Of a stretch of DNA of 64,000 nucleotides, positions 1 through 64,000 are shown piece after piece. Position numbers and translations under genes: made by a program. Location: positions 2,162,887 through 2,226,886 of the forward strand of contig NZ_CP031310.1 in NCBI RefSeq assembly GCF_004799665.1, written 5' to 3'. The notes under the pieces were generated by a model. The model was not told the origin of the DNA and made no database searches. It worked only from the letters and a program-made list of their open reading frames with translations. Origin of the DNA: Halapricum salinum. Lineage in GTDB: Archaea > Halobacteriota > Halobacteria > Halobacteriales > Haloarculaceae. Position 1 is the first letter of the stretch. Each line of letters begins with the position of its first letter.

Positions 1-463
1 CCGACTGGGCGTACGTCTCCGGACTGGGGAGCGATCCGCGGTGGCGGACGATGGCGACGACGCTTCCCAGCAGTTGCATCACGTCCTGGCGGAGCACGAG
101 CGGGTTGAGAAACGTCGGGATCAGACTCCCGAGGAAGGCGAGCGTCGGTCGCAAGCCGTCGTCCATCACGAGCCAGTCGCGCGGATCAGTCTCGTCGGCC
201 TCGTCAGTCTGCTCCTCGTCGCTGAACGCGTCTCGTACGGCGCTCACCAGCATCGCGGCGAACGGCCAGAACGCGAACAGGCCGAACAGGTAAAACAGTT
301 TGAATATCTCCAGCGATGGGAACTGGTCTCCAACGAAACCCAGCGGGCCGAGCAGGGCGAGCGAAAACGGGCTGATCGACGTGAGTCGATCCAGCACCCG
401 CGAGTGAACCGGTGGGGGATCCGATTCGGCAGCGGGGTCCGATTCGGTGGCGGTTTCAGTCAT
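1..463 (-). CDS. membrane protein, 3' end outside window
   Basis: An open reading frame runs leftward from ATG at 463 off the window edge, giving the first 154 residues. After an acidic, disordered start (MTETATESDP) there are hydrophobic segments around residues 31-45 (SPFSLALLGPLGFVG) and 55-75 (ending FWPFAAMLVSAV), then an acidic loop and a second hydrophobic stretch. It is therefore an integral membrane protein with an acidic cytoplasmic N-terminus. I do not recognise the family. It is divergent from the regulator at 567. The stop codon is not visible. Confidence 0.7.
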   Translation of the reverse strand, partial: MTETATESDPAAESDPPPVHSRVLDRLTSISPFSLALLGPLGFVGDQFPSLEIFKLFYLFGLFAFWPFAAMLVSAVRDAFSDEEQTDEADETDPRDWLVMDDGLRPTLAFLGSLIPTFLNPLVLRQDVMQLLGSVVAIVRHRGSLPSPETYAQS

Positions 464-566
464 AGTCGATGACACGGCCGAGCGATAGTTAGGTATTCTG
501 CGAACTCGAATTCACAAGAAGTTCTAGCACACCAGTCGGGAGATTCAATGTCGTGCCCGAGAAACG

Positions 567-1508
567 ATGGATATGGCCGACGAGGGCGATCCCAGTACCT
601 CTGACGACGAGCAGGTCGTCTCGAACGCGGCGTTCGCGCTGCTCGGCCACCAGGTTCGCCTGGACATCTTGCGGGCCTTTTTCGATTCCTACGACCCCGT
701 CGACCCGGACTCGAGGGACGACGTCCGAGCCGACCGAACGCGGTCGTACTCCGAGCTGATGGCTAGCGTCGGCTTGCGAGACAGCGGGAAGTTCAACTAC
801 CACCTGGAGAAGCTTCGCGGGGTCTACGTCGAACAAGTCGAGGACGGCTACGTCCCGACGGCGAGCGCGGTCGCGCTGTATCAGGCCGTCGTCGCGAACC
901 GGCCGACCGAGTCCGTCGCGGTCGACGTCGATATCGACACCCCGTGCCCCGCCTGTGGGGCCGACCTGACGTGGGGATACGAGCAGGAGTATCTCACCAT
1001 CGAGTGTGAATCGTGCGAGCAGTTCTGGGGACTCACCTATCGCTTTCCCAAGAACGGACTGCTCACGCAGGACGCCGAGGACGTCTACGAGGCGCTGTAC
1101 GACCGGCTGATGCACCACGTCGGGCTGGCGCGAACGGGCCAGTGCCCGGCCTGTGCCGGCGTTGTCGAGCGAACGATTCCCCCGTCCCGGCTGGACGGCT
1201 CGGCGACGCCCACGGTCGAACTCGACTGCGGGACCTGCTCGTGGCACGCCACGGTCGATATCGTGAGTGCCCTGCAGTTCGAACCTCGCGTCATGCGGGC
1301 GCTGTTCGAGCTCGGGATCCCGCTCGACAGCGGGACGCAGGCCACGGAGGAAGTCTTGCCGACGGTGACCGGCCGGGAAGCCGAGGAGTCGACTCACGCG
1401 ACCATCGAGATCGCGACCGACGAGGGGACGGCGACTGTCATCGTCGACGAGACGCTTGGTGTCGAGAGAGTCGAGGTAGACGGAGAGACCGGCTCATCAG
1501 CGCGGTGA
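567..1508 (+). CDS. winged-helix regulator with C-terminal zinc-ribbon-like domain
   Basis: The 313-residue soluble protein begins with an ArsR-like winged helix (about residues 18-105; ALLGHQVRLDILRAF and the recognition-helix region GKFNYHLEKLRG are typical of haloarchaeal family members). The C-terminal half carries CPACGAD and CESC (about 130-155), then CPACAG and CGTC (about 190-220), two CxxC pairs each that look like metal-binding ribbons. It is probably a DNA-binding regulator; the ligand is unknown. ATG at 573 is an alternative start. The 3' end overlaps the convergent response-regulator gene by 12 bases. Confidence 0.8.
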   Translation: MDMADEGDPSTSDDEQVVSNAAFALLGHQVRLDILRAFFDSYDPVDPDSRDDVRADRTRSYSELMASVGLRDSGKFNYHLEKLRGVYVEQVEDGYVPTASAVALYQAVVANRPTESVAVDVDIDTPCPACGADLTWGYEQEYLTIECESCEQFWGLTYRFPKNGLLTQDAEDVYEALYDRLMHHVGLARTGQCPACAGVVERTIPPSRLDGSATPTVELDCGTCSWHATVDIVSALQFEPRVMRALFELGIPLDSGTQATEEVLPTVTGREAEESTHATIEIATDEGTATVIVDETLGVERVEVDGETGSSAR

Positions 1509-2081
1509 TTCTTCACGGCCGATCCCTTCGAAGCGGTCGAGGACGGTTTCGTCTCTGAGGAGTCGGCGGGCGCGATTACGAAGCCGATCCGCTCGCTCGA
1601 CGACCGCCGCATAGCCGTCGTGATCCTCCCGGTGGTGCTCGCTGGTCTGGGCGTCGACGACGGCCCGTTTCGACTCGGCGCTGAAGTACGCACCGAGCAC
1701 CTCGTAGGCGAGGATCTGGCGCTGCTGGTCGATCACTGTACGCAGATCTTCGCGTTCGACCGGCTTGCAGAGGTAGTCGTCGAACGGGAGTTCGAGCACG
1801 TCGAAGTCCGGGTCGACCGCAGTCACCATGACGACGCGACCGTCGTACTCCCGGTCTGTGAGTTCGGCGAGGACCTCGTCGCCCGACAGCCCGGGCATGT
1901 GCCGATCCAGGAGGACGATGTCGATCTCTTCGTCGTCGATCGTCGCCAGTGCCTCCTGACCGCTGTAGGCCGTCTCGACGTCACAGAACCCTCTCAGACG
2001 AAGTGCATAGGCGTCTGCGACCTCGCGCTCGTCGTCGACGACGAGCACGCGAAGAGCCTCGTGTGGATCGACAGCAGACAT
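1497..2081 (-). CDS. HalX-type response regulator
   Basis: The first ~120 residues are a receiver domain: VLVVDDERE at the start supplies the acidic pocket, VLLDRHMPG carries the phospho-acceptor Asp, and CKPVE carries the conserved Lys. Residues ~125-190 match the HalX domain, an alpha-helical coiled region found with haloarchaeal receivers (HLREDHDGY-like sequence, then RNRARRLLRDET). HalX regulators are thought to pass a histidine-kinase signal to an unknown output, since no classical DNA-binding domain is present. Sensor kinases encoded at 4399 and 7571 are possible partners, but this is not shown by the sequence. Confidence 0.88.
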   Translation of the reverse strand: MSAVDPHEALRVLVVDDEREVADAYALRLRGFCDVETAYSGQEALATIDDEEIDIVLLDRHMPGLSGDEVLAELTDREYDGRVVMVTAVDPDFDVLELPFDDYLCKPVEREDLRTVIDQQRQILAYEVLGAYFSAESKRAVVDAQTSEHHREDHDGYAAVVERADRLRNRARRLLRDETVLDRFEGIGREESPR

Positions 2082-2182
2082 GACTGGACGGCGAGTATCC
2101 GTGTGTCGGTGCTGGCGCTACATAATAGCTCCCGTAGCGCCCCAGCGCGGGCCACCGCTCTCGCCGCTGCCTCGATGTCTGC

Positions 2183-2222
2183 ATAGCTAGAGTGTCGTGC
2201 ACCCAATCGTCTGGATAGCTAG
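2183..2222. promoter_or_regulatory. paired 8-bp repeats between divergent regulator genes
   Basis: ATAGCTAG occurs at 2183-2190 and again at 2215-2222, 32 bases apart, which is about three helical turns. Both copies lie in the 179-base divergent spacer between the response regulator (ATG at 2081) and the HTH gene (ATG at 2261). The core TAGCTA is palindromic. This is the layout of a pair of operator half-sites on one DNA face; binding is inferred, not shown. Confidence 0.35.
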
Positions 2223-2260
2223 CCATTCGTTCCAGTACGGAAGGGGGTGATCACACTAGT

Positions 2261-2614
2261 ATGTCTGCCCACCCCTCCACGTCGAAGCGCGCAGTCGAAC
2301 GAGACGACGCGACAGACCTGTCTGCCAGCGAGTTTCTCGATCTGTTCGGCGACGAGTACACGCGGCAGGTGTTCGAAGTCGTCGCCGAACAACCCCGAAG
2401 TGGTCGTGCCGTCGCCGAGGCGGCCGACATCTCTCGCACGACTGCTTACCGTCGCCTCAACGATCTCCGTGACGTCGGCCTCGTCCGCAGTGAGATCACG
2501 CTCTGTCGCGACGGCCACCACAGAGAACAGTTCGAGGCTGTCAGCACGTCGTTCTCGATCTCGCTCGACGGCGACGGCATCGAGACGCGTGTCCGTGACG
2601 GTGGCCGATCGTGA
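2261..2614 (+). CDS. small winged-helix DNA-binding protein
   Basis: This 117-residue protein has an ArsR-like HTH at about residues 22-85. EYTRQVFEVVAEQPRSGRAV precedes the recognition helix SRTTAYRRLNDL, followed by a wing ending near residue 80. The C-terminus is acidic and short, with no ligand domain. Small HTH proteins of this shape are common one-domain regulators in haloarchaea. It lies upstream of the kinase pair at 2768, and the upstream spacer carries paired repeats that may be its own operator. Targets are unknown. Confidence 0.8.
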   Translation: MSAHPSTSKRAVERDDATDLSASEFLDLFGDEYTRQVFEVVAEQPRSGRAVAEAADISRTTAYRRLNDLRDVGLVRSEITLCRDGHHREQFEAVSTSFSISLDGDGIETRVRDGGRS

Positions 2615-2767
2615 GAGACGGTATTGCTCTGACGCCGTGTCTGCCCACACTGGACGCCGCCCGTGGGGGCCACCGTTTAGGGGCCCGCGGTTCGAGTCCC
2701 GCATAGCCAGTCGATATCGACGCATGGCACGGAATAGACTGTCAGGATTCGGTTCCAGGGTTCGCCG

Positions 2768-4402
2768 ATGAGTTCCGCGACGTCGATGGCCGGACTGTTC
2801 GGCAGCGTCACAGCGGTAGTCGCGAGTGCGGCGTTTCTGTCGGCCGTTCTCCGCTCTCGCCGACAGCCGACGGCACGACCGCTGCTGGCCGTTGCTGCCG
2901 TCCTGGTCGCTGGCGCGGTCGCACACCTCCTGCTGGTCGAACTCGCGCCGTTCCGAGCGGCGTTCGGACTCGCTGCCAACTCTGCGACGAGCGGTGGTCT
3001 CTGGCTGCTCGTGGCGGTCGACGTAGCCGCGCTCGCGAGTGTGGCGTGGTTCGTATTCGCGCTCCAGTACACCGGCCGGGACGATCGGGCGTCCTCGATC
3101 GCGGCTGTCGCCGTCGCGGTCGTGGTCGTCCCGTTGCTCGTCCCGCACGCCGTCCTGACAGTGTCGGGATCCGTCGTCGGGTTCGAGACGGCGACGCCGA
3201 ATCTGGTGCTCGGCGCTGCGGTCGTCCTCGCCGAGGCGCTGGCGCTCGTCGGCGTCTTTCTCGTGGTCGACGCGACCTTCCAGCACAAGGCCTTCTCGGC
3301 GTCTCAGACCCTCCTTCAGGTCGTGGCAGTCGGCTGCATACTCCTGCTACCGTTCGTAGCGACGACCGTACGACGCCCCGTGGCGACGCCGCTTCTGATC
3401 GCCGTCGCGAGCGCGCTCTTTGCCGGACTGGTGTCCCGATATCGGCTCTTCGAGACGCTGCCCGTCGTCTCGGTCGTCGGCCGCGACCGCGTCATCGAGG
3501 AGATGACCGACGGCGTCGTCGTCGTCGGCGACGACGGGCGACTTCGTGATCTGAATCCCCGTGCAGAGTCGCTGTTCGACGTCGACCGGTCGACAGCGAT
3601 CGGCGAGCGCCTCGCGGCGGTCGCGCCAGCCCTCGCGGAGGTCTCGACGACGGGCGAATCCCCCAGCGACGTGCGACTCGACTCCGGTCGGACGGTGTCG
3701 GTCAGCACCGAGACGATCCCCGACCGTCGGGGTCGCGTCCTGGGACGGCTGCTCGTCTGTCGTGACGTGACCGAGCAGCGACGCCAGGCCCAGCGTCTCG
3801 GCGTGCTCACGCGTGCCCTCTCGGGGGTGACGAGCGAGCAGCTGCGGAGCGTCACCGACGTGACCACGGCGATCGCTGCCGACGAACTCGATCCAGAAGA
3901 CGGCGGCGACCGCGTGCGCGAGGCGGCGACAGAGACGGCCACGCTGGTCGCCAGCGTGCGGGAGATCGAACGCGCGCTCTCGACGCTCGATCCGGCTGCT
4001 GATGGCCCCGGGCGGCGCTCGTCGACCGATCTCGACGCCCTCCTGGACTCGCTGTCGGTTCCCGAAGAGGCGGACCTGCTAGCCGAGACGGCCGACCAGC
4101 CAGGCCAGATTGTGGCAGACACGACTCTGGCACGAGCGACGCTCGAAACGCTGGCTGCCGGGCCGGACGAACCGACGATACGGGTGGCAGACGACGCGGA
4201 TGCGATCACGATTTCGATCGCGCCGTTCGACCCCACGGGAACGGACGCTCTCGAGTCTCACGCCCTCCGGATCGCCGAGCGTGCCGCAGCGAACACGCCG
4301 TGGGACCTCGACGTCGAGGCGGATTCGACGCCACCGAGAGTCCGGCTTCGCTTCCAGCGGCCCGCCGGCGAGACGCCGTCGCCGGGTGGTGACGCTGGAT
4401 GA
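2768..4402 (+). CDS. 7TM-PAS histidine-kinase-like protein lacking catalytic motifs
   Basis: Residues ~1-225 form the N-terminal 7TM sensor region of archaeal histidine kinases, and ~230-335 form a PAS domain (VIEEMTDGVVVVGDDGRLR). Where its neighbour has the phosphorylated H-box, this protein reads LTRALSGVTSEQLRSV, with no His. No N-box Asn or DxGxG/GxG motifs of the ATPase domain can be found in the last 150 residues, although the length is that of a full kinase (544 residues). It overlaps the intact kinase gene by ATGA, so the two are translationally coupled. I infer a pseudokinase that pairs with or tunes its neighbour. Confidence 0.82.
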   Translation: MSSATSMAGLFGSVTAVVASAAFLSAVLRSRRQPTARPLLAVAAVLVAGAVAHLLLVELAPFRAAFGLAANSATSGGLWLLVAVDVAALASVAWFVFALQYTGRDDRASSIAAVAVAVVVVPLLVPHAVLTVSGSVVGFETATPNLVLGAAVVLAEALALVGVFLVVDATFQHKAFSASQTLLQVVAVGCILLLPFVATTVRRPVATPLLIAVASALFAGLVSRYRLFETLPVVSVVGRDRVIEEMTDGVVVVGDDGRLRDLNPRAESLFDVDRSTAIGERLAAVAPALAEVSTTGESPSDVRLDSGRTVSVSTETIPDRRGRVLGRLLVCRDVTEQRRQAQRLGVLTRALSGVTSEQLRSVTDVTTAIAADELDPEDGGDRVREAATETATLVASVREIERALSTLDPAADGPGRRSSTDLDALLDSLSVPEEADLLAETADQPGQIVADTTLARATLETLAAGPDEPTIRVADDADAITISIAPFDPTGTDALESHALRIAERAAANTPWDLDVEADSTPPRVRLRFQRPAGETPSPGGDAG

Positions 4403-6030
4403 GTGTCACACTGCTCGCGATCGATCTCGCGACCGTCGGGACGGTGTGTCTGCTGGCGGTCGTCGGACTGCGTGAACGGGATCGGCCGGGCGCGCTCGTC
4501 GCGAGTGGGCTGTGGCTCGTCCTCGCGGTCGTCGCCGCGGGAGCCGTTACCGCCCGACTGGGGCTTCTGCCGATTCGACTGGCGCTCGCTCTCGCACTCG
4601 GTGGCTGGCTCGTCGCCGTCCCCCTGTGGGCCGGATTCGTCTTCGCCTACACCAGTCGCGGGCCGGCGCTCACTCGTCGAAGTGCCCTGCTCGCAGTGGG
4701 ATACGTCGCCGTGCTGGGACTCGGACTGCTGTGGAGTTCGACGGCCGGGGAGACGGCCGGCGGATTCGTCCAGGTCGTGATCGCCGCCTTACAGACGCTG
4801 TTGCTCGGTGTCGGGCTGTTCGGCGTGTTTCTGGTCGTCCGTGCCTGGCGGATCGACACCGGGCTCTCGGGCGGCCAGGCACTCGGACTCTCACTGGGCG
4901 GGATCTGCCTGACGCTGTTGCTGTTCACCGTCAGCACGCTCGACACGCTGGCCGCCGAGACGATTCCCCCGACGCTGTCGGCTGTCCTCGCGACGGCCGC
5001 ATTCGGATTCGCGACCTCGACGGTCGGCGCAGCGCTGTTCGAGGACGCGCCAGCGACCGGACCGCTGGCGCGACAATCCGTCCTGGAGACGATGCGCGAG
5101 GCGGTCGTCGTCACCGATCGTGAGGGGCGGCTGGTCGACGCGAACGCGGCCGCCGAACGGACGTTCGGGATCGCGCTCGGTTCGGACGCCGGACGGGCGG
5201 CGTCCGCAGTCGTCGGCCACGATCTCGACGACCTCACCGACGAGACGGTGACGATAGCGACGCCCGGCGGCACTCGTGAGTTCGACGTCGGTCGATCGGT
5301 GCTGACCGACCGCCGGGGCGAGACGATCGGCCGGTCCTATCGGTTTCGAGACGTGACCGACCGCCAGACCAGACGCCAGCGGCTGGAAGTGCTCGAACGC
5401 GTCCTGCGACACAATCTCCGCAACGATCTCGACGCGATCCGCGGGTTCGCCGAAGCGCTCTCCGACGGCGTCACCGACGATCCAGACACTGTTACCGACC
5501 GGATCGACGCGATCGCGACCGATCTCGTCGAGATCGGCGAGACCGTCGCGCGCGCCGAGCAAGTCATGGCGCGCAACTCGCTGGAATGCGAACTCGTCGA
5601 CCTCGAAGTGCTCGCCGCCGAGGTTCTCACCGGGACCGACAACGAGGCAGTCGAGTCGACGATCACAGTCACGGGTCGGAAACGGCCGCTCCGGACGGAT
5701 CGAGAAATCCTCCGGACGGCGCTCAGGGAAGTGGTCGCGAACGCCGTCGAGCATAGCTCGCCGAGCCCGACCGTGGCGATCGACATAGAGAGACGTGACG
5801 AGGGGGCCCGGATCGCCGTCCGTGACGACGGGCCGGGCATCCCAGCGCGCGAACGGCGCGTCCTGCTCGATGGCGAGGAAAACCCGCTTCGACACGGGTC
5901 GGGCGTCGGCCTCTGGTTCGTCTCGTGGGCGGTGACGCGTCTCGGCGGCGACCTCGCGGTACGGACGCCCGACGAGGGCGGGAGCGAAGTGATTCTGACG
6001 ATCCCCGATCGCAGTGAGTCGGGCCGATAG
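4399..6030 (+). CDS. 7TM-PAS sensor histidine kinase
   Basis: A 543-residue membrane sensor kinase. It has a 7TM region (1-220), a PAS domain (~230-335), and an H-box LRHNLRNDLDAIRGFAEAL with the phospho-acceptor His. The HATPase domain has N-box REVVANAVEHS, G1 VRDDGPGIP and G2 HGSGVGLWFV, so the kinase core looks intact. It starts inside the stop region of the upstream pseudokinase gene (ATGA overlap), giving a co-translated pair with the same domain order. The cognate response regulator is not adjacent; the HalX regulator at 1497 is a candidate. The 3' end converges with the HTH_10 regulator 7 bases away. Confidence 0.92.
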   Translation: MSVTLLAIDLATVGTVCLLAVVGLRERDRPGALVASGLWLVLAVVAAGAVTARLGLLPIRLALALALGGWLVAVPLWAGFVFAYTSRGPALTRRSALLAVGYVAVLGLGLLWSSTAGETAGGFVQVVIAALQTLLLGVGLFGVFLVVRAWRIDTGLSGGQALGLSLGGICLTLLLFTVSTLDTLAAETIPPTLSAVLATAAFGFATSTVGAALFEDAPATGPLARQSVLETMREAVVVTDREGRLVDANAAAERTFGIALGSDAGRAASAVVGHDLDDLTDETVTIATPGGTREFDVGRSVLTDRRGETIGRSYRFRDVTDRQTRRQRLEVLERVLRHNLRNDLDAIRGFAEALSDGVTDDPDTVTDRIDAIATDLVEIGETVARAEQVMARNSLECELVDLEVLAAEVLTGTDNEAVESTITVTGRKRPLRTDREILRTALREVVANAVEHSSPSPTVAIDIERRDEGARIAVRDDGPGIPARERRVLLDGEENPLRHGSGVGLWFVSWAVTRLGGDLAVRTPDEGGSEVILTIPDRSESGR

Positions 6031-6037
6031 GGGCGTT

Positions 6038-7552
6038 TCACTCCCGAAAGAACGTCTCTAGCAGTTTTCGCTGGCCGGCCCGGAGGTGATACAGCAGCGT
6101 CGAGCCGGTGATGTCCAGCGACGCTGCCACTTCCTCTGCCGAACTGCCCCGCGGCGACTCGAAGTAGTCGGCGAGATACGCGGTGTGGAGGACGGTCTCC
6201 TGGCGGTCGGTGAGACGGTCGGCGAGTTCGTCGCGGAACTCCCGGGCGGTCGTCACCGACCGCTCGCGGTCGTGTTTGGCGCGGACGTCGACGTCGAACT
6301 CGCTCGTCACGGTCGAGACGATCCGTCGCACGTCGCTCTCGGGCGGGAGGTCGACGACGAGCTGGCCGCCGTCCGGCTCGTAGGTCGCTCGCCTGACAGT
6401 CCCGCCGAGCGAGCTGACGGCGAGCAAGGGCGTCGAACCTCGAATTTCGACCTCGACAGCTCCGCTTTCGTCGATTTTTCTCACGTGGACTACCTCGGGG
6501 CTGTCGGCCGCTGCGTCTGCGACGGCGTCGAGACCCGCTTCCTCGGGCGTCAGGTAACACAGGATTGCGTCGTTCTCGTGGGGGACGAGCCCGCCGAGCG
6601 CGAGCGTCGTCTCTAGGGTCGCGGCTACGTCTCGAAGTGGCGAATCCGGGCCGACGCCGAAGGTCACTTCCGTGACGGTGTCCGAGAGGAGGAGATTCCG
6701 GTTTCTGGCGGCCGTGACGGCGAAGCCGGCGACCTCGCCGAGCGTCTCGAAACTCGCCCGCTCGCGTTCGGAGAAGGCGTCGGTCCGGCCGGCGTAGACA
6801 CCGACGACGCCGTCGGCGGTCGAGCCGTACGACAGCGGGATCGCCAGCATCGACTGGACACCGTCGCCGAACGCTGCCAATCGGACACGTTCGGGTACGG
6901 CCGAATCTTCGGCGATCGGCTGTGCGACCTGGACGCTCGCCTGTTCGATGGCACGCTCTTCGGGCGTCGTCGCCGGTCCGTCGATGGCCTCGCGGATGGC
7001 CTCGAAGGTTTCGCCAGTCCTGCCCGCGACCGACCGGACGGCGAGCCCGTCCACGTCGAGTCTCCGTTCGCCGACCCAGGCGAACGTCCAGAGATCGCGC
7101 TCGCCGAGTTCGCGAGCGAGGGTCTCCTCGATCTCCGCTCGTGACGAGGAGGCGACGAGCTCCCGCAGGACCGCCGACCGCGTCTCGTCGACGATGGCAG
7201 TTCGACGACGCTCCGCCCTGAGTTCCGCGACGGTTTTCTCGGCCCGTCGACGAGCGGTGACGTCCCGCAAGTACACTGTCGCCCCCGTCTCGGCAGGGAC
7301 GACCGACACGTCGAGCCACCGTTCGATCGGTGGATAGTACTCCTCAAAAGACGTCTCGGAGACGCTCGACCCTTCGAGTGCCGACAGCAGCGAGTCCTCG
7401 ACGGAGTGGGGGACGACCTCGGCGACGGCAATTCCCGTCGGATCGCTGTCGACGTCGAGCAACTCCCGGGCGACGTCGTTGCACTCGGTGAGAGCGCCGT
7501 CGCTCGACACTGCGAGCACGCCGAACGGAGCCGCCTGGAGTCGATCGTCCAT
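6038..7552 (-). CDS. PAS-GAF-HTH_10 regulator (bacterio-opsin-activator type)
   Basis: The 504-residue protein has a PAS domain (1-115, ending VYLRDVTARRRAE), a GAF domain (about 135-285), the bat-type middle domain (about 295-430) and a C-terminal HTH_10 helix-turn-helix (about 445-500; LTDRQETVLHTAYLADYFE then GSTLLYHLRAGQRKLLE). The architecture matches haloarchaeal Bat-like transcription factors, which sense oxygen, light or small ligands and activate target genes. The target is not known here. The gene lies just downstream, on the same strand, of the soluble kinase (18-base gap), so the two are probably co-transcribed. Confidence 0.9.
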   Translation of the reverse strand: MDDRLQAAPFGVLAVSSDGALTECNDVARELLDVDSDPTGIAVAEVVPHSVEDSLLSALEGSSVSETSFEEYYPPIERWLDVSVVPAETGATVYLRDVTARRRAEKTVAELRAERRRTAIVDETRSAVLRELVASSSRAEIEETLARELGERDLWTFAWVGERRLDVDGLAVRSVAGRTGETFEAIREAIDGPATTPEERAIEQASVQVAQPIAEDSAVPERVRLAAFGDGVQSMLAIPLSYGSTADGVVGVYAGRTDAFSERERASFETLGEVAGFAVTAARNRNLLLSDTVTEVTFGVGPDSPLRDVAATLETTLALGGLVPHENDAILCYLTPEEAGLDAVADAAADSPEVVHVRKIDESGAVEVEIRGSTPLLAVSSLGGTVRRATYEPDGGQLVVDLPPESDVRRIVSTVTSEFDVDVRAKHDRERSVTTAREFRDELADRLTDRQETVLHTAYLADYFESPRGSSAEEVAASLDITGSTLLYHLRAGQRKLLETFFRE

Positions 7553-7570
7553 GTCTGTGCCTCTCGGTGT

Positions 7571-8563
7571 TCAGGTATCGGTCTGGTGGTCGAAACGGAT
7601 CTCGAAGCGAGCGCCGCCGCGCTCGGCGTCGGTAAGCCTGATATCCCAGCCGTGGGCCTCGACGATCCGCTCGACGATCGCCAACCCCAGTCCAGTCCCG
7701 CGGTCGTGGGTGGTGTATCCGGCCTCGAAGACGGCGTCGCGTTCCTCGCGCGGGATGCCCGGGCCGTCGTCGGCGACTGCGAACCCGTCTTCGAGCGCCT
7801 CGACGACGACTGCGACCGTGTCGTCTGCTGGGTCGGCGTCTCCTGCGCTCGGAGAACCGTGCTCGACTGCATTCCGAAACAGGTTCTCGAAGAGCCGACG
7901 GAGCCGGTCTGGGTCGGCCGTCGTCTCGGCGAGTCCGCTCGCGACGGTCAGCGACGCCCCTTCTGTGTCGACGGACTGCCAGGCGTCTTCGGCCGCACGC
8001 TCTATCGAGACACCCCTCGCGGGATCGATCACTGCCTCGCCACGGGCCAGCGTCAGCACGTCACTGATGATGGCTTCCATCCGGTCGTGCGCGTCGGCCA
8101 TCGCCTCGAAGTGCTCGCTATCGCCGGTCTCTGCGGCTGCTCGGCGATGCGCTTTGGCGACGTCGAGTGGGTTGCGGAGGTCGTGGCTGACGATACTGGC
8201 GACGTGGTCGATCCCGACCGGCTCGATGGGTGGCGTCTCCGCCAGCGACGTGAAGACGAGCGTTCCCGAGTCATCGTCCGACCGAACGTGTCGCACGGCG
8301 TACGAACCGGGTGGCCCGTCGAGGGCGATCCCGACCGAGTCACCACGAACGATGGCTGCTCGGGCGTCGCGCTCGCCGGTCGATTCGACGCGGTCGAAGC
8401 GCTCGAAGAGACCCGAGATCGACTCGGGTAGCGGTGCGTCGACGGCCGCTTCGAACGCCTCGTTGACGTCCGTGACGACTGCGGCGTCGTCTTCGAGGGT
8501 GTAGGCGAGCGCCGGGTCAGGGTATGAATCGAACGGGATCGCCGGTCGGTGATCGTCTGTCAT
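7571..8563 (-). CDS. soluble sensor histidine kinase
   Basis: A 330-residue kinase without membrane segments. The N-terminal ~110 residues look PAS-like. The H-box is SIVSHDLRNPLDVAKAHRRA, the N-box is LFENLFRNAVEHG, and the G-boxes are VADDGPGIPREER and HDRGTGLGLAIVERIVEAHG, so it is a complete HisKA-HATPase core. It is first in a two-gene minus-strand unit with the PAS-GAF-HTH_10 regulator. No receiver-domain gene adjoins it. The signal it senses is unknown, but is cytoplasmic or membrane-soluble given the absence of TM helices. Confidence 0.9.
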   Translation of the reverse strand: MTDDHRPAIPFDSYPDPALAYTLEDDAAVVTDVNEAFEAAVDAPLPESISGLFERFDRVESTGERDARAAIVRGDSVGIALDGPPGSYAVRHVRSDDDSGTLVFTSLAETPPIEPVGIDHVASIVSHDLRNPLDVAKAHRRAAAETGDSEHFEAMADAHDRMEAIISDVLTLARGEAVIDPARGVSIERAAEDAWQSVDTEGASLTVASGLAETTADPDRLRRLFENLFRNAVEHGSPSAGDADPADDTVAVVVEALEDGFAVADDGPGIPREERDAVFEAGYTTHDRGTGLGLAIVERIVEAHGWDIRLTDAERGGARFEIRFDHQTDT

Positions 8564-8730
8564 TGGTGGTCGGTTCCGGTTATTCGATCGCTCGCGAACA
8601 CGCGCGAGCGGCGGCCATACAGAACCCTGTGACGGATTCGGGTTTAGTGTTGTGCCCGCGTTGCTGGCGGAGAAACACTGCGACTCGGGGCTGCCCGCGA
8701 GGCGCGACTCTCCATGCTCATCCGTACGGG

Positions 8731-9255
8731 TTAGCCGTTAGTACGCGTGGTCGTCACGTTTTCGAGATCGGAGAACTCGTCGATGACGGTGACGAACACG
8801 CCGCCGCTACCGTCTTCGACGCCGATCGCGACGACGATGTGCTGCTCGGACGGGTCGGTCACCTCGACGGTTCGTTCGGCAGTGATCGCAGCGTCGGTCC
8901 CGGGACCCTCGTCGAGCGTGACCGACACGGTGTACGTGCCGCCTCCAGTGAAGACGCCGCCGTAGGTGGTCGCCGAGTCCTCGCTCTCGGCGTCTTTCTC
9001 CGGCGGGATGTCGAACGTCGTATCGAGCCCGGTTTCGCTTGCGGGGTTCGTGACTGTGATCGATCCCGTGACTCGGTGGTTCGTGGTGTTGAACACGTTC
9101 ACGTCTTCGAGGACGAGTTCGCCGAAAAAGTCCAGAATCTCCGAACAGCCGGCCAGCAGGAGGGTGGTCGTTCCGCCTGCGGCGGTGAGAAAACGGCGGC
9201 GATCGATCGGTCGGTCGGCGAGACGATCCAGGGCGGACTGGTGGAGGGTGTCCAT
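8731..9255 (-). CDS. Tat-exported lipoprotein
   Basis: Starting at the ATG at 9255 gives 174 residues with a twin-arginine signal (RRRFLTAAGGTTTLLLAGC) whose Cys is the lipobox residue. The upstream in-frame ATG at 9285 would push the signal further in and is less likely. The mature part is beta-rich (TTNHRVTGSITVTNPAS, then an immunoglobulin-like strand pattern) with no catalytic motif, typical of small haloarchaeal surface lipoproteins. It is probably membrane-anchored on the outer face. The function is unknown. Confidence 0.75.
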   Translation of the reverse strand: MDTLHQSALDRLADRPIDRRRFLTAAGGTTTLLLAGCSEILDFFGELVLEDVNVFNTTNHRVTGSITVTNPASETGLDTTFDIPPEKDAESEDSATTYGGVFTGGGTYTVSVTLDEGPGTDAAITAERTVEVTDPSEQHIVVAIGVEDGSGGVFVTVIDEFSDLENVTTTRTNG

Positions 9256-9349
9256 ACGAGAGCGATGGCGCGCTCGAGATATCAACCCGCAGCGCGTGTT
9301 TCGCGTCGAGCAACACGCACCCTCGACCGGGTAGTGGGGAGCGGCCGGG

Positions 9350-10684
9350 TCACAGTTCGGTCCGCGCGACGATGCCCGAGGCGTCGTCGACGGTAGCGAT
9401 CACGACGACTTCCTCGTCGTCCGACGCGACCTGCACGTTCACGAAATTCATATTCTCCGGCGTCGACGTCGAGATCTCGCCCCCGGAGGGTCTGGCTCTG
9501 ATCGTCACGCTATCGGCCGCGACCGTTCCGTGAAACTCGACGCGGACGTGCCCCTCGTCTAGTCTGGGTTCGAACGCGAACGTCACGTCTTCGACAGCCT
9601 CGGTGACTTTCTCGGGAACGTCCTCCCCGGAGGGGACGGGCGTCCCTTCGGGCGCGCCGGGTTCGGCGAATCCGATGTCGAGGACGTCGTCGGTGTAGGT
9701 CCCTTCGAGGGACAGTCGGTTCTCCTCGATCGACAGCGACGTGTCGCCGGCTGCGGAGCCGAACCGGTTCTCGATCCGGTCGGTGTGGTCGTCGTCCAGA
9801 GACGAGTCTTCGAGCGCGAGCGTCGCGGTGAGTTCGCCGTCTTCGGGCGCGAACGAGAGCGTCGAGAGGACGTGGTCGTGCTCGGCGAGCAGTTCCGTCG
9901 ACTGACTCATCGACTGGTCACCCCAGAACTGTTCCGCGAGGTCGACCGAATCCACCCAGCCGACCGAGAGATTGCCCGTGCCTGCGGTGTCGAACAACCA
10001 CCCCGCTGTCTCGTCGGTCTCGGCGAGTCTGTCGTGGTCGCCGCGTCGCGTCTCGATCGCTGTTCTGACCGTAGATTCTGTGTCGGCGATGACGACGGCG
10101 TCGGAGCTGAGCCCGAGGATTTCGCCGTCTTCGGTGCCCGCCTCGTACAGCGTGTACCCGCCGATGTCGTCTGTCGGCGTGAACTTGATCTCGCCGAGGA
10201 TTCCGTCCGTGCCGGCTCGCAGCGATTCGTCGGCCGCTTCGACGTCGATGTCGCCGACGCCAATGGTGGTGTCGTTCGTCACGTAGAGTTCGGTCACGCC
10301 CTGGGTCGGCCGGTCGGGATCGACCAGACGACCCAGTCCGCTGGCTGCGATCGCCAGTGCGCCGCCGGCGATCACCTGCCCGCCGACCGCGAGCGGGGTT
10401 CGGACGAGCGGGTCATCGAGTTCCTCGGCTCCGGGGAGGTCCGGAACGTACTCCGTGGAATCTGATCCCCCGTCTGAGGGCAGAAACAGCGGGATGACTG
10501 GGTCGACGCCGGTGTTTTGCGACGTGACCGTCAGATCGAGGTAGGCCATCAGGAACGGCGTCGCGTCTGCCGGGAACCACTCGGTATTCGGGTCCGATCT
10601 CGGCTCGCCCAGACAGCCCGCGAGTGAGAGTCCCGCGGCTCCGACTCCAAATTCGAGCAGTCGACGGCGGGTGAGTTCGACCAT
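9350..10684 (-). CDS. Tat lipoprotein, hypothetical
   Basis: The ATG at 10684 places the twin-arginine motif at residues 5-7 (MVELTRRRLLEFGVGAAGL) followed by a SLAGC lipobox. The longer upstream reading from 10873 adds a non-acidic stretch unlike haloarchaeal protein and is rejected. The 444-residue mature protein is acidic and contains no motif I recognise. The middle (about 100-330) has long alternating strand and loop segments, and the C-terminus ends in beta strands that resemble a carbohydrate- or ligand-binding fold. It is a surface-anchored protein of unknown function. Confidence 0.72.
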   Translation of the reverse strand: MVELTRRRLLEFGVGAAGLSLAGCLGEPRSDPNTEWFPADATPFLMAYLDLTVTSQNTGVDPVIPLFLPSDGGSDSTEYVPDLPGAEELDDPLVRTPLAVGGQVIAGGALAIAASGLGRLVDPDRPTQGVTELYVTNDTTIGVGDIDVEAADESLRAGTDGILGEIKFTPTDDIGGYTLYEAGTEDGEILGLSSDAVVIADTESTVRTAIETRRGDHDRLAETDETAGWLFDTAGTGNLSVGWVDSVDLAEQFWGDQSMSQSTELLAEHDHVLSTLSFAPEDGELTATLALEDSSLDDDHTDRIENRFGSAAGDTSLSIEENRLSLEGTYTDDVLDIGFAEPGAPEGTPVPSGEDVPEKVTEAVEDVTFAFEPRLDEGHVRVEFHGTVAADSVTIRARPSGGEISTSTPENMNFVNVQVASDDEEVVVIATVDDASGIVARTEL

Positions 10685-10832
10685 CGCTGTGGAGGGGCGG
10701 TGCGTGTACAGACATCCTCGTTCCCGCGATAAAGAAATTCCGGACGGACGCGTCTGCGAGCCTGCCGGCGACTGTTGCTGTATCTGCAACACTGCCTCGT
10801 CGTTGAATACCGTACAGGCCCACCGAACGAGT

Positions 10833-10946
10833 ATGACGGTCAGCAAGACCCGACTCGCCGGTATCGTCCTCACGATCGCGCTCGCGTACAGCCTGTTGCG
10901 CTACCGCACTGCCGACCCCGAGGAGGTCAGCAGCTACGTCGACTAG
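10833..10946 (+). CDS. 37-residue single-pass membrane peptide
   Basis: ATG at 10833 opens a 37-residue frame: MTVSKTRLAGIVLTIALAYS is a positively charged start plus a transmembrane helix, and the tail is acidic (DPEEVSSYVD). The positive-inside charge pattern, the acidic tail and a TATA-like TGAATACC about 25 bases upstream argue for a real leaderless mini-gene. The family is not recognised. Confidence 0.5.
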   Translation: MTVSKTRLAGIVLTIALAYSLLRYRTADPEEVSSYVD

Positions 10947-10980
10947 CGGCGTCGGCAGTGCAGTCGTGACAGATGGCGGA

Positions 10981-11637
10981 TCAGCGTACGATCTCGCGAA
11001 ACACACGCTGTTCGACTTTTCGGAGGTGTTCACCGGCTGTCCCGGGAGCGATCCCGACGGCCTCGCCGACGGCTTCGAGTGACGCCCGGCGAGGGTCGTT
11101 GTAGTAGCCCAACTCGACCGCCGCTTCGAGCACTTCCTCCTGGCGAGTGGTGAGCAGTCTGCCGAACGTCGAGTCGTCGGCCTCGTACTCGCCCATCTCG
11201 AGAACCTCGACTGTCATCGAGTCCAGCTCCTCGACGTACCCCGACAGCGCCTGGAACGTCTCGTCGGTCCCGATGTACGTCACCGTGAGATCGTCGTCGT
11301 CGGTGAAGCGAATCGGCGTGTCGACGACCAGTAACGATTCACGCTGGAGTGTCAGCGCCCGACGAACCTCCTCCGTCGGCTCGAAGTGGCTCACGGCCAT
11401 CCAGCGGTCCTCGCCAGCGGTCAAGTAGTTGCGAACGTGTGGGGACGCTGCCATGATCTGTCTGTACCGCTCCTGGCTGCCACTGGCTTCGGCGAGCAGC
11501 AGAACAGTATCGTCAGCGAGCAGATCGACGTGATGGATGGCCCGCCGCTCGATAGCCTGCTCGTCGGTCAGTTGTCTCCCGAGTGGATGAAACGCGCCAT
11601 CCCCCTCGGGTTTGACGACCACCGTGAGATACCGCAT
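10981..11637 (-). CDS. HTH_10 (bacterio-opsin-activator type) regulator
   Basis: The start at ATG 11637 (MRYLTVVVKPEGDGAFHPLG) matches the usual N-terminus of this family; the longer open frame to 11856 has a basic, non-haloarchaeal composition. The 218-residue protein has a ~150-residue sensor domain and a C-terminal HTH_10 motif (LLTTRQEEVLEAAVELGYYN, then GIAPGTAGEHLRKVEQRVF). This two-domain form without GAF or PAS is widespread in haloarchaea and acts as a transcription factor. Targets are unknown. Confidence 0.87.
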   Translation of the reverse strand: MRYLTVVVKPEGDGAFHPLGRQLTDEQAIERRAIHHVDLLADDTVLLLAEASGSQERYRQIMAASPHVRNYLTAGEDRWMAVSHFEPTEEVRRALTLQRESLLVVDTPIRFTDDDDLTVTYIGTDETFQALSGYVEELDSMTVEVLEMGEYEADDSTFGRLLTTRQEEVLEAAVELGYYNDPRRASLEAVGEAVGIAPGTAGEHLRKVEQRVFREIVR

Positions 11638-11827
11638 AGGCTTCCCCTGGGACGCGTGGGAGTAAATTGTCACGAAGCGTTGCCAGTGATCGCTGTCGCG
11701 ACGTACCGCGACGACCGCACGAGTGGGTGCGGTCGATGTGGAACGACCCCCATCGATAACCCTCCTCACGAACGCAATCGCAGAGAACCGGACGAACGGG
11801 ACGAACGCCAGGGGGACTCGGACGGGA

Positions 11828-12445
11828 TCAGTTCTCCTGAATCGCGTCGATGACAACTGTGGCCGCCACGATCGGACCGACCGGGACTGAACTGCGATCG
11901 CGAATCGTGACCTCGTATCGGTCGAACACTGCGAACCCGCTCTCGACGGTCCCGACGGAGGACCCTTCCGGATCAGCGATCTCGAACGAATGGCCGATCC
12001 ACTGGCCCGCTGGCAACAGCTTTCGCGCCAGCGTGTAGAGCGCGCCTCGCGAGTTGATCGTGGCCAGGATCGATTCGTCCTCCGCGTCGCGGATTCGCCA
12101 GGTGTCCTGCAGGAGCGAAACGTCGTTGTCGAGCACGACGAGATCCTCTCCCGTCTGACCGTCTGTGAGCAGGTAGTCCCCGGCGATGTCCCAGTTTCCA
12201 GTGGCCTCGACAGTGAACAGTTCAGTGCCGTCGGTATCGACGAAGGGGAACGTATCGTTGCCCTCGTACATCTCGTGAGTACAGCGGAAGATCGTCTCTC
12301 CCGTGACGTCTCTGACCTCGTATTCCGGTCGAAAGTTCTTGTCTGTCCCCGTCTGCTCGACAGTGTACTCGGTCCCGGAAAGTCCGAGTGCGCTGATTTC
12401 GTATCGCTGAGGGTCCCGCATCATGTGAGACGGTAGGTCGATCAT
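11828..12445 (-). CDS. LURP-one-related / scramblase-like beta-barrel protein
   Basis: A protein of up to 205 residues with the LOR (Tubby/scramblase-like) pattern: YEISALGLSGTEYTVEQ opens the first strand, followed by repeated strand-turn units on V-D-T-G patterns (RCTHEMYEG, FTVEATGNWDIAGDY, WRIRDAEDE), a central helix near ARKLLP, and closing strands. ATGs at codons 8 and 9 (12424 and 12421) are equally plausible starts, because a TATA-like GGATTTACC lies 27-30 bases upstream of them on this strand. Family members bind or remodel membrane lipids in other organisms; the role here is inferred only by fold. Confidence 0.72.
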   Translation of the reverse strand: MIDLPSHMMRDPQRYEISALGLSGTEYTVEQTGTDKNFRPEYEVRDVTGETIFRCTHEMYEGNDTFPFVDTDGTELFTVEATGNWDIAGDYLLTDGQTGEDLVVLDNDVSLLQDTWRIRDAEDESILATINSRGALYTLARKLLPAGQWIGHSFEIADPEGSSVGTVESGFAVFDRYEVTIRDRSSVPVGPIVAATVVIDAIQEN

Positions 12446-12580
12446 CCAGGTAAATCCAGCACGACTGTTTCACCGCGAGCAACAGACTGGTGGGATCCGT
12501 ACCGATAGATGAACGTTCGCACTCTGCTCGCGTCGACACGGTCGCCACGGATCGAATCCGCTGTGTCTCCACGCGCTCTC

Positions 12581-12590
12581 ACTTAAATAA
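12581..12590 (+). promoter_or_regulatory. TATA-like element upstream of NuoCD
   Basis: ACTTAAATAA is the only clear AT-rich core in the 203-base divergent spacer. Transcription would start near 12612, leaving a short leader before the NuoCD ATG at 12649. Confidence 0.4.
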
Positions 12591-12648
12591 CAGCGCTGGT
12601 GAGGCAGCGCGCCTACCGCTGTCCGTCGGCTACCATTGCTCGTGAACG

Positions 12649-14295
12649 ATGCAACGTCAGCGACAGTCGACCGTCGACGAAGACGTGGCGAAAGCGGTCA
12701 CGACTCTCCACGACGGCGCCGTCGTCGGCCGTGACTCACACGAGAATGCCTCCGCGGTCGTGATCCGGGCCGATCGCGTCCAGCAGGTGCTTTCGACGCT
12801 TCGCTCGGAGCTGGGGTTCGATCACTGCTCCTGCGTGACAGCTCAGGAGTACGCAGACCGCTTCGAGACGGTGTATCACCTCACCAGCTACGACGACCGG
12901 ACGCGCGAGTTCTCGGTCGTCGTTCCGACGGCGAAAACCGACCCCGTAAGCGAGTCGGCCGCGCCGGTCTATCCGACGGCCGAGTGGCACGAACGGGAGG
13001 CCTACGATCTGGTCGGGATCGAGTACGCCGACCATCCGGATCTGCGGCGAATTCTCTTGCCCGAGACCTGGCAGGGCCATCCGCTCAGAGAGGACTACGA
13101 CCAGAACCGGCCGCAGATCGTGCCGCTGCGTGAGCACGCCAACCCGCTTCAGGACGACCACCGCGAGGGTGGGACGGACACGATGTTCCTCAACATCGGG
13201 CCACATCACCCGTCGACCCACGGCGTGCTCCATCTGGAGGTGACGCTGGACGGCGAGCAGGTGGCCGACGTCGAGCCGGACATTGGGTACATCCACCGCT
13301 GTGAGGAGCAGATGTGCCAGCAGTGTACCTATCGCCACCAGATCATGCCCTATCCCGATCGGTGGGACTGGGGCGGCGCGGGCCTGTGCAACGAGTGGGC
13401 TTACGCCCGCGTCATCGAGGACCTGGCCGACGTCGAGGTTCCCGAGTACGCCCAGGTCATTCGGACGATGTGCACCGAGTTGTCGCGCATGCTCAGCCAC
13501 TTCCTGTTCACCGCGATGTACGGGCTGGACGTCAGCGGCGAGTTCACGGCCACGTTCATGTACGGCTACCGGGATCGGGAGGTAATTCAGGACATCCTGG
13601 AGGACCTGACCGGCCAGCGGCTCATGTTCAACTACTTCCGGGTCGGCGGCGTCGCCTGGGACGTTCCAGAACCCCGTGCGGAGTTCTTCGAGAAGGTGCG
13701 CGCGTTCACGAGCGACCTCCCGCGAAAACTCGAAGAGTATCACGCCCTGCTGACGGGCAACGAGGTCTTCCAGCTCCGCTGTGTCGACACCGGCGAACTC
13801 TCGCCCGACGTTGCCAGAGCCTACGGGGTCACGGGGCCGGCTGCTCGCGGGTCGGGTATCGACTACGACCTCCGGCGAGACGACCCCTACGGCTACTACG
13901 ACGAACTCGACTGGAACGTCGTCACCGAAGACGGCTGTGACAACTTCTCGCGGGTGCTCGTCCGACTTCGGGAGATCGAGGAGTCGGCGGCGATCGTCGA
14001 GCAGTGTGTCGATCTGCTCGAAGCGTGGCCGGCAGACGAGCGCGCCCTCCAGGCCAACGTGCCGCGGACGCTCAAACCCACTGGTGAGTGCTATCGGGCC
14101 GTCGAGGGTGCCAAGGGCGAACTCGGGATCTACATCCGTGCGGACGGAACGGACACCCCTGCGCGATTCAAGATTCGTGGGCCGTCGTTCTCGAATCTGT
14201 CCGTGTTGCCGGAGATGGCGGAGGGAGAGTCCGTGGCCGACCTCGTGGCGACGCTCGGGAGTCTCGACGCGATCATGGGCGAGGTGGACCGATGA
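12649..14295 (+). CDS. nuoCD: NADH-dehydrogenase-like subunit CD (fused), outside a nuo operon
   Basis: The first ~165 residues are a NuoC domain (HEREAYDLVGIEY, RRILLPETWQGHPL), and the rest is NuoD, the quinone-site subunit of complex I. GPHHPSTHGVL keeps the quinone-pocket His, and MPYPDRWDW keeps the Tyr that aligns with the quinone-binding Tyr of bacterial Nqo4. No other nuo gene is present: neighbours are a LURP-one protein and a zinc-ribbon gene coupled by ATGA overlap. The sequence is Cys-rich around the pocket (HRCEEQMCQQCTYRHQ, AGLCNEW, RTMCTELSRML). In the common haloarchaeal NuoD, as I recall it, several of these are not Cys. This suggests a paralogue with a special partner. Confidence 0.85.
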   Translation: MQRQRQSTVDEDVAKAVTTLHDGAVVGRDSHENASAVVIRADRVQQVLSTLRSELGFDHCSCVTAQEYADRFETVYHLTSYDDRTREFSVVVPTAKTDPVSESAAPVYPTAEWHEREAYDLVGIEYADHPDLRRILLPETWQGHPLREDYDQNRPQIVPLREHANPLQDDHREGGTDTMFLNIGPHHPSTHGVLHLEVTLDGEQVADVEPDIGYIHRCEEQMCQQCTYRHQIMPYPDRWDWGGAGLCNEWAYARVIEDLADVEVPEYAQVIRTMCTELSRMLSHFLFTAMYGLDVSGEFTATFMYGYRDREVIQDILEDLTGQRLMFNYFRVGGVAWDVPEPRAEFFEKVRAFTSDLPRKLEEYHALLTGNEVFQLRCVDTGELSPDVARAYGVTGPAARGSGIDYDLRRDDPYGYYDELDWNVVTEDGCDNFSRVLVRLREIEESAAIVEQCVDLLEAWPADERALQANVPRTLKPTGECYRAVEGAKGELGIYIRADGTDTPARFKIRGPSFSNLSVLPEMAEGESVADLVATLGSLDAIMGEVDR

Positions 14296-14597
14296 CCCCC
14301 ACGGAGTTGTGGAGCGCCGACACCGACCAGCAGGTGACCTGTCTCGCCTGTGGCCAGACGCTCGACCGTGAGGAGGCTCGCGAGTACGACAAATACGGCG
14401 ACCGCTGGGATCGCGATGGCAAGACCTTCGAGTATCTCTGCAAGCCCTGTGACCGTGATCGCTGTCACCAGCCTCGCGACGGACTCGAAGCGACGCTCGT
14501 CGCGGCCGACGCCGGCCGAACCGATCGCGAATCGTTCCTCAGACGGTACTGCGAACTCGACGCCGGCGATACCGAGTCGGCCCGGAGGCGCTCCTGA
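14292..14597 (+). CDS. zinc-ribbon protein coupled to NuoCD
   Basis: The ATG overlaps the NuoCD stop (ATGA), so the two are almost certainly co-translated. The 101-residue protein has CLACG at residues 15-19 and CKPCDRDRCHQ near 57-67, giving a CxxC...CxxC ribbon likely to bind zinc. An acidic helical tail follows. Being coupled to a complex-I subunit paralogue hints at an accessory or assembly role; this is inference from context. It is too small to assign further. Confidence 0.7.
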   Translation: MTPTELWSADTDQQVTCLACGQTLDREEAREYDKYGDRWDRDGKTFEYLCKPCDRDRCHQPRDGLEATLVAADAGRTDRESFLRRYCELDAGDTESARRRS

Positions 14598-14621
14598 CGA
14601 GCGATTACGACAGTGACAGGT

Positions 14622-15185
14622 TCACGCTGTCGAGAACGCGTCCCTGAGACGGCCGATCCCGTCGACGACCGCCCGCAGTACGTCCCGCAGCCCGGGCACG
14701 CCGTCGTGAATCCACAGCGCGACGGCGAGGACGAACAGCAGGATCTCGAACCCGCTGGTGAGCGTAACTTCGAACGCGAGGAAGTGTTCGACGATCCCCG
14801 CAGACTCCGAGGGATATTCGATCGGCTCGATCAGCGGCCAGCCCAGGAAGCCGACGTAGTACCACTCGCCGGTCAGTGCGGGATAGAGCGCGTCCGTCCC
14901 GAGGTGGGTCAGGTAGCCCGTCGCCAGCGCTGCCGCGACTCGGCGTCTCCGTCCGTCTAACACCACGATGAGGCCGACCAGCAGCGGGAGGGCGAGGACC
15001 AGCGAGTGCCCCAGCGAGCGCCCGTTCGGGAGTAGCGGGATCGTCCACGCGAAGGGCTTGTCGATCAGATCCGGCAGTTGCGTCCCGAGCGCCAGCGCGA
15101 GCAGCGAGACCGTCGATCGCGCCCCGTTCGAATCGAGCGCGCGATAGACGAGATAGCCGGCGGCGAGATGTCCCCAGGGCCACAT
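14622..15185 (-). CDS. membrane-bound metal-dependent hydrolase (YdjM type)
   Basis: The 187-residue protein has HLAAGYLVYRAL at the start, GTQLPDLIDKPFAW, NGRSLGHSLVLALPLLVG and GYLTHLGTDALYP. These are the His/Asp metal-ligand motifs embedded in four or five membrane helices that define the YdjM/LexA-binding inner-membrane hydrolase family. The substrate is unknown. The gene is divergent from the small membrane gene at 15287. Confidence 0.85.
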   Translation of the reverse strand: MWPWGHLAAGYLVYRALDSNGARSTVSLLALALGTQLPDLIDKPFAWTIPLLPNGRSLGHSLVLALPLLVGLIVVLDGRRRRVAAALATGYLTHLGTDALYPALTGEWYYVGFLGWPLIEPIEYPSESAGIVEHFLAFEVTLTSGFEILLFVLAVALWIHDGVPGLRDVLRAVVDGIGRLRDAFSTA

Positions 15186-15286
15186 GACTCGCTCTGGGAC
15201 GCGGGGACACTTACGCGTTCCAGTTTTGGTTCTGTCGGCGGCGATGTCGACACATTCTAAGGCGATTCAGCGCAAACTGGATGTGA

Positions 15287-15562
15287 ATGGCGACACCGAG
15301 GCGGCAGCGATTCGTCCACGGCCAGGCAGCCTGGATGCTGACGGCACTCGTCGTGTTAGCGGTGCTCGACGCGCTGTCGCTGTCGTTGTTCTTCGTCGTG
15401 TCGTTCGTCGGCTTTCTCGTCTTGGTCGAACTCACGGCTCCGTTTCAGGTGACGCCGCGGTGGCGATCACGACTGAAGTGGCTGATACTCGCCGGATTGA
15501 TCGTCTTCGTGGCGATCGTGATTCGGCGGATTCTGTCGATTCTCCCACCGGGGGTGCTCTGA
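15287..15562 (+). CDS. small membrane protein of the MoxR/DUF58 cluster
   Basis: A 91-residue protein with three hydrophobic helices (AAWMLTALVVLAVLDALS, LFFVVSFVGFLVLVEL, LKWLILAGLIVFVAIVI) and a basic cytoplasmic stretch. Its stop directly abuts the GTG start of the DUF4350 gene, so it is the first gene of that unit. The family is not recognised. Confidence 0.7.
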   Translation: MATPRRQRFVHGQAAWMLTALVVLAVLDALSLSLFFVVSFVGFLVLVELTAPFQVTPRWRSRLKWLILAGLIVFVAIVIRRILSILPPGVL

Positions 15563-16633
15563 GTGGTCGACTGGCAGGTCGTCGGACCGCGTGCGGTCGT
15601 ACTGGTCGTCCTGCTCGTCGCCAATGTCGCACTGGTCGGGGCGATGAGCGCCTCGGACACGCCCTATGGAACGTACAACGGCGACTGGGACGGGACGGCG
15701 GATCTCCGGGAGACGGTCGAGGAAGCGGGTCTCGAGACGACGGTCGCGATCGGCGCGGCCGCCTACGAGGACGTCTCAGCGGGCGAGGCGACGGCGTTCG
15801 TCGTCGCGCCACAGCGCGAGTACGGTCCCGTGGCGACCGCCCAGCTCCGGCAGTTCCTCTCGCAGGGTGGCACGCTCGTCGTCGCGGCCGAGTCAGAACG
15901 GACGAACGGGCTTCTGTCGGCACTCGATGCGAAGGCGCGGATCGGAAACGGGACGATCCGTGACGAGCAGTCGAACTACCGTTCGACGGCGTTGCCGGTC
16001 GCGACGAACGTCTCCGAGCACGCGCTCACCGACGGCGTCGAGCAAGTGACGCTCAACTACGCCAGCCCGCTCGTCCCGAACAACGCGAGCGTCCTGGTCT
16101 CGACTGCGCCGACCGCCTACGTCGACCGCAACGGGAACGCGACGCTCGATCCCGACGAGTCGATCGGTACCGTCCCGGTCGCGAGCGTCGAGCGCCTGGG
16201 ATCGGGGCGGCTCGTCCTCGTGAGCGACGCGAGCGTGTTCACGAACGCGCTGCTCGAACGCGAGGGCAACGAGGCGTTCGTCCGCGCACTGCTCGACAAT
16301 TCGAGTGCTGCCCTGTTCGACCAGTCACACGGCGGTCCGGTCCCGCCGCTGCAGTACGGACTGCTCGTCCTCCGGACGACGCCGGCAGTCCAGTTCGGCC
16401 TCGGGCTGGTGGCGTTCGGGCTCCTCGGGTTCGTCGCGATGGGCGGGCCGGGCCTGCTCGCACGGCGAGTCCGGGCGCTTCGTGCGGACCAGCGGCCACG
16501 TCGTGTCGAACTGAACGACGCAGAGATCAGGGCCTACGTCGCGAGCCAGCACCCCGACTGGGAGCAGGATCGGGTGCGCCGTGTGACGGAAGCGATTATA
16601 CGTCGCCGGGAGATACCGGAGAACGATGACTGA
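15563..16633 (+). CDS. DUF4350-type membrane protein
   Basis: The GTG start directly follows the upstream stop. The 356-residue protein has an N-terminal anchor (VVLVVLLVANVALVGAMSAS), a ~250-residue extracellular or GATase-like domain (LRQFLSQGGTLVVAAESE is the DUF4350 signature region), a second TM helix near residues 275-295, and a basic cytoplasmic tail. DUF4350 proteins accompany MoxR ATPases in many genomes, and here the MoxR gene overlaps by 8 bases. The exact role is unknown. Confidence 0.8.
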   Translation: MVDWQVVGPRAVVLVVLLVANVALVGAMSASDTPYGTYNGDWDGTADLRETVEEAGLETTVAIGAAAYEDVSAGEATAFVVAPQREYGPVATAQLRQFLSQGGTLVVAAESERTNGLLSALDAKARIGNGTIRDEQSNYRSTALPVATNVSEHALTDGVEQVTLNYASPLVPNNASVLVSTAPTAYVDRNGNATLDPDESIGTVPVASVERLGSGRLVLVSDASVFTNALLEREGNEAFVRALLDNSSAALFDQSHGGPVPPLQYGLLVLRTTPAVQFGLGLVAFGLLGFVAMGGPGLLARRVRALRADQRPRRVELNDAEIRAYVASQHPDWEQDRVRRVTEAIIRRREIPENDD

Positions 16634-17603
16634 TCCGTCGGCACTCTACGAGCGCGTCCAGTCGGAGGTCGGGACCGTCCTCATCGGCAAGGACGAGCTC
16701 GTCGAGGCACTCACCGTCTCGCTTCTGACCCGGGGGCACATCCTCCTCGAAGGCGTGCCCGGCGTCGCGAAGACGACGCTCGCGAATCTGTTCGCCCGGG
16801 CGACCGGCCTGGAGTACAACCGGATTCAGATGACGCCCGACATCCTCCCTGCGGACATCACCGGGACGTACATTTACCGCGAACAGGAGGGCTCGTTCGA
16901 ACTCCAGCGCGGGCCCGTCTTCGCGAACCTGATCGTCGCCGACGAGATCAACCGTGCGACCCCGAAGACCCAGTCCGCGCTGCTGGAGGCCATGCAAGAA
17001 CGCCACGTCACCATCGAAGGCAATACCCTGGAGTTGCCCGACCCGTTCATGGTGATCGCGACCCAGAACCCTATCGAGATGGAGGGGACCTTCGAACTGC
17101 CCGAAGCCCAGCGCGACCGCTTCCAGGTCAAGCTTTCTGTCGATCTACCCGACCGCGAGGAAGAGGGCGAGCTGCTCGAACGGTTCGACGCCGACCCGAC
17201 GCTCGGCCCCGACGGCGTCGAGCGCGTGGTGACGATCGAGGAGCTTCAGGAAGCACGCGAGGTCGTCCAGAGCGTCCACGTCGCCGACGCCGTCCGCGAG
17301 TACATCCTCGATATCGTCGCGGCAACGCGATCGAACCCCGATATCGACCACGGTGCGTCGCCGCGGGCGTCGATCGCTTTTCTCAACACCGCGAAAGCCC
17401 GGGCGGCGATCCACGGCCGCGAGTACGTCATCCCGGACGACGTGAAGACGATGGCCGCGCCCATCCTCTCACATCGACTCGTGTTGAGCACGGACGCCGA
17501 ACTCGGGAACGTCTCCCGCAGCCAGGTCGTCGAGGACGTCCTCTCGACCGTCGAGACGCCGAGTTCGAAGGCCGTCGCCGAAGCGGCGCCTTATAGGGAG
17601 TAA
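16626..17603 (+). CDS. moxR: MoxR-family AAA+ ATPase
   Basis: A 325-residue AAA+ protein with Walker A GVPGVAKT at residues 43-50, Walker B LIVADE near 102-107, sensor region VIATQNPIEMEGTFELPEAQ, and the AAA lid helices. MoxR ATPases act as chaperones that activate or insert partners with VWA/DUF58 domains. The DUF58 partner lies at 23715 on the other strand, and DUF4129 at 25293. The usual contiguous cluster is split here by the large gene at 17766, a sign that the insertion came later. Confidence 0.93.
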   Translation: MTDPSALYERVQSEVGTVLIGKDELVEALTVSLLTRGHILLEGVPGVAKTTLANLFARATGLEYNRIQMTPDILPADITGTYIYREQEGSFELQRGPVFANLIVADEINRATPKTQSALLEAMQERHVTIEGNTLELPDPFMVIATQNPIEMEGTFELPEAQRDRFQVKLSVDLPDREEEGELLERFDADPTLGPDGVERVVTIEELQEAREVVQSVHVADAVREYILDIVAATRSNPDIDHGASPRASIAFLNTAKARAAIHGREYVIPDDVKTMAAPILSHRLVLSTDAELGNVSRSQVVEDVLSTVETPSSKAVAEAAPYRE

Positions 17604-17731
17604 ATCAGGCATGACGTTTAATTATTGAAAACAACTATAAAGTATGGAATTTACAATCTAACAATAAGTGGTGTAATCTGGGGAGAGTGTACCCATCTAT
17701 CGTGATGTATGGGCAAGAGGATTAGTCGATG

Positions 17732-17741
17732 CTATTAACTT
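17732..17741 (+). promoter_or_regulatory. TATA-like element for the large surface-type gene
   Basis: CTATTAACTT is centred 29 bases upstream of the ATG at 17766. This supports a leaderless transcript and selects that ATG over the upstream in-frame TTG at 17754. Confidence 0.5.
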
Positions 17742-17765
17742 CATCGCATAGGTTTGACTGTTTTA

Positions 17766-20700
17766 ATGACAGATCTCCGTTCGATACGATACGGGCAAAC
17801 AAAAGATGGCCGTATTGGGGGAACAGATCCTAACTACCCAGACCTAGCACAGTGGTATTATGAACCTGTTTCTTTTTATGGAGAGAAGGGGGATAAAGTC
17901 AAACTAACTATTTCTAGTGATATCTTCACTCCGATAGTAGAGATAGTACTACCGGATGGCTCAAAAGAACCGTTCGGTACTTTGGTTAATCCTCCATTTG
18001 AAGATCCGCCTCTAGAAAGGCAGGAAACTGAAATCCTTGAGCAAACCGGCACGCACACACTTTGGATAAGTCATGAAAGATATACTAGGCTGGGGCCTTA
18101 TCAACTCACTCTCGAAGCAATTGAGACACCTAATCTCAATGCGAGGTTCGACTATAGCCCTCTGTCTACATCGCCTTCAAGCGACGTAACTTTCGATGCA
18201 AGTCCATCTGACGGGACGATTGACGAATTCGTCTGGGAATTTGGAGACGGTACAGAAGCTCAGGGTACTCAAGTCACCCACCACTATGATACTTCGGGAG
18301 AGTATAAAGTTCAGTTACATGCCAAATCGAGTGTAGACAGTATTAATATTGAGGATATAGCCAGCGCGACCGTACGAGTTGAAGCGGACGGCAACGACTT
18401 GGTAAGTGGCTTTAGCATCAACAATACTGTACCACAGACCAACGATACAGTGCAGTTCGATTCGGGGCTCACTGAAGATGAACTTGAGAATGAAGACATA
18501 ACGCTCACGTGGGAATTTGGAGATGGCTCAACTGCAAAGGGGCCACGTGTCAGCCACACATACGCCACATCAGGCACGTACACCATTACCTTGACTGCCG
18601 ATGGAGAGACGTTCACCCGTGAACTCACTGTCGGTACCCCACCCGTTGAAATTACCGGCCTCGACCGTGACATCGGTGGCACACTGCTTCCACAACTCGG
18701 CATCGACGAAAGTGTCGAGGCCACTGTCGAAGTACCCGAAACTAGTGATATTGAACAAGTCCAATTCGAGTTCGCTGGCCAGCAATCGATTGCCACTAAC
18801 CCTCCCTACGATGCTTCTCTCACCATCGGTGATGTCGTTGCTCCCGCTACCCCACTAATTGTCCAGGCAGTCACCTCCACTGGTGCAACGCGGGAAATCG
18901 AACATGAAATCCCCATCCAACGTCTACCCGAGTGGCTCGAATTTCTCCTCAAGAGCACCGATACTCTCGGTGTCGAACTGACTGACGGGGAGATTGAGAT
19001 TACTTATAGTCCGCTAGCAGATCTCGACGTCGGGTTCGATATTCCGAAAGACGTCCTCAGTGGTGACGATCGTCCCGACGAGGGTGGCAATGGTACGTAC
19101 GACTTCGATGTCGGCATGGGTGGTATCTACGATCCACTAGTTAACGAAGCGGAACTTACCGCAGCCGGTACCATTGCTGCCGAAGTCATGGCCTTGGCCT
19201 TCGAGATTAAGGTCGCTCTCACCGGAACGGTCCAATCAACCACCTTGGCGTTAGAGAGCGCTCAAGCCGATATTGACAGCCAGCTCGAATTTGATATTGA
19301 ACCGCCAACAGTCCCTATCCCGGTGAGTATCCCTATCCCTGGCACCAATAGTGCCATCGGTATCGTCCCGACTGTAATCGTCTCTGCGGACGGCACCTTT
19401 GATTTTAACGCTGACTTCTCGTTTGATGCTGGGACTGTCAAACCTGGGATCGAACTGGAAGTCTCGATCGGTATTGATCTTGAACTACCGTTGTTACCGG
19501 ATGGCGAACTCAAAGGTGTTCCAAGTGGGGGAATCGACGGAGAGTTTGATGTCGGCACTGACGACTGGAACCTCCGGGCCACTTTTTTCCTCGCTGGAAA
19601 AGTCGTGCTCGACATCCCTGGCACTGAGATTGTTCTTGAACAGGACCCCATCTGGGATCAACCACTCACCGGTGACGGTGCGAGCGGATCTAGCCAAGTG
19701 ACGGCCTCATCGCTCTCTGATCCGCGTGTGCGCCAGACCTCCACAGGAGGACCACAACCACTCCCGGAGATTGACAGTGTCCAGACTGCCTCTCTGAGCA
19801 CACAAAGTATCTCACCACGGGAGTCATTCCGGTTAACTGACCGCCCCTACGAAGACATCCAACCAGCACTGGCCAGCCCAACCGACAGCAAGCAACTGGT
19901 CGTCTGGAGCCAGCAGGACGAAGACAAGTCCGCCAAAGCCGGGAACGATCTCGTCGCGCAATGGTACGAAAACGGCTCTTGGAGCGACCAGTTCGTGATC
20001 ACTGACAGCACCTATGCCGACGCTGATCCGGTCTGTGCTGCGATCGAGACTGGTGAGATACTCGTAGCCTGGAAACGCTTCCCTGAAGATCGTACTACCA
20101 GCAGTGACCTCGAAACTCTCTCAGATGTCAATGATACACGCAATAAGACTGAAATCGCCTACAGTATCTACGATGGGAGTTCCTGGTCAAACCCGACACT
20201 CCTTACATCGACGAGTATCACCCAGCGACGCCCGACGGTAGCGACAGCTGACGGCGAGTGGTACCTCGCCTGGGAGGCCTTCGACCGCGAGGTCGGCACC
20301 TCGACGGTCCGCTCGACAGTCGTGTCCCCGGACGGGTCGACGACATCGATCACCGACCAGGGTGGGGCCGCTAGCCCAGATCTCGGAAGCCGCGACGATG
20401 GTACCGTCGACCTCGCATATCTCGTAATGGACAATGGGCAAGTTACGGATATTACGCATAGAGTCCGCGATGGGACCTCGACTATCTCTGAGCAGACCTA
20501 CAGTGCCCCGGAAGCGGCGACGGTCGTTGTCGCGAACGGTCGAGTCGTCTGGGCAACCAATATCGACCGAAACCCGACATTAGTCGAGGCCGCTGACAGC
20601 TCGACGACAGAGCTCTCACTTCGAGAGGATGTCATCGAAGTGCGGGAATTATCGCTGTCGGCACGGGCCGACCAAGCTATCCTGTCGTACGTTTCGATCC

Positions 20701-22202
20701 TGGAAGGAGGATCGACTCGAGACCTAGTATATCGGTTAGATAGGGGCAACGGATGGATTTTCGATCGCAGTATCACCGAGGACATTCAGGACGGTATCCG
20801 CGTTCGATACACGGACTTGGTGTTTACCGGCCCTGCCTCGTTCTTATCGGGGTATTCAGTTCGAGATCCGGGAACTGACACCGTTAGCGACGTGTTTGCG
20901 ACTACTCAAGAGTTCGGGCCAGCCTATGCCATTGATGGCAGTGTCGACAGTGGTGTCGCTGGCGACCAGACAACTTTGTCGTACGAACTGGAGAATCGAG
21001 GTGACATCGACGGCTCTGAGCAGGTCACGGTCAAAATTCTGCGCGATGGAACAGAGATCGATTCGATCACTCATGATCCAGTGAATAGTGGAGGTACTCT
21101 GACTCGCGACCGTGACGTTACCATTGGTGACGGTGGGGAGTTCACCATCACAGTGGACGTGCCCGAACCATCGCTAGAGACCGAACCACGGGATATCTCG
21201 CTGGTGGCTGCTCGAGCGAAGTTACGGGTCGACGAAGTCTCCGCACAGCGCCCAGGTCCCAACGAAGCGGTGGTCCAGATAGCATTGACGAACAACGGTG
21301 GCGCAGTAGCTGACAAAGTTCCGGTGGTGTTGAACGACGCCGCAGAGACAGTGGCAGCACCAACAATTAGTCAAATCGGGGCGAAATCGACGACGACAAT
21401 CGAGACGACCCTTGACCCACAGGCACTGGACAACTCCGATACTCACGAAGTCCGTATCGATCCTGATGGGACGCTCCCCTCGCAAGCCGAAACGACGCCG
21501 TTGCGACAAACATATCTAGTTCGTCCGGAGTTGCGCGTTGAAGACGTGCGCTATCGAGAAGACAACGACCGATTTGTTCGAGTACTGGTTTCGAATCATG
21601 GTCCCGGTGTGGGAATGGCGACAGTGACCGTCAGAGATGGGACCGATAACGAATTGAACACGACGCAGGTGTCGGTACCTCCCGCGGAACTGGACAACGG
21701 TCAAGTAGTCTCAGTACACCGAACGATTGACATCTCGACCCCCTCGTTGGTAGAGGGTCAAGCGGTGGCTGTCGAGATTGATCCAGAGGTGAGTAATCGT
21801 CGTCAAGAGGGCCTGACGACAGTTCAGAACGTTGAGACTGTCTTGCCCAGTGAATATCAAGGCACTGTCGGTGACGTGGTCGTATCTGCGACTGGAAGCT
21901 CCCTCCCGGTCGGCGGTCAGGGAACTGTCGATATTACAGCCGAGAATGCTAGTCAGGTGACACTCGAAGGCCTTTGGACCGACTGGGGTGTCGAGGTCGA
22001 TGTGCCGAGCGAAATTCTTGAAGTGGACATTGCAGAGTCAGGAACAGTGACACTGAATTGGGGGGCTGCACAATCCTCAGTAACACCGACAGTCACGATA
22101 TTGATACCAGACCGTTATGTCGGTGGCGAATATCTCGTCAATATCGTAGCTTCGAACGATAATGGGGCTGTTGAAGCAACTGCAACACTGACAATCGAGT
22201 AG
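17766..22202 (+). CDS. 1478-residue PPC-PKD-propeller-CARDB protein
   Basis: The ATG at 17766 (MTDLRSIRYG) is chosen over a TTG at 17754. The first ~115 residues resemble a PPC-like beta-sandwich (YLTLEAIETPN-type ending after GTHTLWISHERYTRLGPY). Two PKD domains follow (EFVWEFGDGTEAQG and LTWEFGDGSTAKG, each ending in an HxYxxSGxY motif). Then come an Ig-like segment, a ~290-residue beta-rich stretch, a sialidase-type propeller with WSQQDED, AWKRFPE, WYLAWEAFD and SYVSILEGG blade cores, and at least three CARDB-like repeats (SYELENRGDIDGSEQVTV). There is no signal peptide and no C-terminal anchor. The DNA is clearly AT-richer than its neighbours, most at the 5' end. It is probably a cell-surface or secreted adhesin-like protein acquired by transfer; secretion is unexplained. 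Confidence 0.8.
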   Translation: MTDLRSIRYGQTKDGRIGGTDPNYPDLAQWYYEPVSFYGEKGDKVKLTISSDIFTPIVEIVLPDGSKEPFGTLVNPPFEDPPLERQETEILEQTGTHTLWISHERYTRLGPYQLTLEAIETPNLNARFDYSPLSTSPSSDVTFDASPSDGTIDEFVWEFGDGTEAQGTQVTHHYDTSGEYKVQLHAKSSVDSINIEDIASATVRVEADGNDLVSGFSINNTVPQTNDTVQFDSGLTEDELENEDITLTWEFGDGSTAKGPRVSHTYATSGTYTITLTADGETFTRELTVGTPPVEITGLDRDIGGTLLPQLGIDESVEATVEVPETSDIEQVQFEFAGQQSIATNPPYDASLTIGDVVAPATPLIVQAVTSTGATREIEHEIPIQRLPEWLEFLLKSTDTLGVELTDGEIEITYSPLADLDVGFDIPKDVLSGDDRPDEGGNGTYDFDVGMGGIYDPLVNEAELTAAGTIAAEVMALAFEIKVALTGTVQSTTLALESAQADIDSQLEFDIEPPTVPIPVSIPIPGTNSAIGIVPTVIVSADGTFDFNADFSFDAGTVKPGIELEVSIGIDLELPLLPDGELKGVPSGGIDGEFDVGTDDWNLRATFFLAGKVVLDIPGTEIVLEQDPIWDQPLTGDGASGSSQVTASSLSDPRVRQTSTGGPQPLPEIDSVQTASLSTQSISPRESFRLTDRPYEDIQPALASPTDSKQLVVWSQQDEDKSAKAGNDLVAQWYENGSWSDQFVITDSTYADADPVCAAIETGEILVAWKRFPEDRTTSSDLETLSDVNDTRNKTEIAYSIYDGSSWSNPTLLTSTSITQRRPTVATADGEWYLAWEAFDREVGTSTVRSTVVSPDGSTTSITDQGGAASPDLGSRDDGTVDLAYLVMDNGQVTDITHRVRDGTSTISEQTYSAPEAATVVVANGRVVWATNIDRNPTLVEAADSSTTELSLREDVIEVRELSLSARADQAILSYVSILEGGSTRDLVYRLDRGNGWIFDRSITEDIQDGIRVRYTDLVFTGPASFLSGYSVRDPGTDTVSDVFATTQEFGPAYAIDGSVDSGVAGDQTTLSYELENRGDIDGSEQVTVKILRDGTEIDSITHDPVNSGGTLTRDRDVTIGDGGEFTITVDVPEPSLETEPRDISLVAARAKLRVDEVSAQRPGPNEAVVQIALTNNGGAVADKVPVVLNDAAETVAAPTISQIGAKSTTTIETTLDPQALDNSDTHEVRIDPDGTLPSQAETTPLRQTYLVRPELRVEDVRYREDNDRFVRVLVSNHGPGVGMATVTVRDGTDNELNTTQVSVPPAELDNGQVVSVHRTIDISTPSLVEGQAVAVEIDPEVSNRRQEGLTTVQNVETVLPSEYQGTVGDVVVSATGSSLPVGGQGTVDITAENASQVTLEGLWTDWGVEVDVPSEILEVDIAESGTVTLNWGAAQSSVTPTVTILIPDRYVGGEYLVNIVASNDNGAVEATATLTIE

Positions 22203-22254
22203 TATCACGCAGTGAAATAAGTGGATATCTATTTTACAGGTTATCACATATACA

Positions 22255-22275
22255 CGTGTGGGTCGTTCCCACACG
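22255..22275. repeat. perfect 8-bp inverted repeat, 5-base loop
   Basis: CGTGTGGG at 22255-22262 pairs with CCCACACG at 22268-22275. It sits 52 bases after the large gene's stop and 16 bases before the proposed GTG start of the zinc-ribbon gene. It could be a terminator hairpin for the large gene, or an operator for the small one. Confidence 0.45.
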
Positions 22276-22290
22276 GCTCGCAGAACAGTG

Positions 22291-22440
22291 GTGACCCAGG
22301 ACGTGGCCCACGATCAGCAACAACGAGAGGCGTATTGTCCAGTGTGCGACCAGGAGGCGGTCGTCGAGATAACGGTTCCCTGGCAGGACGACATCTGTAC
22401 GAACTGTCGGAACTCGATTCCCGAGTCGGGCGACGCCTAG
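22291..22440 (+). CDS. small zinc-ribbon protein
   Basis: The GTG at 22291 gives about 49 residues containing YCPVCDQEAVVEIT and DDICTNCRNSIPE. This CPVC...CTNC pattern is a haloarchaeal mini zinc ribbon. In-frame GTGs at 22258 and 22288 are alternative starts, but the first lies inside the inverted repeat. The 3' end overlaps the convergent gene at 22437 by four bases. The function is unknown; such proteins often bind nucleic acid or partner proteins. Confidence 0.6.
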   Translation: MTQDVAHDQQQREAYCPVCDQEAVVEITVPWQDDICTNCRNSIPESGDA

Positions 22441-23306
22441 GCGTCGTCAGATTCGAGGTCGTCCCATCGACAGACAACCAGCGCGTCGGCCTGGCGGTCG
22501 GGCGAGCGCTCGACGCTCACCGAGATGGGGCGGTCGAGTCCGCGTGCCAGGCCGGTAGCCAGCAGTGACGGGACGGGGTGGTCGAAGCTGTCGATCGGTC
22601 CGTAGGAACCCCCGGAGACGGCGACCGCGACTCGGTCTTCCTGAGCTTCGACGTCGGTCGCGTCGAGCACTTCGAACTGTTCGACGAGCGCGCCGGCCAG
22701 CTGGGTCGCGATCGACTCGGCGTCACCCTCGAACGAGCCAGATTTCGTCTCCGCGAAGCGTTCGAACAGCGTCTCACCCGTGGGATAGGTCGCGAACCCA
22801 CGCTGGCGGTCGCTCTCGCCGAGGACGAACGCGTCCGAGAGCGCGTCGTCGTCGGGCACGTCGAAGGTGGTATGCTGGGGGACGAACAGCCGGACTGACT
22901 GCTCGCCCGCAGCGTCGATCGGGACGTAGAGCCGCTCCTCGGTGAGTCCGAGTTCCGCGGTGATCGACGTCTGGGTCCGCGCCATCGCGCGGTAGACTGC
23001 CTGCCCGACGCTCGCGGGCTGGAGTCGCTCGGGCGTGAGATAGTAGGTCAATACGCCGACGAACACGCCGGTCCCGCCCAGAGCGAACAACACCGTCTGT
23101 GCACTCGTGAGGAGGACGCCCCCGAGGCCGCTCAGGAGGCCCGCTCCGATGAGCACGAGTGCCGCCCGTCGATACTCACTCTGTCGTGCCCGGGCGTACT
23201 CCGCACGGAGCCGTCGATTCTCCTCGCGGAGGACCTCGATCTCGGCTCGGAGCGCCGCTTCGTCGTCCGATTCTGCCGTCGATTCCTCAGAGATGTGTTC
23301 GTTCAT
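22437..23306 (-). CDS. coiled-coil membrane protein of the DUF58 unit
   Basis: The 289-residue protein starts MNEHISEESTAE, continues with a coiled-coil (ALRAEIEVLREENRRLRAEY) and two TM helices (LVLIGAGLLSGLGGVLLTSA and the VLFALGGTGVFVGVL region), then a ~180-residue soluble domain (SITAELGLTEERLYVPIDA and so on). It is the last gene of the minus-strand unit DUF58 > membrane protein > this, coupled through the 11-codon micro-ORF at 23303. A GAGGAGG Shine-Dalgarno lies seven bases before its ATG. The family is not recognised. Confidence 0.75.
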   Translation of the reverse strand: MNEHISEESTAESDDEAALRAEIEVLREENRRLRAEYARARQSEYRRAALVLIGAGLLSGLGGVLLTSAQTVLFALGGTGVFVGVLTYYLTPERLQPASVGQAVYRAMARTQTSITAELGLTEERLYVPIDAAGEQSVRLFVPQHTTFDVPDDDALSDAFVLGESDRQRGFATYPTGETLFERFAETKSGSFEGDAESIATQLAGALVEQFEVLDATDVEAQEDRVAVAVSGGSYGPIDSFDHPVPSLLATGLARGLDRPISVSVERSPDRQADALVVCRWDDLESDDA

Positions 23307-23338
23307 GGCGTCGCCTCCTCGGCGATGTGTTCGGTCAT
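23303..23338 (-). CDS. 11-codon micro-ORF duplicating the next gene's start
   Basis: The ATG at 23338 overlaps the upstream gene's TGA. The ORF reads MTEHIAEEATP and its TGA overlaps the downstream ATG at 23306 (ATGA at both ends). It closely repeats the start of the downstream protein, MNEHISEESTA, in DNA as well as protein (26 of 32 bases by eye). It also contains the Shine-Dalgarno for the downstream start. A tandem duplication of the start region creating a translational relay is likely; whether the peptide is made is unknown. Confidence 0.4.
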   Translation of the reverse strand: MTEHIAEEATP

Positions 23339-23718
23339 CGTGTCTCCTCCAGCAGCCCCATCGTCAGGAGTTCGTAGCGGTGGATCGCATAGCCCGTGAT
23401 CGTCGCGAGGACTGCCCCGCCGATCGCGACAAGCCACAACTGGGCCTGGGTCGTGGCGAGCCACGTCGCGGTCGCGCCGGCCGCGCTCGCGACGCCCGTC
23501 GCCAGCGCCCACGGCCAGTCTTCGCCGCCCGCGAGCAACCCACCCGCGACGACGATTCCGACCACTCCTTCGAGTGCGACCAGGGGGAGGAGCGCCTCTT
23601 CTATCAGGACGAGCGCCAGGAGATGAATCACGACGAGCAGCGTGACGCCGCCAGCGAGGCCGAGCCACGCTCGCGTGAGCGGATCGTCGTCGGTCGATCC
23701 GTCTTCGCTCACACTCAT
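23335..23718 (-). CDS. four-helix membrane protein of the DUF58 unit
   Basis: A 127-residue protein with an acidic start and four hydrophobic helices (GGVTLLVVIHLLALVLIEEA onward) and no charged motifs. Its ATG overlaps the DUF58 stop (ATGA), so it is translationally coupled to it. I infer a membrane partner of the MoxR/DUF58 machine. The family is not named. Confidence 0.72.
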   Translation of the reverse strand: MSVSEDGSTDDDPLTRAWLGLAGGVTLLVVIHLLALVLIEEALLPLVALEGVVGIVVAGGLLAGGEDWPWALATGVASAAGATATWLATTQAQLWLVAIGGAVLATITGYAIHRYELLTMGLLEETR

Positions 23719-25163
23719 ACGCGCTCCCTCCGTCGAGTAGCCAGCAGCGCGTCGATCCGGTCGGCCGGCCCGACCTCGTAGGCCGTGACGCCGGGCAGTC
23801 GATCGAGATCGCGTCGAAAATTCTCGAAGTCGCGATAGCGCTCGTACGCCGATTCGAGGTCGCTCAGGCCGCCGGGTTCGAACAGGACGCGCGGCGTCAC
23901 GAACACGAGGACGTGGCCCGGGCCGCGACGCGCCAGATCGACTGTCTCTCGCAGTTCCGCCCGGTCGATGTCGTCGGTGAGGACGACCGACCAGACGCTT
24001 CCCTCAAGGTGCGCTCGCTGGGTTTTCACTGTTCGGAAGAGCGGCTTCTCGGTGAGCTGTGTCAGATACTCCGTCCGCGACGAAAAGTACGGTCGCAGCG
24101 TCCCCTCGAAGGCCGAGGTGCCGTCCAGGCTGGCCGCCCGTCGGGTCGCCGCCGCGGGACCGAGGGCGTCTGTCTCTGCCGCGGGACCGAGACTGTCCAC
24201 GTCGACGCTCGCGTCACGCTCACTCGTCGGACCGAGATCGAGGAGTTGCGAGCGGATCCGTTCGTAGTGGCGCGGGTTCGTGCTCGGGGCGAACTCCGCG
24301 GTCGTCCCCCCGTCACCGACGGTGTACAGCCCGAGCGGGTCGTCGAGATCGCGTGCGGTCGCGGTCAGCGCGAGGGCGACCTCCCGGAGGTACGCGAGCA
24401 TCGTTTCACCCTCGCTGTCGCGCCCGAGTGAGTGACGATGGTCGACGAACAGCAGCGTTCGTCGGTCGGTCTCGACCTCGTACTCCCGGACGTGGGGATC
24501 GCCCAGCCGTGCCGTCGCTTTCCAGTCGATGTCCCTGACGGTGTCGCCGGGGACGTACTCTCTGAGTTCCGCAGGATCGATCCCCTGGCCGAGCTGGCCC
24601 GAGCGATGGCCGCCCAGCGTCGAGGTCGTCCGCTCGCCACCCTGGCCGACGTGGACCGCCCGCGGTTGGGTCGGTTCGACGGTGATCGTCGTCGGCTCGC
24701 CCCGCGTGACGGTCTCGTGAAACAGGCCGTAGCGATCCTCGACGGCGATCTCGACGCCGTCGATGGTGCTCGTCCCGGCGACGGGAAAAGTGAGTTCGGC
24801 TGTAGTCTGCCCGTCGTGTTCCGCTCGATCGAGACTGATCTGGATCGGCGTCTCCTCGGCCGAGACCGACGGCGGGAGGTCGACCGTCGCGGTGAGTGGC
24901 CCCGGGTACTCGGCTCCCGCAATCGACAGCGTGAGCGGCGCGGTTTCGTTCGTCCGGACGTTCGTCCGGCCGACGCCGACCTCGACGGCTAGCCGGTCGT
25001 CCAGGGCTCGCAACTGCCCGAGAAACCGAAGCTGGACGGCGAGGACGAGGACGGCCGTCGCGGCCCCTCCGGCCAGCAGGAGCGGGCGCTCGGTGAGGAC
25101 AGCGAGCACTGCCAGCAGCCCGCTCGTCGCGCCCAGCCACTGGAGCCGCCGGGTCGCTCTCAT
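23715..25163 (-). CDS. DUF58 (VWA-like) protein
   Basis: The ATG at 25163 (MRATRRLQWLGATSGLLAVL) puts the two-helix membrane anchor at the N-terminus, as usual; the longer frame to 25223 is rejected. GQGIDPAELREYVPGDTVRD then IDWKATARLGDPHVREY is the DUF58 signature. A VWA-like core with LLFVDHRHSLGRD follows, a MIDAS-like site with the first Asp kept. DUF58 proteins work with MoxR ATPases in envelope maturation. Co-operonic with the membrane proteins at 23335 and 22437. Confidence 0.88.
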   Translation of the reverse strand: MRATRRLQWLGATSGLLAVLAVLTERPLLLAGGAATAVLVLAVQLRFLGQLRALDDRLAVEVGVGRTNVRTNETAPLTLSIAGAEYPGPLTATVDLPPSVSAEETPIQISLDRAEHDGQTTAELTFPVAGTSTIDGVEIAVEDRYGLFHETVTRGEPTTITVEPTQPRAVHVGQGGERTTSTLGGHRSGQLGQGIDPAELREYVPGDTVRDIDWKATARLGDPHVREYEVETDRRTLLFVDHRHSLGRDSEGETMLAYLREVALALTATARDLDDPLGLYTVGDGGTTAEFAPSTNPRHYERIRSQLLDLGPTSERDASVDVDSLGPAAETDALGPAAATRRAASLDGTSAFEGTLRPYFSSRTEYLTQLTEKPLFRTVKTQRAHLEGSVWSVVLTDDIDRAELRETVDLARRGPGHVLVFVTPRVLFEPGGLSDLESAYERYRDFENFRRDLDRLPGVTAYEVGPADRIDALLATRRRERV

Positions 25164-25268
25164 TACATTCTCGGAGTGCGCTCCGGCAGTTGAAGCTATT
25201 GATCCCACGGCCAGAGTGATCACGACCGGGGGGTCGGAGCGAGCGCGATCCGGGCCTGGAGAGAAGAC

Positions 25269-25276
25269 GTTATATC
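25269..25276 (+). promoter_or_regulatory. TATA-like element of the DUF4129 gene
   Basis: GTTATATC is centred 21 bases before the GTG at 25293 and 27 bases before the in-frame GTG at 25299. The spacing favours a leaderless start at 25299 (N-terminus MFGPDDALSS). Confidence 0.5.
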
Positions 25277-25292
25277 CGCGGCTGGGCTTGTC

Positions 25293-27386
25293 GTGAGTGT
25301 GTTCGGCCCTGACGACGCCCTCTCCAGCCGGCTCTCGACGCTGTTGCTCGTCAGCGCCGTGTGCGTCCTCCTCGCCGGCCTCGTCCTCGGAAGCGTCGCT
25401 GCCGGTGCTGTCGGCCCCGGAATCCTGGATCGTGGGTCAGACAGTACCGAGGGGCTCACCCAGGAAGATCCGGCGGGCCTCCAGTCTGAGCGCGATCTCA
25501 GTGCGTTCGAGCGCCAGCTCGCCCAGCGCATCCAGGGGCAGGTCGAGAGCGGCGCGATCAATCTCAGCCAGGGCCAGTACGGCGACGTTCGCGAGCGACT
25601 CGACTCCTCGGAGTACGAAGAGTTACTCGACTCCTATCGATCAGTCTCCGAGGAGACCGGCAACACCGAGCGCGCCCGGAACGTGACGGCGTTCCGCCGG
25701 GCGCTGGCCAACTACACGGGGCTGGCAGAACGCTACTCCCAGACCTACAGCACCTACCGACTCGTCCAGTCGAGTCGTGACCTTCGCTTCGGCGAGACCT
25801 GGGCGGGGTCGACGGGCCACGACGACGTCACGCGGTCGGTCGCCCGACGGCTCGAACGGATCGAGTCAGCCCTCGAAACGAACGCGTCCAGAGTCGCCGC
25901 GGTCGCCCGGACGTTCGACGGCGATGTCCAGCTCGATTTCGATCGCACAGTCGAATCAGTACAGGCCAGTTTCTCGAACATCTCGGCTCGACAGGCCGAG
26001 GTCCGGGCGGACGCGTTCGTCCAGACTGAACTCGCTCTCGACGTTCGGTCGACGAACGCCTCCTTCCGGGAGCCGCTGACCGTCTCGGGGCGACTTCGGC
26101 TGGCGAACGGGACGGCCGTCACGAATCGCTCGATCCGTTTCGAGGTGGGCGAGCAGACGATCACGACTCGGACCGACGCCGCCGGTGCGTTCTCCTTCGC
26201 GTATCGGCCCGTCACGCTCCCGGTCGACACCGAGGAACTGTCGATCCGGTACGTCCCTGACGAGATGGAGCCGTATCTCGGCGCCAACGCGACGGTCGAC
26301 ATTTCGGTCGCGTCGGTCGAGCCGACGGTCGATGTCTCGGTTGCCTCCGAACCGACGGTCGAGGTCTCCCCAGCGCCGGCTCGCGTCGGATATAGCGACA
26401 CAGTCGGAGTGTTCGGTCGCGTCTCCGTCGACGATGTGGGTGTCCCCGATGCGCCGGTGCTCGTCTTCGCCGACGGGCGATTGCTCGCCAATGCGACGAC
26501 CGGGAGCGACGGCACGTTCGAGCGTAACGTCTCGATCCCGGCGACTCTCGAACCCGGCAATCGCTCGCTGCAGGCTCGGCTCGCGCTGCAAGGCCGATCG
26601 ATCCAGTCTGCCGACGGGTCGACGACGATCAGCGTCCGCGAGCGCTCGACTGAGCTCTCGCTCACCACTACCGCTCTCGACGATCGCACTGCCCGGGTGA
26701 CTGGGCGATTGACCGCTGCGGACGGTCGAGCGATCCCGAACCAGACGGTCACGATCACGGCTGACGGGGAGCAGGTGGCGACCGTCTCGACCAACGCTTC
26801 CGGGTGGATCGACACGACGGTCCTCGTGCCCTCGGGCGCGGTGTCGGACGGGCGCGCGGAGCTCGTGGCCTCCTTCGACGGGCGCGGGCTGAACCTCGGT
26901 TCCTCGGACGCGCGGGCAACGGTCTCAGTCTCTGCGTCTGGCTTGCCGCTGTGGCTTCTCGGTGGTGGGCTCCTCGTCGTCGCGGTCGCTGGCGTCGGGA
27001 TCGGCGGGTTCGTCTGGCGACGCTCGCGATCGGAGTCCAGCGAGCCCGAGGCAAGCCCGGACGTCATCGAAGACGACGCTGTGGCCGACGATTCTACCGA
27101 TAGTGGTCTCGATCCCGAGGCGCTGTTGGCGGCTGCACGCGAGTCCGCGCCCCAGGTGGCTGTCCGACTCGCGTACGCGGCGGTGCGCGTCTCGCTCGAC
27201 GGACCACGTGACGGGACGCACTGGGAGTTCTATCGGGCGTGTACCGCTGACGCCGACGACGCGGAGCTCGCCTCGACGTTGCGGACGGTCACCGAGGGCT
27301 ACGAGCGAACGAATTTCGCGGGAGATTCGGTCTCGGAGTCGGAAGCAGAACGAATCGTGTCGGCCGCCGATTCCCTCGTCCGGTGA
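25293..27386 (+). CDS. DUF4129 multidomain membrane protein
   Basis: The ~695-residue protein has an N-terminal TM helix (TLLLVSAVCVLLAGLVLGSV), a long extracellular part with helical (QLAQRIQGQVESGAINLSQG) and repeated Ig/transthyretin-like strands (TVSGRLRLANGTAVTNRSIR, GVFGRVSVDDVGVPDAPVLV, RVTGRLTAADGRAIPNQTVT), a TM helix (LPLWLLGGGLLVVAVAGVGI), and a C-terminal DUF4129 domain (VAVRLAYAAVRVSLDGPRD, SEAERIVSAADSLV). DUF4129 usually sits beside DUF58/MoxR and may receive a signal or substrate from them. Confidence 0.82.
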   Translation: MSVFGPDDALSSRLSTLLLVSAVCVLLAGLVLGSVAAGAVGPGILDRGSDSTEGLTQEDPAGLQSERDLSAFERQLAQRIQGQVESGAINLSQGQYGDVRERLDSSEYEELLDSYRSVSEETGNTERARNVTAFRRALANYTGLAERYSQTYSTYRLVQSSRDLRFGETWAGSTGHDDVTRSVARRLERIESALETNASRVAAVARTFDGDVQLDFDRTVESVQASFSNISARQAEVRADAFVQTELALDVRSTNASFREPLTVSGRLRLANGTAVTNRSIRFEVGEQTITTRTDAAGAFSFAYRPVTLPVDTEELSIRYVPDEMEPYLGANATVDISVASVEPTVDVSVASEPTVEVSPAPARVGYSDTVGVFGRVSVDDVGVPDAPVLVFADGRLLANATTGSDGTFERNVSIPATLEPGNRSLQARLALQGRSIQSADGSTTISVRERSTELSLTTTALDDRTARVTGRLTAADGRAIPNQTVTITADGEQVATVSTNASGWIDTTVLVPSGAVSDGRAELVASFDGRGLNLGSSDARATVSVSASGLPLWLLGGGLLVVAVAGVGIGGFVWRRSRSESSEPEASPDVIEDDAVADDSTDSGLDPEALLAAARESAPQVAVRLAYAAVRVSLDGPRDGTHWEFYRACTADADDAELASTLRTVTEGYERTNFAGDSVSESEAERIVSAADSLVR

Positions 27387-27446
27387 GAGACGGCGCGGGC
27401 GGTGTACCGTACGCCTTATGCCCGGGCTTCGCCAACGTCCGTCGTA

Positions 27447-28442
27447 ATGGCCGCCGGCCGGACACTCTGGCTGCTCCTCCCGCGACAGCTCCGGGAGTTG
27501 CCAGCCGATCTCGCCGCTATCGCGGTACTCGTGGTACTGGCGAATCTCTCGGTGTTCGCCCCAGTCCTCGCAGACACGCCGCTTCGGATCGGCCTCGGGT
27601 TCGCGTTCGTCCTGTTCGCTCCTGGATATACGTTCGTGGCGGCGCTGTTTCCCGAGCGTGGTGAACCGCCCGAGAGTGACGACGACGGCGGGATCGACGG
27701 GATCGAACGACTGGCGCTTTCGTTCGGGCTGAGTATCGCGATCGTTCCACTGATTGGGTTAGTATTGAACTTCACGCCGTGGGGGATCCGCCTCGGCCCG
27801 ATCATGGTCGCGACCTCTGGAGTGACGCTCGGGTTCATCGCTCTGGCTACCGTTCGACGCTGGGACTTGCCGGAAGCCGAGCGATTCCGAGTCCCGTATC
27901 GGTCGTGGCTCGCAGACGCTCGCGCGGAGTTGTTCGAGCCCGATTCGAGCAAAGACGCCGCGTTGAACGTCCTGCTCGTCCTGAGCATTCTGCTGGCCGT
28001 CACCACTGTCGGCTACGCGCTGTTCGTCCCCAAAGAGGGCGAGGCGTTCACTGAACTGTATCTGCTCTCGGAGACCGACGACGGCGAGTTGGTCGCCGAC
28101 GACTACCCGACGAACTTCACGGTTGGTGAGCCCCAGCCATTGGTCGTCGGGGTCGGCAATCACGAACATCGGTCGATGGACTACACCGTCATCGTCGAAC
28201 TACAACGTGTGGAAATCGTCGACAACGAGACGCAGGTGCTCGAATCTCGGGAACTCGACCGCGCGCAGGCCAGCGTGGACGATGGCGAGACCTGGCAAGA
28301 GCCCGTCGAGGTGACGCCGACGATGTCAGGCGAGCGGCTGCGATTGGCGTTCTTGTTGTACGAGTCGCCGCCTCCTGGCGATCCGGCTTTCGAGACGGCG
28401 TATCGGAGGGCGCACCTGTGGGTCAACGTGACTGGCCGCTAG
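27447..28442 (+). CDS. DUF1616 membrane protein
   Basis: The ATG at 27447 (MAAGRTLWLLLPRQLRELPA) is preferred to the ATG at 27402, which adds a non-membrane prefix. The 331-residue protein has about six TM helices (AIAVLVVLANLSVFAPVLAD, VLFAPGYTFVAALFPERG, FGLSIAIVPLIGLVLNFTPW) and a C-terminal extracellular beta domain (TVGEPQPLVVGVGNHEHRSM). This is the DUF1616 pattern of haloarchaea, often near S-layer glycosylation genes, and here it converges with the STT3-like gene (four-base overlap of 3' ends). The role is unknown. Confidence 0.82.
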   Translation: MAAGRTLWLLLPRQLRELPADLAAIAVLVVLANLSVFAPVLADTPLRIGLGFAFVLFAPGYTFVAALFPERGEPPESDDDGGIDGIERLALSFGLSIAIVPLIGLVLNFTPWGIRLGPIMVATSGVTLGFIALATVRRWDLPEAERFRVPYRSWLADARAELFEPDSSKDAALNVLLVLSILLAVTTVGYALFVPKEGEAFTELYLLSETDDGELVADDYPTNFTVGEPQPLVVGVGNHEHRSMDYTVIVELQRVEIVDNETQVLESRELDRAQASVDDGETWQEPVEVTPTMSGERLRLAFLLYESPPPGDPAFETAYRRAHLWVNVTGR

Positions 28443-31399
28443 CTTCTCTCTTCGGTCGAGTTCGTACGTGATGCGAGACTCTGGACAGCGTCAGTCCCGA
28501 GCGCTCGATCGTAGATCCGGAACTCGTCGATAGTCCCGTCGAAGATGTGCAGTGGATTCGGGCCACTACCGACGCGCAGACGGCCGTTCCAGGACGGGGA
28601 GCCTTGCTGGACGGTGCCGTTTGCAACCTGCGTGCCGTTCACGTACAGCGTGTACTCGCGGCCGTCGTAGGTTGCGGCGACGTGGTGCCATCGGTCGACT
28701 GTGACGTCTCCACCGATTGCCGCCGGTGTGTCAGCCCACGGTATCTTGAGTGAGACTCGGCCGTTCTGTTCTAAGACGATGAATAACCCTTCGCCGCTTC
28801 GGACGATGTTTCGATAATCGTTTTCCTCGGTCGTATTGAGCGCGGTCGGTTTGATCCACGTACTGATAGTGAATTCCTCTGGAGCCCGTACGTCGGCCTG
28901 TAGGCGACTCCGTTCGGCCCTGTCGAATTCGATCGCGCTGCCTTGTATGCCCTCGTCTGTCACCGTCAGATTCGAGCCCTCGCCCTGGATCCCGCCGACG
29001 CGATCGTGGATGACTCTGCCGTCGGTCGCGTCGAACGGCCAGTGCAGGAGACCGTCTCTGTCGTGATGGAGCGCTCGAGCGCCGGATCGGACGTTCGAGT
29101 CGGAGACGGAGACCTCCAGATCGTCGACGGCGTACTCCCCGGCGTACGGCACCGTCACGGCGTAGAGTCCGTAGGGATTCGTCGAGACCTGCTGGCGGTA
29201 GGTGTAGGTCTGTCCCGAGACGCTGACGCTCGTCTCTGCTGTGACTGTCTCGGCTGTCTCTTCGACGCCGACGATCGTCGATCCGTCCACCAGTTCGAAG
29301 ACACGGTGTGGGCCGTTCTCTGTGGTGTGGACGAGTCGGTAGTGCTGGAAGCCGGAGAGGGTCGACTCGTCGGTGGCCATGAGACGCCGCTCCATCGTGG
29401 CCCCATCTGTCCCGTTTCGTGCGCCCGTGAACACGACGAAGCCGTGCTGATTCTGCAAGCGTTCGTACCACTCCTCGGCGTCAGTCGAACCGAGGAATGG
29501 CACGTAGTTGCGCTGTTCGAATCCGTAGTTGAGCGACTCCCCGCTGACGAAGTAGTTGTAGATGCGGGTGTCACTCCACTCCGCGAAGACGCCGTTTTCG
29601 GGATACGCCATTCCGTTGGCTTCGCTATACTCGTCGATCCACTGGGCAGTCTCGTAGGTGCTGTCCTCGACGGCCAACTGGCCCTGTTTGATCGGCGTCT
29701 GGACCATTCCCAGGCCAGCGACGAGGAGAAACAGCAACACGAGCGAGACGAGCTGACGGCCGTCCGGGCGCTCGAACCAGTCTATTGCGTGGTCACTATC
29801 GAAGACGTCGACGGGGCGAGCGAGGTCGACCCAGTTTGCGGCCCGGACGAGACCCCAGCCGGCGAAGACGGCCGTGAACAGCGAGAGCGGCCCCGCAAAC
29901 CGGATCTTGACGATCGCCCACCCGAGGAAGTAGATCGCGTAGACGGTCGGGATCGCCCACAGCGCGTCTCGATGTTTGGCTACCCGCCATGCCCCCATCG
30001 CGACGAACGGGAGCGCGAGGAACAGCATGAACCCGAACAACAGTATCGGGAGGACGAAGATACCACCCTCTGTGCTGAACAGTCCTCCGGATTCGGCGAT
30101 CTGGCGCGACTCGAACAGGCCGAAGGCGCGATCGATCGCCGGGTCCAGGACCGGCGTGGCCAGGACTGCCACGAGAACGGCGACGGTCGAGGAGACAATC
30201 CCTCCTACCAGTGTCGTTCTGGGTGAAATCGAGAGGACCCGGCCGGCTTCGAGGAACGCGACGACGGCCACGGCGAAGGCGAAGACGACGAGCGGGATCG
30301 CTGCACGGAAGAGTGGGAACCAATCGAGACCTGCGTGGATTCCCAATACGAGCAGTGCTGCCGCCCCGAGACTCCCGAGGTACGGCGCCGTCTCTCTCAG
30401 TGGCGAGCGGTCGTCGTACAGTGCGAGCGCCCCCCGGACGGCGACGAACAGGCCGAACGGCAAGAGGACGATCGCGGACCCGACCCAGCTCAACGTCTGG
30501 GCTGTCAGCAACACCGTGAGAGCGACGGCGACTGCCCAGCACCGTCTCGATCCGAGCGATAGTGTCACGCTCTCGGCCGTCTCGTACTCTTTCTCCCACC
30601 AGATGACGACCAGTACCGTCAGTGCGAGCCAGATGTAGTCGAACGCGTGGTGATCGCCGAATCCGAGCGCCGTCCGGTAGGCGTGAACCGGCGTCACGGC
30701 GAGCAACAGCGTACTCGCCACGGCGACCCGGACGTCGTCGGTCAGCTTCTGTGCGATGGCGTAGACTGCTGCGGCGGTGATCAGCGCGGCCACCACCGGA
30801 TACCAGGCCAGCGTCAGCCGTGCCGCGTCGGGCGTCCCGCCCAGCAACTCCGAGAGCCACCAGGTGGTGACGAGCATCAGCGTGTCTCCCCGCATCCTGA
30901 TTCCTTCCGGGATCGAACTGAGTGCGCCCACGTCGAAGGCTGGGTATCCCTGTAGTTGCTCGACCCAGAACAGTCGCTTGTACGGGTCGTTGCCCATGAG
31001 CGTGATCGTCTCGCGGTACACCACGTCGTAGACGAACGCGACGCGGACGAGCGCGACGAACGCGAGTACCCCACCCAGTAGGAGCGCTGTCTGGCGCGAG
31101 ATCGGTATCTCAACGTTCTCTAACAGTGAGGTCCGTTGTGCGGACGAATCCCCCGAGTCGCCCTCGGTTTCGTGTCCGAGCGCCGCTCGGACCGCTTCGC
31201 GGTCGGCGAGTCGATATCCGTCGTCTTGCTCGACCGCGATTCCGCGGGAGACCAGCTCGCCAAAGGTTCCCGAATCGAGCGGGATGTCGTCGAACTCCCA
31301 CGGGCCATCGGCGTCGATCGCCAGTATCTCTTCGAGGTCGTCCGCCAGGCCGGGGGTGTCGTCTAGCAACGACTCGACGTCTTCGCGGCCCGTGTCCAT
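28439..31399 (-). CDS. STT3/AglB-like GT-C protein with LamG C-terminal domain
   Basis: The 986-residue protein opens with a soluble helical domain (~1-75), then ~12 TM helices. It keeps AglB landmarks: first-loop acidic motif MGNDPYKRLFWVEQL, the GFGDHHAFDYIW motif, and an IAE motif (RQIAESGG) like the TIxE loop. Where oligosaccharyltransferases have WWDYG, it reads VFAEWSDTRIYNYF, so the acceptor-binding motif is altered. The last ~205 residues (LLHWPFDATDGRV to HHVAATYDGREYTLYVNG) are a LamG jelly roll, unusual on an STT3 protein. It may be a divergent oligosaccharyltransferase for a special glycan or sequon. Confidence 0.8.
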   Translation of the reverse strand: MDTGREDVESLLDDTPGLADDLEEILAIDADGPWEFDDIPLDSGTFGELVSRGIAVEQDDGYRLADREAVRAALGHETEGDSGDSSAQRTSLLENVEIPISRQTALLLGGVLAFVALVRVAFVYDVVYRETITLMGNDPYKRLFWVEQLQGYPAFDVGALSSIPEGIRMRGDTLMLVTTWWLSELLGGTPDAARLTLAWYPVVAALITAAAVYAIAQKLTDDVRVAVASTLLLAVTPVHAYRTALGFGDHHAFDYIWLALTVLVVIWWEKEYETAESVTLSLGSRRCWAVAVALTVLLTAQTLSWVGSAIVLLPFGLFVAVRGALALYDDRSPLRETAPYLGSLGAAALLVLGIHAGLDWFPLFRAAIPLVVFAFAVAVVAFLEAGRVLSISPRTTLVGGIVSSTVAVLVAVLATPVLDPAIDRAFGLFESRQIAESGGLFSTEGGIFVLPILLFGFMLFLALPFVAMGAWRVAKHRDALWAIPTVYAIYFLGWAIVKIRFAGPLSLFTAVFAGWGLVRAANWVDLARPVDVFDSDHAIDWFERPDGRQLVSLVLLFLLVAGLGMVQTPIKQGQLAVEDSTYETAQWIDEYSEANGMAYPENGVFAEWSDTRIYNYFVSGESLNYGFEQRNYVPFLGSTDAEEWYERLQNQHGFVVFTGARNGTDGATMERRLMATDESTLSGFQHYRLVHTTENGPHRVFELVDGSTIVGVEETAETVTAETSVSVSGQTYTYRQQVSTNPYGLYAVTVPYAGEYAVDDLEVSVSDSNVRSGARALHHDRDGLLHWPFDATDGRVIHDRVGGIQGEGSNLTVTDEGIQGSAIEFDRAERSRLQADVRAPEEFTISTWIKPTALNTTEENDYRNIVRSGEGLFIVLEQNGRVSLKIPWADTPAAIGGDVTVDRWHHVAATYDGREYTLYVNGTQVANGTVQQGSPSWNGRLRVGSGPNPLHIFDGTIDEFRIYDRALGTDAVQSLASRTNSTEERS

Positions 31400-31420
31400 G
31401 TGAGGGCCCAGTAGTCCTGA

Positions 31421-31430
31421 TTTAATTAAC
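31421..31430 (-). promoter_or_regulatory. TATA box of the STT3-like gene
   Basis: GTTAATTAAA on the minus strand is centred 26 bases upstream of the ATG at 31399, the classic spacing for a leaderless haloarchaeal transcript. Confidence 0.65.
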
Positions 31431-31588
31431 CTGCCTCTTGGTGGTCGAACTCGTCACCTCGCGGCTGGTGTGCGGTCGATACGTCATCATCGACCGTCTA
31501 GTGTTGTGGAAACCAAAGGTATTATCTTCTAATCAAACCCAGATACGGATAGATTGAAACGTACCGGTTCGTACGGAGGCCCCCTCAC

Positions 31589-32611
31589 ATGATAAGTGCT
31601 GTCGACGCCCTCTTCCTCGGCTCTGCCCTCGTGGTGCTCGGCTGGGGACTCGAACGCTATCGACGACGGTTCATCAAGACCGATCTGCTGATCTCGCTGG
31701 TCATCGCCGGCGGGCTCGCCGCGTTCGTCACGGTCCCGAACCTGTTCTACTTCGCCGGAGATATTCTGAACATCGAACAGCGGTTCGTCGTCGCGTCGCT
31801 GATCGGGAATCTCGTGCTGGTGACGCTGCTCTTGTATTTCATCGGCTACGTTCGCTCGCTCAAGAGTGACGTGACCGAGCTGAACCGCTCGCTATCTGTC
31901 GATCAGGGACCGAGGGCCGACGGCGGAGCCGAGGAGATCTTCGTCGTCATCCCGGCGTACAACGAGGGCAAGACGATCAAGTCGGTGATCGAATCGCTTC
32001 CCGAAACGGTGTGTGGCTACGAGATCCACCCGCTCGTGGTCTCGGACGGCTCGGCCGACGACACGGCCGATCAGGCGCGGTACAACGGCGCGACGGTCGT
32101 CGAACACCACGTCAATCAGGGCCAGGGCGGCGCGCTCAAGACCGGCTTCGAGATCGCGCTGGACAACGACGCCGCGATCGTCGTGACCATGGACGCCGAC
32201 GGCCAGCACCCCGCCGACGAACTTCATCGACTGGTCAGCCCGATCGTCGAGGACGAAGCCGACTACGTGATGGGCTCGCGCTATCTCGGCGTCGACCGCT
32301 CGGGTAACGGCACCGTCCGCGAGACTGGGATCCAGTTCTTCACGCGGATGATCAACCTCCTGACGAAGTCCGAGATCACTGACTGCACGAACGGTTATCG
32401 GGCCATCCGCGGTTCCCGACTTGAAGAACTGACGCTGACCGAGGAACGATTCAGCGCCCCCGAGTTGATTATCGAAGCCCGCAAGAACGGCCTCCGGATC
32501 AGGGAGATCCCCGTCACGATCGAGGAACGCGACGGCGGCGAGACCAAGAAGCCGCAGCTCGGATACGCGCTGGGTTTGTCGCGGACGATCTTCGCGACGT
32601 GGATTCGGTGA
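31589..32611 (+). CDS. DUF2304-GT2 fusion glycosyltransferase
   Basis: Residues 1-100 are a DUF2304 membrane domain (three helices, e.g. LISLVIAGGLAAFVTVPNLF), then a GT2 catalytic domain (from FVVIPAYNEGKTIKSVIESL) with DGSADDT and DADGQHP as the nucleotide-sugar and metal motifs, close to the dolichyl-phosphate glycosyltransferases (AglJ/DPM1 type). A GGAGG Shine-Dalgarno (31575-31579) precedes the ATG by nine bases. It probably loads the first sugar onto a lipid carrier. It is next to the STT3-like gene, divergently. Confidence 0.86.
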   Translation: MISAVDALFLGSALVVLGWGLERYRRRFIKTDLLISLVIAGGLAAFVTVPNLFYFAGDILNIEQRFVVASLIGNLVLVTLLLYFIGYVRSLKSDVTELNRSLSVDQGPRADGGAEEIFVVIPAYNEGKTIKSVIESLPETVCGYEIHPLVVSDGSADDTADQARYNGATVVEHHVNQGQGGALKTGFEIALDNDAAIVVTMDADGQHPADELHRLVSPIVEDEADYVMGSRYLGVDRSGNGTVRETGIQFFTRMINLLTKSEITDCTNGYRAIRGSRLEELTLTEERFSAPELIIEARKNGLRIREIPVTIEERDGGETKKPQLGYALGLSRTIFATWIR

Positions 32612-32697
32612 GAAAATCTGAAACCTTGTGCTGAAGTCTGGATCACGATCGGTACAGACAGATTTGAATATCGGCCTGCCCTCGACACGCATATCCC

Positions 32698-33558
32698 ATG
32701 AATTCGCCGACGTTTTCGGTGATCTTTCTCACCTGGAATCCCGGTGAGAAGATTCTCCATTCTATCGAATCCGTTCGATCGCAGTCCTACGATGATCTGG
32801 AAATCGTCGTCGTCGACAACGACAGCACAGATGGCACACCTGACCGTCTCCGATCTGAATTCCCAGATGAAGATCGGCTTCGTATCTTCGAGAACGAGAC
32901 CAACCTTGGGTTCGCGAACGGGATCGAAGTTGGAATGAGAGAGAGTGACGGAGAGTATCTCTGCTGTTACAACCACGACACGACGTTTGCGGAGGGGTAT
33001 TTCGAAACGGTAGCCGACTACGTGTCTGAAGACGCTGTCTGGACGACAGCGCGTGAGAATCACCGCGTGTCGAAATCGACGAAATGTGCTCGGCTCAACT
33101 CACCGTATGGATTTTCGGTGCCGTACGACGTCGACTCCCTGTCAGGAGTTGCGAAGGTAAACTACGTTCCTGGCGACGGTGTGATCATCCCGAGAACAAT
33201 ATACGAGAAGACGCTGAATGGGATCGTCTTCGAGGAGAAATTCGCCCCTCGGTGTGAGGATGTCAACTTGGCCCTTCGATTGCAGGACGCTGGCGTCGAT
33301 ATCTATGCAATACTCGATACGTATTCGATCCACCCGGACAAGGCTGACTTCTATGCGCCGAATATCGAGAACTTCCTGACGCTCCTCGGCACGACACGTG
33401 CGAGAGTCCGGACGTTCAGAGCAAACGGGCGTCCCGGCCGTGCAATCTTGGCAGCCTTCAGCCTACTCACCAATCCAGTACTCGTCTATCTACGGCCCGT
33501 ACCGCGGTCAACGGCCGCGTTCCGTAATCGAGCCGAACTCGTGTCACGTCACGACTGA
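32698..33558 (+). CDS. GT2 family glycosyltransferase
   Basis: A 286-residue GT2 protein: FSVIFLTWNPGEKILHSIES, VVVDNDSTDGT, and NHDTTF in place of the usual DxD. The second half (FEEKFAPRCEDVNLALRLQD) is the acceptor side with the conserved ED. No TM helices except a weak C-terminal patch. It follows the fused GT2 by 86 bases and overlaps the 3' end of the convergent GT4 gene by 10 bases. The donor and linkage are unknown. Confidence 0.85.
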   Translation: MNSPTFSVIFLTWNPGEKILHSIESVRSQSYDDLEIVVVDNDSTDGTPDRLRSEFPDEDRLRIFENETNLGFANGIEVGMRESDGEYLCCYNHDTTFAEGYFETVADYVSEDAVWTTARENHRVSKSTKCARLNSPYGFSVPYDVDSLSGVAKVNYVPGDGVIIPRTIYEKTLNGIVFEEKFAPRCEDVNLALRLQDAGVDIYAILDTYSIHPDKADFYAPNIENFLTLLGTTRARVRTFRANGRPGRAILAAFSLLTNPVLVYLRPVPRSTAAFRNRAELVSRHD

Positions 33559-34664
33559 GCAACGTCCTCTAGGATCTCCTGATACTGGTCGATCGTTCTG
33601 TCCCAGCGGAATCGCTCAGCGCGCTCTTTGCCCTCTCTGACCCTGGTGGCGCGAAGTTCAGGATCGTCGAGTAGTGTCGTGATTCCGTTGGCGATATCCG
33701 ACGGCGAGTCTGGGTCGACGTATTCGGCAGCCTCTCCCAGAACCTCCGGGAGTGCAGCGCGATTGGATGCGACGACAGGTGTCTCGCAGGCCATCGCTTC
33801 GAGCGGGGGCAGTCCGAACCCCTCATAATACGAGGGGAAGACGAACGTCTCGGCGTTTTCGTAGATGTACTTCAGCTCACGCTGGTCCACGTAGCCGACG
33901 GTGACGATATCCGGGTCGTTCTGGATACTCTCCCAGTCGATGCCTGTGCCCTGATACGTCGACCGTGGCCCGGGGCCGACGAGGAGGAGTTTATGCGGAA
34001 TCTTGTCCTTCCGCTTCAGTGTCCTGAACGCCTCGATGACACCGTCGATGTTCTTGCGCTTGTGTGTCCCACCGACATACAGCAGATATTCGTCTGGAAC
34101 TGCTGTCTGCTTGCTGCCCTCTGGGTCGAAGAAGATGTCGTCGATCGCGTTGTGGACCACGCGTATTTTCGTTCCGTCGACACCGATCTTGTCCATCAGC
34201 TCCTGCTTAGTAAACTCCGAAACGGTGACCACGGATTCGGCAGTCTTGAGCGACAGCGGAACGCGCAGACGCTGCAAGGCAGTGTAGTACCACGGCGCGT
34301 GACCGAGGTAGTTCAGAATATCGTGGACACAGATCACTCTGGGTGTGCCAGGGAGTACGATCGGGTTGTTCGCGTTCGGACAGAACAAGACGTCAATATC
34401 GGTGCGAGCGGCCGACACTGGTAGGACAGACTGCTCCCAGAGAAGCCCGAACAGCTGCGATTCCGATAGAAACCCTGTCGATCGGAGGGTTACGTTCTGA
34501 TACTTCTCCGCTATCTTTCGGTGGCCGAAGAGCGTGACGTCGCCGTATCTCTGGGAGAGGCGTGTGGTAATCTCGTGGGCCACCTGAATCGCGCCGCCTG
34601 GCTCGTCGTGCATCAGTGTTCTCGCGTTGATGCCAACCCGGAGGTCTGATTGCGTATCCGTCAT
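33549..34664 (-). CDS. GT4 family glycosyltransferase
   Basis: A 371-residue GT-B protein: N-terminal [20 protein letters not shown], linker [15 protein letters not shown], nucleotide domain [13 protein letters not shown], and [19 protein letters not shown] with the E-x7-E retaining motif. It transfers a sugar from a nucleotide donor to the growing glycan on the cytoplasmic side. The gene is 11 bases downstream of the GT2 at 34676, so both are in one minus-strand unit. Confidence 0.9.
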
Positions 34665-34675
34665 TTTGAGCAGTC

Positions 34676-35623
34676 CTATGGATATCTACCTTGACCGCTT
34701 TGCCCACGGAGGCCGTCGTATGCTCCCAAACTAAGGGCCTTGAGTGAGGCCCAGCGGCGCGTAATCACATAGTATGCGAATTTGACCCAGACCCACCACG
34801 CGTAGATCAGATATGCCGGAAGGCCGTAGGTCGACCCCCGTCGGACGAGCAGTAGACGATTTCGCACCGTGTAGTACTCTGCGAGGGGGGATTGGTCGCC
34901 GCCTGAACTTCCCGAAACGCGGTGATAGACCTCTGATTCGGTATCTGTGGCGATTCGATAGCCGTGATTTCGCATCTTCGTGGCGAATTCGATGTCCTCG
35001 TAGTACATAAAATAGTCCTCGGGAAGGAGTCCAATCTCGTCGAAAACCTCTGCGCGGATAACAGCGAAGCACAACGGGACGTAATCGTTCGGCAATAAGC
35101 CATCCTCAGCAAACGGACTCGTGTCCCCGATCTCCGGGTCGAAGCGAAGATTCGGAAGCGAATGGTGTGACTGCATGTGGCTGGCGTTTCCACTTCGCTC
35201 GTCGACGTATCCTTGCTCGAACCAGACTGTTTCTGTGTCTGGCCACTCCATCACCGTCGGCGTCAGCATCCCGATCTCTTCGGAGCGCTCCATGACGCCG
35301 GCCAACCGGGAGAATAGTTCTCGGTTTTCGACGACGATATCGTTGTTCGTGATCACGACGTAGTCCGCACCGCGATCGAGCGCTCGTTCGATCCCGATGT
35401 TCATTCCAGCTCCGAATCCGAGGTTTGTCTCGTTCAGGATGGTCGTGACCTCTGGGAACGACTCAGCGAGTCGTTCACCGGATCCGTCTGTCGATCCGTT
35501 GTCCACCAAGATGAGATCAAGGTTGTCGTAGGATACGTCGAGGAGCGAGTCGAGACAGTTCGCTGTGTCGTCGTAGGAGTTCCAGTTGAGAACGACACAG
35601 GCGACGCGGGGAGTTGAATCCAT
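34676..35623 (-). CDS. GT2 glycosyltransferase (rhamnosyltransferase-like)
   Basis: The 315-residue protein has ACVVLNWNSYDDTANCLDSL, LVDNGSTDGSGERLAESFPE, TNNDIVVENRELFSRL as the DxD region, and YYEDIEFATKMRNHGYRI, the pattern of WbbL-type rhamnosyltransferases. With a complete dTDP-rhamnose set at 48.2-51.9 kb, rhamnose transfer is a reasonable inference. A C-terminal hydrophobic stretch (YLIYAWWVWVKFAYYVIT) may anchor it to the membrane. Confidence 0.85.
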   Translation of the reverse strand: MDSTPRVACVVLNWNSYDDTANCLDSLLDVSYDNLDLILVDNGSTDGSGERLAESFPEVTTILNETNLGFGAGMNIGIERALDRGADYVVITNNDIVVENRELFSRLAGVMERSEEIGMLTPTVMEWPDTETVWFEQGYVDERSGNASHMQSHHSLPNLRFDPEIGDTSPFAEDGLLPNDYVPLCFAVIRAEVFDEIGLLPEDYFMYYEDIEFATKMRNHGYRIATDTESEVYHRVSGSSGGDQSPLAEYYTVRNRLLLVRRGSTYGLPAYLIYAWWVWVKFAYYVITRRWASLKALSLGAYDGLRGQSGQGRYP

Positions 35624-35688
35624 ACTGCTCTCGTATCAGTGCCAAGGGGCGTGGTGTATCAAAGTCCTCCGAAGTACAACAGCTACTC

Positions 35689-37440
35689 TCATTCTGAAGG
35701 CGGCGTGTCTGTATAGATGGTCGCCTTCCCATTCGAGTAGATCATCGAATTCTTGGATTGGACTGTCTCGAATGTCGCTGTGGGGACGATCGCATAATTT
35801 CCGACCGACCGGTGTGCACCGAAAAACAGCCGATCGTTGTAGTCGAGTAACATCAGGACTCCCCCGTTCGGGACGGTTCCATTCAATACTGCAGAGGGTG
35901 GATTCGACGCCTGTCTCCCGGTTGTGGCAATCAATATGTGTTCGGTGTTTTCGTCGCCAGCGATCGGTGTCTCTTCGGACGTGTACTGGCCGATAAACTC
36001 CCCTCCTGCGTAGTACTGCGCGGGAAAGCGTTGATCCGTCTCAGCTTGTGTATATCGAGGCTCTACGTCGCTCACCACGTAGGGTGGAATCAACAATAGG
36101 CCGACCACTACAGTTCCCAGAACGAAAACCCGGGTTAGTGTCAGTCGATGTTCGTTGACTCTGTCGAATGCCAGATAGACGCCTATTGGAGATATCCACG
36201 CACCCACGAGTACAAAGAACGTGGTAATTCTCGCAATATCACCGATACCAGTAACCCACGACAGGACAGCGAGGATCCCAGTGGTGACTCCGAAGACTGT
36301 TACGACGTTCACCCATCCCCCAAGATCCCTGCCCCGGAACCACCAGTATGCGGATGCCACCACACACCCAATACCGATGAGTAACTGATAGAGCCAGTAT
36401 CCGAAAAATGACTGGAAGCGCATGAACGGCCCTCGTTCTGCGACTGGAAGACCGACCTGTTCAGTCGTTCCCGACCCGAGGATGAAAGACAGGATCGTTC
36501 CGAGTTTCTCTCCAGAGAATCCGACACTGGCGATCAACACTGTGAAATTGATGCCGCCTGTCGTCACCACGTACTGCCAGATGAGGAAAAACACCAGAAT
36601 AAACAGATAGAGGGCCGCCATCTGGGTTAGTACTGGTTTTGGAGGCGTTACCAACGAACTCGGATCCAGTGTCCGTTCACTGAAGACGTATAGAAGGACG
36701 ACTGCAAAGAAAATCCCTAGCATCACCGAAGTCAAGTGGTGGGAAACGACGGTCGATCCGGCACCAAATAGTGCAATCACACCCCACCGATTCGACGGTG
36801 AGTGATACCACCGGTACAATACGAAGACCGTGAGCGCGAAGAGTGCGACAGCGATACTCTGTCGCGAGAAGCCGGTCTTTGCTCTGTAGAGCGGAATCCA
36901 GAGGACGACGGGAATCATCATGATGCCGACCGGCGGGAGGCGACGCCGAACCTGCTGGGATTCCCTGAAATGCCTCGCAGTGACGAGTACGAAGAGGAGA
37001 GCGACACTGACGTACCAGAGAGGGAGAAGCCATGATACAAGGATCTGGGGTTGAGAAGTTGGTAATATCTCAAGCTCGGTTATCGCATTCACGATTAAAG
37101 TGTGGATGTGTAGTAGCGGGGTTTCAGGGAATCCTCGTATGATTGCTGAAGAGGGGAGAGGCCACCCCTGTGTGGCTATCTCCGTGGCGACGCGTCCGCC
37201 AACGTGTGACCCTCTAATGTACAATGCTCCAGCCTGTGGGCCTGCATAGAGGAATATTAGTGCAAGTCCTGCTGTTCCGATCGGGAGTAGACGCCCAGTG
37301 AAAACAGTGATTGCGATCAGGGCTAATAGACTCGGAATCGACAAATACGGGGCCTGCAACCTGAGGCCCAAGACAGCACCTGCTAACAGGCAAGCAACAA
37401 GACTCACTCCCAGCTTCTCTTTCTTTTTCATCTTGCTCAA
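35689..37440 (-). CDS. polytopic membrane protein of the glycan island
   Basis: A 583-residue protein with about 12 TM helices, a large loop near the first pair (VGGRVATEIATQGWPLPSSA), and an extracellular C-terminal domain (~470-583, ending YSNGKATIYTDTPPSE). I see no DxD, STT3 or Wzy motif I can name. The position between glycosyltransferase and sulfatase genes and the topology suggest a GT-C-like transferase or a polymerase. Codon use is AT-richer than in the flanking 0-31 kb. Confidence 0.65.
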   Translation of the reverse strand: MSKMKKKEKLGVSLVACLLAGAVLGLRLQAPYLSIPSLLALIAITVFTGRLLPIGTAGLALIFLYAGPQAGALYIRGSHVGGRVATEIATQGWPLPSSAIIRGFPETPLLHIHTLIVNAITELEILPTSQPQILVSWLLPLWYVSVALLFVLVTARHFRESQQVRRRLPPVGIMMIPVVLWIPLYRAKTGFSRQSIAVALFALTVFVLYRWYHSPSNRWGVIALFGAGSTVVSHHLTSVMLGIFFAVVLLYVFSERTLDPSSLVTPPKPVLTQMAALYLFILVFFLIWQYVVTTGGINFTVLIASVGFSGEKLGTILSFILGSGTTEQVGLPVAERGPFMRFQSFFGYWLYQLLIGIGCVVASAYWWFRGRDLGGWVNVVTVFGVTTGILAVLSWVTGIGDIARITTFFVLVGAWISPIGVYLAFDRVNEHRLTLTRVFVLGTVVVGLLLIPPYVVSDVEPRYTQAETDQRFPAQYYAGGEFIGQYTSEETPIAGDENTEHILIATTGRQASNPPSAVLNGTVPNGGVLMLLDYNDRLFFGAHRSVGNYAIVPTATFETVQSKNSMIYSNGKATIYTDTPPSE

Positions 37441-37527
37441 CGATGATCCTGAATTCCCATTCTCAGATTGTACAACGGATTACGGGCAGAACCTGAAAGA
37501 AGAGAACAATGAGGGGCCATCTTTGAT

Positions 37528-38412
37528 TTACACATCCATGTAGCCTAGTTTCCGTAACCGTTCTTCTACAGCACCTTCATCCATTTGATGTCTATCATTT
37601 TCCGGTGGTTCAGCCCTAATCTCTCTTCGAGTATTATCGTCGTGGATCAGTAGAGGGACCTCGGTTAGCTCTTTTACGTATAGTTGGGAATAGTGGCCGT
37701 AATCTTTGATTGGTATCGGCCGTAGTCTATCACCGAGGAGTTCCCCGTGATCGGCTGTGACGATCGTCTTCCCATCGAGTATAGATAATAACTCTCTGAC
37801 GTGGCTCAAGACTCGGTCGATGTTTTCTCTATATGCCTGGTGAAGAACATCGTCAGAGATGTCGTTTGATCGGAAGTCAGTCAGTATCCTGTGTTGCTCG
37901 TCGTAACCTGGAAAGTGCCGATCAGCAGTAGGGCCAACGTATGGAGTGTGTGGTGGTAGCAGGTGGACGATAAATCGTTTGTGGGGGTAGTCTGGAACGA
38001 TTTCTCGAACTCGGTTGACTAGTGGCCCCGACGATTCATGGTTCTCGTCGAAGAACGCATAGAAGTCGAGATCAAGTTCTTGTCTAAGCTTTTGATACCA
38101 GGCGTTCCCGGTCACGCATACACTATCGTTCAATGATCGGTCAGCAAAGTTCGCTCGCAAAAACTCCGTCGTCGTGCTTGCACACGATGTTCGCGAACTA
38201 GTCTCGCCAGGTAGTTCAGTTTCTGCCTCCACGAAGAAGTCGTATCGACACGCGTCCAGAATGACGAGGTTGTCCCAGTCGAGATCAAACACTGGAGTAC
38301 CGCTGTCGTTGAATCGGTTGTTGTTAAGTCTGTAGTACTGTCGGTTCAGCTCTCTCGGTACTAAGTGTGGTTCTGAAAGAGATCTGCGTAGATGGGAGAG
38401 GAGGTTAGGCAT
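37528..38412 (-). CDS. alkaline-phosphatase/sulfatase superfamily protein
   Basis: The 294-residue protein has LVILDACRYDFF (first metal Asp), TSCASTTTEFLRANF (nucleophile region: Thr/Ser rather than Cys-x-Pro-x-Arg), HLLPPHTPYVG and VTADHGELLGDRL (second metal site). It ends RLRKLGYMDV, like the other sulfatase-like genes in this island. The lack of a formylglycine motif argues against a classic sulfatase; it may move a sulfate or phosphate group on the glycan. A TATA-like CATATTC lies about 26 bases upstream of the ATG. Confidence 0.72.
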   Translation of the reverse strand: MPNLLSHLRRSLSEPHLVPRELNRQYYRLNNNRFNDSGTPVFDLDWDNLVILDACRYDFFVEAETELPGETSSRTSCASTTTEFLRANFADRSLNDSVCVTGNAWYQKLRQELDLDFYAFFDENHESSGPLVNRVREIVPDYPHKRFIVHLLPPHTPYVGPTADRHFPGYDEQHRILTDFRSNDISDDVLHQAYRENIDRVLSHVRELLSILDGKTIVTADHGELLGDRLRPIPIKDYGHYSQLYVKELTEVPLLIHDDNTRREIRAEPPENDRHQMDEGAVEERLRKLGYMDV

Positions 38413-38577
38413 TATATTCGCGTCAGTACACGGTGAATATGCACCTGTCCATTTGTATCTGTCTACATCTCCACTGTGAACTTCTCTTCGGTGGAATGAT
38501 GTCCACGGCGGTCTGCGGCTGCGACTCTGGGAACCACCTTCGGGCAGGACGGGCCTATTGCAGCTGTCAACTCGGTG

Positions 38578-39360
38578 CTACCCATTCCTGCTGGAAGTAT
38601 CGTACCACCCTCTGTGCCTCGCGAAGCACTTCATTCCGAGGATGAGGTTGTAGTACAGTCTCAGTAAACATAGAATGAGTCCGAAGTATCCCAATCGCCA
38701 CCCGCCCTGATAGACGAACCGAACGGTGAACTCGAATATTGGGTCCCACAGAACCATCTTGGTAGAGAAATCCCTCTCTTTCGCCTCGATTGTTGAGTAT
38801 CGGTTCATCGAATCAATCATATCTTCGATGGTCCGGTAATTGATGTGAACCAGACAGTATTGCTCCTCGTCAGGTATTTTGCCCCGTCGAGCATCGGGGA
38901 CTACATCAATGAAGTTATGCAATTCATTTGTTATTTCTACACACTCTTTGTTATACAGCTTCGGGTTATAGGCTGGCCACCAGCCGGCCCCTTTCGCCCA
39001 CTTGCCGAAAAAACAATTCTTTCTGGGTATATCGACGACATCGTACCGTTCTGACTCAACTATTTCGCGTAGGCGGTCAGCCAACGGGGACGGGACGCGC
39101 TCATCGGCGTCGATGTCGAGGATATACTTGTTGTTTGCCGCATCGATACCATATTGTCTGAGGATGTCAAACCCCTCACCTCGCTCCGTGGTTTCGTGGA
39201 GAATCGTATCGGCATACTCGCTCGCAATTTCAACTGTATCATCCTCACTCCCGCTGTCGACAATGATTATCTCGTCGACGAGATCGACGATGCTTTCCAG
39301 GCAGTCACGCAGGAAATCACCCTCGTTGAGCGTCAATATCACTGCGGATACGTCGGTCAT
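38578..39360 (-). CDS. GT2 glycosyltransferase (WaaE/KdtX type)
   Basis: The 260-residue protein has VSAVILTLNEGDFLRDCLES, EIIIVDSGSEDDT, DIDADERVPSPL (DxD) and the FFGKWAKGAGWWP stretch that marks the WaaE-type inner-core glucosyltransferase subgroup. The C-terminal GGWRLGYFGLILCLLRLYYN helix is probably membrane-associated. A TATA-like element 27 bases upstream supports the ATG. The gene stands alone between two sulfatase-like genes. Confidence 0.85.
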   Translation of the reverse strand: MTDVSAVILTLNEGDFLRDCLESIVDLVDEIIIVDSGSEDDTVEIASEYADTILHETTERGEGFDILRQYGIDAANNKYILDIDADERVPSPLADRLREIVESERYDVVDIPRKNCFFGKWAKGAGWWPAYNPKLYNKECVEITNELHNFIDVVPDARRGKIPDEEQYCLVHINYRTIEDMIDSMNRYSTIEAKERDFSTKMVLWDPIFEFTVRFVYQGGWRLGYFGLILCLLRLYYNLILGMKCFARHRGWYDTSSRNG

Positions 39361-39380
39361 CCACCACCACTTGTGCTAAA

Positions 39381-39390
39381 CAAATAATAA
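39381..39390 (-). promoter_or_regulatory. TATA box of the WaaE-type glycosyltransferase
   Basis: TTATTATTTG on the minus strand is centred 26 bases upstream of the ATG at 39360, giving a leaderless start. Confidence 0.55.
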
Positions 39391-39436
39391 AACCGTGTAT
39401 TACTCGCCGCTCTTTGAGTGGCCGGTACGGGTGTTC

Positions 39437-40816
39437 TCAATCGATATATCCGAGTTCGCGCAAGCGATCTTGTGCCTCCGTGGTTACGTCTGCCCCCTCG
39501 TTGCCCGTCTGGTAGTTCTGGTCTACCAGCTCCTCTCCAGTTTCCCTGAGATCATGGAGATCTGCGCTTTTCCCGCTCCGTTCGACGAACTCGCCATCGA
39601 TGTGGTCGACCCTGGCGTCGCCACGGATAAGAGCGAAGTCGTACCTGGCGTCCATACTACCAGTCGGCGTCACGGGACTCCCGTCAGCCTTCGAGTTGTG
39701 GATAAATTCTGTTATCGAGAGTTGATCCTCCTTGATAGACAGAAGATCAGCGCCACTGAAACCGCCATCATCTCCCCTGAGCGCCATCATCGTGGTCTTT
39801 GGCAACGACCGGAGGTTGACCGTATGGTCAACGACCCGACCGCCCTCGTGGTTCGGTGAGAAGATGATGAGCGGAACGTGTATCCGCTTTCGTTCTAGGT
39901 CACGGCTTCTCCGGAACCAGTTTCCGTGGTCGGCAGTTATGACGACAAAAGTATCGTCTTCAACTAATTCTTTCACCAGTGGGTAGATCTTTCGGTCGGT
40001 ATCTGTAATCGTGGCCTTATACAGATCGTACATATCCTCGCCTAGTTCGGTGTTGCCCTCGGTTACCTCCCGGTGGACGTCCTGACCGCGAACGCCGACA
40101 GGAAGTTCATCCCTAGGCTTGTCGCTGAATTTCTTGACGGACTCAGACGAGGCATCCAACGGGGCGTGTATGTCCATATAGTTCGCGATGACGAAGGAGT
40201 CACCAGACGACTGGCTGAGAAACTCTTTGATTCTGTTGTTAGTTGTATCGGCGTATTGGTATTTTTCGTCGTCGTCTGGGGAGTCTTCGGGGAGGAGCGA
40301 CTGTCCTTTCGAGTTCTTGTAGTATAGGCTCAGGCCATTGACGAAACTGCGGAGGGGTTTTCCTCCCTCGAATACCACTTTTCGAAGCAGGTCGATCTTT
40401 GAGTCGGTACTCGACTTGGGGACATCACGAGGATCGGTCGCACTCTCGAACACCAAATACTGCTTCTGGAGGAAATCGTCGTACATATCTACCCCCTTAT
40501 CAAGACCGTTGAAAATAAACGGATTAGACGATATCATAAACGTCCGATGCGTATCGGACAGCCGTTGTACTATTGTCGGGTACTCTTCGTCGTAGTACGG
40601 CGTCGCCTCATGCATCCCGGTTCGAGAGGGCAGTTCGCCAGTAAAAAACGAACTATGCGACGACGGACTTGTGGGCCCCGGTGAGTACGCCTCGGTGTAG
40701 ATCGTCCCGTGCTTGGTTGCTAACGATTTGATGTTCGGCATCGTCTCGGGCCCGTCATCGTCGAACGGAGTAGCATCGAAGGAAAGGGAATCTAAGATGA
40801 TCCAAACTGCGTCCAT
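39437..40816 (-). CDS. sulfatase-superfamily protein with altered active site
   Basis: The 459-residue protein has AVWIILDSLSFDATPFDDD (metal Asp pair), YSPGPTSPSSHSSFFTGELP in the nucleophile position (no Cys-x-Pro-x-Arg; Ser/Thr with His where Arg is expected), FVVITADHGNWFRRSR (second metal site), and a C-terminal DRLRELGYID. This is the alkaline-phosphatase fold without the formylglycine motif. It is likely cytoplasmic, as no signal is seen, and divergent from the metallophosphoesterase at 41101. It probably modifies a glycan with phosphate or sulfate. Confidence 0.8.
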   Translation of the reverse strand: MDAVWIILDSLSFDATPFDDDGPETMPNIKSLATKHGTIYTEAYSPGPTSPSSHSSFFTGELPSRTGMHEATPYYDEEYPTIVQRLSDTHRTFMISSNPFIFNGLDKGVDMYDDFLQKQYLVFESATDPRDVPKSSTDSKIDLLRKVVFEGGKPLRSFVNGLSLYYKNSKGQSLLPEDSPDDDEKYQYADTTNNRIKEFLSQSSGDSFVIANYMDIHAPLDASSESVKKFSDKPRDELPVGVRGQDVHREVTEGNTELGEDMYDLYKATITDTDRKIYPLVKELVEDDTFVVITADHGNWFRRSRDLERKRIHVPLIIFSPNHEGGRVVDHTVNLRSLPKTTMMALRGDDGGFSGADLLSIKEDQLSITEFIHNSKADGSPVTPTGSMDARYDFALIRGDARVDHIDGEFVERSGKSADLHDLRETGEELVDQNYQTGNEGADVTTEAQDRLRELGYID

Positions 40817-40840
40817 ACGACGTACTGTATTTTCTGAGAA

Positions 40841-40846
40841 TTTAAG
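40841..40846 (-). promoter_or_regulatory. TATA box of the sulfatase-like gene
   Basis: CTTAAA on the minus strand is centred 27 bases upstream of the ATG at 40816, as for a leaderless transcript. Confidence 0.5.
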
Positions 40847-41100
40847 TTTGCGGTGTTTGACTCAAACGATGCAAAGTATTATTATTGGACCTATTAGCCA
40901 GTGATGAGGAATCTGAATTCTTCTACCGCGGGAACAACGTTCGGGCCGACTGCCCTCCCCCTTTGCCTGATACAATCACAGTTTCGTTTTTGCACTCACC
41001 ACCAGCCAGTACTAGCATTATCTACATCTGGGGTTGAATTCCGTGAGAACTTGGCAGAATCGCTAACGTTATCAACCCCAGAACAGTGACTACTACGAAT

Positions 41101-42858
41101 ATGACCGACTTTCCCTATAAAATAATTGGAAAGATCCAAGACGCCACTGGTGTGGGGGTTCTCGGACATAACACGGCAACAAGCGGGGAGACAATAGGCG
41201 TTGAGGGGAAGGTCGAGTCAACTAACGGTTACGGGCTATACACCGACAACGACGCACATATTGGCGGGAAATTAATCACAGGACAACTGGATGTCGAACC
41301 GCTTAAAATTGGTTACTGGACTGACTCTCACTACGGGACTGGAGAGCAAAAGCAGTTCGTTAGTACGAGTGCGCTAAACTCGAAAATCAGTGATTTCGCT
41401 GCTGATATGAATTCGTGGGGTGCTGATTTTGTCATTTTTGGCGGGGATAATGCGTTTGACGACCAATCAAGTCTCTCTGGGTCCCAAGAGAATCATCAAG
41501 AATTCTACGACCGGATGAGAACCTCTCTTGACAGTACTATTGGTATTCGGACTGTCGCTGGAAACCATGAGCACAACGAGTCAGTGACATGGGGTGATAT
41601 GTGGTGGGCTGATCCGTACCCACAGATGGAAACACTCTCGGACACCTTTTATTCGATTGATCGCCACCAAGCTAAGATCATCGTACTGAACACTAGTTAC
41701 GATGGTACCGATGATATTCAGGGTGGCACTCCGGCAGGCCAATATGAATGGTTCAAGTCGGAGCTTAAAACGACTGAGAAACCAATACTCGTCTTTACTC
41801 ATAATCCAATTCCGCCGGCAAACCACTCTGGTTACGATTCTATTGGCATCAACAATGAACAGAAGTATAGTCATCTTATGGATTCCTACGATAATATCGT
41901 CCTATGTACATTCGGGCATGCTCACCACTCCAACACATACGGACGAGAGCCAACGTGGGTCAAGTCGATGCTCCAGCAGTGGGGGTCAACCCGGTATCTC
42001 TACCAACACTATCCTCACTCTGTTGGTGGCATCAATAGTACTGAATTAGATGAGACTATCACCCCCTACGCCAAAATCTCAGTATATAAAAATGGGAATG
42101 TCAGTATTGAGCAGTCATATCGTGGCGCAGGTACCGGATATGCAACAAACTGGCGCTTTAATGGCTTCTCGCAGGCGAACACTGAATCACACTACAATTC
42201 GATGGAGTGGGAGTATACCGACGGTATTCAGTCGCTTGATGGATATGCAGTTGAAACAACTGGAAGTGATTCGTCGGTTACGATTGAGACAGGAGGACAG
42301 CAGCCACATTATTATTTAAAAGCTGATGCAGAGAGTGGCAGTAATTCTGCACTCCGTTACCAGCGACGACCCACACCACTTGTCGCGAATGAGGGATTGG
42401 ATTGGACTGATTGGATAACAAACGTTGTTATCCAGATAACAGACACATCTGGGATTGCAGGGTGGGTGACTCGTGGTGGGATTATGGGCGCCTCGAGATC
42501 GGCATACGCAGGATTGTATTTCAATGATGGTACTCTCTGGGGCCAAGTCTCTGATGGGTCCGGCGACCGACAACGGACCGCTACGCTTCCGTGGCCTAAT
42601 GAGCCCACTCATTATCAAATGCGCTACGACCACGAAGTCGGTCGTTTCGACGTAAGTGTAAACCACAACACAGTTAATGGGCTTTGGAGAGTGGATGAAC
42701 ATATACCTTCAGTTGACCATTCGGAGAATGGTGGCGATCCGGATGATCCGTGGAAGTTGCTTAACGCAACGGTACGCAACAAGGGGAGTTCTCAAAAGGG
42801 ACTCCGGATTTTCGATTGGTCCATTCGGATGAGCCCGTATATGAACTTCACGCTATGA
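41101..42858 (+). CDS. fibre-module metallophosphoesterase
   Basis: The ATG at 41101 (MTDFPYKIIGKIQDATGVGV) is preferred to a GTG at 41086. Residues 6-60 are the same module as the fibre proteins at 53178, 55744 and 57816 (GVLGHNTATSG, GYGLYTDNDAHIGGKL). A complete calcineurin-like core follows: GYWTDSHYG, VIFGGDNAFD, AGNHEHNE, VFTHNPIPP and TFGHAHHSN, with all metal motifs present. The last ~230 residues look like a jelly-roll beta domain (MEWEYTDGIQSLDGYAVETT onward). No signal peptide. It may act on phosphoester groups, perhaps as a surface-displayed or delivered enzyme. The DNA is AT-rich. Confidence 0.82.
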   Translation: MTDFPYKIIGKIQDATGVGVLGHNTATSGETIGVEGKVESTNGYGLYTDNDAHIGGKLITGQLDVEPLKIGYWTDSHYGTGEQKQFVSTSALNSKISDFAADMNSWGADFVIFGGDNAFDDQSSLSGSQENHQEFYDRMRTSLDSTIGIRTVAGNHEHNESVTWGDMWWADPYPQMETLSDTFYSIDRHQAKIIVLNTSYDGTDDIQGGTPAGQYEWFKSELKTTEKPILVFTHNPIPPANHSGYDSIGINNEQKYSHLMDSYDNIVLCTFGHAHHSNTYGREPTWVKSMLQQWGSTRYLYQHYPHSVGGINSTELDETITPYAKISVYKNGNVSIEQSYRGAGTGYATNWRFNGFSQANTESHYNSMEWEYTDGIQSLDGYAVETTGSDSSVTIETGGQQPHYYLKADAESGSNSALRYQRRPTPLVANEGLDWTDWITNVVIQITDTSGIAGWVTRGGIMGASRSAYAGLYFNDGTLWGQVSDGSGDRQRTATLPWPNEPTHYQMRYDHEVGRFDVSVNHNTVNGLWRVDEHIPSVDHSENGGDPDDPWKLLNATVRNKGSSQKGLRIFDWSIRMSPYMNFTL

Positions 42859-43180
42859 TGTTTCAGGCTTTTTTCGCGGATGACTTACCGACTTTATTAC
42901 AGATATTGTGTGAAATATTTAGATATTTTATATATTGGCAAGATGGCTAAGTAGAAGAGAAATATATTGTCTGGATAAACTGGACTAGGATGTGTGTTTT
43001 TATCTGGCGGACATTTGTCTGATTTGGATTTAGCATTCATCTCTGAAGAGTATATTAACATATCTGAAATTAAGCGCACAACGAGGGAGCGCGGCGTCCC
43101 ACTTTGCACATATTATATATGGCTGTCATATCCATTGATAAATAATAATGGTGCCAGAATTGCGCTTACAGAGTATCGGT
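42859..43180. other. AT-rich spacer with no supported gene
   Basis: This 322-base stretch lies between the convergent 3' ends of the metallophosphoesterase and flippase genes. A 68-codon frame on the plus strand (42994) has no haloarchaeal composition, no promoter at the right distance and no family I know. I see no repeat or RNA structure. Confidence 0.6.
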
Positions 43181-44614
43181 TCAGGCCCGCGATCTGGTGA
43201 CCGGAAGAACGGTTCTGGCAAACCGGATGAGAGGTTTACGCGAGGTCTGGAATAGGGCACACTGTACGCCGTACACGACGGCTCCAGACACGATAATGAA
43301 GGCTAGATCGTAAACCGAATTTATGCCGATTACACTGGAGAGAGCGAACACGGCAACGCCCATTACCGTCGCAGAGACACCAATCGTTAGTACCTGTGCG
43401 GAAGGGAAAACCAGTTCCATCTCAACATTCAAATAATAAACGATAATTATGGTTGAGATAGTGAACGCAACAGAGGTAGCCACGGCAGCACCAACTGCGC
43501 CGTAGAGAGGAATGAGCGCTATGTTTAACACAACGTTGCCCACTCCACTGGTTAGCGCTGCAATCGCACGGTACCGTGGCTTGTCAATACCTGACAACAC
43601 GTTCTTGTATATTCTGTCTATGACCTCTATCTGTTTCCCGAGCAACAGGATTAGCAGTGGTATCGCTGCTATAACATATTCTTGGCCAAAAATGATCGTC
43701 AGTATATCCTCTCCGACTGAAAAGGCCCCGGCAGTAATTGGGAAAACTAAAAAGAACGACAGAAATATCCCGTCCGATATATGTCCACGTATTTTGTCTG
43801 TCTCTTTTTGCATATTGAGATTGCTGATCTCGGGGAGAAGTGCCGTCTCGATAGACTCCGTAAATATCATAGCGAGACTTCCGATCCGCCAAGCGATCTC
43901 GTATGCAGCAACTACCGCAGGCCCAACAAAATACCCTAAAATTGTTATATCTGCCCAGTTATATAAATATCCGTCAACGAAACTCACTGAACTCCACTTC
44001 CAGTATTGGATCAACGACCGGGCGTGATACAGTGTTGGCCGACCGATTCTAGTTGACATCCGATAGAATGCTAAGCCTGCAGCTACGAGATTACCCAAAA
44101 TAAAACTGATCACGAGTGCTCTGACTGCGAAGCCCCGGTAGATTAGCAGTGCCCCACCTACTACCCAGACAAGCTTCTGGAAGAAAAGAATGTCCGCGGT
44201 GCTCCCCACTCTTAGTTCGCCTTTCAGTACGCCGATACCGAGTCGATTGAGACGAACGACTACAATACCGAGTATCAACCATAGCACTAGGTCCGTTTTG
44301 AAATACCAATTTACAACCGGGCTCGCGATGAATACCAGTATCCCGGTGAGGGTGGTTGCAATGATCATAAGGGCGATTGACGTGCCAAAAAATTGTTCGC
44401 GGTTTATGTCCTCACTCAGTCGTTTTACTAGTGCCCCACCCTGTCCAAAACTTGCAGGGATGCTGAGTAGTTGCAGAATACTCTGGTACAAAAAAAATGT
44501 CCCAAGCGCGCTCTGTGGAATTCGCTGTGCGAAATACGCCAAACCGACGAACGTCAGCACTGCATTGCTGAAACGTGCAACAAATAGCTTGGTTGATGAC
44601 TTGATCAGTTCCAT
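43181..44614 (-). CDS. Wzx-type flippase
   Basis: A 477-residue protein with ~14 TM helices in the MOP/polysaccharide-transport pattern (start MELIKSSTKLFVARFSNAVL; LLILLLGKQIEVIDRIYKNV; the C-terminal pair near LTIGVSATVMGVAVFALSSV). It would flip a lipid-linked oligosaccharide to the outer face for transfer by the STT3-like protein. It starts 4 bases after the FkbM stop, so the two are one unit. The composition is AT-rich, as typical of transferred glycan loci. Confidence 0.88.
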   Translation of the reverse strand: MELIKSSTKLFVARFSNAVLTFVGLAYFAQRIPQSALGTFFLYQSILQLLSIPASFGQGGALVKRLSEDINREQFFGTSIALMIIATTLTGILVFIASPVVNWYFKTDLVLWLILGIVVVRLNRLGIGVLKGELRVGSTADILFFQKLVWVVGGALLIYRGFAVRALVISFILGNLVAAGLAFYRMSTRIGRPTLYHARSLIQYWKWSSVSFVDGYLYNWADITILGYFVGPAVVAAYEIAWRIGSLAMIFTESIETALLPEISNLNMQKETDKIRGHISDGIFLSFFLVFPITAGAFSVGEDILTIIFGQEYVIAAIPLLILLLGKQIEVIDRIYKNVLSGIDKPRYRAIAALTSGVGNVVLNIALIPLYGAVGAAVATSVAFTISTIIIVYYLNVEMELVFPSAQVLTIGVSATVMGVAVFALSSVIGINSVYDLAFIIVSGAVVYGVQCALFQTSRKPLIRFARTVLPVTRSRA

Positions 44615-44618
44615 ACTG

Positions 44619-45413
44619 TCAGCGGTTCTCAGCTATCAGATGGTATGTATCGCCGTCCTCGTTGACCCGTTCGACATTGAACCCCATGTCACGTAGATAC
44701 GCTTCTATGTCGTTTGGATTGTTTCCAAAACGGCGTATCTCTTCTCTGTGGACCTCACAGTAGATGGCACGGGTTTGCTCAAGATGGTCGCCTAGACCGG
44801 TTAGCACGCCGAGCTCCGCCCCTTCGACGTCGATCTTTATTACATCAGGAATTGGTAGTTCATAGGTTGTAATTAACTCTTCACCCCTGTAAGTGGGCAC
44901 GTAGTGTTCCTCCTCTCCTCCGATACTCAGGTCAGCTACGCCTGGAGCACCGGAGCTCAACGGAAATGGGGACATACACGTTTGATCGGATACAAGAAGC
45001 TCATAGCTTCGTACGTTTCCGTTGTTCTTATTCATACTCTTGTGCATTCTATCCACGTTATCAGAGTGTGGCTCAAAGGCGAGCACAGTCGCATTGGGGT
45101 AGTTATTTGCAGCAAACACCGAATAGAGGCCGATATTCGCTCCGATATCGAACACTACGTCATCTGGTTCCATCTCTGAGAGGAACCGTTGAAGCACCTC
45201 CTGTTCACCTTTGAAATTACCTAATGAAAAATATTCTTCACTTGATGTAACTGTAAACGTTGCACTGTACTGCCCAGTACGTTTGATCAACTCACCACTG
45301 GTTTGGTAGAGTAGTAGTCGCTCATACGCAAAGGAGAGTATCGGCTTCAACCTCGTTCCGTCTACTATAGACTTCAATCTCCCCCTATATAATCTTCTTA
45401 ACCGTTGTGCCAT
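44619..45413 (-). CDS. FkbM-family methyltransferase
   Basis: A 264-residue SAM-dependent methyltransferase: VVFDIGANIGLYSVFAANNY is motif I, TVLAFEPHSDNVDRM motif II, and PDVIKIDVEGAELGVLTGLG the FkbM motif. It is likely to O-methylate a sugar of the surface glycan. It is first in a two-gene unit with the flippase. A TATA-like AT-rich stretch at 45441-45450 gives a near-leaderless start. Confidence 0.9.
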   Translation of the reverse strand: MAQRLRRLYRGRLKSIVDGTRLKPILSFAYERLLLYQTSGELIKRTGQYSATFTVTSSEEYFSLGNFKGEQEVLQRFLSEMEPDDVVFDIGANIGLYSVFAANNYPNATVLAFEPHSDNVDRMHKSMNKNNGNVRSYELLVSDQTCMSPFPLSSGAPGVADLSIGGEEEHYVPTYRGEELITTYELPIPDVIKIDVEGAELGVLTGLGDHLEQTRAIYCEVHREEIRRFGNNPNDIEAYLRDMGFNVERVNEDGDTYHLIAENR

Positions 45414-45440
45414 TGATATCAGTGGTATGCAGGTCAGCGG

Positions 45441-45450
45441 TTTAATTTAT
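45441..45450 (-). promoter_or_regulatory. TATA-like element for FkbM-flippase unit
   Basis: ATAAATTAAA on the minus strand is centred about 32 bases upstream of the ATG at 45413, leaving a leader of about five bases. Confidence 0.5.
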
Positions 45451-45622
45451 CTGGTGTCCGTTTCGGGAGCCAACACTGCTGGGGAATATTACTACACTTG
45501 ACAAATAATGGTGCGGCGTCCTGCTAGTCGCTGGTGTAACAGGTATTGTTTATTCATCCAGAAGGATGCATCCGTATCAAAAAGGTTTTCGTGTCAAAGA
45601 GCCCTAATTCTGGTGTTACTGT

Positions 45623-47002
45623 ATGGCTACACCGAACGTAATTGTACTTGTTCTTGACTCTGTCCGGCGTGATCACACCTCGACCTACGGGTACGAGAGA
45701 GCGACAACGCCAAATCTGAGCCGTCTTGCGAAAGAGGGGTTGTCCTTCACTCACGCGTACGCGACCGGGTCATGGACTGTCCCCTCTCACGCTTCGCTAT
45801 TTACTGGACAACTGCCAACGAAACACGGCACGCACGCGAATAATTTTCATTTCGAGTCCGCGCCCTCAGATACGCTTGCGGGACGTCTTGCGAGTGAAGG
45901 GTACGAAACGGCTCTCGTTACCCCGAATCCGTGGTTGACCCGTGATTTCGGTTTCGATACGGGTTTTGACGACGTTTTCGACCTTACTGTCACGCTACCT
46001 CACCCGTCTGCGGGCGATCCGCGACGCCTTGAGGTAGACGCGAAGTCAGTACAAGGCGTGCTGGAATCACTACGCTGGATGGTATCTGAACAACCACTTC
46101 GCCGTCTCCGGAATGGGCTCTTTCTTAAACGGAAAGACCTCTCGTTTGTTGACGCTTCAACAATCAACGAGGAGATAACTGATTGGCTGGGCGAAAACAG
46201 GGGCGACCGGCCGTTTTTTTTATTTGCAAACTATCTCGACGCTCACGATCCGTACCGTATCGGCTCGCAGCACAACGAGTTTATCGAGGATGGGCCACAC
46301 GGGGAACTTGGTGTCAAGTGGAATCTTGCGTCGATCGGTTCTCCTCCGGATGTCGATGCGGATCTGCTTCGCAATGCATACGACTCATCGCTCCATTATT
46401 TGGACGAACAAGTCGGAGAGCTTGTTGACAGTCTGAGTGACAAAGGATTGTTACATAATACTATGATCGTGGTACTAGGTGACCATGGTCAATGCCTGGG
46501 TGAACACGGGTACTGGGGTCATGGGACGTTCCTCTATCAGGAGTTGTTGGAAGTGCCGCTGATCGTGCGGCCACCCGGTGGGTGTTCGAGGAATGAAATC
46601 GAGAGCACCTTCTCGGTGTGTGACGTATTCGATTTGATTCTAGATACTGTCGAAACTGGAGAACTCGAACTGCCGGGGAGATCTGACGATGATAGAGTTG
46701 TTGCGGAGTCAACAGGGAAGCATCAGAACGTCGAAGTTCCGTCAGGCAGTGTTTCGTCGGATGGATACAGGGCGTCGGTAGTTGATGGCCGCCTGTTCAT
46801 ACGGAATCTGGAAAATGGTGACGTACGGACTGGGAGAAATGGAGAGCTGATAACCAGTGAAGACTTGCTCGACGACCTTGCCGCTACTGAGCAACAAGCA
46901 CTTGACAGTGGTGAGATTCAAGAGCTGAACGGCGACAGCCATTCTGGTGTAGAGATCAGCGATACGCGACGCGAGCAACTGGAAGGATTAGGATATTTAT
47001 AA
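45623..47002 (+). CDS. sulfatase-superfamily protein, Thr nucleophile
   Basis: The 459-residue protein has VIVLVLDSVRRDHTSTYGYE (metal site), GSWTVPSHASLFTGQLPTKH (nucleophile region: T-x-P-S-H in place of C-x-P-S-R), FLFANYLDAHDPYR, IVVLGDHGQCLGEHGYWGH (second metal site), and a C-terminal REQLEGLGYL. With Thr instead of Cys/Ser it cannot form formylglycine, so the activity is probably that of a phospho- or sulfo-transferase or phosphatase. Orientation is opposite to the other two family members in the island. Confidence 0.8.
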   Translation: MATPNVIVLVLDSVRRDHTSTYGYERATTPNLSRLAKEGLSFTHAYATGSWTVPSHASLFTGQLPTKHGTHANNFHFESAPSDTLAGRLASEGYETALVTPNPWLTRDFGFDTGFDDVFDLTVTLPHPSAGDPRRLEVDAKSVQGVLESLRWMVSEQPLRRLRNGLFLKRKDLSFVDASTINEEITDWLGENRGDRPFFLFANYLDAHDPYRIGSQHNEFIEDGPHGELGVKWNLASIGSPPDVDADLLRNAYDSSLHYLDEQVGELVDSLSDKGLLHNTMIVVLGDHGQCLGEHGYWGHGTFLYQELLEVPLIVRPPGGCSRNEIESTFSVCDVFDLILDTVETGELELPGRSDDDRVVAESTGKHQNVEVPSGSVSSDGYRASVVDGRLFIRNLENGDVRTGRNGELITSEDLLDDLAATEQQALDSGEIQELNGDSHSGVEISDTRREQLEGLGYL

Positions 47003-47142
47003 CCCTTACAATCCACACTCCAGAATATAAAGGCTCAGCGCCGGAACTGTTTCAGCACACTTGGCAGGGAATTTGCTTGCGGTTACAGCGATTCCCCCCC
47101 TTTCCTATGTCTATAAAAATCTGGTCTTGGTTGACACCCCCA

Positions 47143-47148
47143 TTTAAA
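47143..47148 (+). promoter_or_regulatory. TATA-like element upstream of the Tat fibre-like gene
   Basis: TTTAAA at 47143-47148 is the strongest of two AT cores (the other is TATAAAA at 47112-47118). Transcription from ~47172 would leave a ~60-base leader before the ATG at 47235. Confidence 0.4.
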
Positions 47149-47234
47149 CACAAAGACATAAGTCGTTCCACAGAAACTCAGACATATATCCACAAGTGGG
47201 GAAGCGGCAGATTGCCATTCCACTGGAGGAAATT

Positions 47235-48185
47235 ATGACAAACGATAAAAATACAGAAGAGGAAGATACGAAATCGTCTTTCAGAAGTACCCGGCGGGGA
47301 GCTCTTGTTTCGCTGGCTGGCCTCGGGCTTCTTTCCGCAAGTACTGGAACAGCAACTGCAGATGCTGCGGACGACCACGACCACGTCGGCCAAAGCTGGA
47401 CTGGTGACCCAGGCAACCGAGGCCTTTTAGTCAATGTTGGAACCAACACCCCGAAAGCTATCGAGGGGGCATCAAGTGATCCGAATGCAAAGGCCTTTGT
47501 CGGATTTGCCCAGTCTTCAAGTGGTTTTACAGAGGGATTCAGGGGTACGGTCCAGTCTCCTGATGGTAAAGGCGTATACGGTCGAGGAACAGCCGGTTCA
47601 GGGGCTTCTATCGGTGTTGAAGGCCGATCGCAGTCATATGAGGGGTATGGTGTCATCGGGCGAGCTCGGAACGGGAGCGGAACGTCATACGGTGTTGCCG
47701 GATTTACCAGTAGCCCCGACGGATATGGGCTGTACACACCACACGACGCGAAAGTCGACGGCGATCTCGAAGTCGGTGGCTCGGTGCAAAACACCCTGAA
47801 CGTCAATTCGGACCTGCAGGTCACGGGCACGAAGAACTTCGTGCAGGCGGTCGACACGACCGCAGGAACGAAGAACGTCCACTACACGTCCATCGAGGCA
47901 GGCGAGGTCCGGACCGAACACACCGGCGTCGCAGAGATGGAAGACGGTCACGCGCTGATCGAGCTGCCAGAGCACTTCGACATGGTTACCAGCGACGAGG
48001 AGCCGATCGCCGTGCAGGTGACGGCTCACGCCGAGGAGAGGGTCCATCCGCAGGTCGTCGAGAAATCGACGCGCTTCGTCTCTGTCGAGGACTTCGGTGA
48101 TGGCCCCGCCGACTACAGCTTCTCGTATACGGTCAAGGGTGTCCGCGCAGGCTACGAGGACGAAGAAGTCGTTCGCGATCAGTAA
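47235..48185 (+). CDS. Tat-exported glycine-repeat protein with tail-fibre-like C-terminus
   Basis: The ATG at 47235 gives 316 residues with a Tat signal (STRRGALVSLAGLGLLSAST, cleavage near ATADA). The middle repeats GVYGRGTAGSG, IGVEGRSQSYEGYGVIGRA, YGVAGFTSSPDGYGLYTPHD then KVDGDLEVGG: the same pattern as the fibre-module proteins, whose N-termini carry one copy. The C-terminal ~110 residues (VTGTKNFVQAVDTTAGTKNV, ALIELPEHFDMVT, ending FSYTVKGVRAGYED) match a domain of bacterial repeat proteins as I recall them (KNF...H.S.E.PE pattern). It is the only member with a signal. Position next to rmlC suggests a glycoprotein. Confidence 0.78.
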   Translation: MTNDKNTEEEDTKSSFRSTRRGALVSLAGLGLLSASTGTATADAADDHDHVGQSWTGDPGNRGLLVNVGTNTPKAIEGASSDPNAKAFVGFAQSSSGFTEGFRGTVQSPDGKGVYGRGTAGSGASIGVEGRSQSYEGYGVIGRARNGSGTSYGVAGFTSSPDGYGLYTPHDAKVDGDLEVGGSVQNTLNVNSDLQVTGTKNFVQAVDTTAGTKNVHYTSIEAGEVRTEHTGVAEMEDGHALIELPEHFDMVTSDEEPIAVQVTAHAEERVHPQVVEKSTRFVSVEDFGDGPADYSFSYTVKGVRAGYEDEEVVRDQ

Positions 48186-48263
48186 CAATTCCGGCTTTCT
48201 ATTTTGTCGCCAGCCGACACTACAAAACGGCTTTACAACAGGGAGTGCTATCGCCCACAAGCG

Positions 48264-48731
48264 ATGATACACGACGTCGAACTCAAAGACCTCCAGGTCA
48301 ACCTCGACGAACGCGGAACACTCACGGAAATCTGGCGCTCTGACTGGGATTTCTTCGAGGGTGAGGACGAACCCGCGATGTCCTACCTCTCAGTTTCATA
48401 CCCAGGCGTAATCCGCGCCTGGCACCGCCACACCCGCGGACAGATCGACCACTTCGTGGTCCCACACGGCAACGTGAAAGTCGGGATCTACGACGACCGT
48501 GAAGACTCACCGACACAGGGCGAACTCGATACGTTCGTCATCGGCGAGGACAACATGCAGGCGGTCCGCATCCCCGGCGACTGCTGGCACGGCTTCAAGG
48601 TCGTCGGCAACGAGCAGGCGACCCTGATCAACTTCCCAACGAACCGCTACGACTACGAGGATCCAGACGAGGAGCGCTTGCCGCCGGATACCGACGAAAT
48701 ACCTTTAGACTGGGACGAACAGATCTACTAA
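48264..48731 (+). CDS. rmlC: dTDP-4-dehydrorhamnose 3,5-epimerase-like cupin
   Basis: The ATG at 48264 (MIHDVELKDLQVNLDERGTL) gives a 155-residue cupin of the RmlC family. AWHRHTRGQIDHFVVPHGNV has the active-site His and adjacent strand, and PGDCWHGFKVVGNEQATLIN closes the fold. Slightly shorter than bacterial RmlC, as common in archaea. It is first in an operon with rmlA (2-base gap) and the zinc-ribbon gene. Makes dTDP-4-keto-L-rhamnose for the glycan. Confidence 0.9.
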   Translation: MIHDVELKDLQVNLDERGTLTEIWRSDWDFFEGEDEPAMSYLSVSYPGVIRAWHRHTRGQIDHFVVPHGNVKVGIYDDREDSPTQGELDTFVIGEDNMQAVRIPGDCWHGFKVVGNEQATLINFPTNRYDYEDPDEERLPPDTDEIPLDWDEQIY

Positions 48732-48733
48732 CG

Positions 48734-49807
48734 ATGAAAGGCGTCCTCCTCGCTGGCGGGACCGGGTCTCGTCTCCGTCCGATTACCCACACCGGCCCGA
48801 AACAGCTGCTTCCCGTGGCGAACAAACCGGTCCTCGAATACGCGATCGAAGACCTTCGCGACGCCGGGATCACCGAGATCGGTGTCGTCCTCGGCAACAA
48901 GGGTAGAGAGGCGATTCAGGATCACCTCGGAGATGGGTCACACCTGGGTGTCGACATCACGTACATCGTGCAGGGCAATCCGCTGGGACTCGCCCACGCC
49001 GCAGCGTGTGCTCGCGAGTTCGTCGGCGACGACGACTTCGTGATGTACCTCGGCGACAACATCCTCAAACAGGGGATCGAAGAGCTGGTCGAGAGCTTCG
49101 AAGCCGGTGACTTCGGGGCCGGGATCGCGCTGCAGGAGGTCGAAAATCCCCGGGAGTTCGGGATCGCCGACACGAATGCCGACGGCGAAGTCACCGCACT
49201 CGTCGAGAAACCGGACGACCCGCCGAGCAATCTCGCGCTCATCGGGATCTACGCGTTTTCGAACGCGGTGTTCGACGTGATCGAGGAGCTCGAACCGTCC
49301 TGGCGGGGCGAGCTGGAGATCACCGACGCGATCCAGGAACTCCTCGAATCCGGGCACGCGATCGACTCGCACGTCGTCGAAGGGTGGTGGAAAGACACCG
49401 GCCGACCGGAGGACATTCTTCACGCGAATCGACTCGTCCTGAAGGATATCGAATCCGAACACGCTGGAACTATCGAAGCGGGTGCCGAAGTCGTCGGTCG
49501 GGTCGAACTCGCACCCGAAGCCACGATCGAATCCGGCGCAGTCGTCCGGGGCCCAGTATCGATCGCGGAGGGGTCGACAATCGGGTCTGAGACGTATGTC
49601 GGCCCGTATACGTCGATCGGGCCCGACTGCGTCGTCGACGGCGCCCACATCGAGAACACTGTCCTCGTCGGAGAATCCACAGTCACGAGTGACGGAAAGA
49701 TCGTCGACAGCCTGGTCGGCCGAAACACGACGATCGGAAGCGCGGCAGACGAACTCCCTGACGGCCGACGACTGATCGTCGGCGAGAACTCCAATCTCAA
49801 ACTATAA
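48734..49807 (+). CDS. rmlA: glucose-1-phosphate thymidylyltransferase
   Basis: The 357-residue protein has the nucleotidyltransferase start MKGVLLAGGTGSRLRPITHT, KQLLPVANKPVLEYAIEDL, DDFVMYLGDNILKQG, and WWKDTGRPEDILHANR. The C-terminal ~110 residues are a left-handed beta-helix repeat (GAEVVGRVELAPEATIESGA), the long archaeal RmlA form. It converts glucose-1-phosphate and dTTP to dTDP-glucose, the first step toward dTDP-rhamnose. It is 2 bases downstream of rmlC. Confidence 0.93.
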   Translation: MKGVLLAGGTGSRLRPITHTGPKQLLPVANKPVLEYAIEDLRDAGITEIGVVLGNKGREAIQDHLGDGSHLGVDITYIVQGNPLGLAHAAACAREFVGDDDFVMYLGDNILKQGIEELVESFEAGDFGAGIALQEVENPREFGIADTNADGEVTALVEKPDDPPSNLALIGIYAFSNAVFDVIEELEPSWRGELEITDAIQELLESGHAIDSHVVEGWWKDTGRPEDILHANRLVLKDIESEHAGTIEAGAEVVGRVELAPEATIESGAVVRGPVSIAEGSTIGSETYVGPYTSIGPDCVVDGAHIENTVLVGESTVTSDGKIVDSLVGRNTTIGSAADELPDGRRLIVGENSNLKL

Positions 49808-49809
49808 CG

Positions 49810-49989
49810 ATGCGCGTCATCACCCACAGCTGTCCGGAGTGTGGCACAGTGGTCGCGGCGAACGAACTGGAAGCGAACCGGGTCATGAAGTGTCCGGGCT
49901 TAGAGTGCGAGGCCGTCCTCAGGTTCGACGATCTCGATCTCGAAGCGCGCGAGCACTTCGTCGACCACCGAGAACAGTATCAGATCTAG
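49810..49989 (+). CDS. 59-residue zinc-ribbon protein in rml operon
   Basis: The ATG is 2 bases after the rmlA stop. The frame reads MRVITHSCPECGTVVAANEL with CPECG, then KCPGLEC a few residues later, a four-Cys metal site, and an acidic helix to the TAG. It overlaps the convergent rmlD gene by four bases. Co-transcription with rmlC-rmlA is nearly certain; the role is unknown. Confidence 0.72.
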   Translation: MRVITHSCPECGTVVAANELEANRVMKCPGLECEAVLRFDDLDLEAREHFVDHREQYQI

Positions 49990-50882
49990 TCGAGAGACAG
50001 CCACGGAGCGATCGCTTCGAGATCCGATTCGATCGTGGGCTGCTCTCTGTCCAGCAGGTCTTCGACTCGCGTCACGTCGAGACAGGAATACGCTGGCCGG
50101 GTCGCAGCACGATCGACGTCCGCTCGCGAGCCCGCTTCGAGCAGCTCTTCGCCGCGTCCCGTCTGGCGGCTGATCTCCCGGCCGAACTCGTACGGGGTCA
50201 CACACGAACTACTCGCGACGTGGACGACGTCGCGGAAGTCGGTTTCTAGCAGGTCCAGAATCGTTGCTGCGGCCTGACCGGCTCGGCTGGGTGTGACCCA
50301 CTGATCGGTGAACAGTGGCGTCGGTTCGTCACGCCCGATTCGGGACTGTACCCAGGCCGGGAAGCCCCGCAATTCGTCGTCGGCCCGATGAACGCCGTAG
50401 ACGAACGAGAGTCTCGGGACGAGCGTCGTCGCCGTAGACTCCAGTACACATTGCTCGCCCGCGAGTTTGGAACTGCCATACGCTTGCACTGGATTCGGAT
50501 CGTCCGCCTCCGAGTACGGCGTCTCCCCGGTCCCGTCGAAGACGTAGTCCGTCGAGACGTGGACGAACTCGGAATCGATCGTCGCACAGTGGTCGGCAAT
50601 CGTAGCCGGAGCCTCGGCGTTGATCGCCCGGGCCGTCCCAGGCGAGGATTCACAGGCGTCGACGTCGGTCATCGCCGCACAGTTGCAGACGACATCGGGC
50701 ACGTAGTCGTCCAGCACGGCTTTGACAGCATTCTCGTCTCGGAGGTCAAGCTGTTCGAGTGGAACGTCGAAGGAGGGTCGCGAGGAGTGAAACGTCCCGG
50801 CGACCTCCCAGCCACGGCCGAGCGCGGTATCGACGACGTTGCTCCCGAGCAACCCGTTCGCACCGAGGACGAGAATCTGCAT
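49986..50882 (-). CDS. rmlD: dTDP-4-dehydrorhamnose reductase
   Basis: The ATG at 50882 (MQILVLGANGLLGSNVVDTA) is leaderless from the shared promoter at 50907; the frame upstream to 50972 is not used. The 298-residue SDR has GANGLLG (NADPH loop), STDYVFDGTGETPYSEADDP, and YGSSKLAGE (YxxxK catalytic pair). It reduces the keto sugar made by RmlC to dTDP-L-rhamnose. Divergent from rmlB and convergent with the small zinc-ribbon gene. Confidence 0.9.
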   Translation of the reverse strand: MQILVLGANGLLGSNVVDTALGRGWEVAGTFHSSRPSFDVPLEQLDLRDENAVKAVLDDYVPDVVCNCAAMTDVDACESSPGTARAINAEAPATIADHCATIDSEFVHVSTDYVFDGTGETPYSEADDPNPVQAYGSSKLAGEQCVLESTATTLVPRLSFVYGVHRADDELRGFPAWVQSRIGRDEPTPLFTDQWVTPSRAGQAAATILDLLETDFRDVVHVASSSCVTPYEFGREISRQTGRGEELLEAGSRADVDRAATRPAYSCLDVTRVEDLLDREQPTIESDLEAIAPWLSLD

Positions 50883-50906
50883 AGCGGCCCAAAGGGTGAT
50901 GAAAAC

Positions 50907-50914
50907 CATAAAAT
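50907..50914. promoter_or_regulatory. shared divergent TATA core for rmlD and rmlB
   Basis: A single AT core (CCATAAAA) sits in the 55-base rmlD/rmlB spacer. It is about 27 bases upstream of the rmlB ATG on the plus strand and about 28 bases upstream of the rmlD ATG when read on the minus strand. Both starts are then leaderless, so one core could serve both genes. Confidence 0.55.
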
Positions 50915-50937
50915 GAGCGGGTCGCCGTAGGGGAGAT

Positions 50938-51861
50938 ATGCACGTTCTCGTCACCGGCGGTGCGGGGTTCATCGGCTCGGCGTTCGTCCGGTTGCTACTC
51001 GAAGAGACGTCTCACACCGTGACGACACTCGACGCGCTCACGTACGCGGGCTCGAAGACGAACCTCGAAGAGGTACTAGAATACGACGATCACGAATTCG
51101 TCGAGGGCCGGATCGAAGACGAGGCGGCCGTCGACCCGCTTGTCGCCGAGGCCGACGCAGTCGTCAACTTCGCGGCCGAATCACACGTCGATCGCTCGAT
51201 CGACGGGGCCGCCCCTTTCGTCCAGACCAACGTCGCCGGGACGCAGGTCCTTCTCGACGCTTCGCGTCGTCACGACGTCGACCGGTTCGTCCAGATATCG
51301 ACCGACGAGGTGTACGGTCAGACCGTCAAGGGTGAGTTCTCAGAGACGGACCGTCTCCGTCCGCGAAACCCCTACGCAGCGACGAAAGCCAGTGCGGACC
51401 TCCTCGCGCTGAGCTATCGGACGACCTATGACCTTCCGGTGATCGTGACTCGGTCGTCGAACAACTTCGGCCCGAGACAACACCCCGAGAAGTTGATCCC
51501 GAAGTTCATCACGAGGGCGGCACGAGGGGAGGAACTCCCGCTGTACGGCGATGGAACCAACGTCAGAGAGTGGACGTACGTGACCGACAACTGCCGTGGT
51601 ATCACGACAGTACTCGAACAGGGCGAAGCCGGCGATATCTACAACATCGGCAGTGGGGTCGAACTCCAGAACATCGAAGTCGCCCAGCACATCGTCGACG
51701 CAGTCGGTGCCTCCCGTGATCTGATCACGTTCGTCGAAGATAGGCCGGGCCACGACCAGCGGTACGCGCTCGATACCACCAGCATTCGTGAACTCGGCTG
51801 GGAACCCGAGTGGTCCTTCGAAGCGGGACTCGAACGGACCATCGAATACTATCTCTCATAA
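50938..51861 (+). CDS. rmlB: dTDP-glucose 4,6-dehydratase
   Basis: The 307-residue SDR has MHVLVTGGAGFIGSAFVRLL (NAD loop), FAAESHVDRSIDGAAPFVQT, TDEVYGQTVKGEFSE, RNPYAATKASADLL (YxxxK) and SRSSNNFGPRQHPEKLIPKF, all RmlB signatures. It turns dTDP-glucose into the 4-keto-6-deoxy sugar used by RmlC/RmlD. With rmlA, rmlC and rmlD the rhamnose set is complete in this window. Confidence 0.95.
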   Translation: MHVLVTGGAGFIGSAFVRLLLEETSHTVTTLDALTYAGSKTNLEEVLEYDDHEFVEGRIEDEAAVDPLVAEADAVVNFAAESHVDRSIDGAAPFVQTNVAGTQVLLDASRRHDVDRFVQISTDEVYGQTVKGEFSETDRLRPRNPYAATKASADLLALSYRTTYDLPVIVTRSSNNFGPRQHPEKLIPKFITRAARGEELPLYGDGTNVREWTYVTDNCRGITTVLEQGEAGDIYNIGSGVELQNIEVAQHIVDAVGASRDLITFVEDRPGHDQRYALDTTSIRELGWEPEWSFEAGLERTIEYYLS

Positions 51862-51907
51862 CCTGCTGAACGTCATCTCCTCTCGTTCTTCTCGACCTAA
51901 CGCACGC

Positions 51908-52924
51908 TCAGAACTCGAACGCGTACACCCCACCACCGTCGCCGGCGACGAACAGCCTGTCGTCGTCGACGATAGGCGCGGACCGAAGCTCACAGGGCAA
52001 CTCGACGTGGCCCTCGGCCGTGCCTGCCTCGGCATCGAGGACGTAGAGGTCGCCCTTGAGCGAGCCGGCGACGAGTCGATCCCCACCGAGGGCGGGCGTC
52101 GCGGTGATGGCGATGTCCCACGTTCGGAACGCCCAGTCTGGGGCGTTGACGAGCACGCTTTCGTCGTGTTGAATCGCGTACATCGTCCCGCTGCCGCCGC
52201 CGACGTACACCCCGCGTTCGTCGAACACCGGTGCCGATCCGGCGCTCGTCCCGAAGAACGACGTGCCCCAGGAGAGCGAGCCGTCGTCACTGCGGAGCGC
52301 TCGCAGTTCGTTCGCGGCGAAGTAGACCATACCTTGCGAATCGTCGACGGCCGGCGAGCCCGCACCGACGTCCGCACTGAACGGCATCGCCCACACCCGA
52401 CGACCGCCGTCGGCCGCGTCGTGGGCTCGCAACTCCGTCTTCGAGGTGAAGTAGAGCGTCTCTTCGACGCTCGAATAGGCGATGTCCGAGACAATTCGCG
52501 AGCCGGTGTCGAACTCGAAGAGCACCGATCCAGTCACGGCGTCCAGCGCGAGCAAGACGCCGTCGTTTCGGCCCACGTAGACAACGCCATCGCGAACGAT
52601 CGGCGAGGTCGTGATCGCGCTCGGGCCCGCATAGCGCCACACGATCGATCCATCCTCGGCGTCCAGTGCGTAGACCGACCCGCCGCCGCTGCCGACGTAG
52701 ACAATTCCGTCGTGATAGGCGGGCGAGGAGTCGGACATCGAGCCGTCGCGCTCGACGGTCCAGACGATTCGTCCGTCCTCGCGGGACAGTGCGTACAATG
52801 ACGTGCCCAGTCCGCCCACGAATACGCGGTCGTCGTCGAGGGCTGGCGAACAGGTCTGGAAGGACGTCTCTATAGCAGTCTCCTGTCGCCAGACTGTTTT
52901 GATCTCGCTCGACGACCCTTCCAC
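51908..52924 (-). CDS. PQQ-type beta-propeller protein
   Basis: A GTG at 52924 is chosen because a TTAATCAT core lies about 25 bases upstream and the frame to the ATG at 53050 has no haloarchaeal composition. The 338-residue protein is an almost bare propeller: the repeats ALDDDRVFVGGLGTSLYALS, YHDGIVYVGSGGGSVYALDA, VRDGVVYVGRNDGVLLALDA through VDDDRLFVAGDGGGVYAFEF each carry the V-GG--G-YAL pattern. No signal peptide. The closest partner in this window is the C-terminal half of the subtilase at 59664, and the ends are nearly the same (VYAFEF versus VYAFE). Quinone binding is not shown. Confidence 0.8.
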   Translation of the reverse strand: MEGSSSEIKTVWRQETAIETSFQTCSPALDDDRVFVGGLGTSLYALSREDGRIVWTVERDGSMSDSSPAYHDGIVYVGSGGGSVYALDAEDGSIVWRYAGPSAITTSPIVRDGVVYVGRNDGVLLALDAVTGSVLFEFDTGSRIVSDIAYSSVEETLYFTSKTELRAHDAADGGRRVWAMPFSADVGAGSPAVDDSQGMVYFAANELRALRSDDGSLSWGTSFFGTSAGSAPVFDERGVYVGGGSGTMYAIQHDESVLVNAPDWAFRTWDIAITATPALGGDRLVAGSLKGDLYVLDAEAGTAEGHVELPCELRSAPIVDDDRLFVAGDGGGVYAFEF

Positions 52925-53177
52925 GCTACTATTCAGTCGCTTGACAATGATTAATTCTTCCCTTCCACACCACCTGTGATCGCGTGCCGGTTCGGAGCGA
53001 GTAGGGCGAGTCCGAGGGCCAACCAGTAGGGGCTCAGTACTGCCATCCACGACGGATTCCCTGCGGACAGCAGACGGCCCCGACGATACTGCTGGCAGGA
53101 GTCTTTATCGTGGTTGGCTCTTTCTTACTCTGAGAGTAGTCTGGTCGCGACGACGGGTGGGACACCAAGGGAATCAT

Positions 53178-55616
53178 ATGACAGAGCCGAAAGAGACAGC
53201 GACGGACACTGAATCGAAAACGACTGACAGCCAGCCGACAGCGTTCGACCCGGCGACCTACAAGGTGTTGGGTGAGCTTACCGACAGCACGGGAACCGGC
53301 GTGCTCGGTCGAAATCTGGCGACGACGGGCGACGCCGCGGGCGTGACTGGAACAACAGATTCTCCGGATGGGTATGGACTGGCGACCCCGGACGACGCGC
53401 TGGTAGAGGGGACGCTCTCGACGGTCGGCGAGTGGCTGGTGACTTCGAACGACACGCGCCTCTTTCTCCATACCGCCGAGGATCCGAGCGGCGACGCCGG
53501 CAACGTCCTGGCGGGCCACTCCGCGAACACCATCGGCGCGGGCGTCGCGGGTGCGACGATCGCTGGCGGTGGCTTCGACGACGGATCGTCCCCGGTCCCG
53601 AACCTCGTCTACGACGATTACGCGACGATATCGGGGGGACGGCAAAACGAAGCCGGGACCGACGACGGCGACCCGACGAGCGCGCGGTTCGCGACGGTCG
53701 GTGGCGGCGAGGACAACACCGCGTCGGCGAATCACGCGACAGTCGCGGGCGGGAACGCGAACACGGCAAGCGATCGGGAGACGACCGTCGGCGGCGGCGA
53801 GCGAAACGTCGCCAGTGGTCCGAACGCGGTGGTCGGCGGCGGGTACATCAACGAGTCGACGGCGACACAGACGACGGTCGCCGGCGGCCGCCAGAACGTC
53901 GCTGGCGGCGCGTACGACACGATCGCGGGTGGCTCGCGAAACACGAGCCAGGGATACGCCGCGGCGATTCCGGGCGGATACGAGAACAGCGTGACCAGCA
54001 ACTACGGGGCCGTCGGTGGCGGCCAGCATAACAGCGCAACCAGATCCTACGCTACTGTGGGCGGCGGTCAGAACAACGACGCCAACGGTACCTACGCGAC
54101 CATCGGCGGTGGCGGCCCCTCGGACCCTTCGACAGAGACGACACGAGAGAATACGAAAAACGAGGCCAAAGACGACTACTGTACCGTCGCGGGCGGCGGT
54201 GGAAACGTCGCCGGGGCTGGCTCGAACACGGCGCCGAACGCGACGGTCGGCGGCGGCACCGACAACATGGCCACTGACGAGCATGCGACCGTCGCTGGTG
54301 GCGACGCCAATACGGCCAGCGGTACCTACGCCACTGTCGGGGGCGGCACTGGGAACACTGCCAGTGGCGATCGGACGACCGTCTGTGGTGGGTGGAATAA
54401 CCTCGCTGCCGGGGCTGGGTCGTTCATCGGCGGCGGCGGTGGGAGTTCCGCGATAAACGAGGCCTACGCCAGAAGCGCGGTCATCGTCGGTGGGTACGCG
54501 AACACGGTCGGCGATCCGGTCGACGAGTTCGTCGGCTGGGTGGGGACGATCGCTGGGGGATACGGCAACCAGAACACCGGCCAGTACTCGGCGATCGGCG
54601 GCGGCTTCGAGAACGTCGTCGATGGGAATCGATCGGTAGTCGCCGGCGGGAACCGAAACTCGGCCGGTGGTCCGAGGGCGATGATCCCCGGCGGCAGCAG
54701 CAACCAGGCAAACGGGGACTCGAGTTTCGCGGCCGGGACGAAGGCCGTCGCGACCCACGACGGCGCGTTCGTCTGGAGCGACTCGGCGTTCTCGACGTTC
54801 GAATCCACAGGCGATGATCAGTTCCTCGTCGACGCCGCCGGTGGGACCGGGATCGGGACGAACGCGCCCGAGAGCCAACTGCACGTCACTGACGCGATCG
54901 CCTCGAATTCCGGCGCGCCGTCGGGGCACGTCGCGACCATCGAGAACACCTCGACGAGCACCTCCGCGGACGTGCTCGCACTGAAGACCAACGCCTCGAC
55001 GCCCGACGGTGCGAACAACTACGTCGTCTTCCTCGCGGCGAACAACGACGCCGTCGGAGCGATCGACGGGACCGGCGGGGGTGGCGTGAACTACAAGAGC
55101 GGATCGGCCGACCTGGCGGAGTACTTTCCGAAAGCCGATCCCGGGGCCGACTTCGAGGCCGGCGACGTCGTCGGACTCCGCGAGGGACAGCTGGTCGCCG
55201 ACCCCGGAGCCTGCGAGACGGCACTGGTCGTCTCGGAGTCACCGATGGTGACCGGCAACGTTCCCGACGAAGAAGATGGCTACGCCTGTGTCGCGCTGCT
55301 CGGGCAGGTCCCGGTGACGGTCGAGGGAGAGGTCGCCGCTGGCGACCGACTGGTCGCAACTATGTCTGGGCGTGCCGTGCGGACCCAGGACGGTCCGGAG
55401 AGCGCCCCCACCATCGGAACCGCGCTTACCGACGCCGAGGACGGATCAGTCACGGCGCTGATCGGGCAGTCGGTGACCGCTCCGACCGGAGCCGAGGCGG
55501 AACTACGAGACGAGAACGAACGTCTCCGCGTGGACAACGCGGAACTACGATCGCGCATGGACGCTATCGAGACACACCTCGGACTCGACGCAGACCCCGC
55601 ACCCGCGGACGACTGA
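53178..55616 (+). CDS. fibre protein: YadA-like head with SADLAEYF C-terminal domain
   Basis: The ATG at 53178 gives 812 residues. Acidic arm (1-27), module at ~28-83 (TYKVLGELTDSTGTGVLGRN, DGYGLATPDDALVEGTL), then about 22 YadA-like head units of pattern ATVGGGEDNTASANHATVAG, an SSFAAGTKAVATHDGAFVWS motif, and a SADLAEYFPKADPGADFEAG domain of tail-fibre type, ending in a short coiled coil (ELRDENERLRVDNAELRSRM) and LGLDADPAPADD. No signal peptide or membrane anchor. The repeat geometry predicts a trimeric beta-solenoid. First in a row of three related genes. Confidence 0.85.
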   Translation: MTEPKETATDTESKTTDSQPTAFDPATYKVLGELTDSTGTGVLGRNLATTGDAAGVTGTTDSPDGYGLATPDDALVEGTLSTVGEWLVTSNDTRLFLHTAEDPSGDAGNVLAGHSANTIGAGVAGATIAGGGFDDGSSPVPNLVYDDYATISGGRQNEAGTDDGDPTSARFATVGGGEDNTASANHATVAGGNANTASDRETTVGGGERNVASGPNAVVGGGYINESTATQTTVAGGRQNVAGGAYDTIAGGSRNTSQGYAAAIPGGYENSVTSNYGAVGGGQHNSATRSYATVGGGQNNDANGTYATIGGGGPSDPSTETTRENTKNEAKDDYCTVAGGGGNVAGAGSNTAPNATVGGGTDNMATDEHATVAGGDANTASGTYATVGGGTGNTASGDRTTVCGGWNNLAAGAGSFIGGGGGSSAINEAYARSAVIVGGYANTVGDPVDEFVGWVGTIAGGYGNQNTGQYSAIGGGFENVVDGNRSVVAGGNRNSAGGPRAMIPGGSSNQANGDSSFAAGTKAVATHDGAFVWSDSAFSTFESTGDDQFLVDAAGGTGIGTNAPESQLHVTDAIASNSGAPSGHVATIENTSTSTSADVLALKTNASTPDGANNYVVFLAANNDAVGAIDGTGGGGVNYKSGSADLAEYFPKADPGADFEAGDVVGLREGQLVADPGACETALVVSESPMVTGNVPDEEDGYACVALLGQVPVTVEGEVAAGDRLVATMSGRAVRTQDGPESAPTIGTALTDAEDGSVTALIGQSVTAPTGAEAELRDENERLRVDNAELRSRMDAIETHLGLDADPAPADD

Positions 55617-55743
55617 ATAGTCTCGGTGTATTTCTCAGAATCGATAGCTATCCCCCGAAAGCTAAGGTATCCCATATCCATCTGTTCGCATCCACTGCCC
55701 AGCATCGGCAGTGATCGGCGCGCTCAGCGACCACTGGTGACAC

Positions 55744-57618
55744 ATGACGGACTCCGAAGACCAGACCGACATCGACGACGAACAGCTCGACTCGACCCCA
55801 CCATCTCAGGCGATGGCCGCCTCGTCGTACAAGATTCTGGGCGAGTTCTCCGATAGCTCGGGCGCGGGCGTCCTGGGGAAAAACACCGCGAGCAACGGGA
55901 CACCGATCGGCGTGCAGGGTGCGGTGCCGAACGCCAGCGGCGGCTTTGGATTAGATACGCCCGACGACGCGCGAGTGGGGGGTGCGATCGAAACGCCGAC
56001 CGGCCACAACCTCACCGTCGACGGATCGACGGTCTTTCGAACGGAAGCGCTGGGGACCGACGGGAACGGCAACACTACGGGTGGCTCCATCGTCGGTGGC
56101 ATGCCGCTCAACAGTGCCAACGGTGCCGTCGGTGCGGTGATCGGCGGCGGTGGCGCGAGTGGCGACGAGGACCTGGGTGGTAGTATCGGCGTGCGAACGA
56201 ACAATAACCAAGTCCTCTACGATTTCGGGACGATCAGCGGCGGCTTCAACAATCGGGCCTATTCTGAGGCAGTGGTGGCTGGTGGGAGCCGAAATACAGC
56301 CAGCAACACGCGGGCGACAGTGTCTGGCGGCTGGCGGAACGTCGCAAGCGCGTCCGGATCGACGATCGGTGGCGGCGGCTCGAACACCGCTGCCGGAACG
56401 GACGCGACCGTCGCTGGCGGGACCCTGAACGAAGCCTACACCGGGTTCGACTCGATCGGTGGCGGGAGTTACAACCAGGTCGGCTGGCCCAGCACGACGC
56501 CGAACCTCTACGGGACGGTCGGTGGCGGCTGGCTCAACCACGTCGAGGGGAAGTACGGGACGATCGCCGGTGGCGCGCCGAGCGACACGACCGACTGGAC
56601 GAGCCAGAACGATACGAACAACACCGTCTACGACGACTACGGATCGATCGGCGGCGGTGGCGGCAACCAGGCTGGAACATCCACCTCGGGTACGGAAGAC
56701 GGAATCTTCGCCACGGTTCCAGGCGGACGGGACAACACGGCCTCGGGCGCGTATAGCTTCGCCGCGGGCCGCCAGGCCCAAGCCGAACACGACGGCGCGT
56801 TCGTCTGGGCCGACTCGACCTCTGGCAGTGTCACCTCGACTGCGAGCAATCAGTTCCTGATCGAAGCAGGCGGCGGCGTCGGCGTGAACACGACCTCCCC
56901 GGACGCGCCACTCGACGTCGGCGGCGGGAACAACTTCGATCTCCAGGCGACGGAAGGCGATTTCAAGATCGGTGACGACACCCATCGGTTCAAGATCGGC
57001 GTCGCGACCGGTGGCGGCGGGGCCGGAATCGCCACCATGCGCGCACAGAGTTCGAACATCAACAAACTCAATCTCGGGGCCGGGACGAGCGACGTCGTCT
57101 CGATCGAGACCGATTCGGTCAGCAGCGTCTATCCCGCTAGCGACAACACCTACTCGCTGGGTAAGAGTGGGAATCGCTGGAGTGCGATCTACGCCGCCGA
57201 CGGGACGATCCAGACCTCCGACGCCCGACTGAAGACCAACGTCTCCGATCTCGACAGCGGAATCGAGACTGTCCAGGCGCTCCGGCCAGTCTCCTACGAG
57301 TGGGACGAGGAGACCGATGAAGCCCAGGCGGAAGCCGACACTCGGCTGGGACTGATCGCCCAGGAAGTCGCCGACGTGGTTCCGGAAGCTGTCGTCGAAC
57401 CCGAGGACGCCGACGGGCCCCTGGGACTGGCCTACGACATGCTGATTCCCGTCCTGCTGGATGCGGTCGACGAGCAGCAGGAGACGATCGACGATCTCCA
57501 GACAGAGAGCGAACATCTCCGGGAGCGAAACGCCAACTTGGAGGGGCGTCTGGACGCAGTCGAGGCCCATCTCGGACTGAGCGGCACTGATGGTACTGCG
57601 ACGCCGGCTGACGACTGA
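55744..57618 (+). CDS. fibre protein with peptidase S74 chaperone domain
   Basis: A 624-residue protein: acidic arm with EQLDSTPPSQAMAASSYKIL, module at ~29-85 (GVLGKNTASNG, GGFGLDTPDDARVGGAI), about ten YadA-like units (TISGGFNNRAYSEAVVAGGS), the YSFAAGRQAQAEHDGAFVWA stretch, then NSYSLGKSG-type lead-in and a C-terminal S74 domain (QTSDARLKTNVSDLD with the Ser-Asp cleavage start; RLGLIAQEVADVVPEAVVEP) followed by a coiled coil (ETIDDLQTESEHLRERNANL) ending LEGRLDAVEAHLGL. In phage tailspikes S74 trimerises the fibre and cuts itself off; here this implies assembly of a stable trimer. No signal peptide. Confidence 0.88.
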   Translation: MTDSEDQTDIDDEQLDSTPPSQAMAASSYKILGEFSDSSGAGVLGKNTASNGTPIGVQGAVPNASGGFGLDTPDDARVGGAIETPTGHNLTVDGSTVFRTEALGTDGNGNTTGGSIVGGMPLNSANGAVGAVIGGGGASGDEDLGGSIGVRTNNNQVLYDFGTISGGFNNRAYSEAVVAGGSRNTASNTRATVSGGWRNVASASGSTIGGGGSNTAAGTDATVAGGTLNEAYTGFDSIGGGSYNQVGWPSTTPNLYGTVGGGWLNHVEGKYGTIAGGAPSDTTDWTSQNDTNNTVYDDYGSIGGGGGNQAGTSTSGTEDGIFATVPGGRDNTASGAYSFAAGRQAQAEHDGAFVWADSTSGSVTSTASNQFLIEAGGGVGVNTTSPDAPLDVGGGNNFDLQATEGDFKIGDDTHRFKIGVATGGGGAGIATMRAQSSNINKLNLGAGTSDVVSIETDSVSSVYPASDNTYSLGKSGNRWSAIYAADGTIQTSDARLKTNVSDLDSGIETVQALRPVSYEWDEETDEAQAEADTRLGLIAQEVADVVPEAVVEPEDADGPLGLAYDMLIPVLLDAVDEQQETIDDLQTESEHLRERNANLEGRLDAVEAHLGLSGTDGTATPADD

Positions 57619-57679
57619 CTGTGTCGGCCGGCAGTCCAGCCGGTCGAGGATTGGCTGTGTCGGCCGGTAGTCCAGCCGG
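57619..57679 (+). repeat. two 25-bp direct repeats, spacing 36 bp
   Basis: CTGTGTCGGCCGGCAGTCCA at 57619 and the same with one C-to-T change at 57655, each extending to GCCGG. Each copy contains a CCGGC...GCCGG inverted pair and follows the stop of the S74 fibre gene. It could be a double terminator or a duplicated binding site. Confidence 0.5.
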
Positions 57680-57815
57680 CCAACGACTGACCGATCCCGA
57701 CACAGCGCCATCTCGGAACTCTTCTTCCCTGAGAACTATGGTGTCTGGCCTCCATCTTGTGTCATCTACTGCCCTGTCGACGACGGTTGGCGGACGCAGT
57801 GCCCGAAGGGAACTC

Positions 57816-58184
57816 ATGACCGACGCAGAAGACCTCACAGAAGACGAACAACTCGACTCGAACGCACTCTCCCAGGCGATGGCCGTGGCTTCGACATACA
57901 AAATTCTGGGCCAGCTGACCGACAGTTCGGGAGTCGGAGTGCTGGGACAGAACGACGCCGAGAGCGGAACGCCGATCGGCGTCCAGGGCTCCGTCCCGAA
58001 CGCCAGCGGGGGCTACGGGCTGTACACGGACGACGACGTGGGAGTCTTCGGGGACATACGGACGGTCGGTTCGCTCAACGTCGTCGTGAACAGCGACACC
58101 GTCGCGCAGATCCGAAGGAACCAGAGTTCGGGGGCAGCAGGCCAGGTCAGGTTCGGCCACTCCGAGAACCAGGCGTTCAGCTGA
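57816..58184 (+). pseudogene. fibre gene 5' fragment, truncated before the head domain
   Basis: From the ATG at 57816 the frame reads an acidic arm (MTDAEDLTEDEQLDSNALSQ), the same module (STYKILGQLTDSSGVGVLGQ to GYGLYTDDDVGVFGDIRTV), and AAGQVRFGHSENQAFS. It then stops at TGA in the left end of the TnpB element. The homologue at 53178 continues GNVLAGHSANTIG into the YadA-like head, so this copy ends at the junction. The 3' end of the same gene survives at 59577. The fragment may still be expressed as a short module protein. Confidence 0.82.
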
Positions 58185-58198
58185 GGCGGTAGCGCGGA

Positions 58199-58244
58199 GT
58201 CCCCTTCCTCAAGGAACGAGCGAGGCGAGTGAGTAGGGAGGGGA
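58199..58244 (+). repeat. left-end hairpin of the TnpB element
   Basis: TCCCCTT at 58199 pairs imperfectly with AGGGAGGGGA around 58236-58245, across a GC-rich loop (GAACGAGCGAGGCGAGTGAG). Subterminal hairpins of this kind are the recognition sites of IS200/605 transposases. Confidence 0.5.
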
Positions 58245-58276
58245 GGAGCGCGTTCGTATGGACGATAGACACCATT

Positions 58277-58284
58277 CTATAAGT
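58277..58284 (+). promoter_or_regulatory. TATA box of tnpB
   Basis: CTATAAGT is centred 28 bases upstream of the GTG at 58308, giving a leaderless tnpB transcript. Confidence 0.5.
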
Positions 58285-58307
58285 AGCCACGGCAATACAT
58301 TGAAACT

Positions 58308-59567
58308 GTGGCAGACGACTACGTGCGTCGGACGGCAATCACTCGTCTCGAGGTCTCGGACGAGCAACGCGCCCTCCTCGAAGATACTATCTCCGAGTGG
58401 AAGCGTGGTTGCCAAATCGCTACAGACATGGCGTGGGGCAAGTGCAACGCGAAAAGCGACGTACAGCCCCTCGCCTACGATGAGCTTCGCGAACAGACCG
58501 ACCTCGGTAGTCAGCACGCGATTCTCGCCACTCACCAAGCCGCACAAGCCATCACCGGCTGTATCGAACGCCTCTCGGCAGGCAAGAAGGTCAGCAAGCC
58601 CACCTTCAGCGCACCCACTGTCAAATATGACACCCGGACGATGACGCTGTTTGACGACGGTACAGTGTCGCTTTCTACCACGGAACGTCGCGTCCGGTGT
58701 GACCTTGCTCTGCCCGACGCTGACGACGGCTACCAGCGGCAGTACCTTGACTCGGACGAATGGAGCGTCACAGAAAGCACACTCACCGCCCGCGACGGCG
58801 ACTACTTTTTGCACATCGGCTTCCGCCGACACAAGACCGATGCCGAACGGAACACCGCCGAGGACGGAACGGTTCTCGGGGTTGACCTCGGTATCGAAAA
58901 CCTCGCCGTCACCAGCACTGCTTACTTCTTCAGCGGGCGAGAGTTAACCCATGACCTCCATGAGTTCGAGAAGGTGCGTGCGGGACTCCAACAGACCGGA
59001 ACGCGAAGCGCCCACCGAACGCTCGAACAGTCGAGTGGCCGCGAACTTCGGTACATCCGTGACGTACTCCACCGAGCGTCGAACGCCATCGTTGATGAAG
59101 CACTCCGATACGAGTGCGACGTGATAGCGTTCGAGGATTTGACGGACATCCGCGACCGGACAGGAGCGTCGTGGGGTCACACGTGGGCGTTCCGAACGCT
59201 GTACGAACAAGTCGAGTACAAAGCCCAAGCGGTCGGCGTTTCGGTGAAACAGGTGGGTTCGGCGTACACGTCAAAACGGTGTGCTGAGTGTGGATTCACG
59301 GCAGATGAGAATCGCGCGACTCGCAACGACTTCCGGTGTGTGAAGTGTGGGTCGGAAGCGAACGCAGACTACAACGCGGCGAAGAATATCGGGATGCGGT
59401 ACGTCCGTCGAGGCCAACAGTCGTCTCGGCGGACGGGCAACAGTCAACTTGCCCTAAAGTCTGGGACGGTGAACGCGAGCGGCGATTATACCGCCCACCG
59501 AGATTCGGTCAGAGCCGGAGTCCACGGACAAGCCCCGTCCTCAAACGCGAGCGTCAGCGAGCGTTAG
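58308..59567 (+). CDS. tnpB: TnpB RNA-guided nuclease
   Basis: A 419-residue TnpB starting with GTG. RuvC-like active site: TVLGVDLGIENLAVT (Asp), VIAFEDLTDIR (Glu), and NADYNAAKNIGMRYV (Asp), with the zinc finger CAECGFT...CVKCGSEA in between. All catalytic residues are present and the frame is intact, so the nuclease may be active. TnpB uses a guide RNA made from the right end of its own element to cut empty target sites. No tnpA partner is nearby. Confidence 0.93.
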   Translation: MADDYVRRTAITRLEVSDEQRALLEDTISEWKRGCQIATDMAWGKCNAKSDVQPLAYDELREQTDLGSQHAILATHQAAQAITGCIERLSAGKKVSKPTFSAPTVKYDTRTMTLFDDGTVSLSTTERRVRCDLALPDADDGYQRQYLDSDEWSVTESTLTARDGDYFLHIGFRRHKTDAERNTAEDGTVLGVDLGIENLAVTSTAYFFSGRELTHDLHEFEKVRAGLQQTGTRSAHRTLEQSSGRELRYIRDVLHRASNAIVDEALRYECDVIAFEDLTDIRDRTGASWGHTWAFRTLYEQVEYKAQAVGVSVKQVGSAYTSKRCAECGFTADENRATRNDFRCVKCGSEANADYNAAKNIGMRYVRRGQQSSRRTGNSQLALKSGTVNASGDYTAHRDSVRAGVHGQAPSSNASVSER

Positions 59568-59597
59568 GGCGGGGTAGTTGACACGCGGCTCGAAACC
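59440..59597 (+). ncRNA. predicted TnpB guide RNA (omegaRNA/sotRNA)
   Basis: Bounds are inferred. In this family a sense-overlapping RNA from the 3' end of tnpB and the right end acts as the guide RNA. The scaffold hairpin is at 59533-59574. The guide would begin at about 59575-59577, at once in the 3' remnant of the fibre gene (TTGACACGCGGCTCGAAACC). Such sotRNAs are known from haloarchaeal IS1341 elements. Confidence 0.5.
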
Positions 59598-59657
59598 GTC
59601 GAAGCCCATCTTGGATTGGACGGAAACGGTGACACTGCCACGCCGGCCGACGACTGA
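59577..59657 (+). pseudogene. fibre gene 3' remnant, coiled-coil end
   Basis: The frame reads VDTRLETVEAHLGLDGNGDT then ATPADD and TGA, matching the last residues of the two intact fibre proteins (LEGRLDAVEAHLGL...ATPADD and SRMDAIETHLGL...APADD). It has no start of its own. It is the far end of the gene begun at 57816, with the head and chaperone domains missing. It ends 6 bases before the convergent subtilase gene. Confidence 0.85.
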
Positions 59658-59663
59658 AACGGC

Positions 59664-62315
59664 TTACTCGAAGGCGTAGACGACCCCGTCGGGAGCCCCG
59701 AGGTAGATCGCGCCGTTAGAGATCGTGGGCGACGACCGTGTCCCTGTCGGGATCGACATCGTATCGAGTTCGCTCCCGGTGTCGTCGAGCAGATAGAGCG
59801 TTCCGTCCGTCGAAGCGACGGCGATTCGCGTGCCGGTGTCGTCGACGGCCGGCGTCGCCGCGACGGCGTCGCCCGTCGCGTAGCTCCACGATTCCGAGCC
59901 GTTCGTGGCGTCCAGGGCGTACACGCTTCCATCGGAACTGCCGACGTAGATCGTCCCACTGTCGAAGGTCGGGTTCGAACCGGCCGTCCCGCCGTAGCCC
60001 GTACTACTCCACAGCTGTGACTTGCTCGCGGCGGCGTCGAAGGCGTAGACCTCGTCGCTGGCGACGTAGACCCGCCCGCCGCCGAGCGTCGGCGAACTCG
60101 CACCAAAGGATGAAAACGACGCCCGCCACTGCTCGGAGCCGTCCGTGGCGTCGAGCACGACCAGATCACCGTCTCGGGTCGTCACGTAGACGAGGCCGTC
60201 GGCGGCGGCGAGATCGGAGTAGACCGGCCCGCCGACCGATTGTGACCACTGCTGGCTCGCCGTCGAGGCGTCGAAGGCGTAGACGGTTCCGTCGTTGGTC
60301 CCGACGAAAACGGTGCTGTTGGAGACGGCCGGCGAGGACGTGATCGCACTTCCGAGATCGGGCGTGTCCTGGCTCGACCAGTGCCGAGTAGAGTCGTCGG
60401 CGTCGAGGCCGTAGAGTTTGCCCTGGCCGCTGCCGAAGAAGATCTGGTCGTTCCAGCGATAGCCCGAGGAGTCAGAGAGGCCGGGCTTCGAGCCGCGATC
60501 GAACGTCCAGCCGACGCTCGTTCCGTCGTCGACCGAGAGCGCGTAGAACGTCTTCTGGAGGCCGCCGACGTACACCTGCTGGGAGTCGACTGCCGGGGTG
60601 TTGAACTGGGCGCGACCACCGAGGTCTGCAGAGGTCCACTTCGTGCTCAGGGGGGCGTCCAATTCGGGAGAGAGTGTTTCCTTCGCAGCTTGGACGTCGA
60701 GATATCCGCCGCCGACGATCGTCGTATCGCTCTTGTCGACGTTGCTGTCTGGAATCCCCGCTCCAGTGTTCTGAAGGGCTGCAGCGACGTCTGTGTGATC
60801 GACGCCGTCGAGTTCGAATAGCAGGGTCGCGGCTCCGGCGACGTGTGGTGCTGCCGCAGAAGTCCCGTTGAATCCGTATGCAGGATCTGCAGTCGAACTG
60901 GCGGTGCCATATCCCTGGCTCGTCTGAGTGACGCGAGAGGGCCCAGCGATCTCTATGCCGTCCCTCCCGTCCCGTGTCGGTCCACGTGACGAATAGACCT
61001 TTACGTCGCCGGCACTCGGTTCGACCCCAAAGTTAGTCGCCTGGATGGCGGCTGTCGTCAGTGTGTGGCTATCCCGCGTCGTCGCCGGGATCGAGATTGA
61101 CCGATCCGGCTTCGATTTGGTGAATCGCATGTCGGAGTCACTACCCCACAACCAGATGTCGAACTCGTGGTCACGACTCGCGCTCTCCTGTGTCACCTCG
61201 AAGTAGAGTGTTTCTCCACCCCGTCCGCTCGGAATCGAAAGGTAACTCCAGTCGGTGTTCGGAGAATTGCTCGTCACCTCGGTGGTCTTTGCGCTGTCCT
61301 CGTAGAGTGCAATCGAGTAGGTTTGCGATCCTTCATCCCAGGAGTCCCAGTTCGCGATGACGAATGCTCCCGCGTCGACGTCCTGAATTTCGAGATACGT
61401 CTCGCCGTCTTCGAACACCATCGTGCCGTCGCCACTGTCTTCGTACTGGCCATGCCAGACGTTCCCGTCTGCCTCGTTACCCGCTGAGATGGCACAGACA
61501 CGCCCGCGTTCGGCTGCCGGATCGACTGCTGTAGGGTCCGATATCGTTTCGCCTTCGTTCGTGAACGTCTCTATCGCCTCGCTCGTATCGTCTTTACCGT
61601 CGAGCCGATTAGTCGGTGCACTCCCGAGTGAGATACTGACGACCGCCGTGTCGGGATGTTGTTGCTCGATCTGTTTCAGCATCGAGACGATGTCCCCGTC
61701 GTTATCACTCCCGCGGTACGCCAGCAGCACGAGGTCCGCGTTGGGGGCCATATCGTGGATAATCTCCGTACACCCGGTCCCGTGCATCTGGTCGCTCTCG
61801 ACGAAGTACGAGGTCTGCTGTGGATCGCCGCTCTGAATCTTGTCGACGACGTTGCCTCCATAGTCGGTGTGCGACTCGGGCCAGAATCCGCCACCAGCCC
61901 CCGGGTTGAGGTCGATTATCGCCGTCTTGACTCCGCTGCCGGTAATCCCATCCGACTGTACCGTATCGGCATTGGAGACACCCACACCTTCAGATGTCGC
62001 ATGGATCTTCGTCGGGAGTTCCTCGAAGACCTTCTCTACGTGGTCTGTCTCCGCAACGTCGAACACCTGCTCGGCAGTTGCCTTCGTCTTGATCACCCGT
62101 CCGTAGTCCGATCCGACCGTGATCCCCTTGCGCTCTAATTGGTCAACGACGCCGGATCTTGACGCTTCGTCGTCGAGTTGGATTTCGAGTTTGAACTCGT
62201 CCGTTGACGTCGCTTCCGCTGACTTCCACCGACTCTCCGTCAGCTCCGTCGAAGAACGAACATCGGGTAGTTTGTCGCGAAGCGGACCGACGATGCGATC
62301 GTATGCATCACTCAT
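59664..62315 (-). CDS. subtilase (S8) fused to PQQ-type propeller
   Basis: The 883-residue protein has an N-terminal propeptide-like region (~1-95), then an S8 protease with the triad intact: GVKTAIIDLNPGAGGGFWPE (Asp), DQMHGTGCTEIIHDMAPNAD (His), YGFNGTSAAAPHVAGAATLL (Ser), with a ~140-residue inserted beta domain before the Ser. The last ~330 residues are a PQQ-type propeller (VDSQQVYVGGLQKTFYALSV to VYAFE), similar to the protein at 51908. No signal peptide is seen. It may process the neighbouring fibre proteins; this is inference from proximity. A TATA core lies 26 bases upstream. Confidence 0.88.
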   Translation of the reverse strand: MSDAYDRIVGPLRDKLPDVRSSTELTESRWKSAEATSTDEFKLEIQLDDEASRSGVVDQLERKGITVGSDYGRVIKTKATAEQVFDVAETDHVEKVFEELPTKIHATSEGVGVSNADTVQSDGITGSGVKTAIIDLNPGAGGGFWPESHTDYGGNVVDKIQSGDPQQTSYFVESDQMHGTGCTEIIHDMAPNADLVLLAYRGSDNDGDIVSMLKQIEQQHPDTAVVSISLGSAPTNRLDGKDDTSEAIETFTNEGETISDPTAVDPAAERGRVCAISAGNEADGNVWHGQYEDSGDGTMVFEDGETYLEIQDVDAGAFVIANWDSWDEGSQTYSIALYEDSAKTTEVTSNSPNTDWSYLSIPSGRGGETLYFEVTQESASRDHEFDIWLWGSDSDMRFTKSKPDRSISIPATTRDSHTLTTAAIQATNFGVEPSAGDVKVYSSRGPTRDGRDGIEIAGPSRVTQTSQGYGTASSTADPAYGFNGTSAAAPHVAGAATLLFELDGVDHTDVAAALQNTGAGIPDSNVDKSDTTIVGGGYLDVQAAKETLSPELDAPLSTKWTSADLGGRAQFNTPAVDSQQVYVGGLQKTFYALSVDDGTSVGWTFDRGSKPGLSDSSGYRWNDQIFFGSGQGKLYGLDADDSTRHWSSQDTPDLGSAITSSPAVSNSTVFVGTNDGTVYAFDASTASQQWSQSVGGPVYSDLAAADGLVYVTTRDGDLVVLDATDGSEQWRASFSSFGASSPTLGGGRVYVASDEVYAFDAAASKSQLWSSTGYGGTAGSNPTFDSGTIYVGSSDGSVYALDATNGSESWSYATGDAVAATPAVDDTGTRIAVASTDGTLYLLDDTGSELDTMSIPTGTRSSPTISNGAIYLGAPDGVVYAFE

Positions 62316-62337
62316 TATTGGCTCCCATGTGCCAGCG

Positions 62338-62344
62338 TATTATT
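62338..62344 (-). promoter_or_regulatory. TATA box of the subtilase gene
   Basis: AATAATA on the minus strand is centred 26 bases upstream of the ATG at 62315. Confidence 0.55.
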
Positions 62345-62523
62345 GATCATACGCTATAGCAATAGCCACGTATTACTAGACTTTGACTTCATCGGTATAA
62401 CTGACTCCCCGGCGAGGCGAAAAAATCTCGCTAAAGAGATGTCTATTCCTTCTGAGACTACAGAACAGTGATAGCGACGTGGCCAACGAGTGACTGAAAT
62501 TGCACAGGCGCTATCGAGATTGG

Positions 62524-62979
62524 CTACGTGGGCTGGGGCTCGAATCGCCGAGTGACACGCTTGACGTCGTCGTCGAGCGCGAGATCGACCAGATCGCCAA
62601 CGGCAACGTACGCGATGACAGTATCGCCATATTCCGAACGTTCCTCGGGAAGATACTCGGTCGGCGGATCACCGTTTGCAGTCAACGCGATCTCGACCTG
62701 AACGGCTCCGTCGCGAAGCGTCAAATCACGCTGTTGGGCGACTGATTCCCTGTCGTCGGCGAGAAACAGTTCGGTCAGGTCGTCTGAGAGCGGACTCGGT
62801 TCGGGCAGCTGTTCGACCTGTTGTCGTCGGTCGGCTGACTGTGAATCGTCTGTATCTGTCATCTGTGGATCGTCTGTCGTCACGTCACTGGGAGCGTCGT
62901 CAGCGGCTCCCAGACAGCCTGTGAGGGGCGCGCTGGCGAGCGCGAGCAGGAGGGCACGACGAGTCGGAGGGGCGGTCAT
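62524..62979 (-). CDS. Tat lipoprotein, hypothetical
   Basis: A 151-residue protein with a short Tat signal (PPTRRALLLALASAPLTGCL, lipobox Cys near residue 22), a Thr/Asp-rich linker (DVTTDDPQMTDTDDSQSADR), and a ~90-residue beta/alpha domain ending VKRVTRRFEPQPT. Its family is not recognised. Divergent from the propeller gene at 63171. Confidence 0.72.
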   Translation of the reverse strand: MTAPPTRRALLLALASAPLTGCLGAADDAPSDVTTDDPQMTDTDDSQSADRRQQVEQLPEPSPLSDDLTELFLADDRESVAQQRDLTLRDGAVQVEIALTANGDPPTEYLPEERSEYGDTVIAYVAVGDLVDLALDDDVKRVTRRFEPQPT

Positions 62980-63170
62980 AGTTCAGGTTCTACAGTTAGT
63001 TACGGGTAGTGACCTATGAAGATTGTGTCGTCACCGCTGGGACGGTCGAACACAGCGTGGAATCGCCCGGCCGGGAAAACACTAACACAGCGGCTGGACA
63101 ACGCAGTGCCAGATGCACAAGCAAATGGGTCGGAACCACAGCGCCAGCCCGTGCAGTGGAGCGTCGATAG

Positions 63171-64000
63171 ATGGCTAGTATCCTGGCCCCTGTCGCGGAG
63201 TACGCCTACAAGGACGGCGCGTTGGACTTCTACGGCGCCGTCGAACTCGACGCCAGTACCGGCGAGGTCGTCTGGTCGTTCGACTCCGTCGCGGCGGGGT
63301 TCCCGGTCGCTCGGCTCGAAGAGACACAGCGCGGCGTCAAACACCGCGGATTTCGGCCCTGCTCGGTGGAGCGTCTCGACGACGGGCAGACGCTCGTCTC
63401 GGGGTTCCGGGCGGTCGTCTGGGTCGACGAGACGGGCGCCGTCACCCGTGTCGAGGATCACGAACAGTTCAACGGCGTCCACGAGGCACAGGTGACTGCC
63501 CGCGGAACCTATCTCGTCACCGTGACGGGGATGGACATGCTCGTCGAGTTCGACACAGACTGGAACGTGGTCTGGACCTGGCGGATGTGGGAGCACGTCC
63601 CGGAGGAGACACGACCACCCGAGTACTACCCGCCGATGTTTCTCGACGCCGACGTCAGGGAGATGGCCTTTCACCCCGACGCTCGCTACCACCTCAACTA
63701 CGCGACCTACGTCGACGAGGAGACGATCCTGGCCTCGGCACTGAACTACGGCGTGTTCTACCTCGACCGGACGACTGGGACGGTCCAGTCAGCGATGACC
63801 GACCTCGACGAGACGCACAACCCCGTCGAACTCCCCGATGGGGGAGTCGTCGTCTGTGAGTCCGGCCGTGACCGGATCGTCGAGACGGATATGAGCGAGG
63901 TCACTGGCGTTCTCCTCGACGACGATCTGTCGTTCGTCAAAGACGCCGATCCGGTCCCCGAGCCCGATGGAGCGGACACGTGGCTCATCGCGGACACCAA
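63171..64000 (+). CDS. arylsulfotransferase-like propeller protein, 3' end outside window
   Basis: The frame opens at ATG 63171 (MASILAPVAEYAYKDGALDF) and is open to the window edge (276 residues). It has DETHNPVELPDGGVVVCESG and GRDRIVETD, a propeller blade pattern with the HNP motif of the ASST (arylsulfate sulfotransferase) family and related haloarchaeal proteins, plus FNGVHEAQVTARGTYLVTVT and YHLNYATYVDEETILASALN. Its closeness to sulfatase-like genes is suggestive of sulfate chemistry, but the catalytic His is not certain. Confidence 0.65.
   Translation, partial: MASILAPVAEYAYKDGALDFYGAVELDASTGEVVWSFDSVAAGFPVARLEETQRGVKHRGFRPCSVERLDDGQTLVSGFRAVVWVDETGAVTRVEDHEQFNGVHEAQVTARGTYLVTVTGMDMLVEFDTDWNVVWTWRMWEHVPEETRPPEYYPPMFLDADVREMAFHPDARYHLNYATYVDEETILASALNYGVFYLDRTTGTVQSAMTDLDETHNPVELPDGGVVVCESGRDRIVETDMSEVTGVLLDDDLSFVKDADPVPEPDGADTWLIADT

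Follow-up and report, generated by a model that had tools for sequence, protein, structure and literature searches.

A 64,000-nucleotide stretch of DNA (the window; C1:2162887-2226886 of a 3.45 Mb single-contig haloarchaeal genome) encodes modular fibre proteins that combine a conserved N-terminal module, opened by a YK[IV]LG cap, with diverse C-terminal cargo. The family comprises 12 proteins in four genomes, none with a signal peptide. In homologous fibre bodies from elsewhere, a Tat signal stands where these proteins have the module. Extracellular-type fibres with phage chaperones and no export signal pose the question of how a large folded trimer crosses an archaeal membrane.

A sequence-only reading of the window had described four proteins with a common N-terminal module and a fifth with related repeats, and all five were found where it had placed them. 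The module lies at 41116..41274 in the 41101 protein, 53256..53423 in the 53178 protein, 55822..55995 in the 55744 protein and 57891..58064 in the broken gene 57816 (all + strand; positions from sequence search, converted from genome positions). These copies scored E 2.7e-27 to 2.4e-31 and 5.7e-32 against a profile made from the same copies, and in a single-sequence search the three copies other than the query reached E 4.8e-13 to 1.4e-20; the in-window matches are far beyond chance. The pattern consists of the cap, two GVxG repeats and GYGL.TPDDA, and 11 columns are invariant across nine aligned copies (K10, G13, G22, V23, G25, N27, G32, G36, V37, G39 and G47). The cap mostly starts 26-30 residues from the N-terminus, after an acidic arm. 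As had been noticed, the arm is present in three proteins (53178, 55744 and 57816), two of which (55744 and 57816) share a SQAMA lead, whereas the 41101 protein has no arm and its cap starts at residue 6. The list of members had stopped at the window: the source genome encodes eight module proteins (profile E 5e-21 to 2e-34), with adjacent genes at C1:1216840 and C1:1219291, one at C1:2227413 whose start lies about 460 bp beyond the end of the window, and a copy at C1:3170432 that is split by an in-frame TAA. A shared upstream regulatory motif was sought among the module genes, and none rose above shuffles.

The module is rare, though present beyond this locus. Profile searches that scored the 15 best candidates of each genome gave strong matches in 2 of the 391 genomes sampled from the class (the source genome and G300), so that the module is not a widespread archaeal system. 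Adding a scan of genome_contigs gave a set of 12 proteins, which belong to the source genome, a Halovenus MAG, Halorubrum sp. Hd13 (L035, the same locus as L038 of G300) and Halobacteriales archaeon QH_10_67_22 (L036, the same locus as L020 of G030). The Halovenus MAG contributes two proteins, L034 and L169/L165, L165 overlapping L169 at a contig end. G052 has three weaker relatives of the module, which lack the YKILG cap. No meaningful match to the module was found in the PDB.

Four types of cargo follow the module: a phosphoesterase, a YadA-like head with an S74 domain, a YadA-like head or solenoid with a SADLAEYF domain, and a solenoid with a jelly-roll-like end, the last seen by eye at the C-terminus of L165. 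The 41101 protein (41101..42858, +) has a metallophosphoesterase-like domain, identified by eye from DSH, GDN, GNHE and GHAH motifs and by a partial SpdA match (1.9e-10, below cut-off), followed by a C-terminal part of unknown fold; structure prediction from its single sequence yielded an unusable model. Domain searches and a structure model divide the 55744 protein (55744..57618, +) into module, YadA-like head, Peptidase_S74 domain (residues 492-550, 57217..57393, +; E 2e-15) and coiled coil. In its monomer model only the head and the coiled coil reach a pLDDT of about 70-85, the module remaining below 50, and a Foldseek fold search returned no match with E <1. The heads are built of GGG..N.AS repeats, whose matches to LbR_Ice_bind and UspA1_rep lie below cut-off. 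Such repeats are also found in bacterial trimeric autotransporter adhesins of the YadA type; by contrast, the YKILG proteins lack a signal peptide, carry the chaperone at the C-terminus, and have no YadA membrane anchor domain in Pfam scans.

Domain and profile searches give the 53178 protein (53178..55616, +) a YadA-like head, a chaperone region with approximate limits 55059..55433 (+) and a coiled coil. This region is the SADLAEYF domain, which had been recognized as present behind the head but not as a chaperone; it recurs in the C1:1216840 and C1:2227413 proteins. By its profile matches, the domain is a Peptidase_G2-type intramolecular chaperone like that of phage phi29 spikes. All three members matched Pfam Peptidase_G2 (best E 4.9e-4), and since the match falls below the curated Pfam cut-off for the member shown, the relationship is a distant one. 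Profile matches to PDB chaperones spanned E 1.2e-4 to 0.0048, including E 1.2e-4 for the chaperone of the tailspike Dpo31 and E 0.004 for the phi29 preneck appendage, and a D..EY motif and a GQVPV region are invariant across the three members. With S74 in the 55744 protein, both main C-terminal types are thus trimeric phage-fibre chaperones.

Phage tail fibres and tailspikes (endosialidase with S74, phi29 gp12 with Peptidase_G2, and Dpo31) are likewise signal-less, with a modular N-terminus and a variable middle, and like the YKILG proteins they end in a self-chaperone with a coiled coil. The module genes might therefore be captured virus genes, perhaps with no surface role, whose products stay in the cytoplasm or are freed by lysis only, a reading that the viral-type architecture, the chaperones, the missing signal and the two broken copies among eight would all fit. 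We nevertheless regard it as unlikely. No relatives were found in viral_contigs, whether by the module with its cap or by the whole 55744, 53178 and 41101 proteins, and phage records matched the 55744 protein over its S74 region only and the 41101 protein nowhere. Unlike genes for phage fibres, the module genes occur in several copies per chromosome and encode YadA-like heads; no virus genes lie near them, their neighbours being glycan, sulfatase and housekeeping-type genes, with some copies directly beside glycan genes. Several module frames of 600-800 codons remain intact, and the closest haloarchaeal relatives of the module proteins are Tat-exported.

The two broken copies in the source genome are C1:3170432 and 57816; the others are open. 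The 57816 gene had been described as disrupted; what is left is a remnant: 122 N-terminal codons (57816..58184, +), the TnpB of the inserted IS element (58308..59567, +; identified by domain searches) and, read from the sequence, 24 codons for the former C-terminus, whose last residues are ATPADD (TRLETVEAHLGLDGNGDTATPADD, then a stop; 59583..59657, +), the middle being lost. This insertion, the in-frame TAA at C1:3170432 and the mosaic middles of the eight copies are what one would expect of degenerate or reserve genes whose Tat signal is gone and which act as recombination cassettes for a surface fibre. That origin is improbable, given that different genera and families retain the cap, as would not be expected for lost signals, that the acidic-arm starts are intact, and that module DNA within the source genome is only ~70-78% identical and has no long identical tracts.

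The proposal that the module proteins lack signal peptides held for all 12. By a check that combined a simple pattern with hydropathy and is not a trained predictor, 11 showed no membrane segment, and their first 70 residues contained neither an RR motif nor a hydrophobic stretch; L169, the twelfth, likewise begins with an acidic arm and has none of these signal features. Roughly two thirds of the module is generic GVxG solenoid, and the GVxG...GYGL.TPDDA part is also found in the 47235 protein and in other Tat-exported proteins, so that one refuting condition named by the sequence-only reading, a generic solenoid part with no conserved start, applies in part, the start itself being conserved. 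That the module is a mere piece of such a solenoid and does nothing by itself is also very unlikely: YK[IV]LG opens nearly all copies, at a mostly constant position and across five different architectures, and the Tat-type GVxG proteins have no such cap. Because the GVxG/GYGL part is common to Tat-exported proteins, the cap alone, and not the whole module, is the specific feature. In L024 of G041 a Tat signal precedes GVxG repeats joined to a YadA head, which would be the arrangement that YKILG replaces; in L041 of G007 the order is Tat signal, GVxG repeats and a region judged by eye to be beta-helix-like.

The position of the module is clearest on the YadA-head fibre body. A profile of the head block (A3) matched in 17 of 322 genomes, with a Tat signal at the N-terminus in 11, a signal-less NVPN start in two (G019 and G303) and YKILG in two (G000 and G300); in the remaining two the start lies outside the locus (G335) or the gene is interrupted (G087). 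As the same body occurs with any of these three starts, YKILG takes the position that an export signal normally has. The Tat-exported YadA-head/S74 fibres share the head block, the S74 domain, the coiled coil and often the same ADD end with the YKILG proteins, but in place of the cap have a Tat signal, which frequently follows an N-terminal coiled coil. This exchange suggests that the front piece replaces the export signal of relatives. The interpretation of the sequence-only reading, an assembly or sorting module carrying different cargo, is thereby partly supported: with a Tat signal at that position on homologous fibre bodies, it is reasonable to propose that the module acts in sorting or docking.

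The NVPN proteins of haloarchaea are also signal-less and also place an N-terminal module on diverse C-terminal domains, among them a YadA head with S74. Their module (NHxYNTPxxGxxDWHxPLNxNFxxxDxDVEIRD...ATDTGxVYxGDG; in Pfam, a weak Mtd_N match only) is unrelated to YKILG in sequence and far commoner, being found in 98 of 391 genomes, the source genome included, and it usually stands behind a GYGG-motif gene. Among 24 readable loci, taken from the 30 best matches and not a random sample, a GYGG gene lay directly upstream in 17; of these genes, 12 encode a Tat lipobox by pattern and two a plain Tat signal. In both G019 and G303, 13-16 bp separate the NVPN fibre gene from a Tat lipoprotein gene upstream of it. 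The NVPN/GYGG pairs offer a precedent for a signal-less fibre with a signal-bearing partner, together with which it may be exported, and the pairing may be a better entry point to the same export question.

For the YKILG proteins a candidate carrier exists in the window. The 47235 protein (47235..48185, +; from searches and reading) is the only member of the locus family with its own Tat signal, and this signal and the related repeats reported earlier were both confirmed; its GVxG repeats end in a GYGLYTP.DAKVDG element. It was considered because the GVxG/GYGL element is shared and the gene belongs to the same cluster, and QH_10_67_22 encodes a relative that is 63% identical. The case for 47235 is weak, however, because no protein of this type was found in Halorubrum Hd13. 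As a universal partner it was rejected: it is missing in Halorubrum Hd13 and in G052, and the Halovenus MAG has no clear full-length homologue. An adjacent generic Tat lipoprotein was likewise sought, and no Tat partner gene was found next to a YKILG gene in operon order at the module loci.

The main rival explanation is that the contractile injection system (CIS) encoded in the genome uses the module proteins as exchangeable receptor-binding fibres or as spike cargo, in which case no signal peptide would be needed. In Halogeometricum a CIS has been shown to work in the manner of a T6SS, DUF4157 proteins being its cargo, and such systems are present in about 12% of Halobacteria (PMC11566945). 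The source genome has a CIS cluster of this kind at C1:1609375-1624700, with sheath, gp19-type tube, CIS_tube/LysM, gp25-like, two baseplate-J-like and tail protein I-like genes, and without a recognizable fibre gene. Three of the four module genomes have a sheath, compared with 49 of 391 (12.5%), a chance of about 0.007 if the two are independent. In G089 and G278, moreover, a gp19-type tube gene stands immediately before the gene for a signal-less NVPN/S74 fibre, after which comes a Tat-signal gene. Even so, we think a CIS role doubtful. The module is present and a sheath absent in Halorubrum sp. Hd13, whose genome is 100% complete, and two of the three sheath-positive module genomes are MAGs. 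The three sheaths are not mutual closest relatives (63% and 49% identity) and do not form a single clade. No module gene lies near the CIS cluster. The known haloarchaeal cargo proteins are signal-less and encoded in a CIS-bearing genome, as are the YKILG proteins of three of the four module genomes, but their DUF4157 domain (PMC11566945) was looked for in the YKILG proteins without a match.

Taken together, module conservation, the lack of signals, the chaperone domains and N-terminal exchange on one fibre body lead us to favour, tentatively, trimeric surface fibres whose cap docks onto a partner and which are exported folded through Tat. The Tat pathway carries folded proteins, and a signal-less subunit can travel with a signal-bearing one, as HybC does with HybO in E. 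coli. In a few haloarchaea, then, a family of phage-tail-fibre-like surface proteins would fold and trimerize in the cytoplasm, aided by a C-terminal S74 or Peptidase_G2 chaperone that, as in those families, probably cuts itself off. The YKILG cap and two GVxG turns would serve as a docking piece, substituting for the Tat signal and the N-terminal region that homologous fibres have, and a signal-bearing partner would most likely carry the folded fibre out of the cell as its cargo. It would stay bound to that partner, its head or enzyme acting on surface glycans or on other cells.

Among the papers searched, none was pertinent to YadA/S74 in haloarchaea. The broader idea that YKILG here, and NVPN more widely, are interchangeable signal-less modules by which virus-tail-like fibres and enzymes dock onto a Tat carrier, so that Tat would move fully folded, self-chaperoned trimers through the membrane, a previously undescribed form of two-component surface display, is rather unlikely at present. 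With a Tat signal, NVPN and YKILG all found on one fibre body, swapping these starts offers a test of what the module does. If docking onto a Tat carrier is true, it would account for a group of haloarchaeal surface proteins overlooked by signal-peptide predictors.

A second signal-less N-terminal module, NVPN, unrelated to the YKILG cap and GVxG turns of the fibre-like proteins in the window, has the consensus NHxYNTPxxGxxDWHxPLNxNFxxxDxDVEIRD and occurs in 98 of 391 haloarchaeal genomes; its only Pfam match is a weak one, to Mtd_N. H. salinum itself encodes an NVPN protein (L202 8648-11574), and further examples lie at L157 8724-11087, L158 9112-10902 and loci L170-L199. Directly upstream of the NVPN gene, 17 of 24 loci (those readable among the 30 best matches) carry a GYGG-motif gene, mostly of Tat type, with products often bearing YGxxGYGG at the end. 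Two genomes, G089 (L200 9278-10953) and G278 (L201), have three genes in succession, for a T4 gp19-type tube protein, a signal-less NVPN/S74 fibre and a small Tat-signal protein with GYGEGG repeats; a sheath was not detected in either. The contractile injection system cluster of H. salinum (G000:C1:1609375-1624700; L030-L031) contains no recognisable fibre gene. Upstream of this cluster is a putative, unusually long open frame (1,944 codons) with a basic, Ser/Arg-rich product.

Within the window, a subtilase with a PQQ beta-propeller (59664-62315, minus strand) and a lone PQQ propeller protein (51908-53050, minus strand) have similar propellers and no evident signal peptide, and both genes adjoin fibre genes. 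The broken 57816 gene, which encodes a YKILG-module protein, harbours TnpB without TnpA (58308-59567) and has lost its middle at the insertion. A TnpB-like frame (L014 276-1262) also lies near the C1:1216840 module copies.

Fibres with a YadA-like head and an S74 or G2-type chaperone end in ADD in 14 of 25 members, versus 5 of 287 other frames (several loci; counts ignore kinship), independently of N-terminus type. In a Halorubrum YKILG-module copy (L035 9740-11593), a CarboxypepD_reg domain (E = 6.4e-18) precedes the cap, replacing the acidic arm. By eye, a predicted coiled coil often precedes the Tat signal in Tat-exported YadA-head fibres (L126, L132, L134, L137-L139), an order that looks as if these fibres might trimerise before export.
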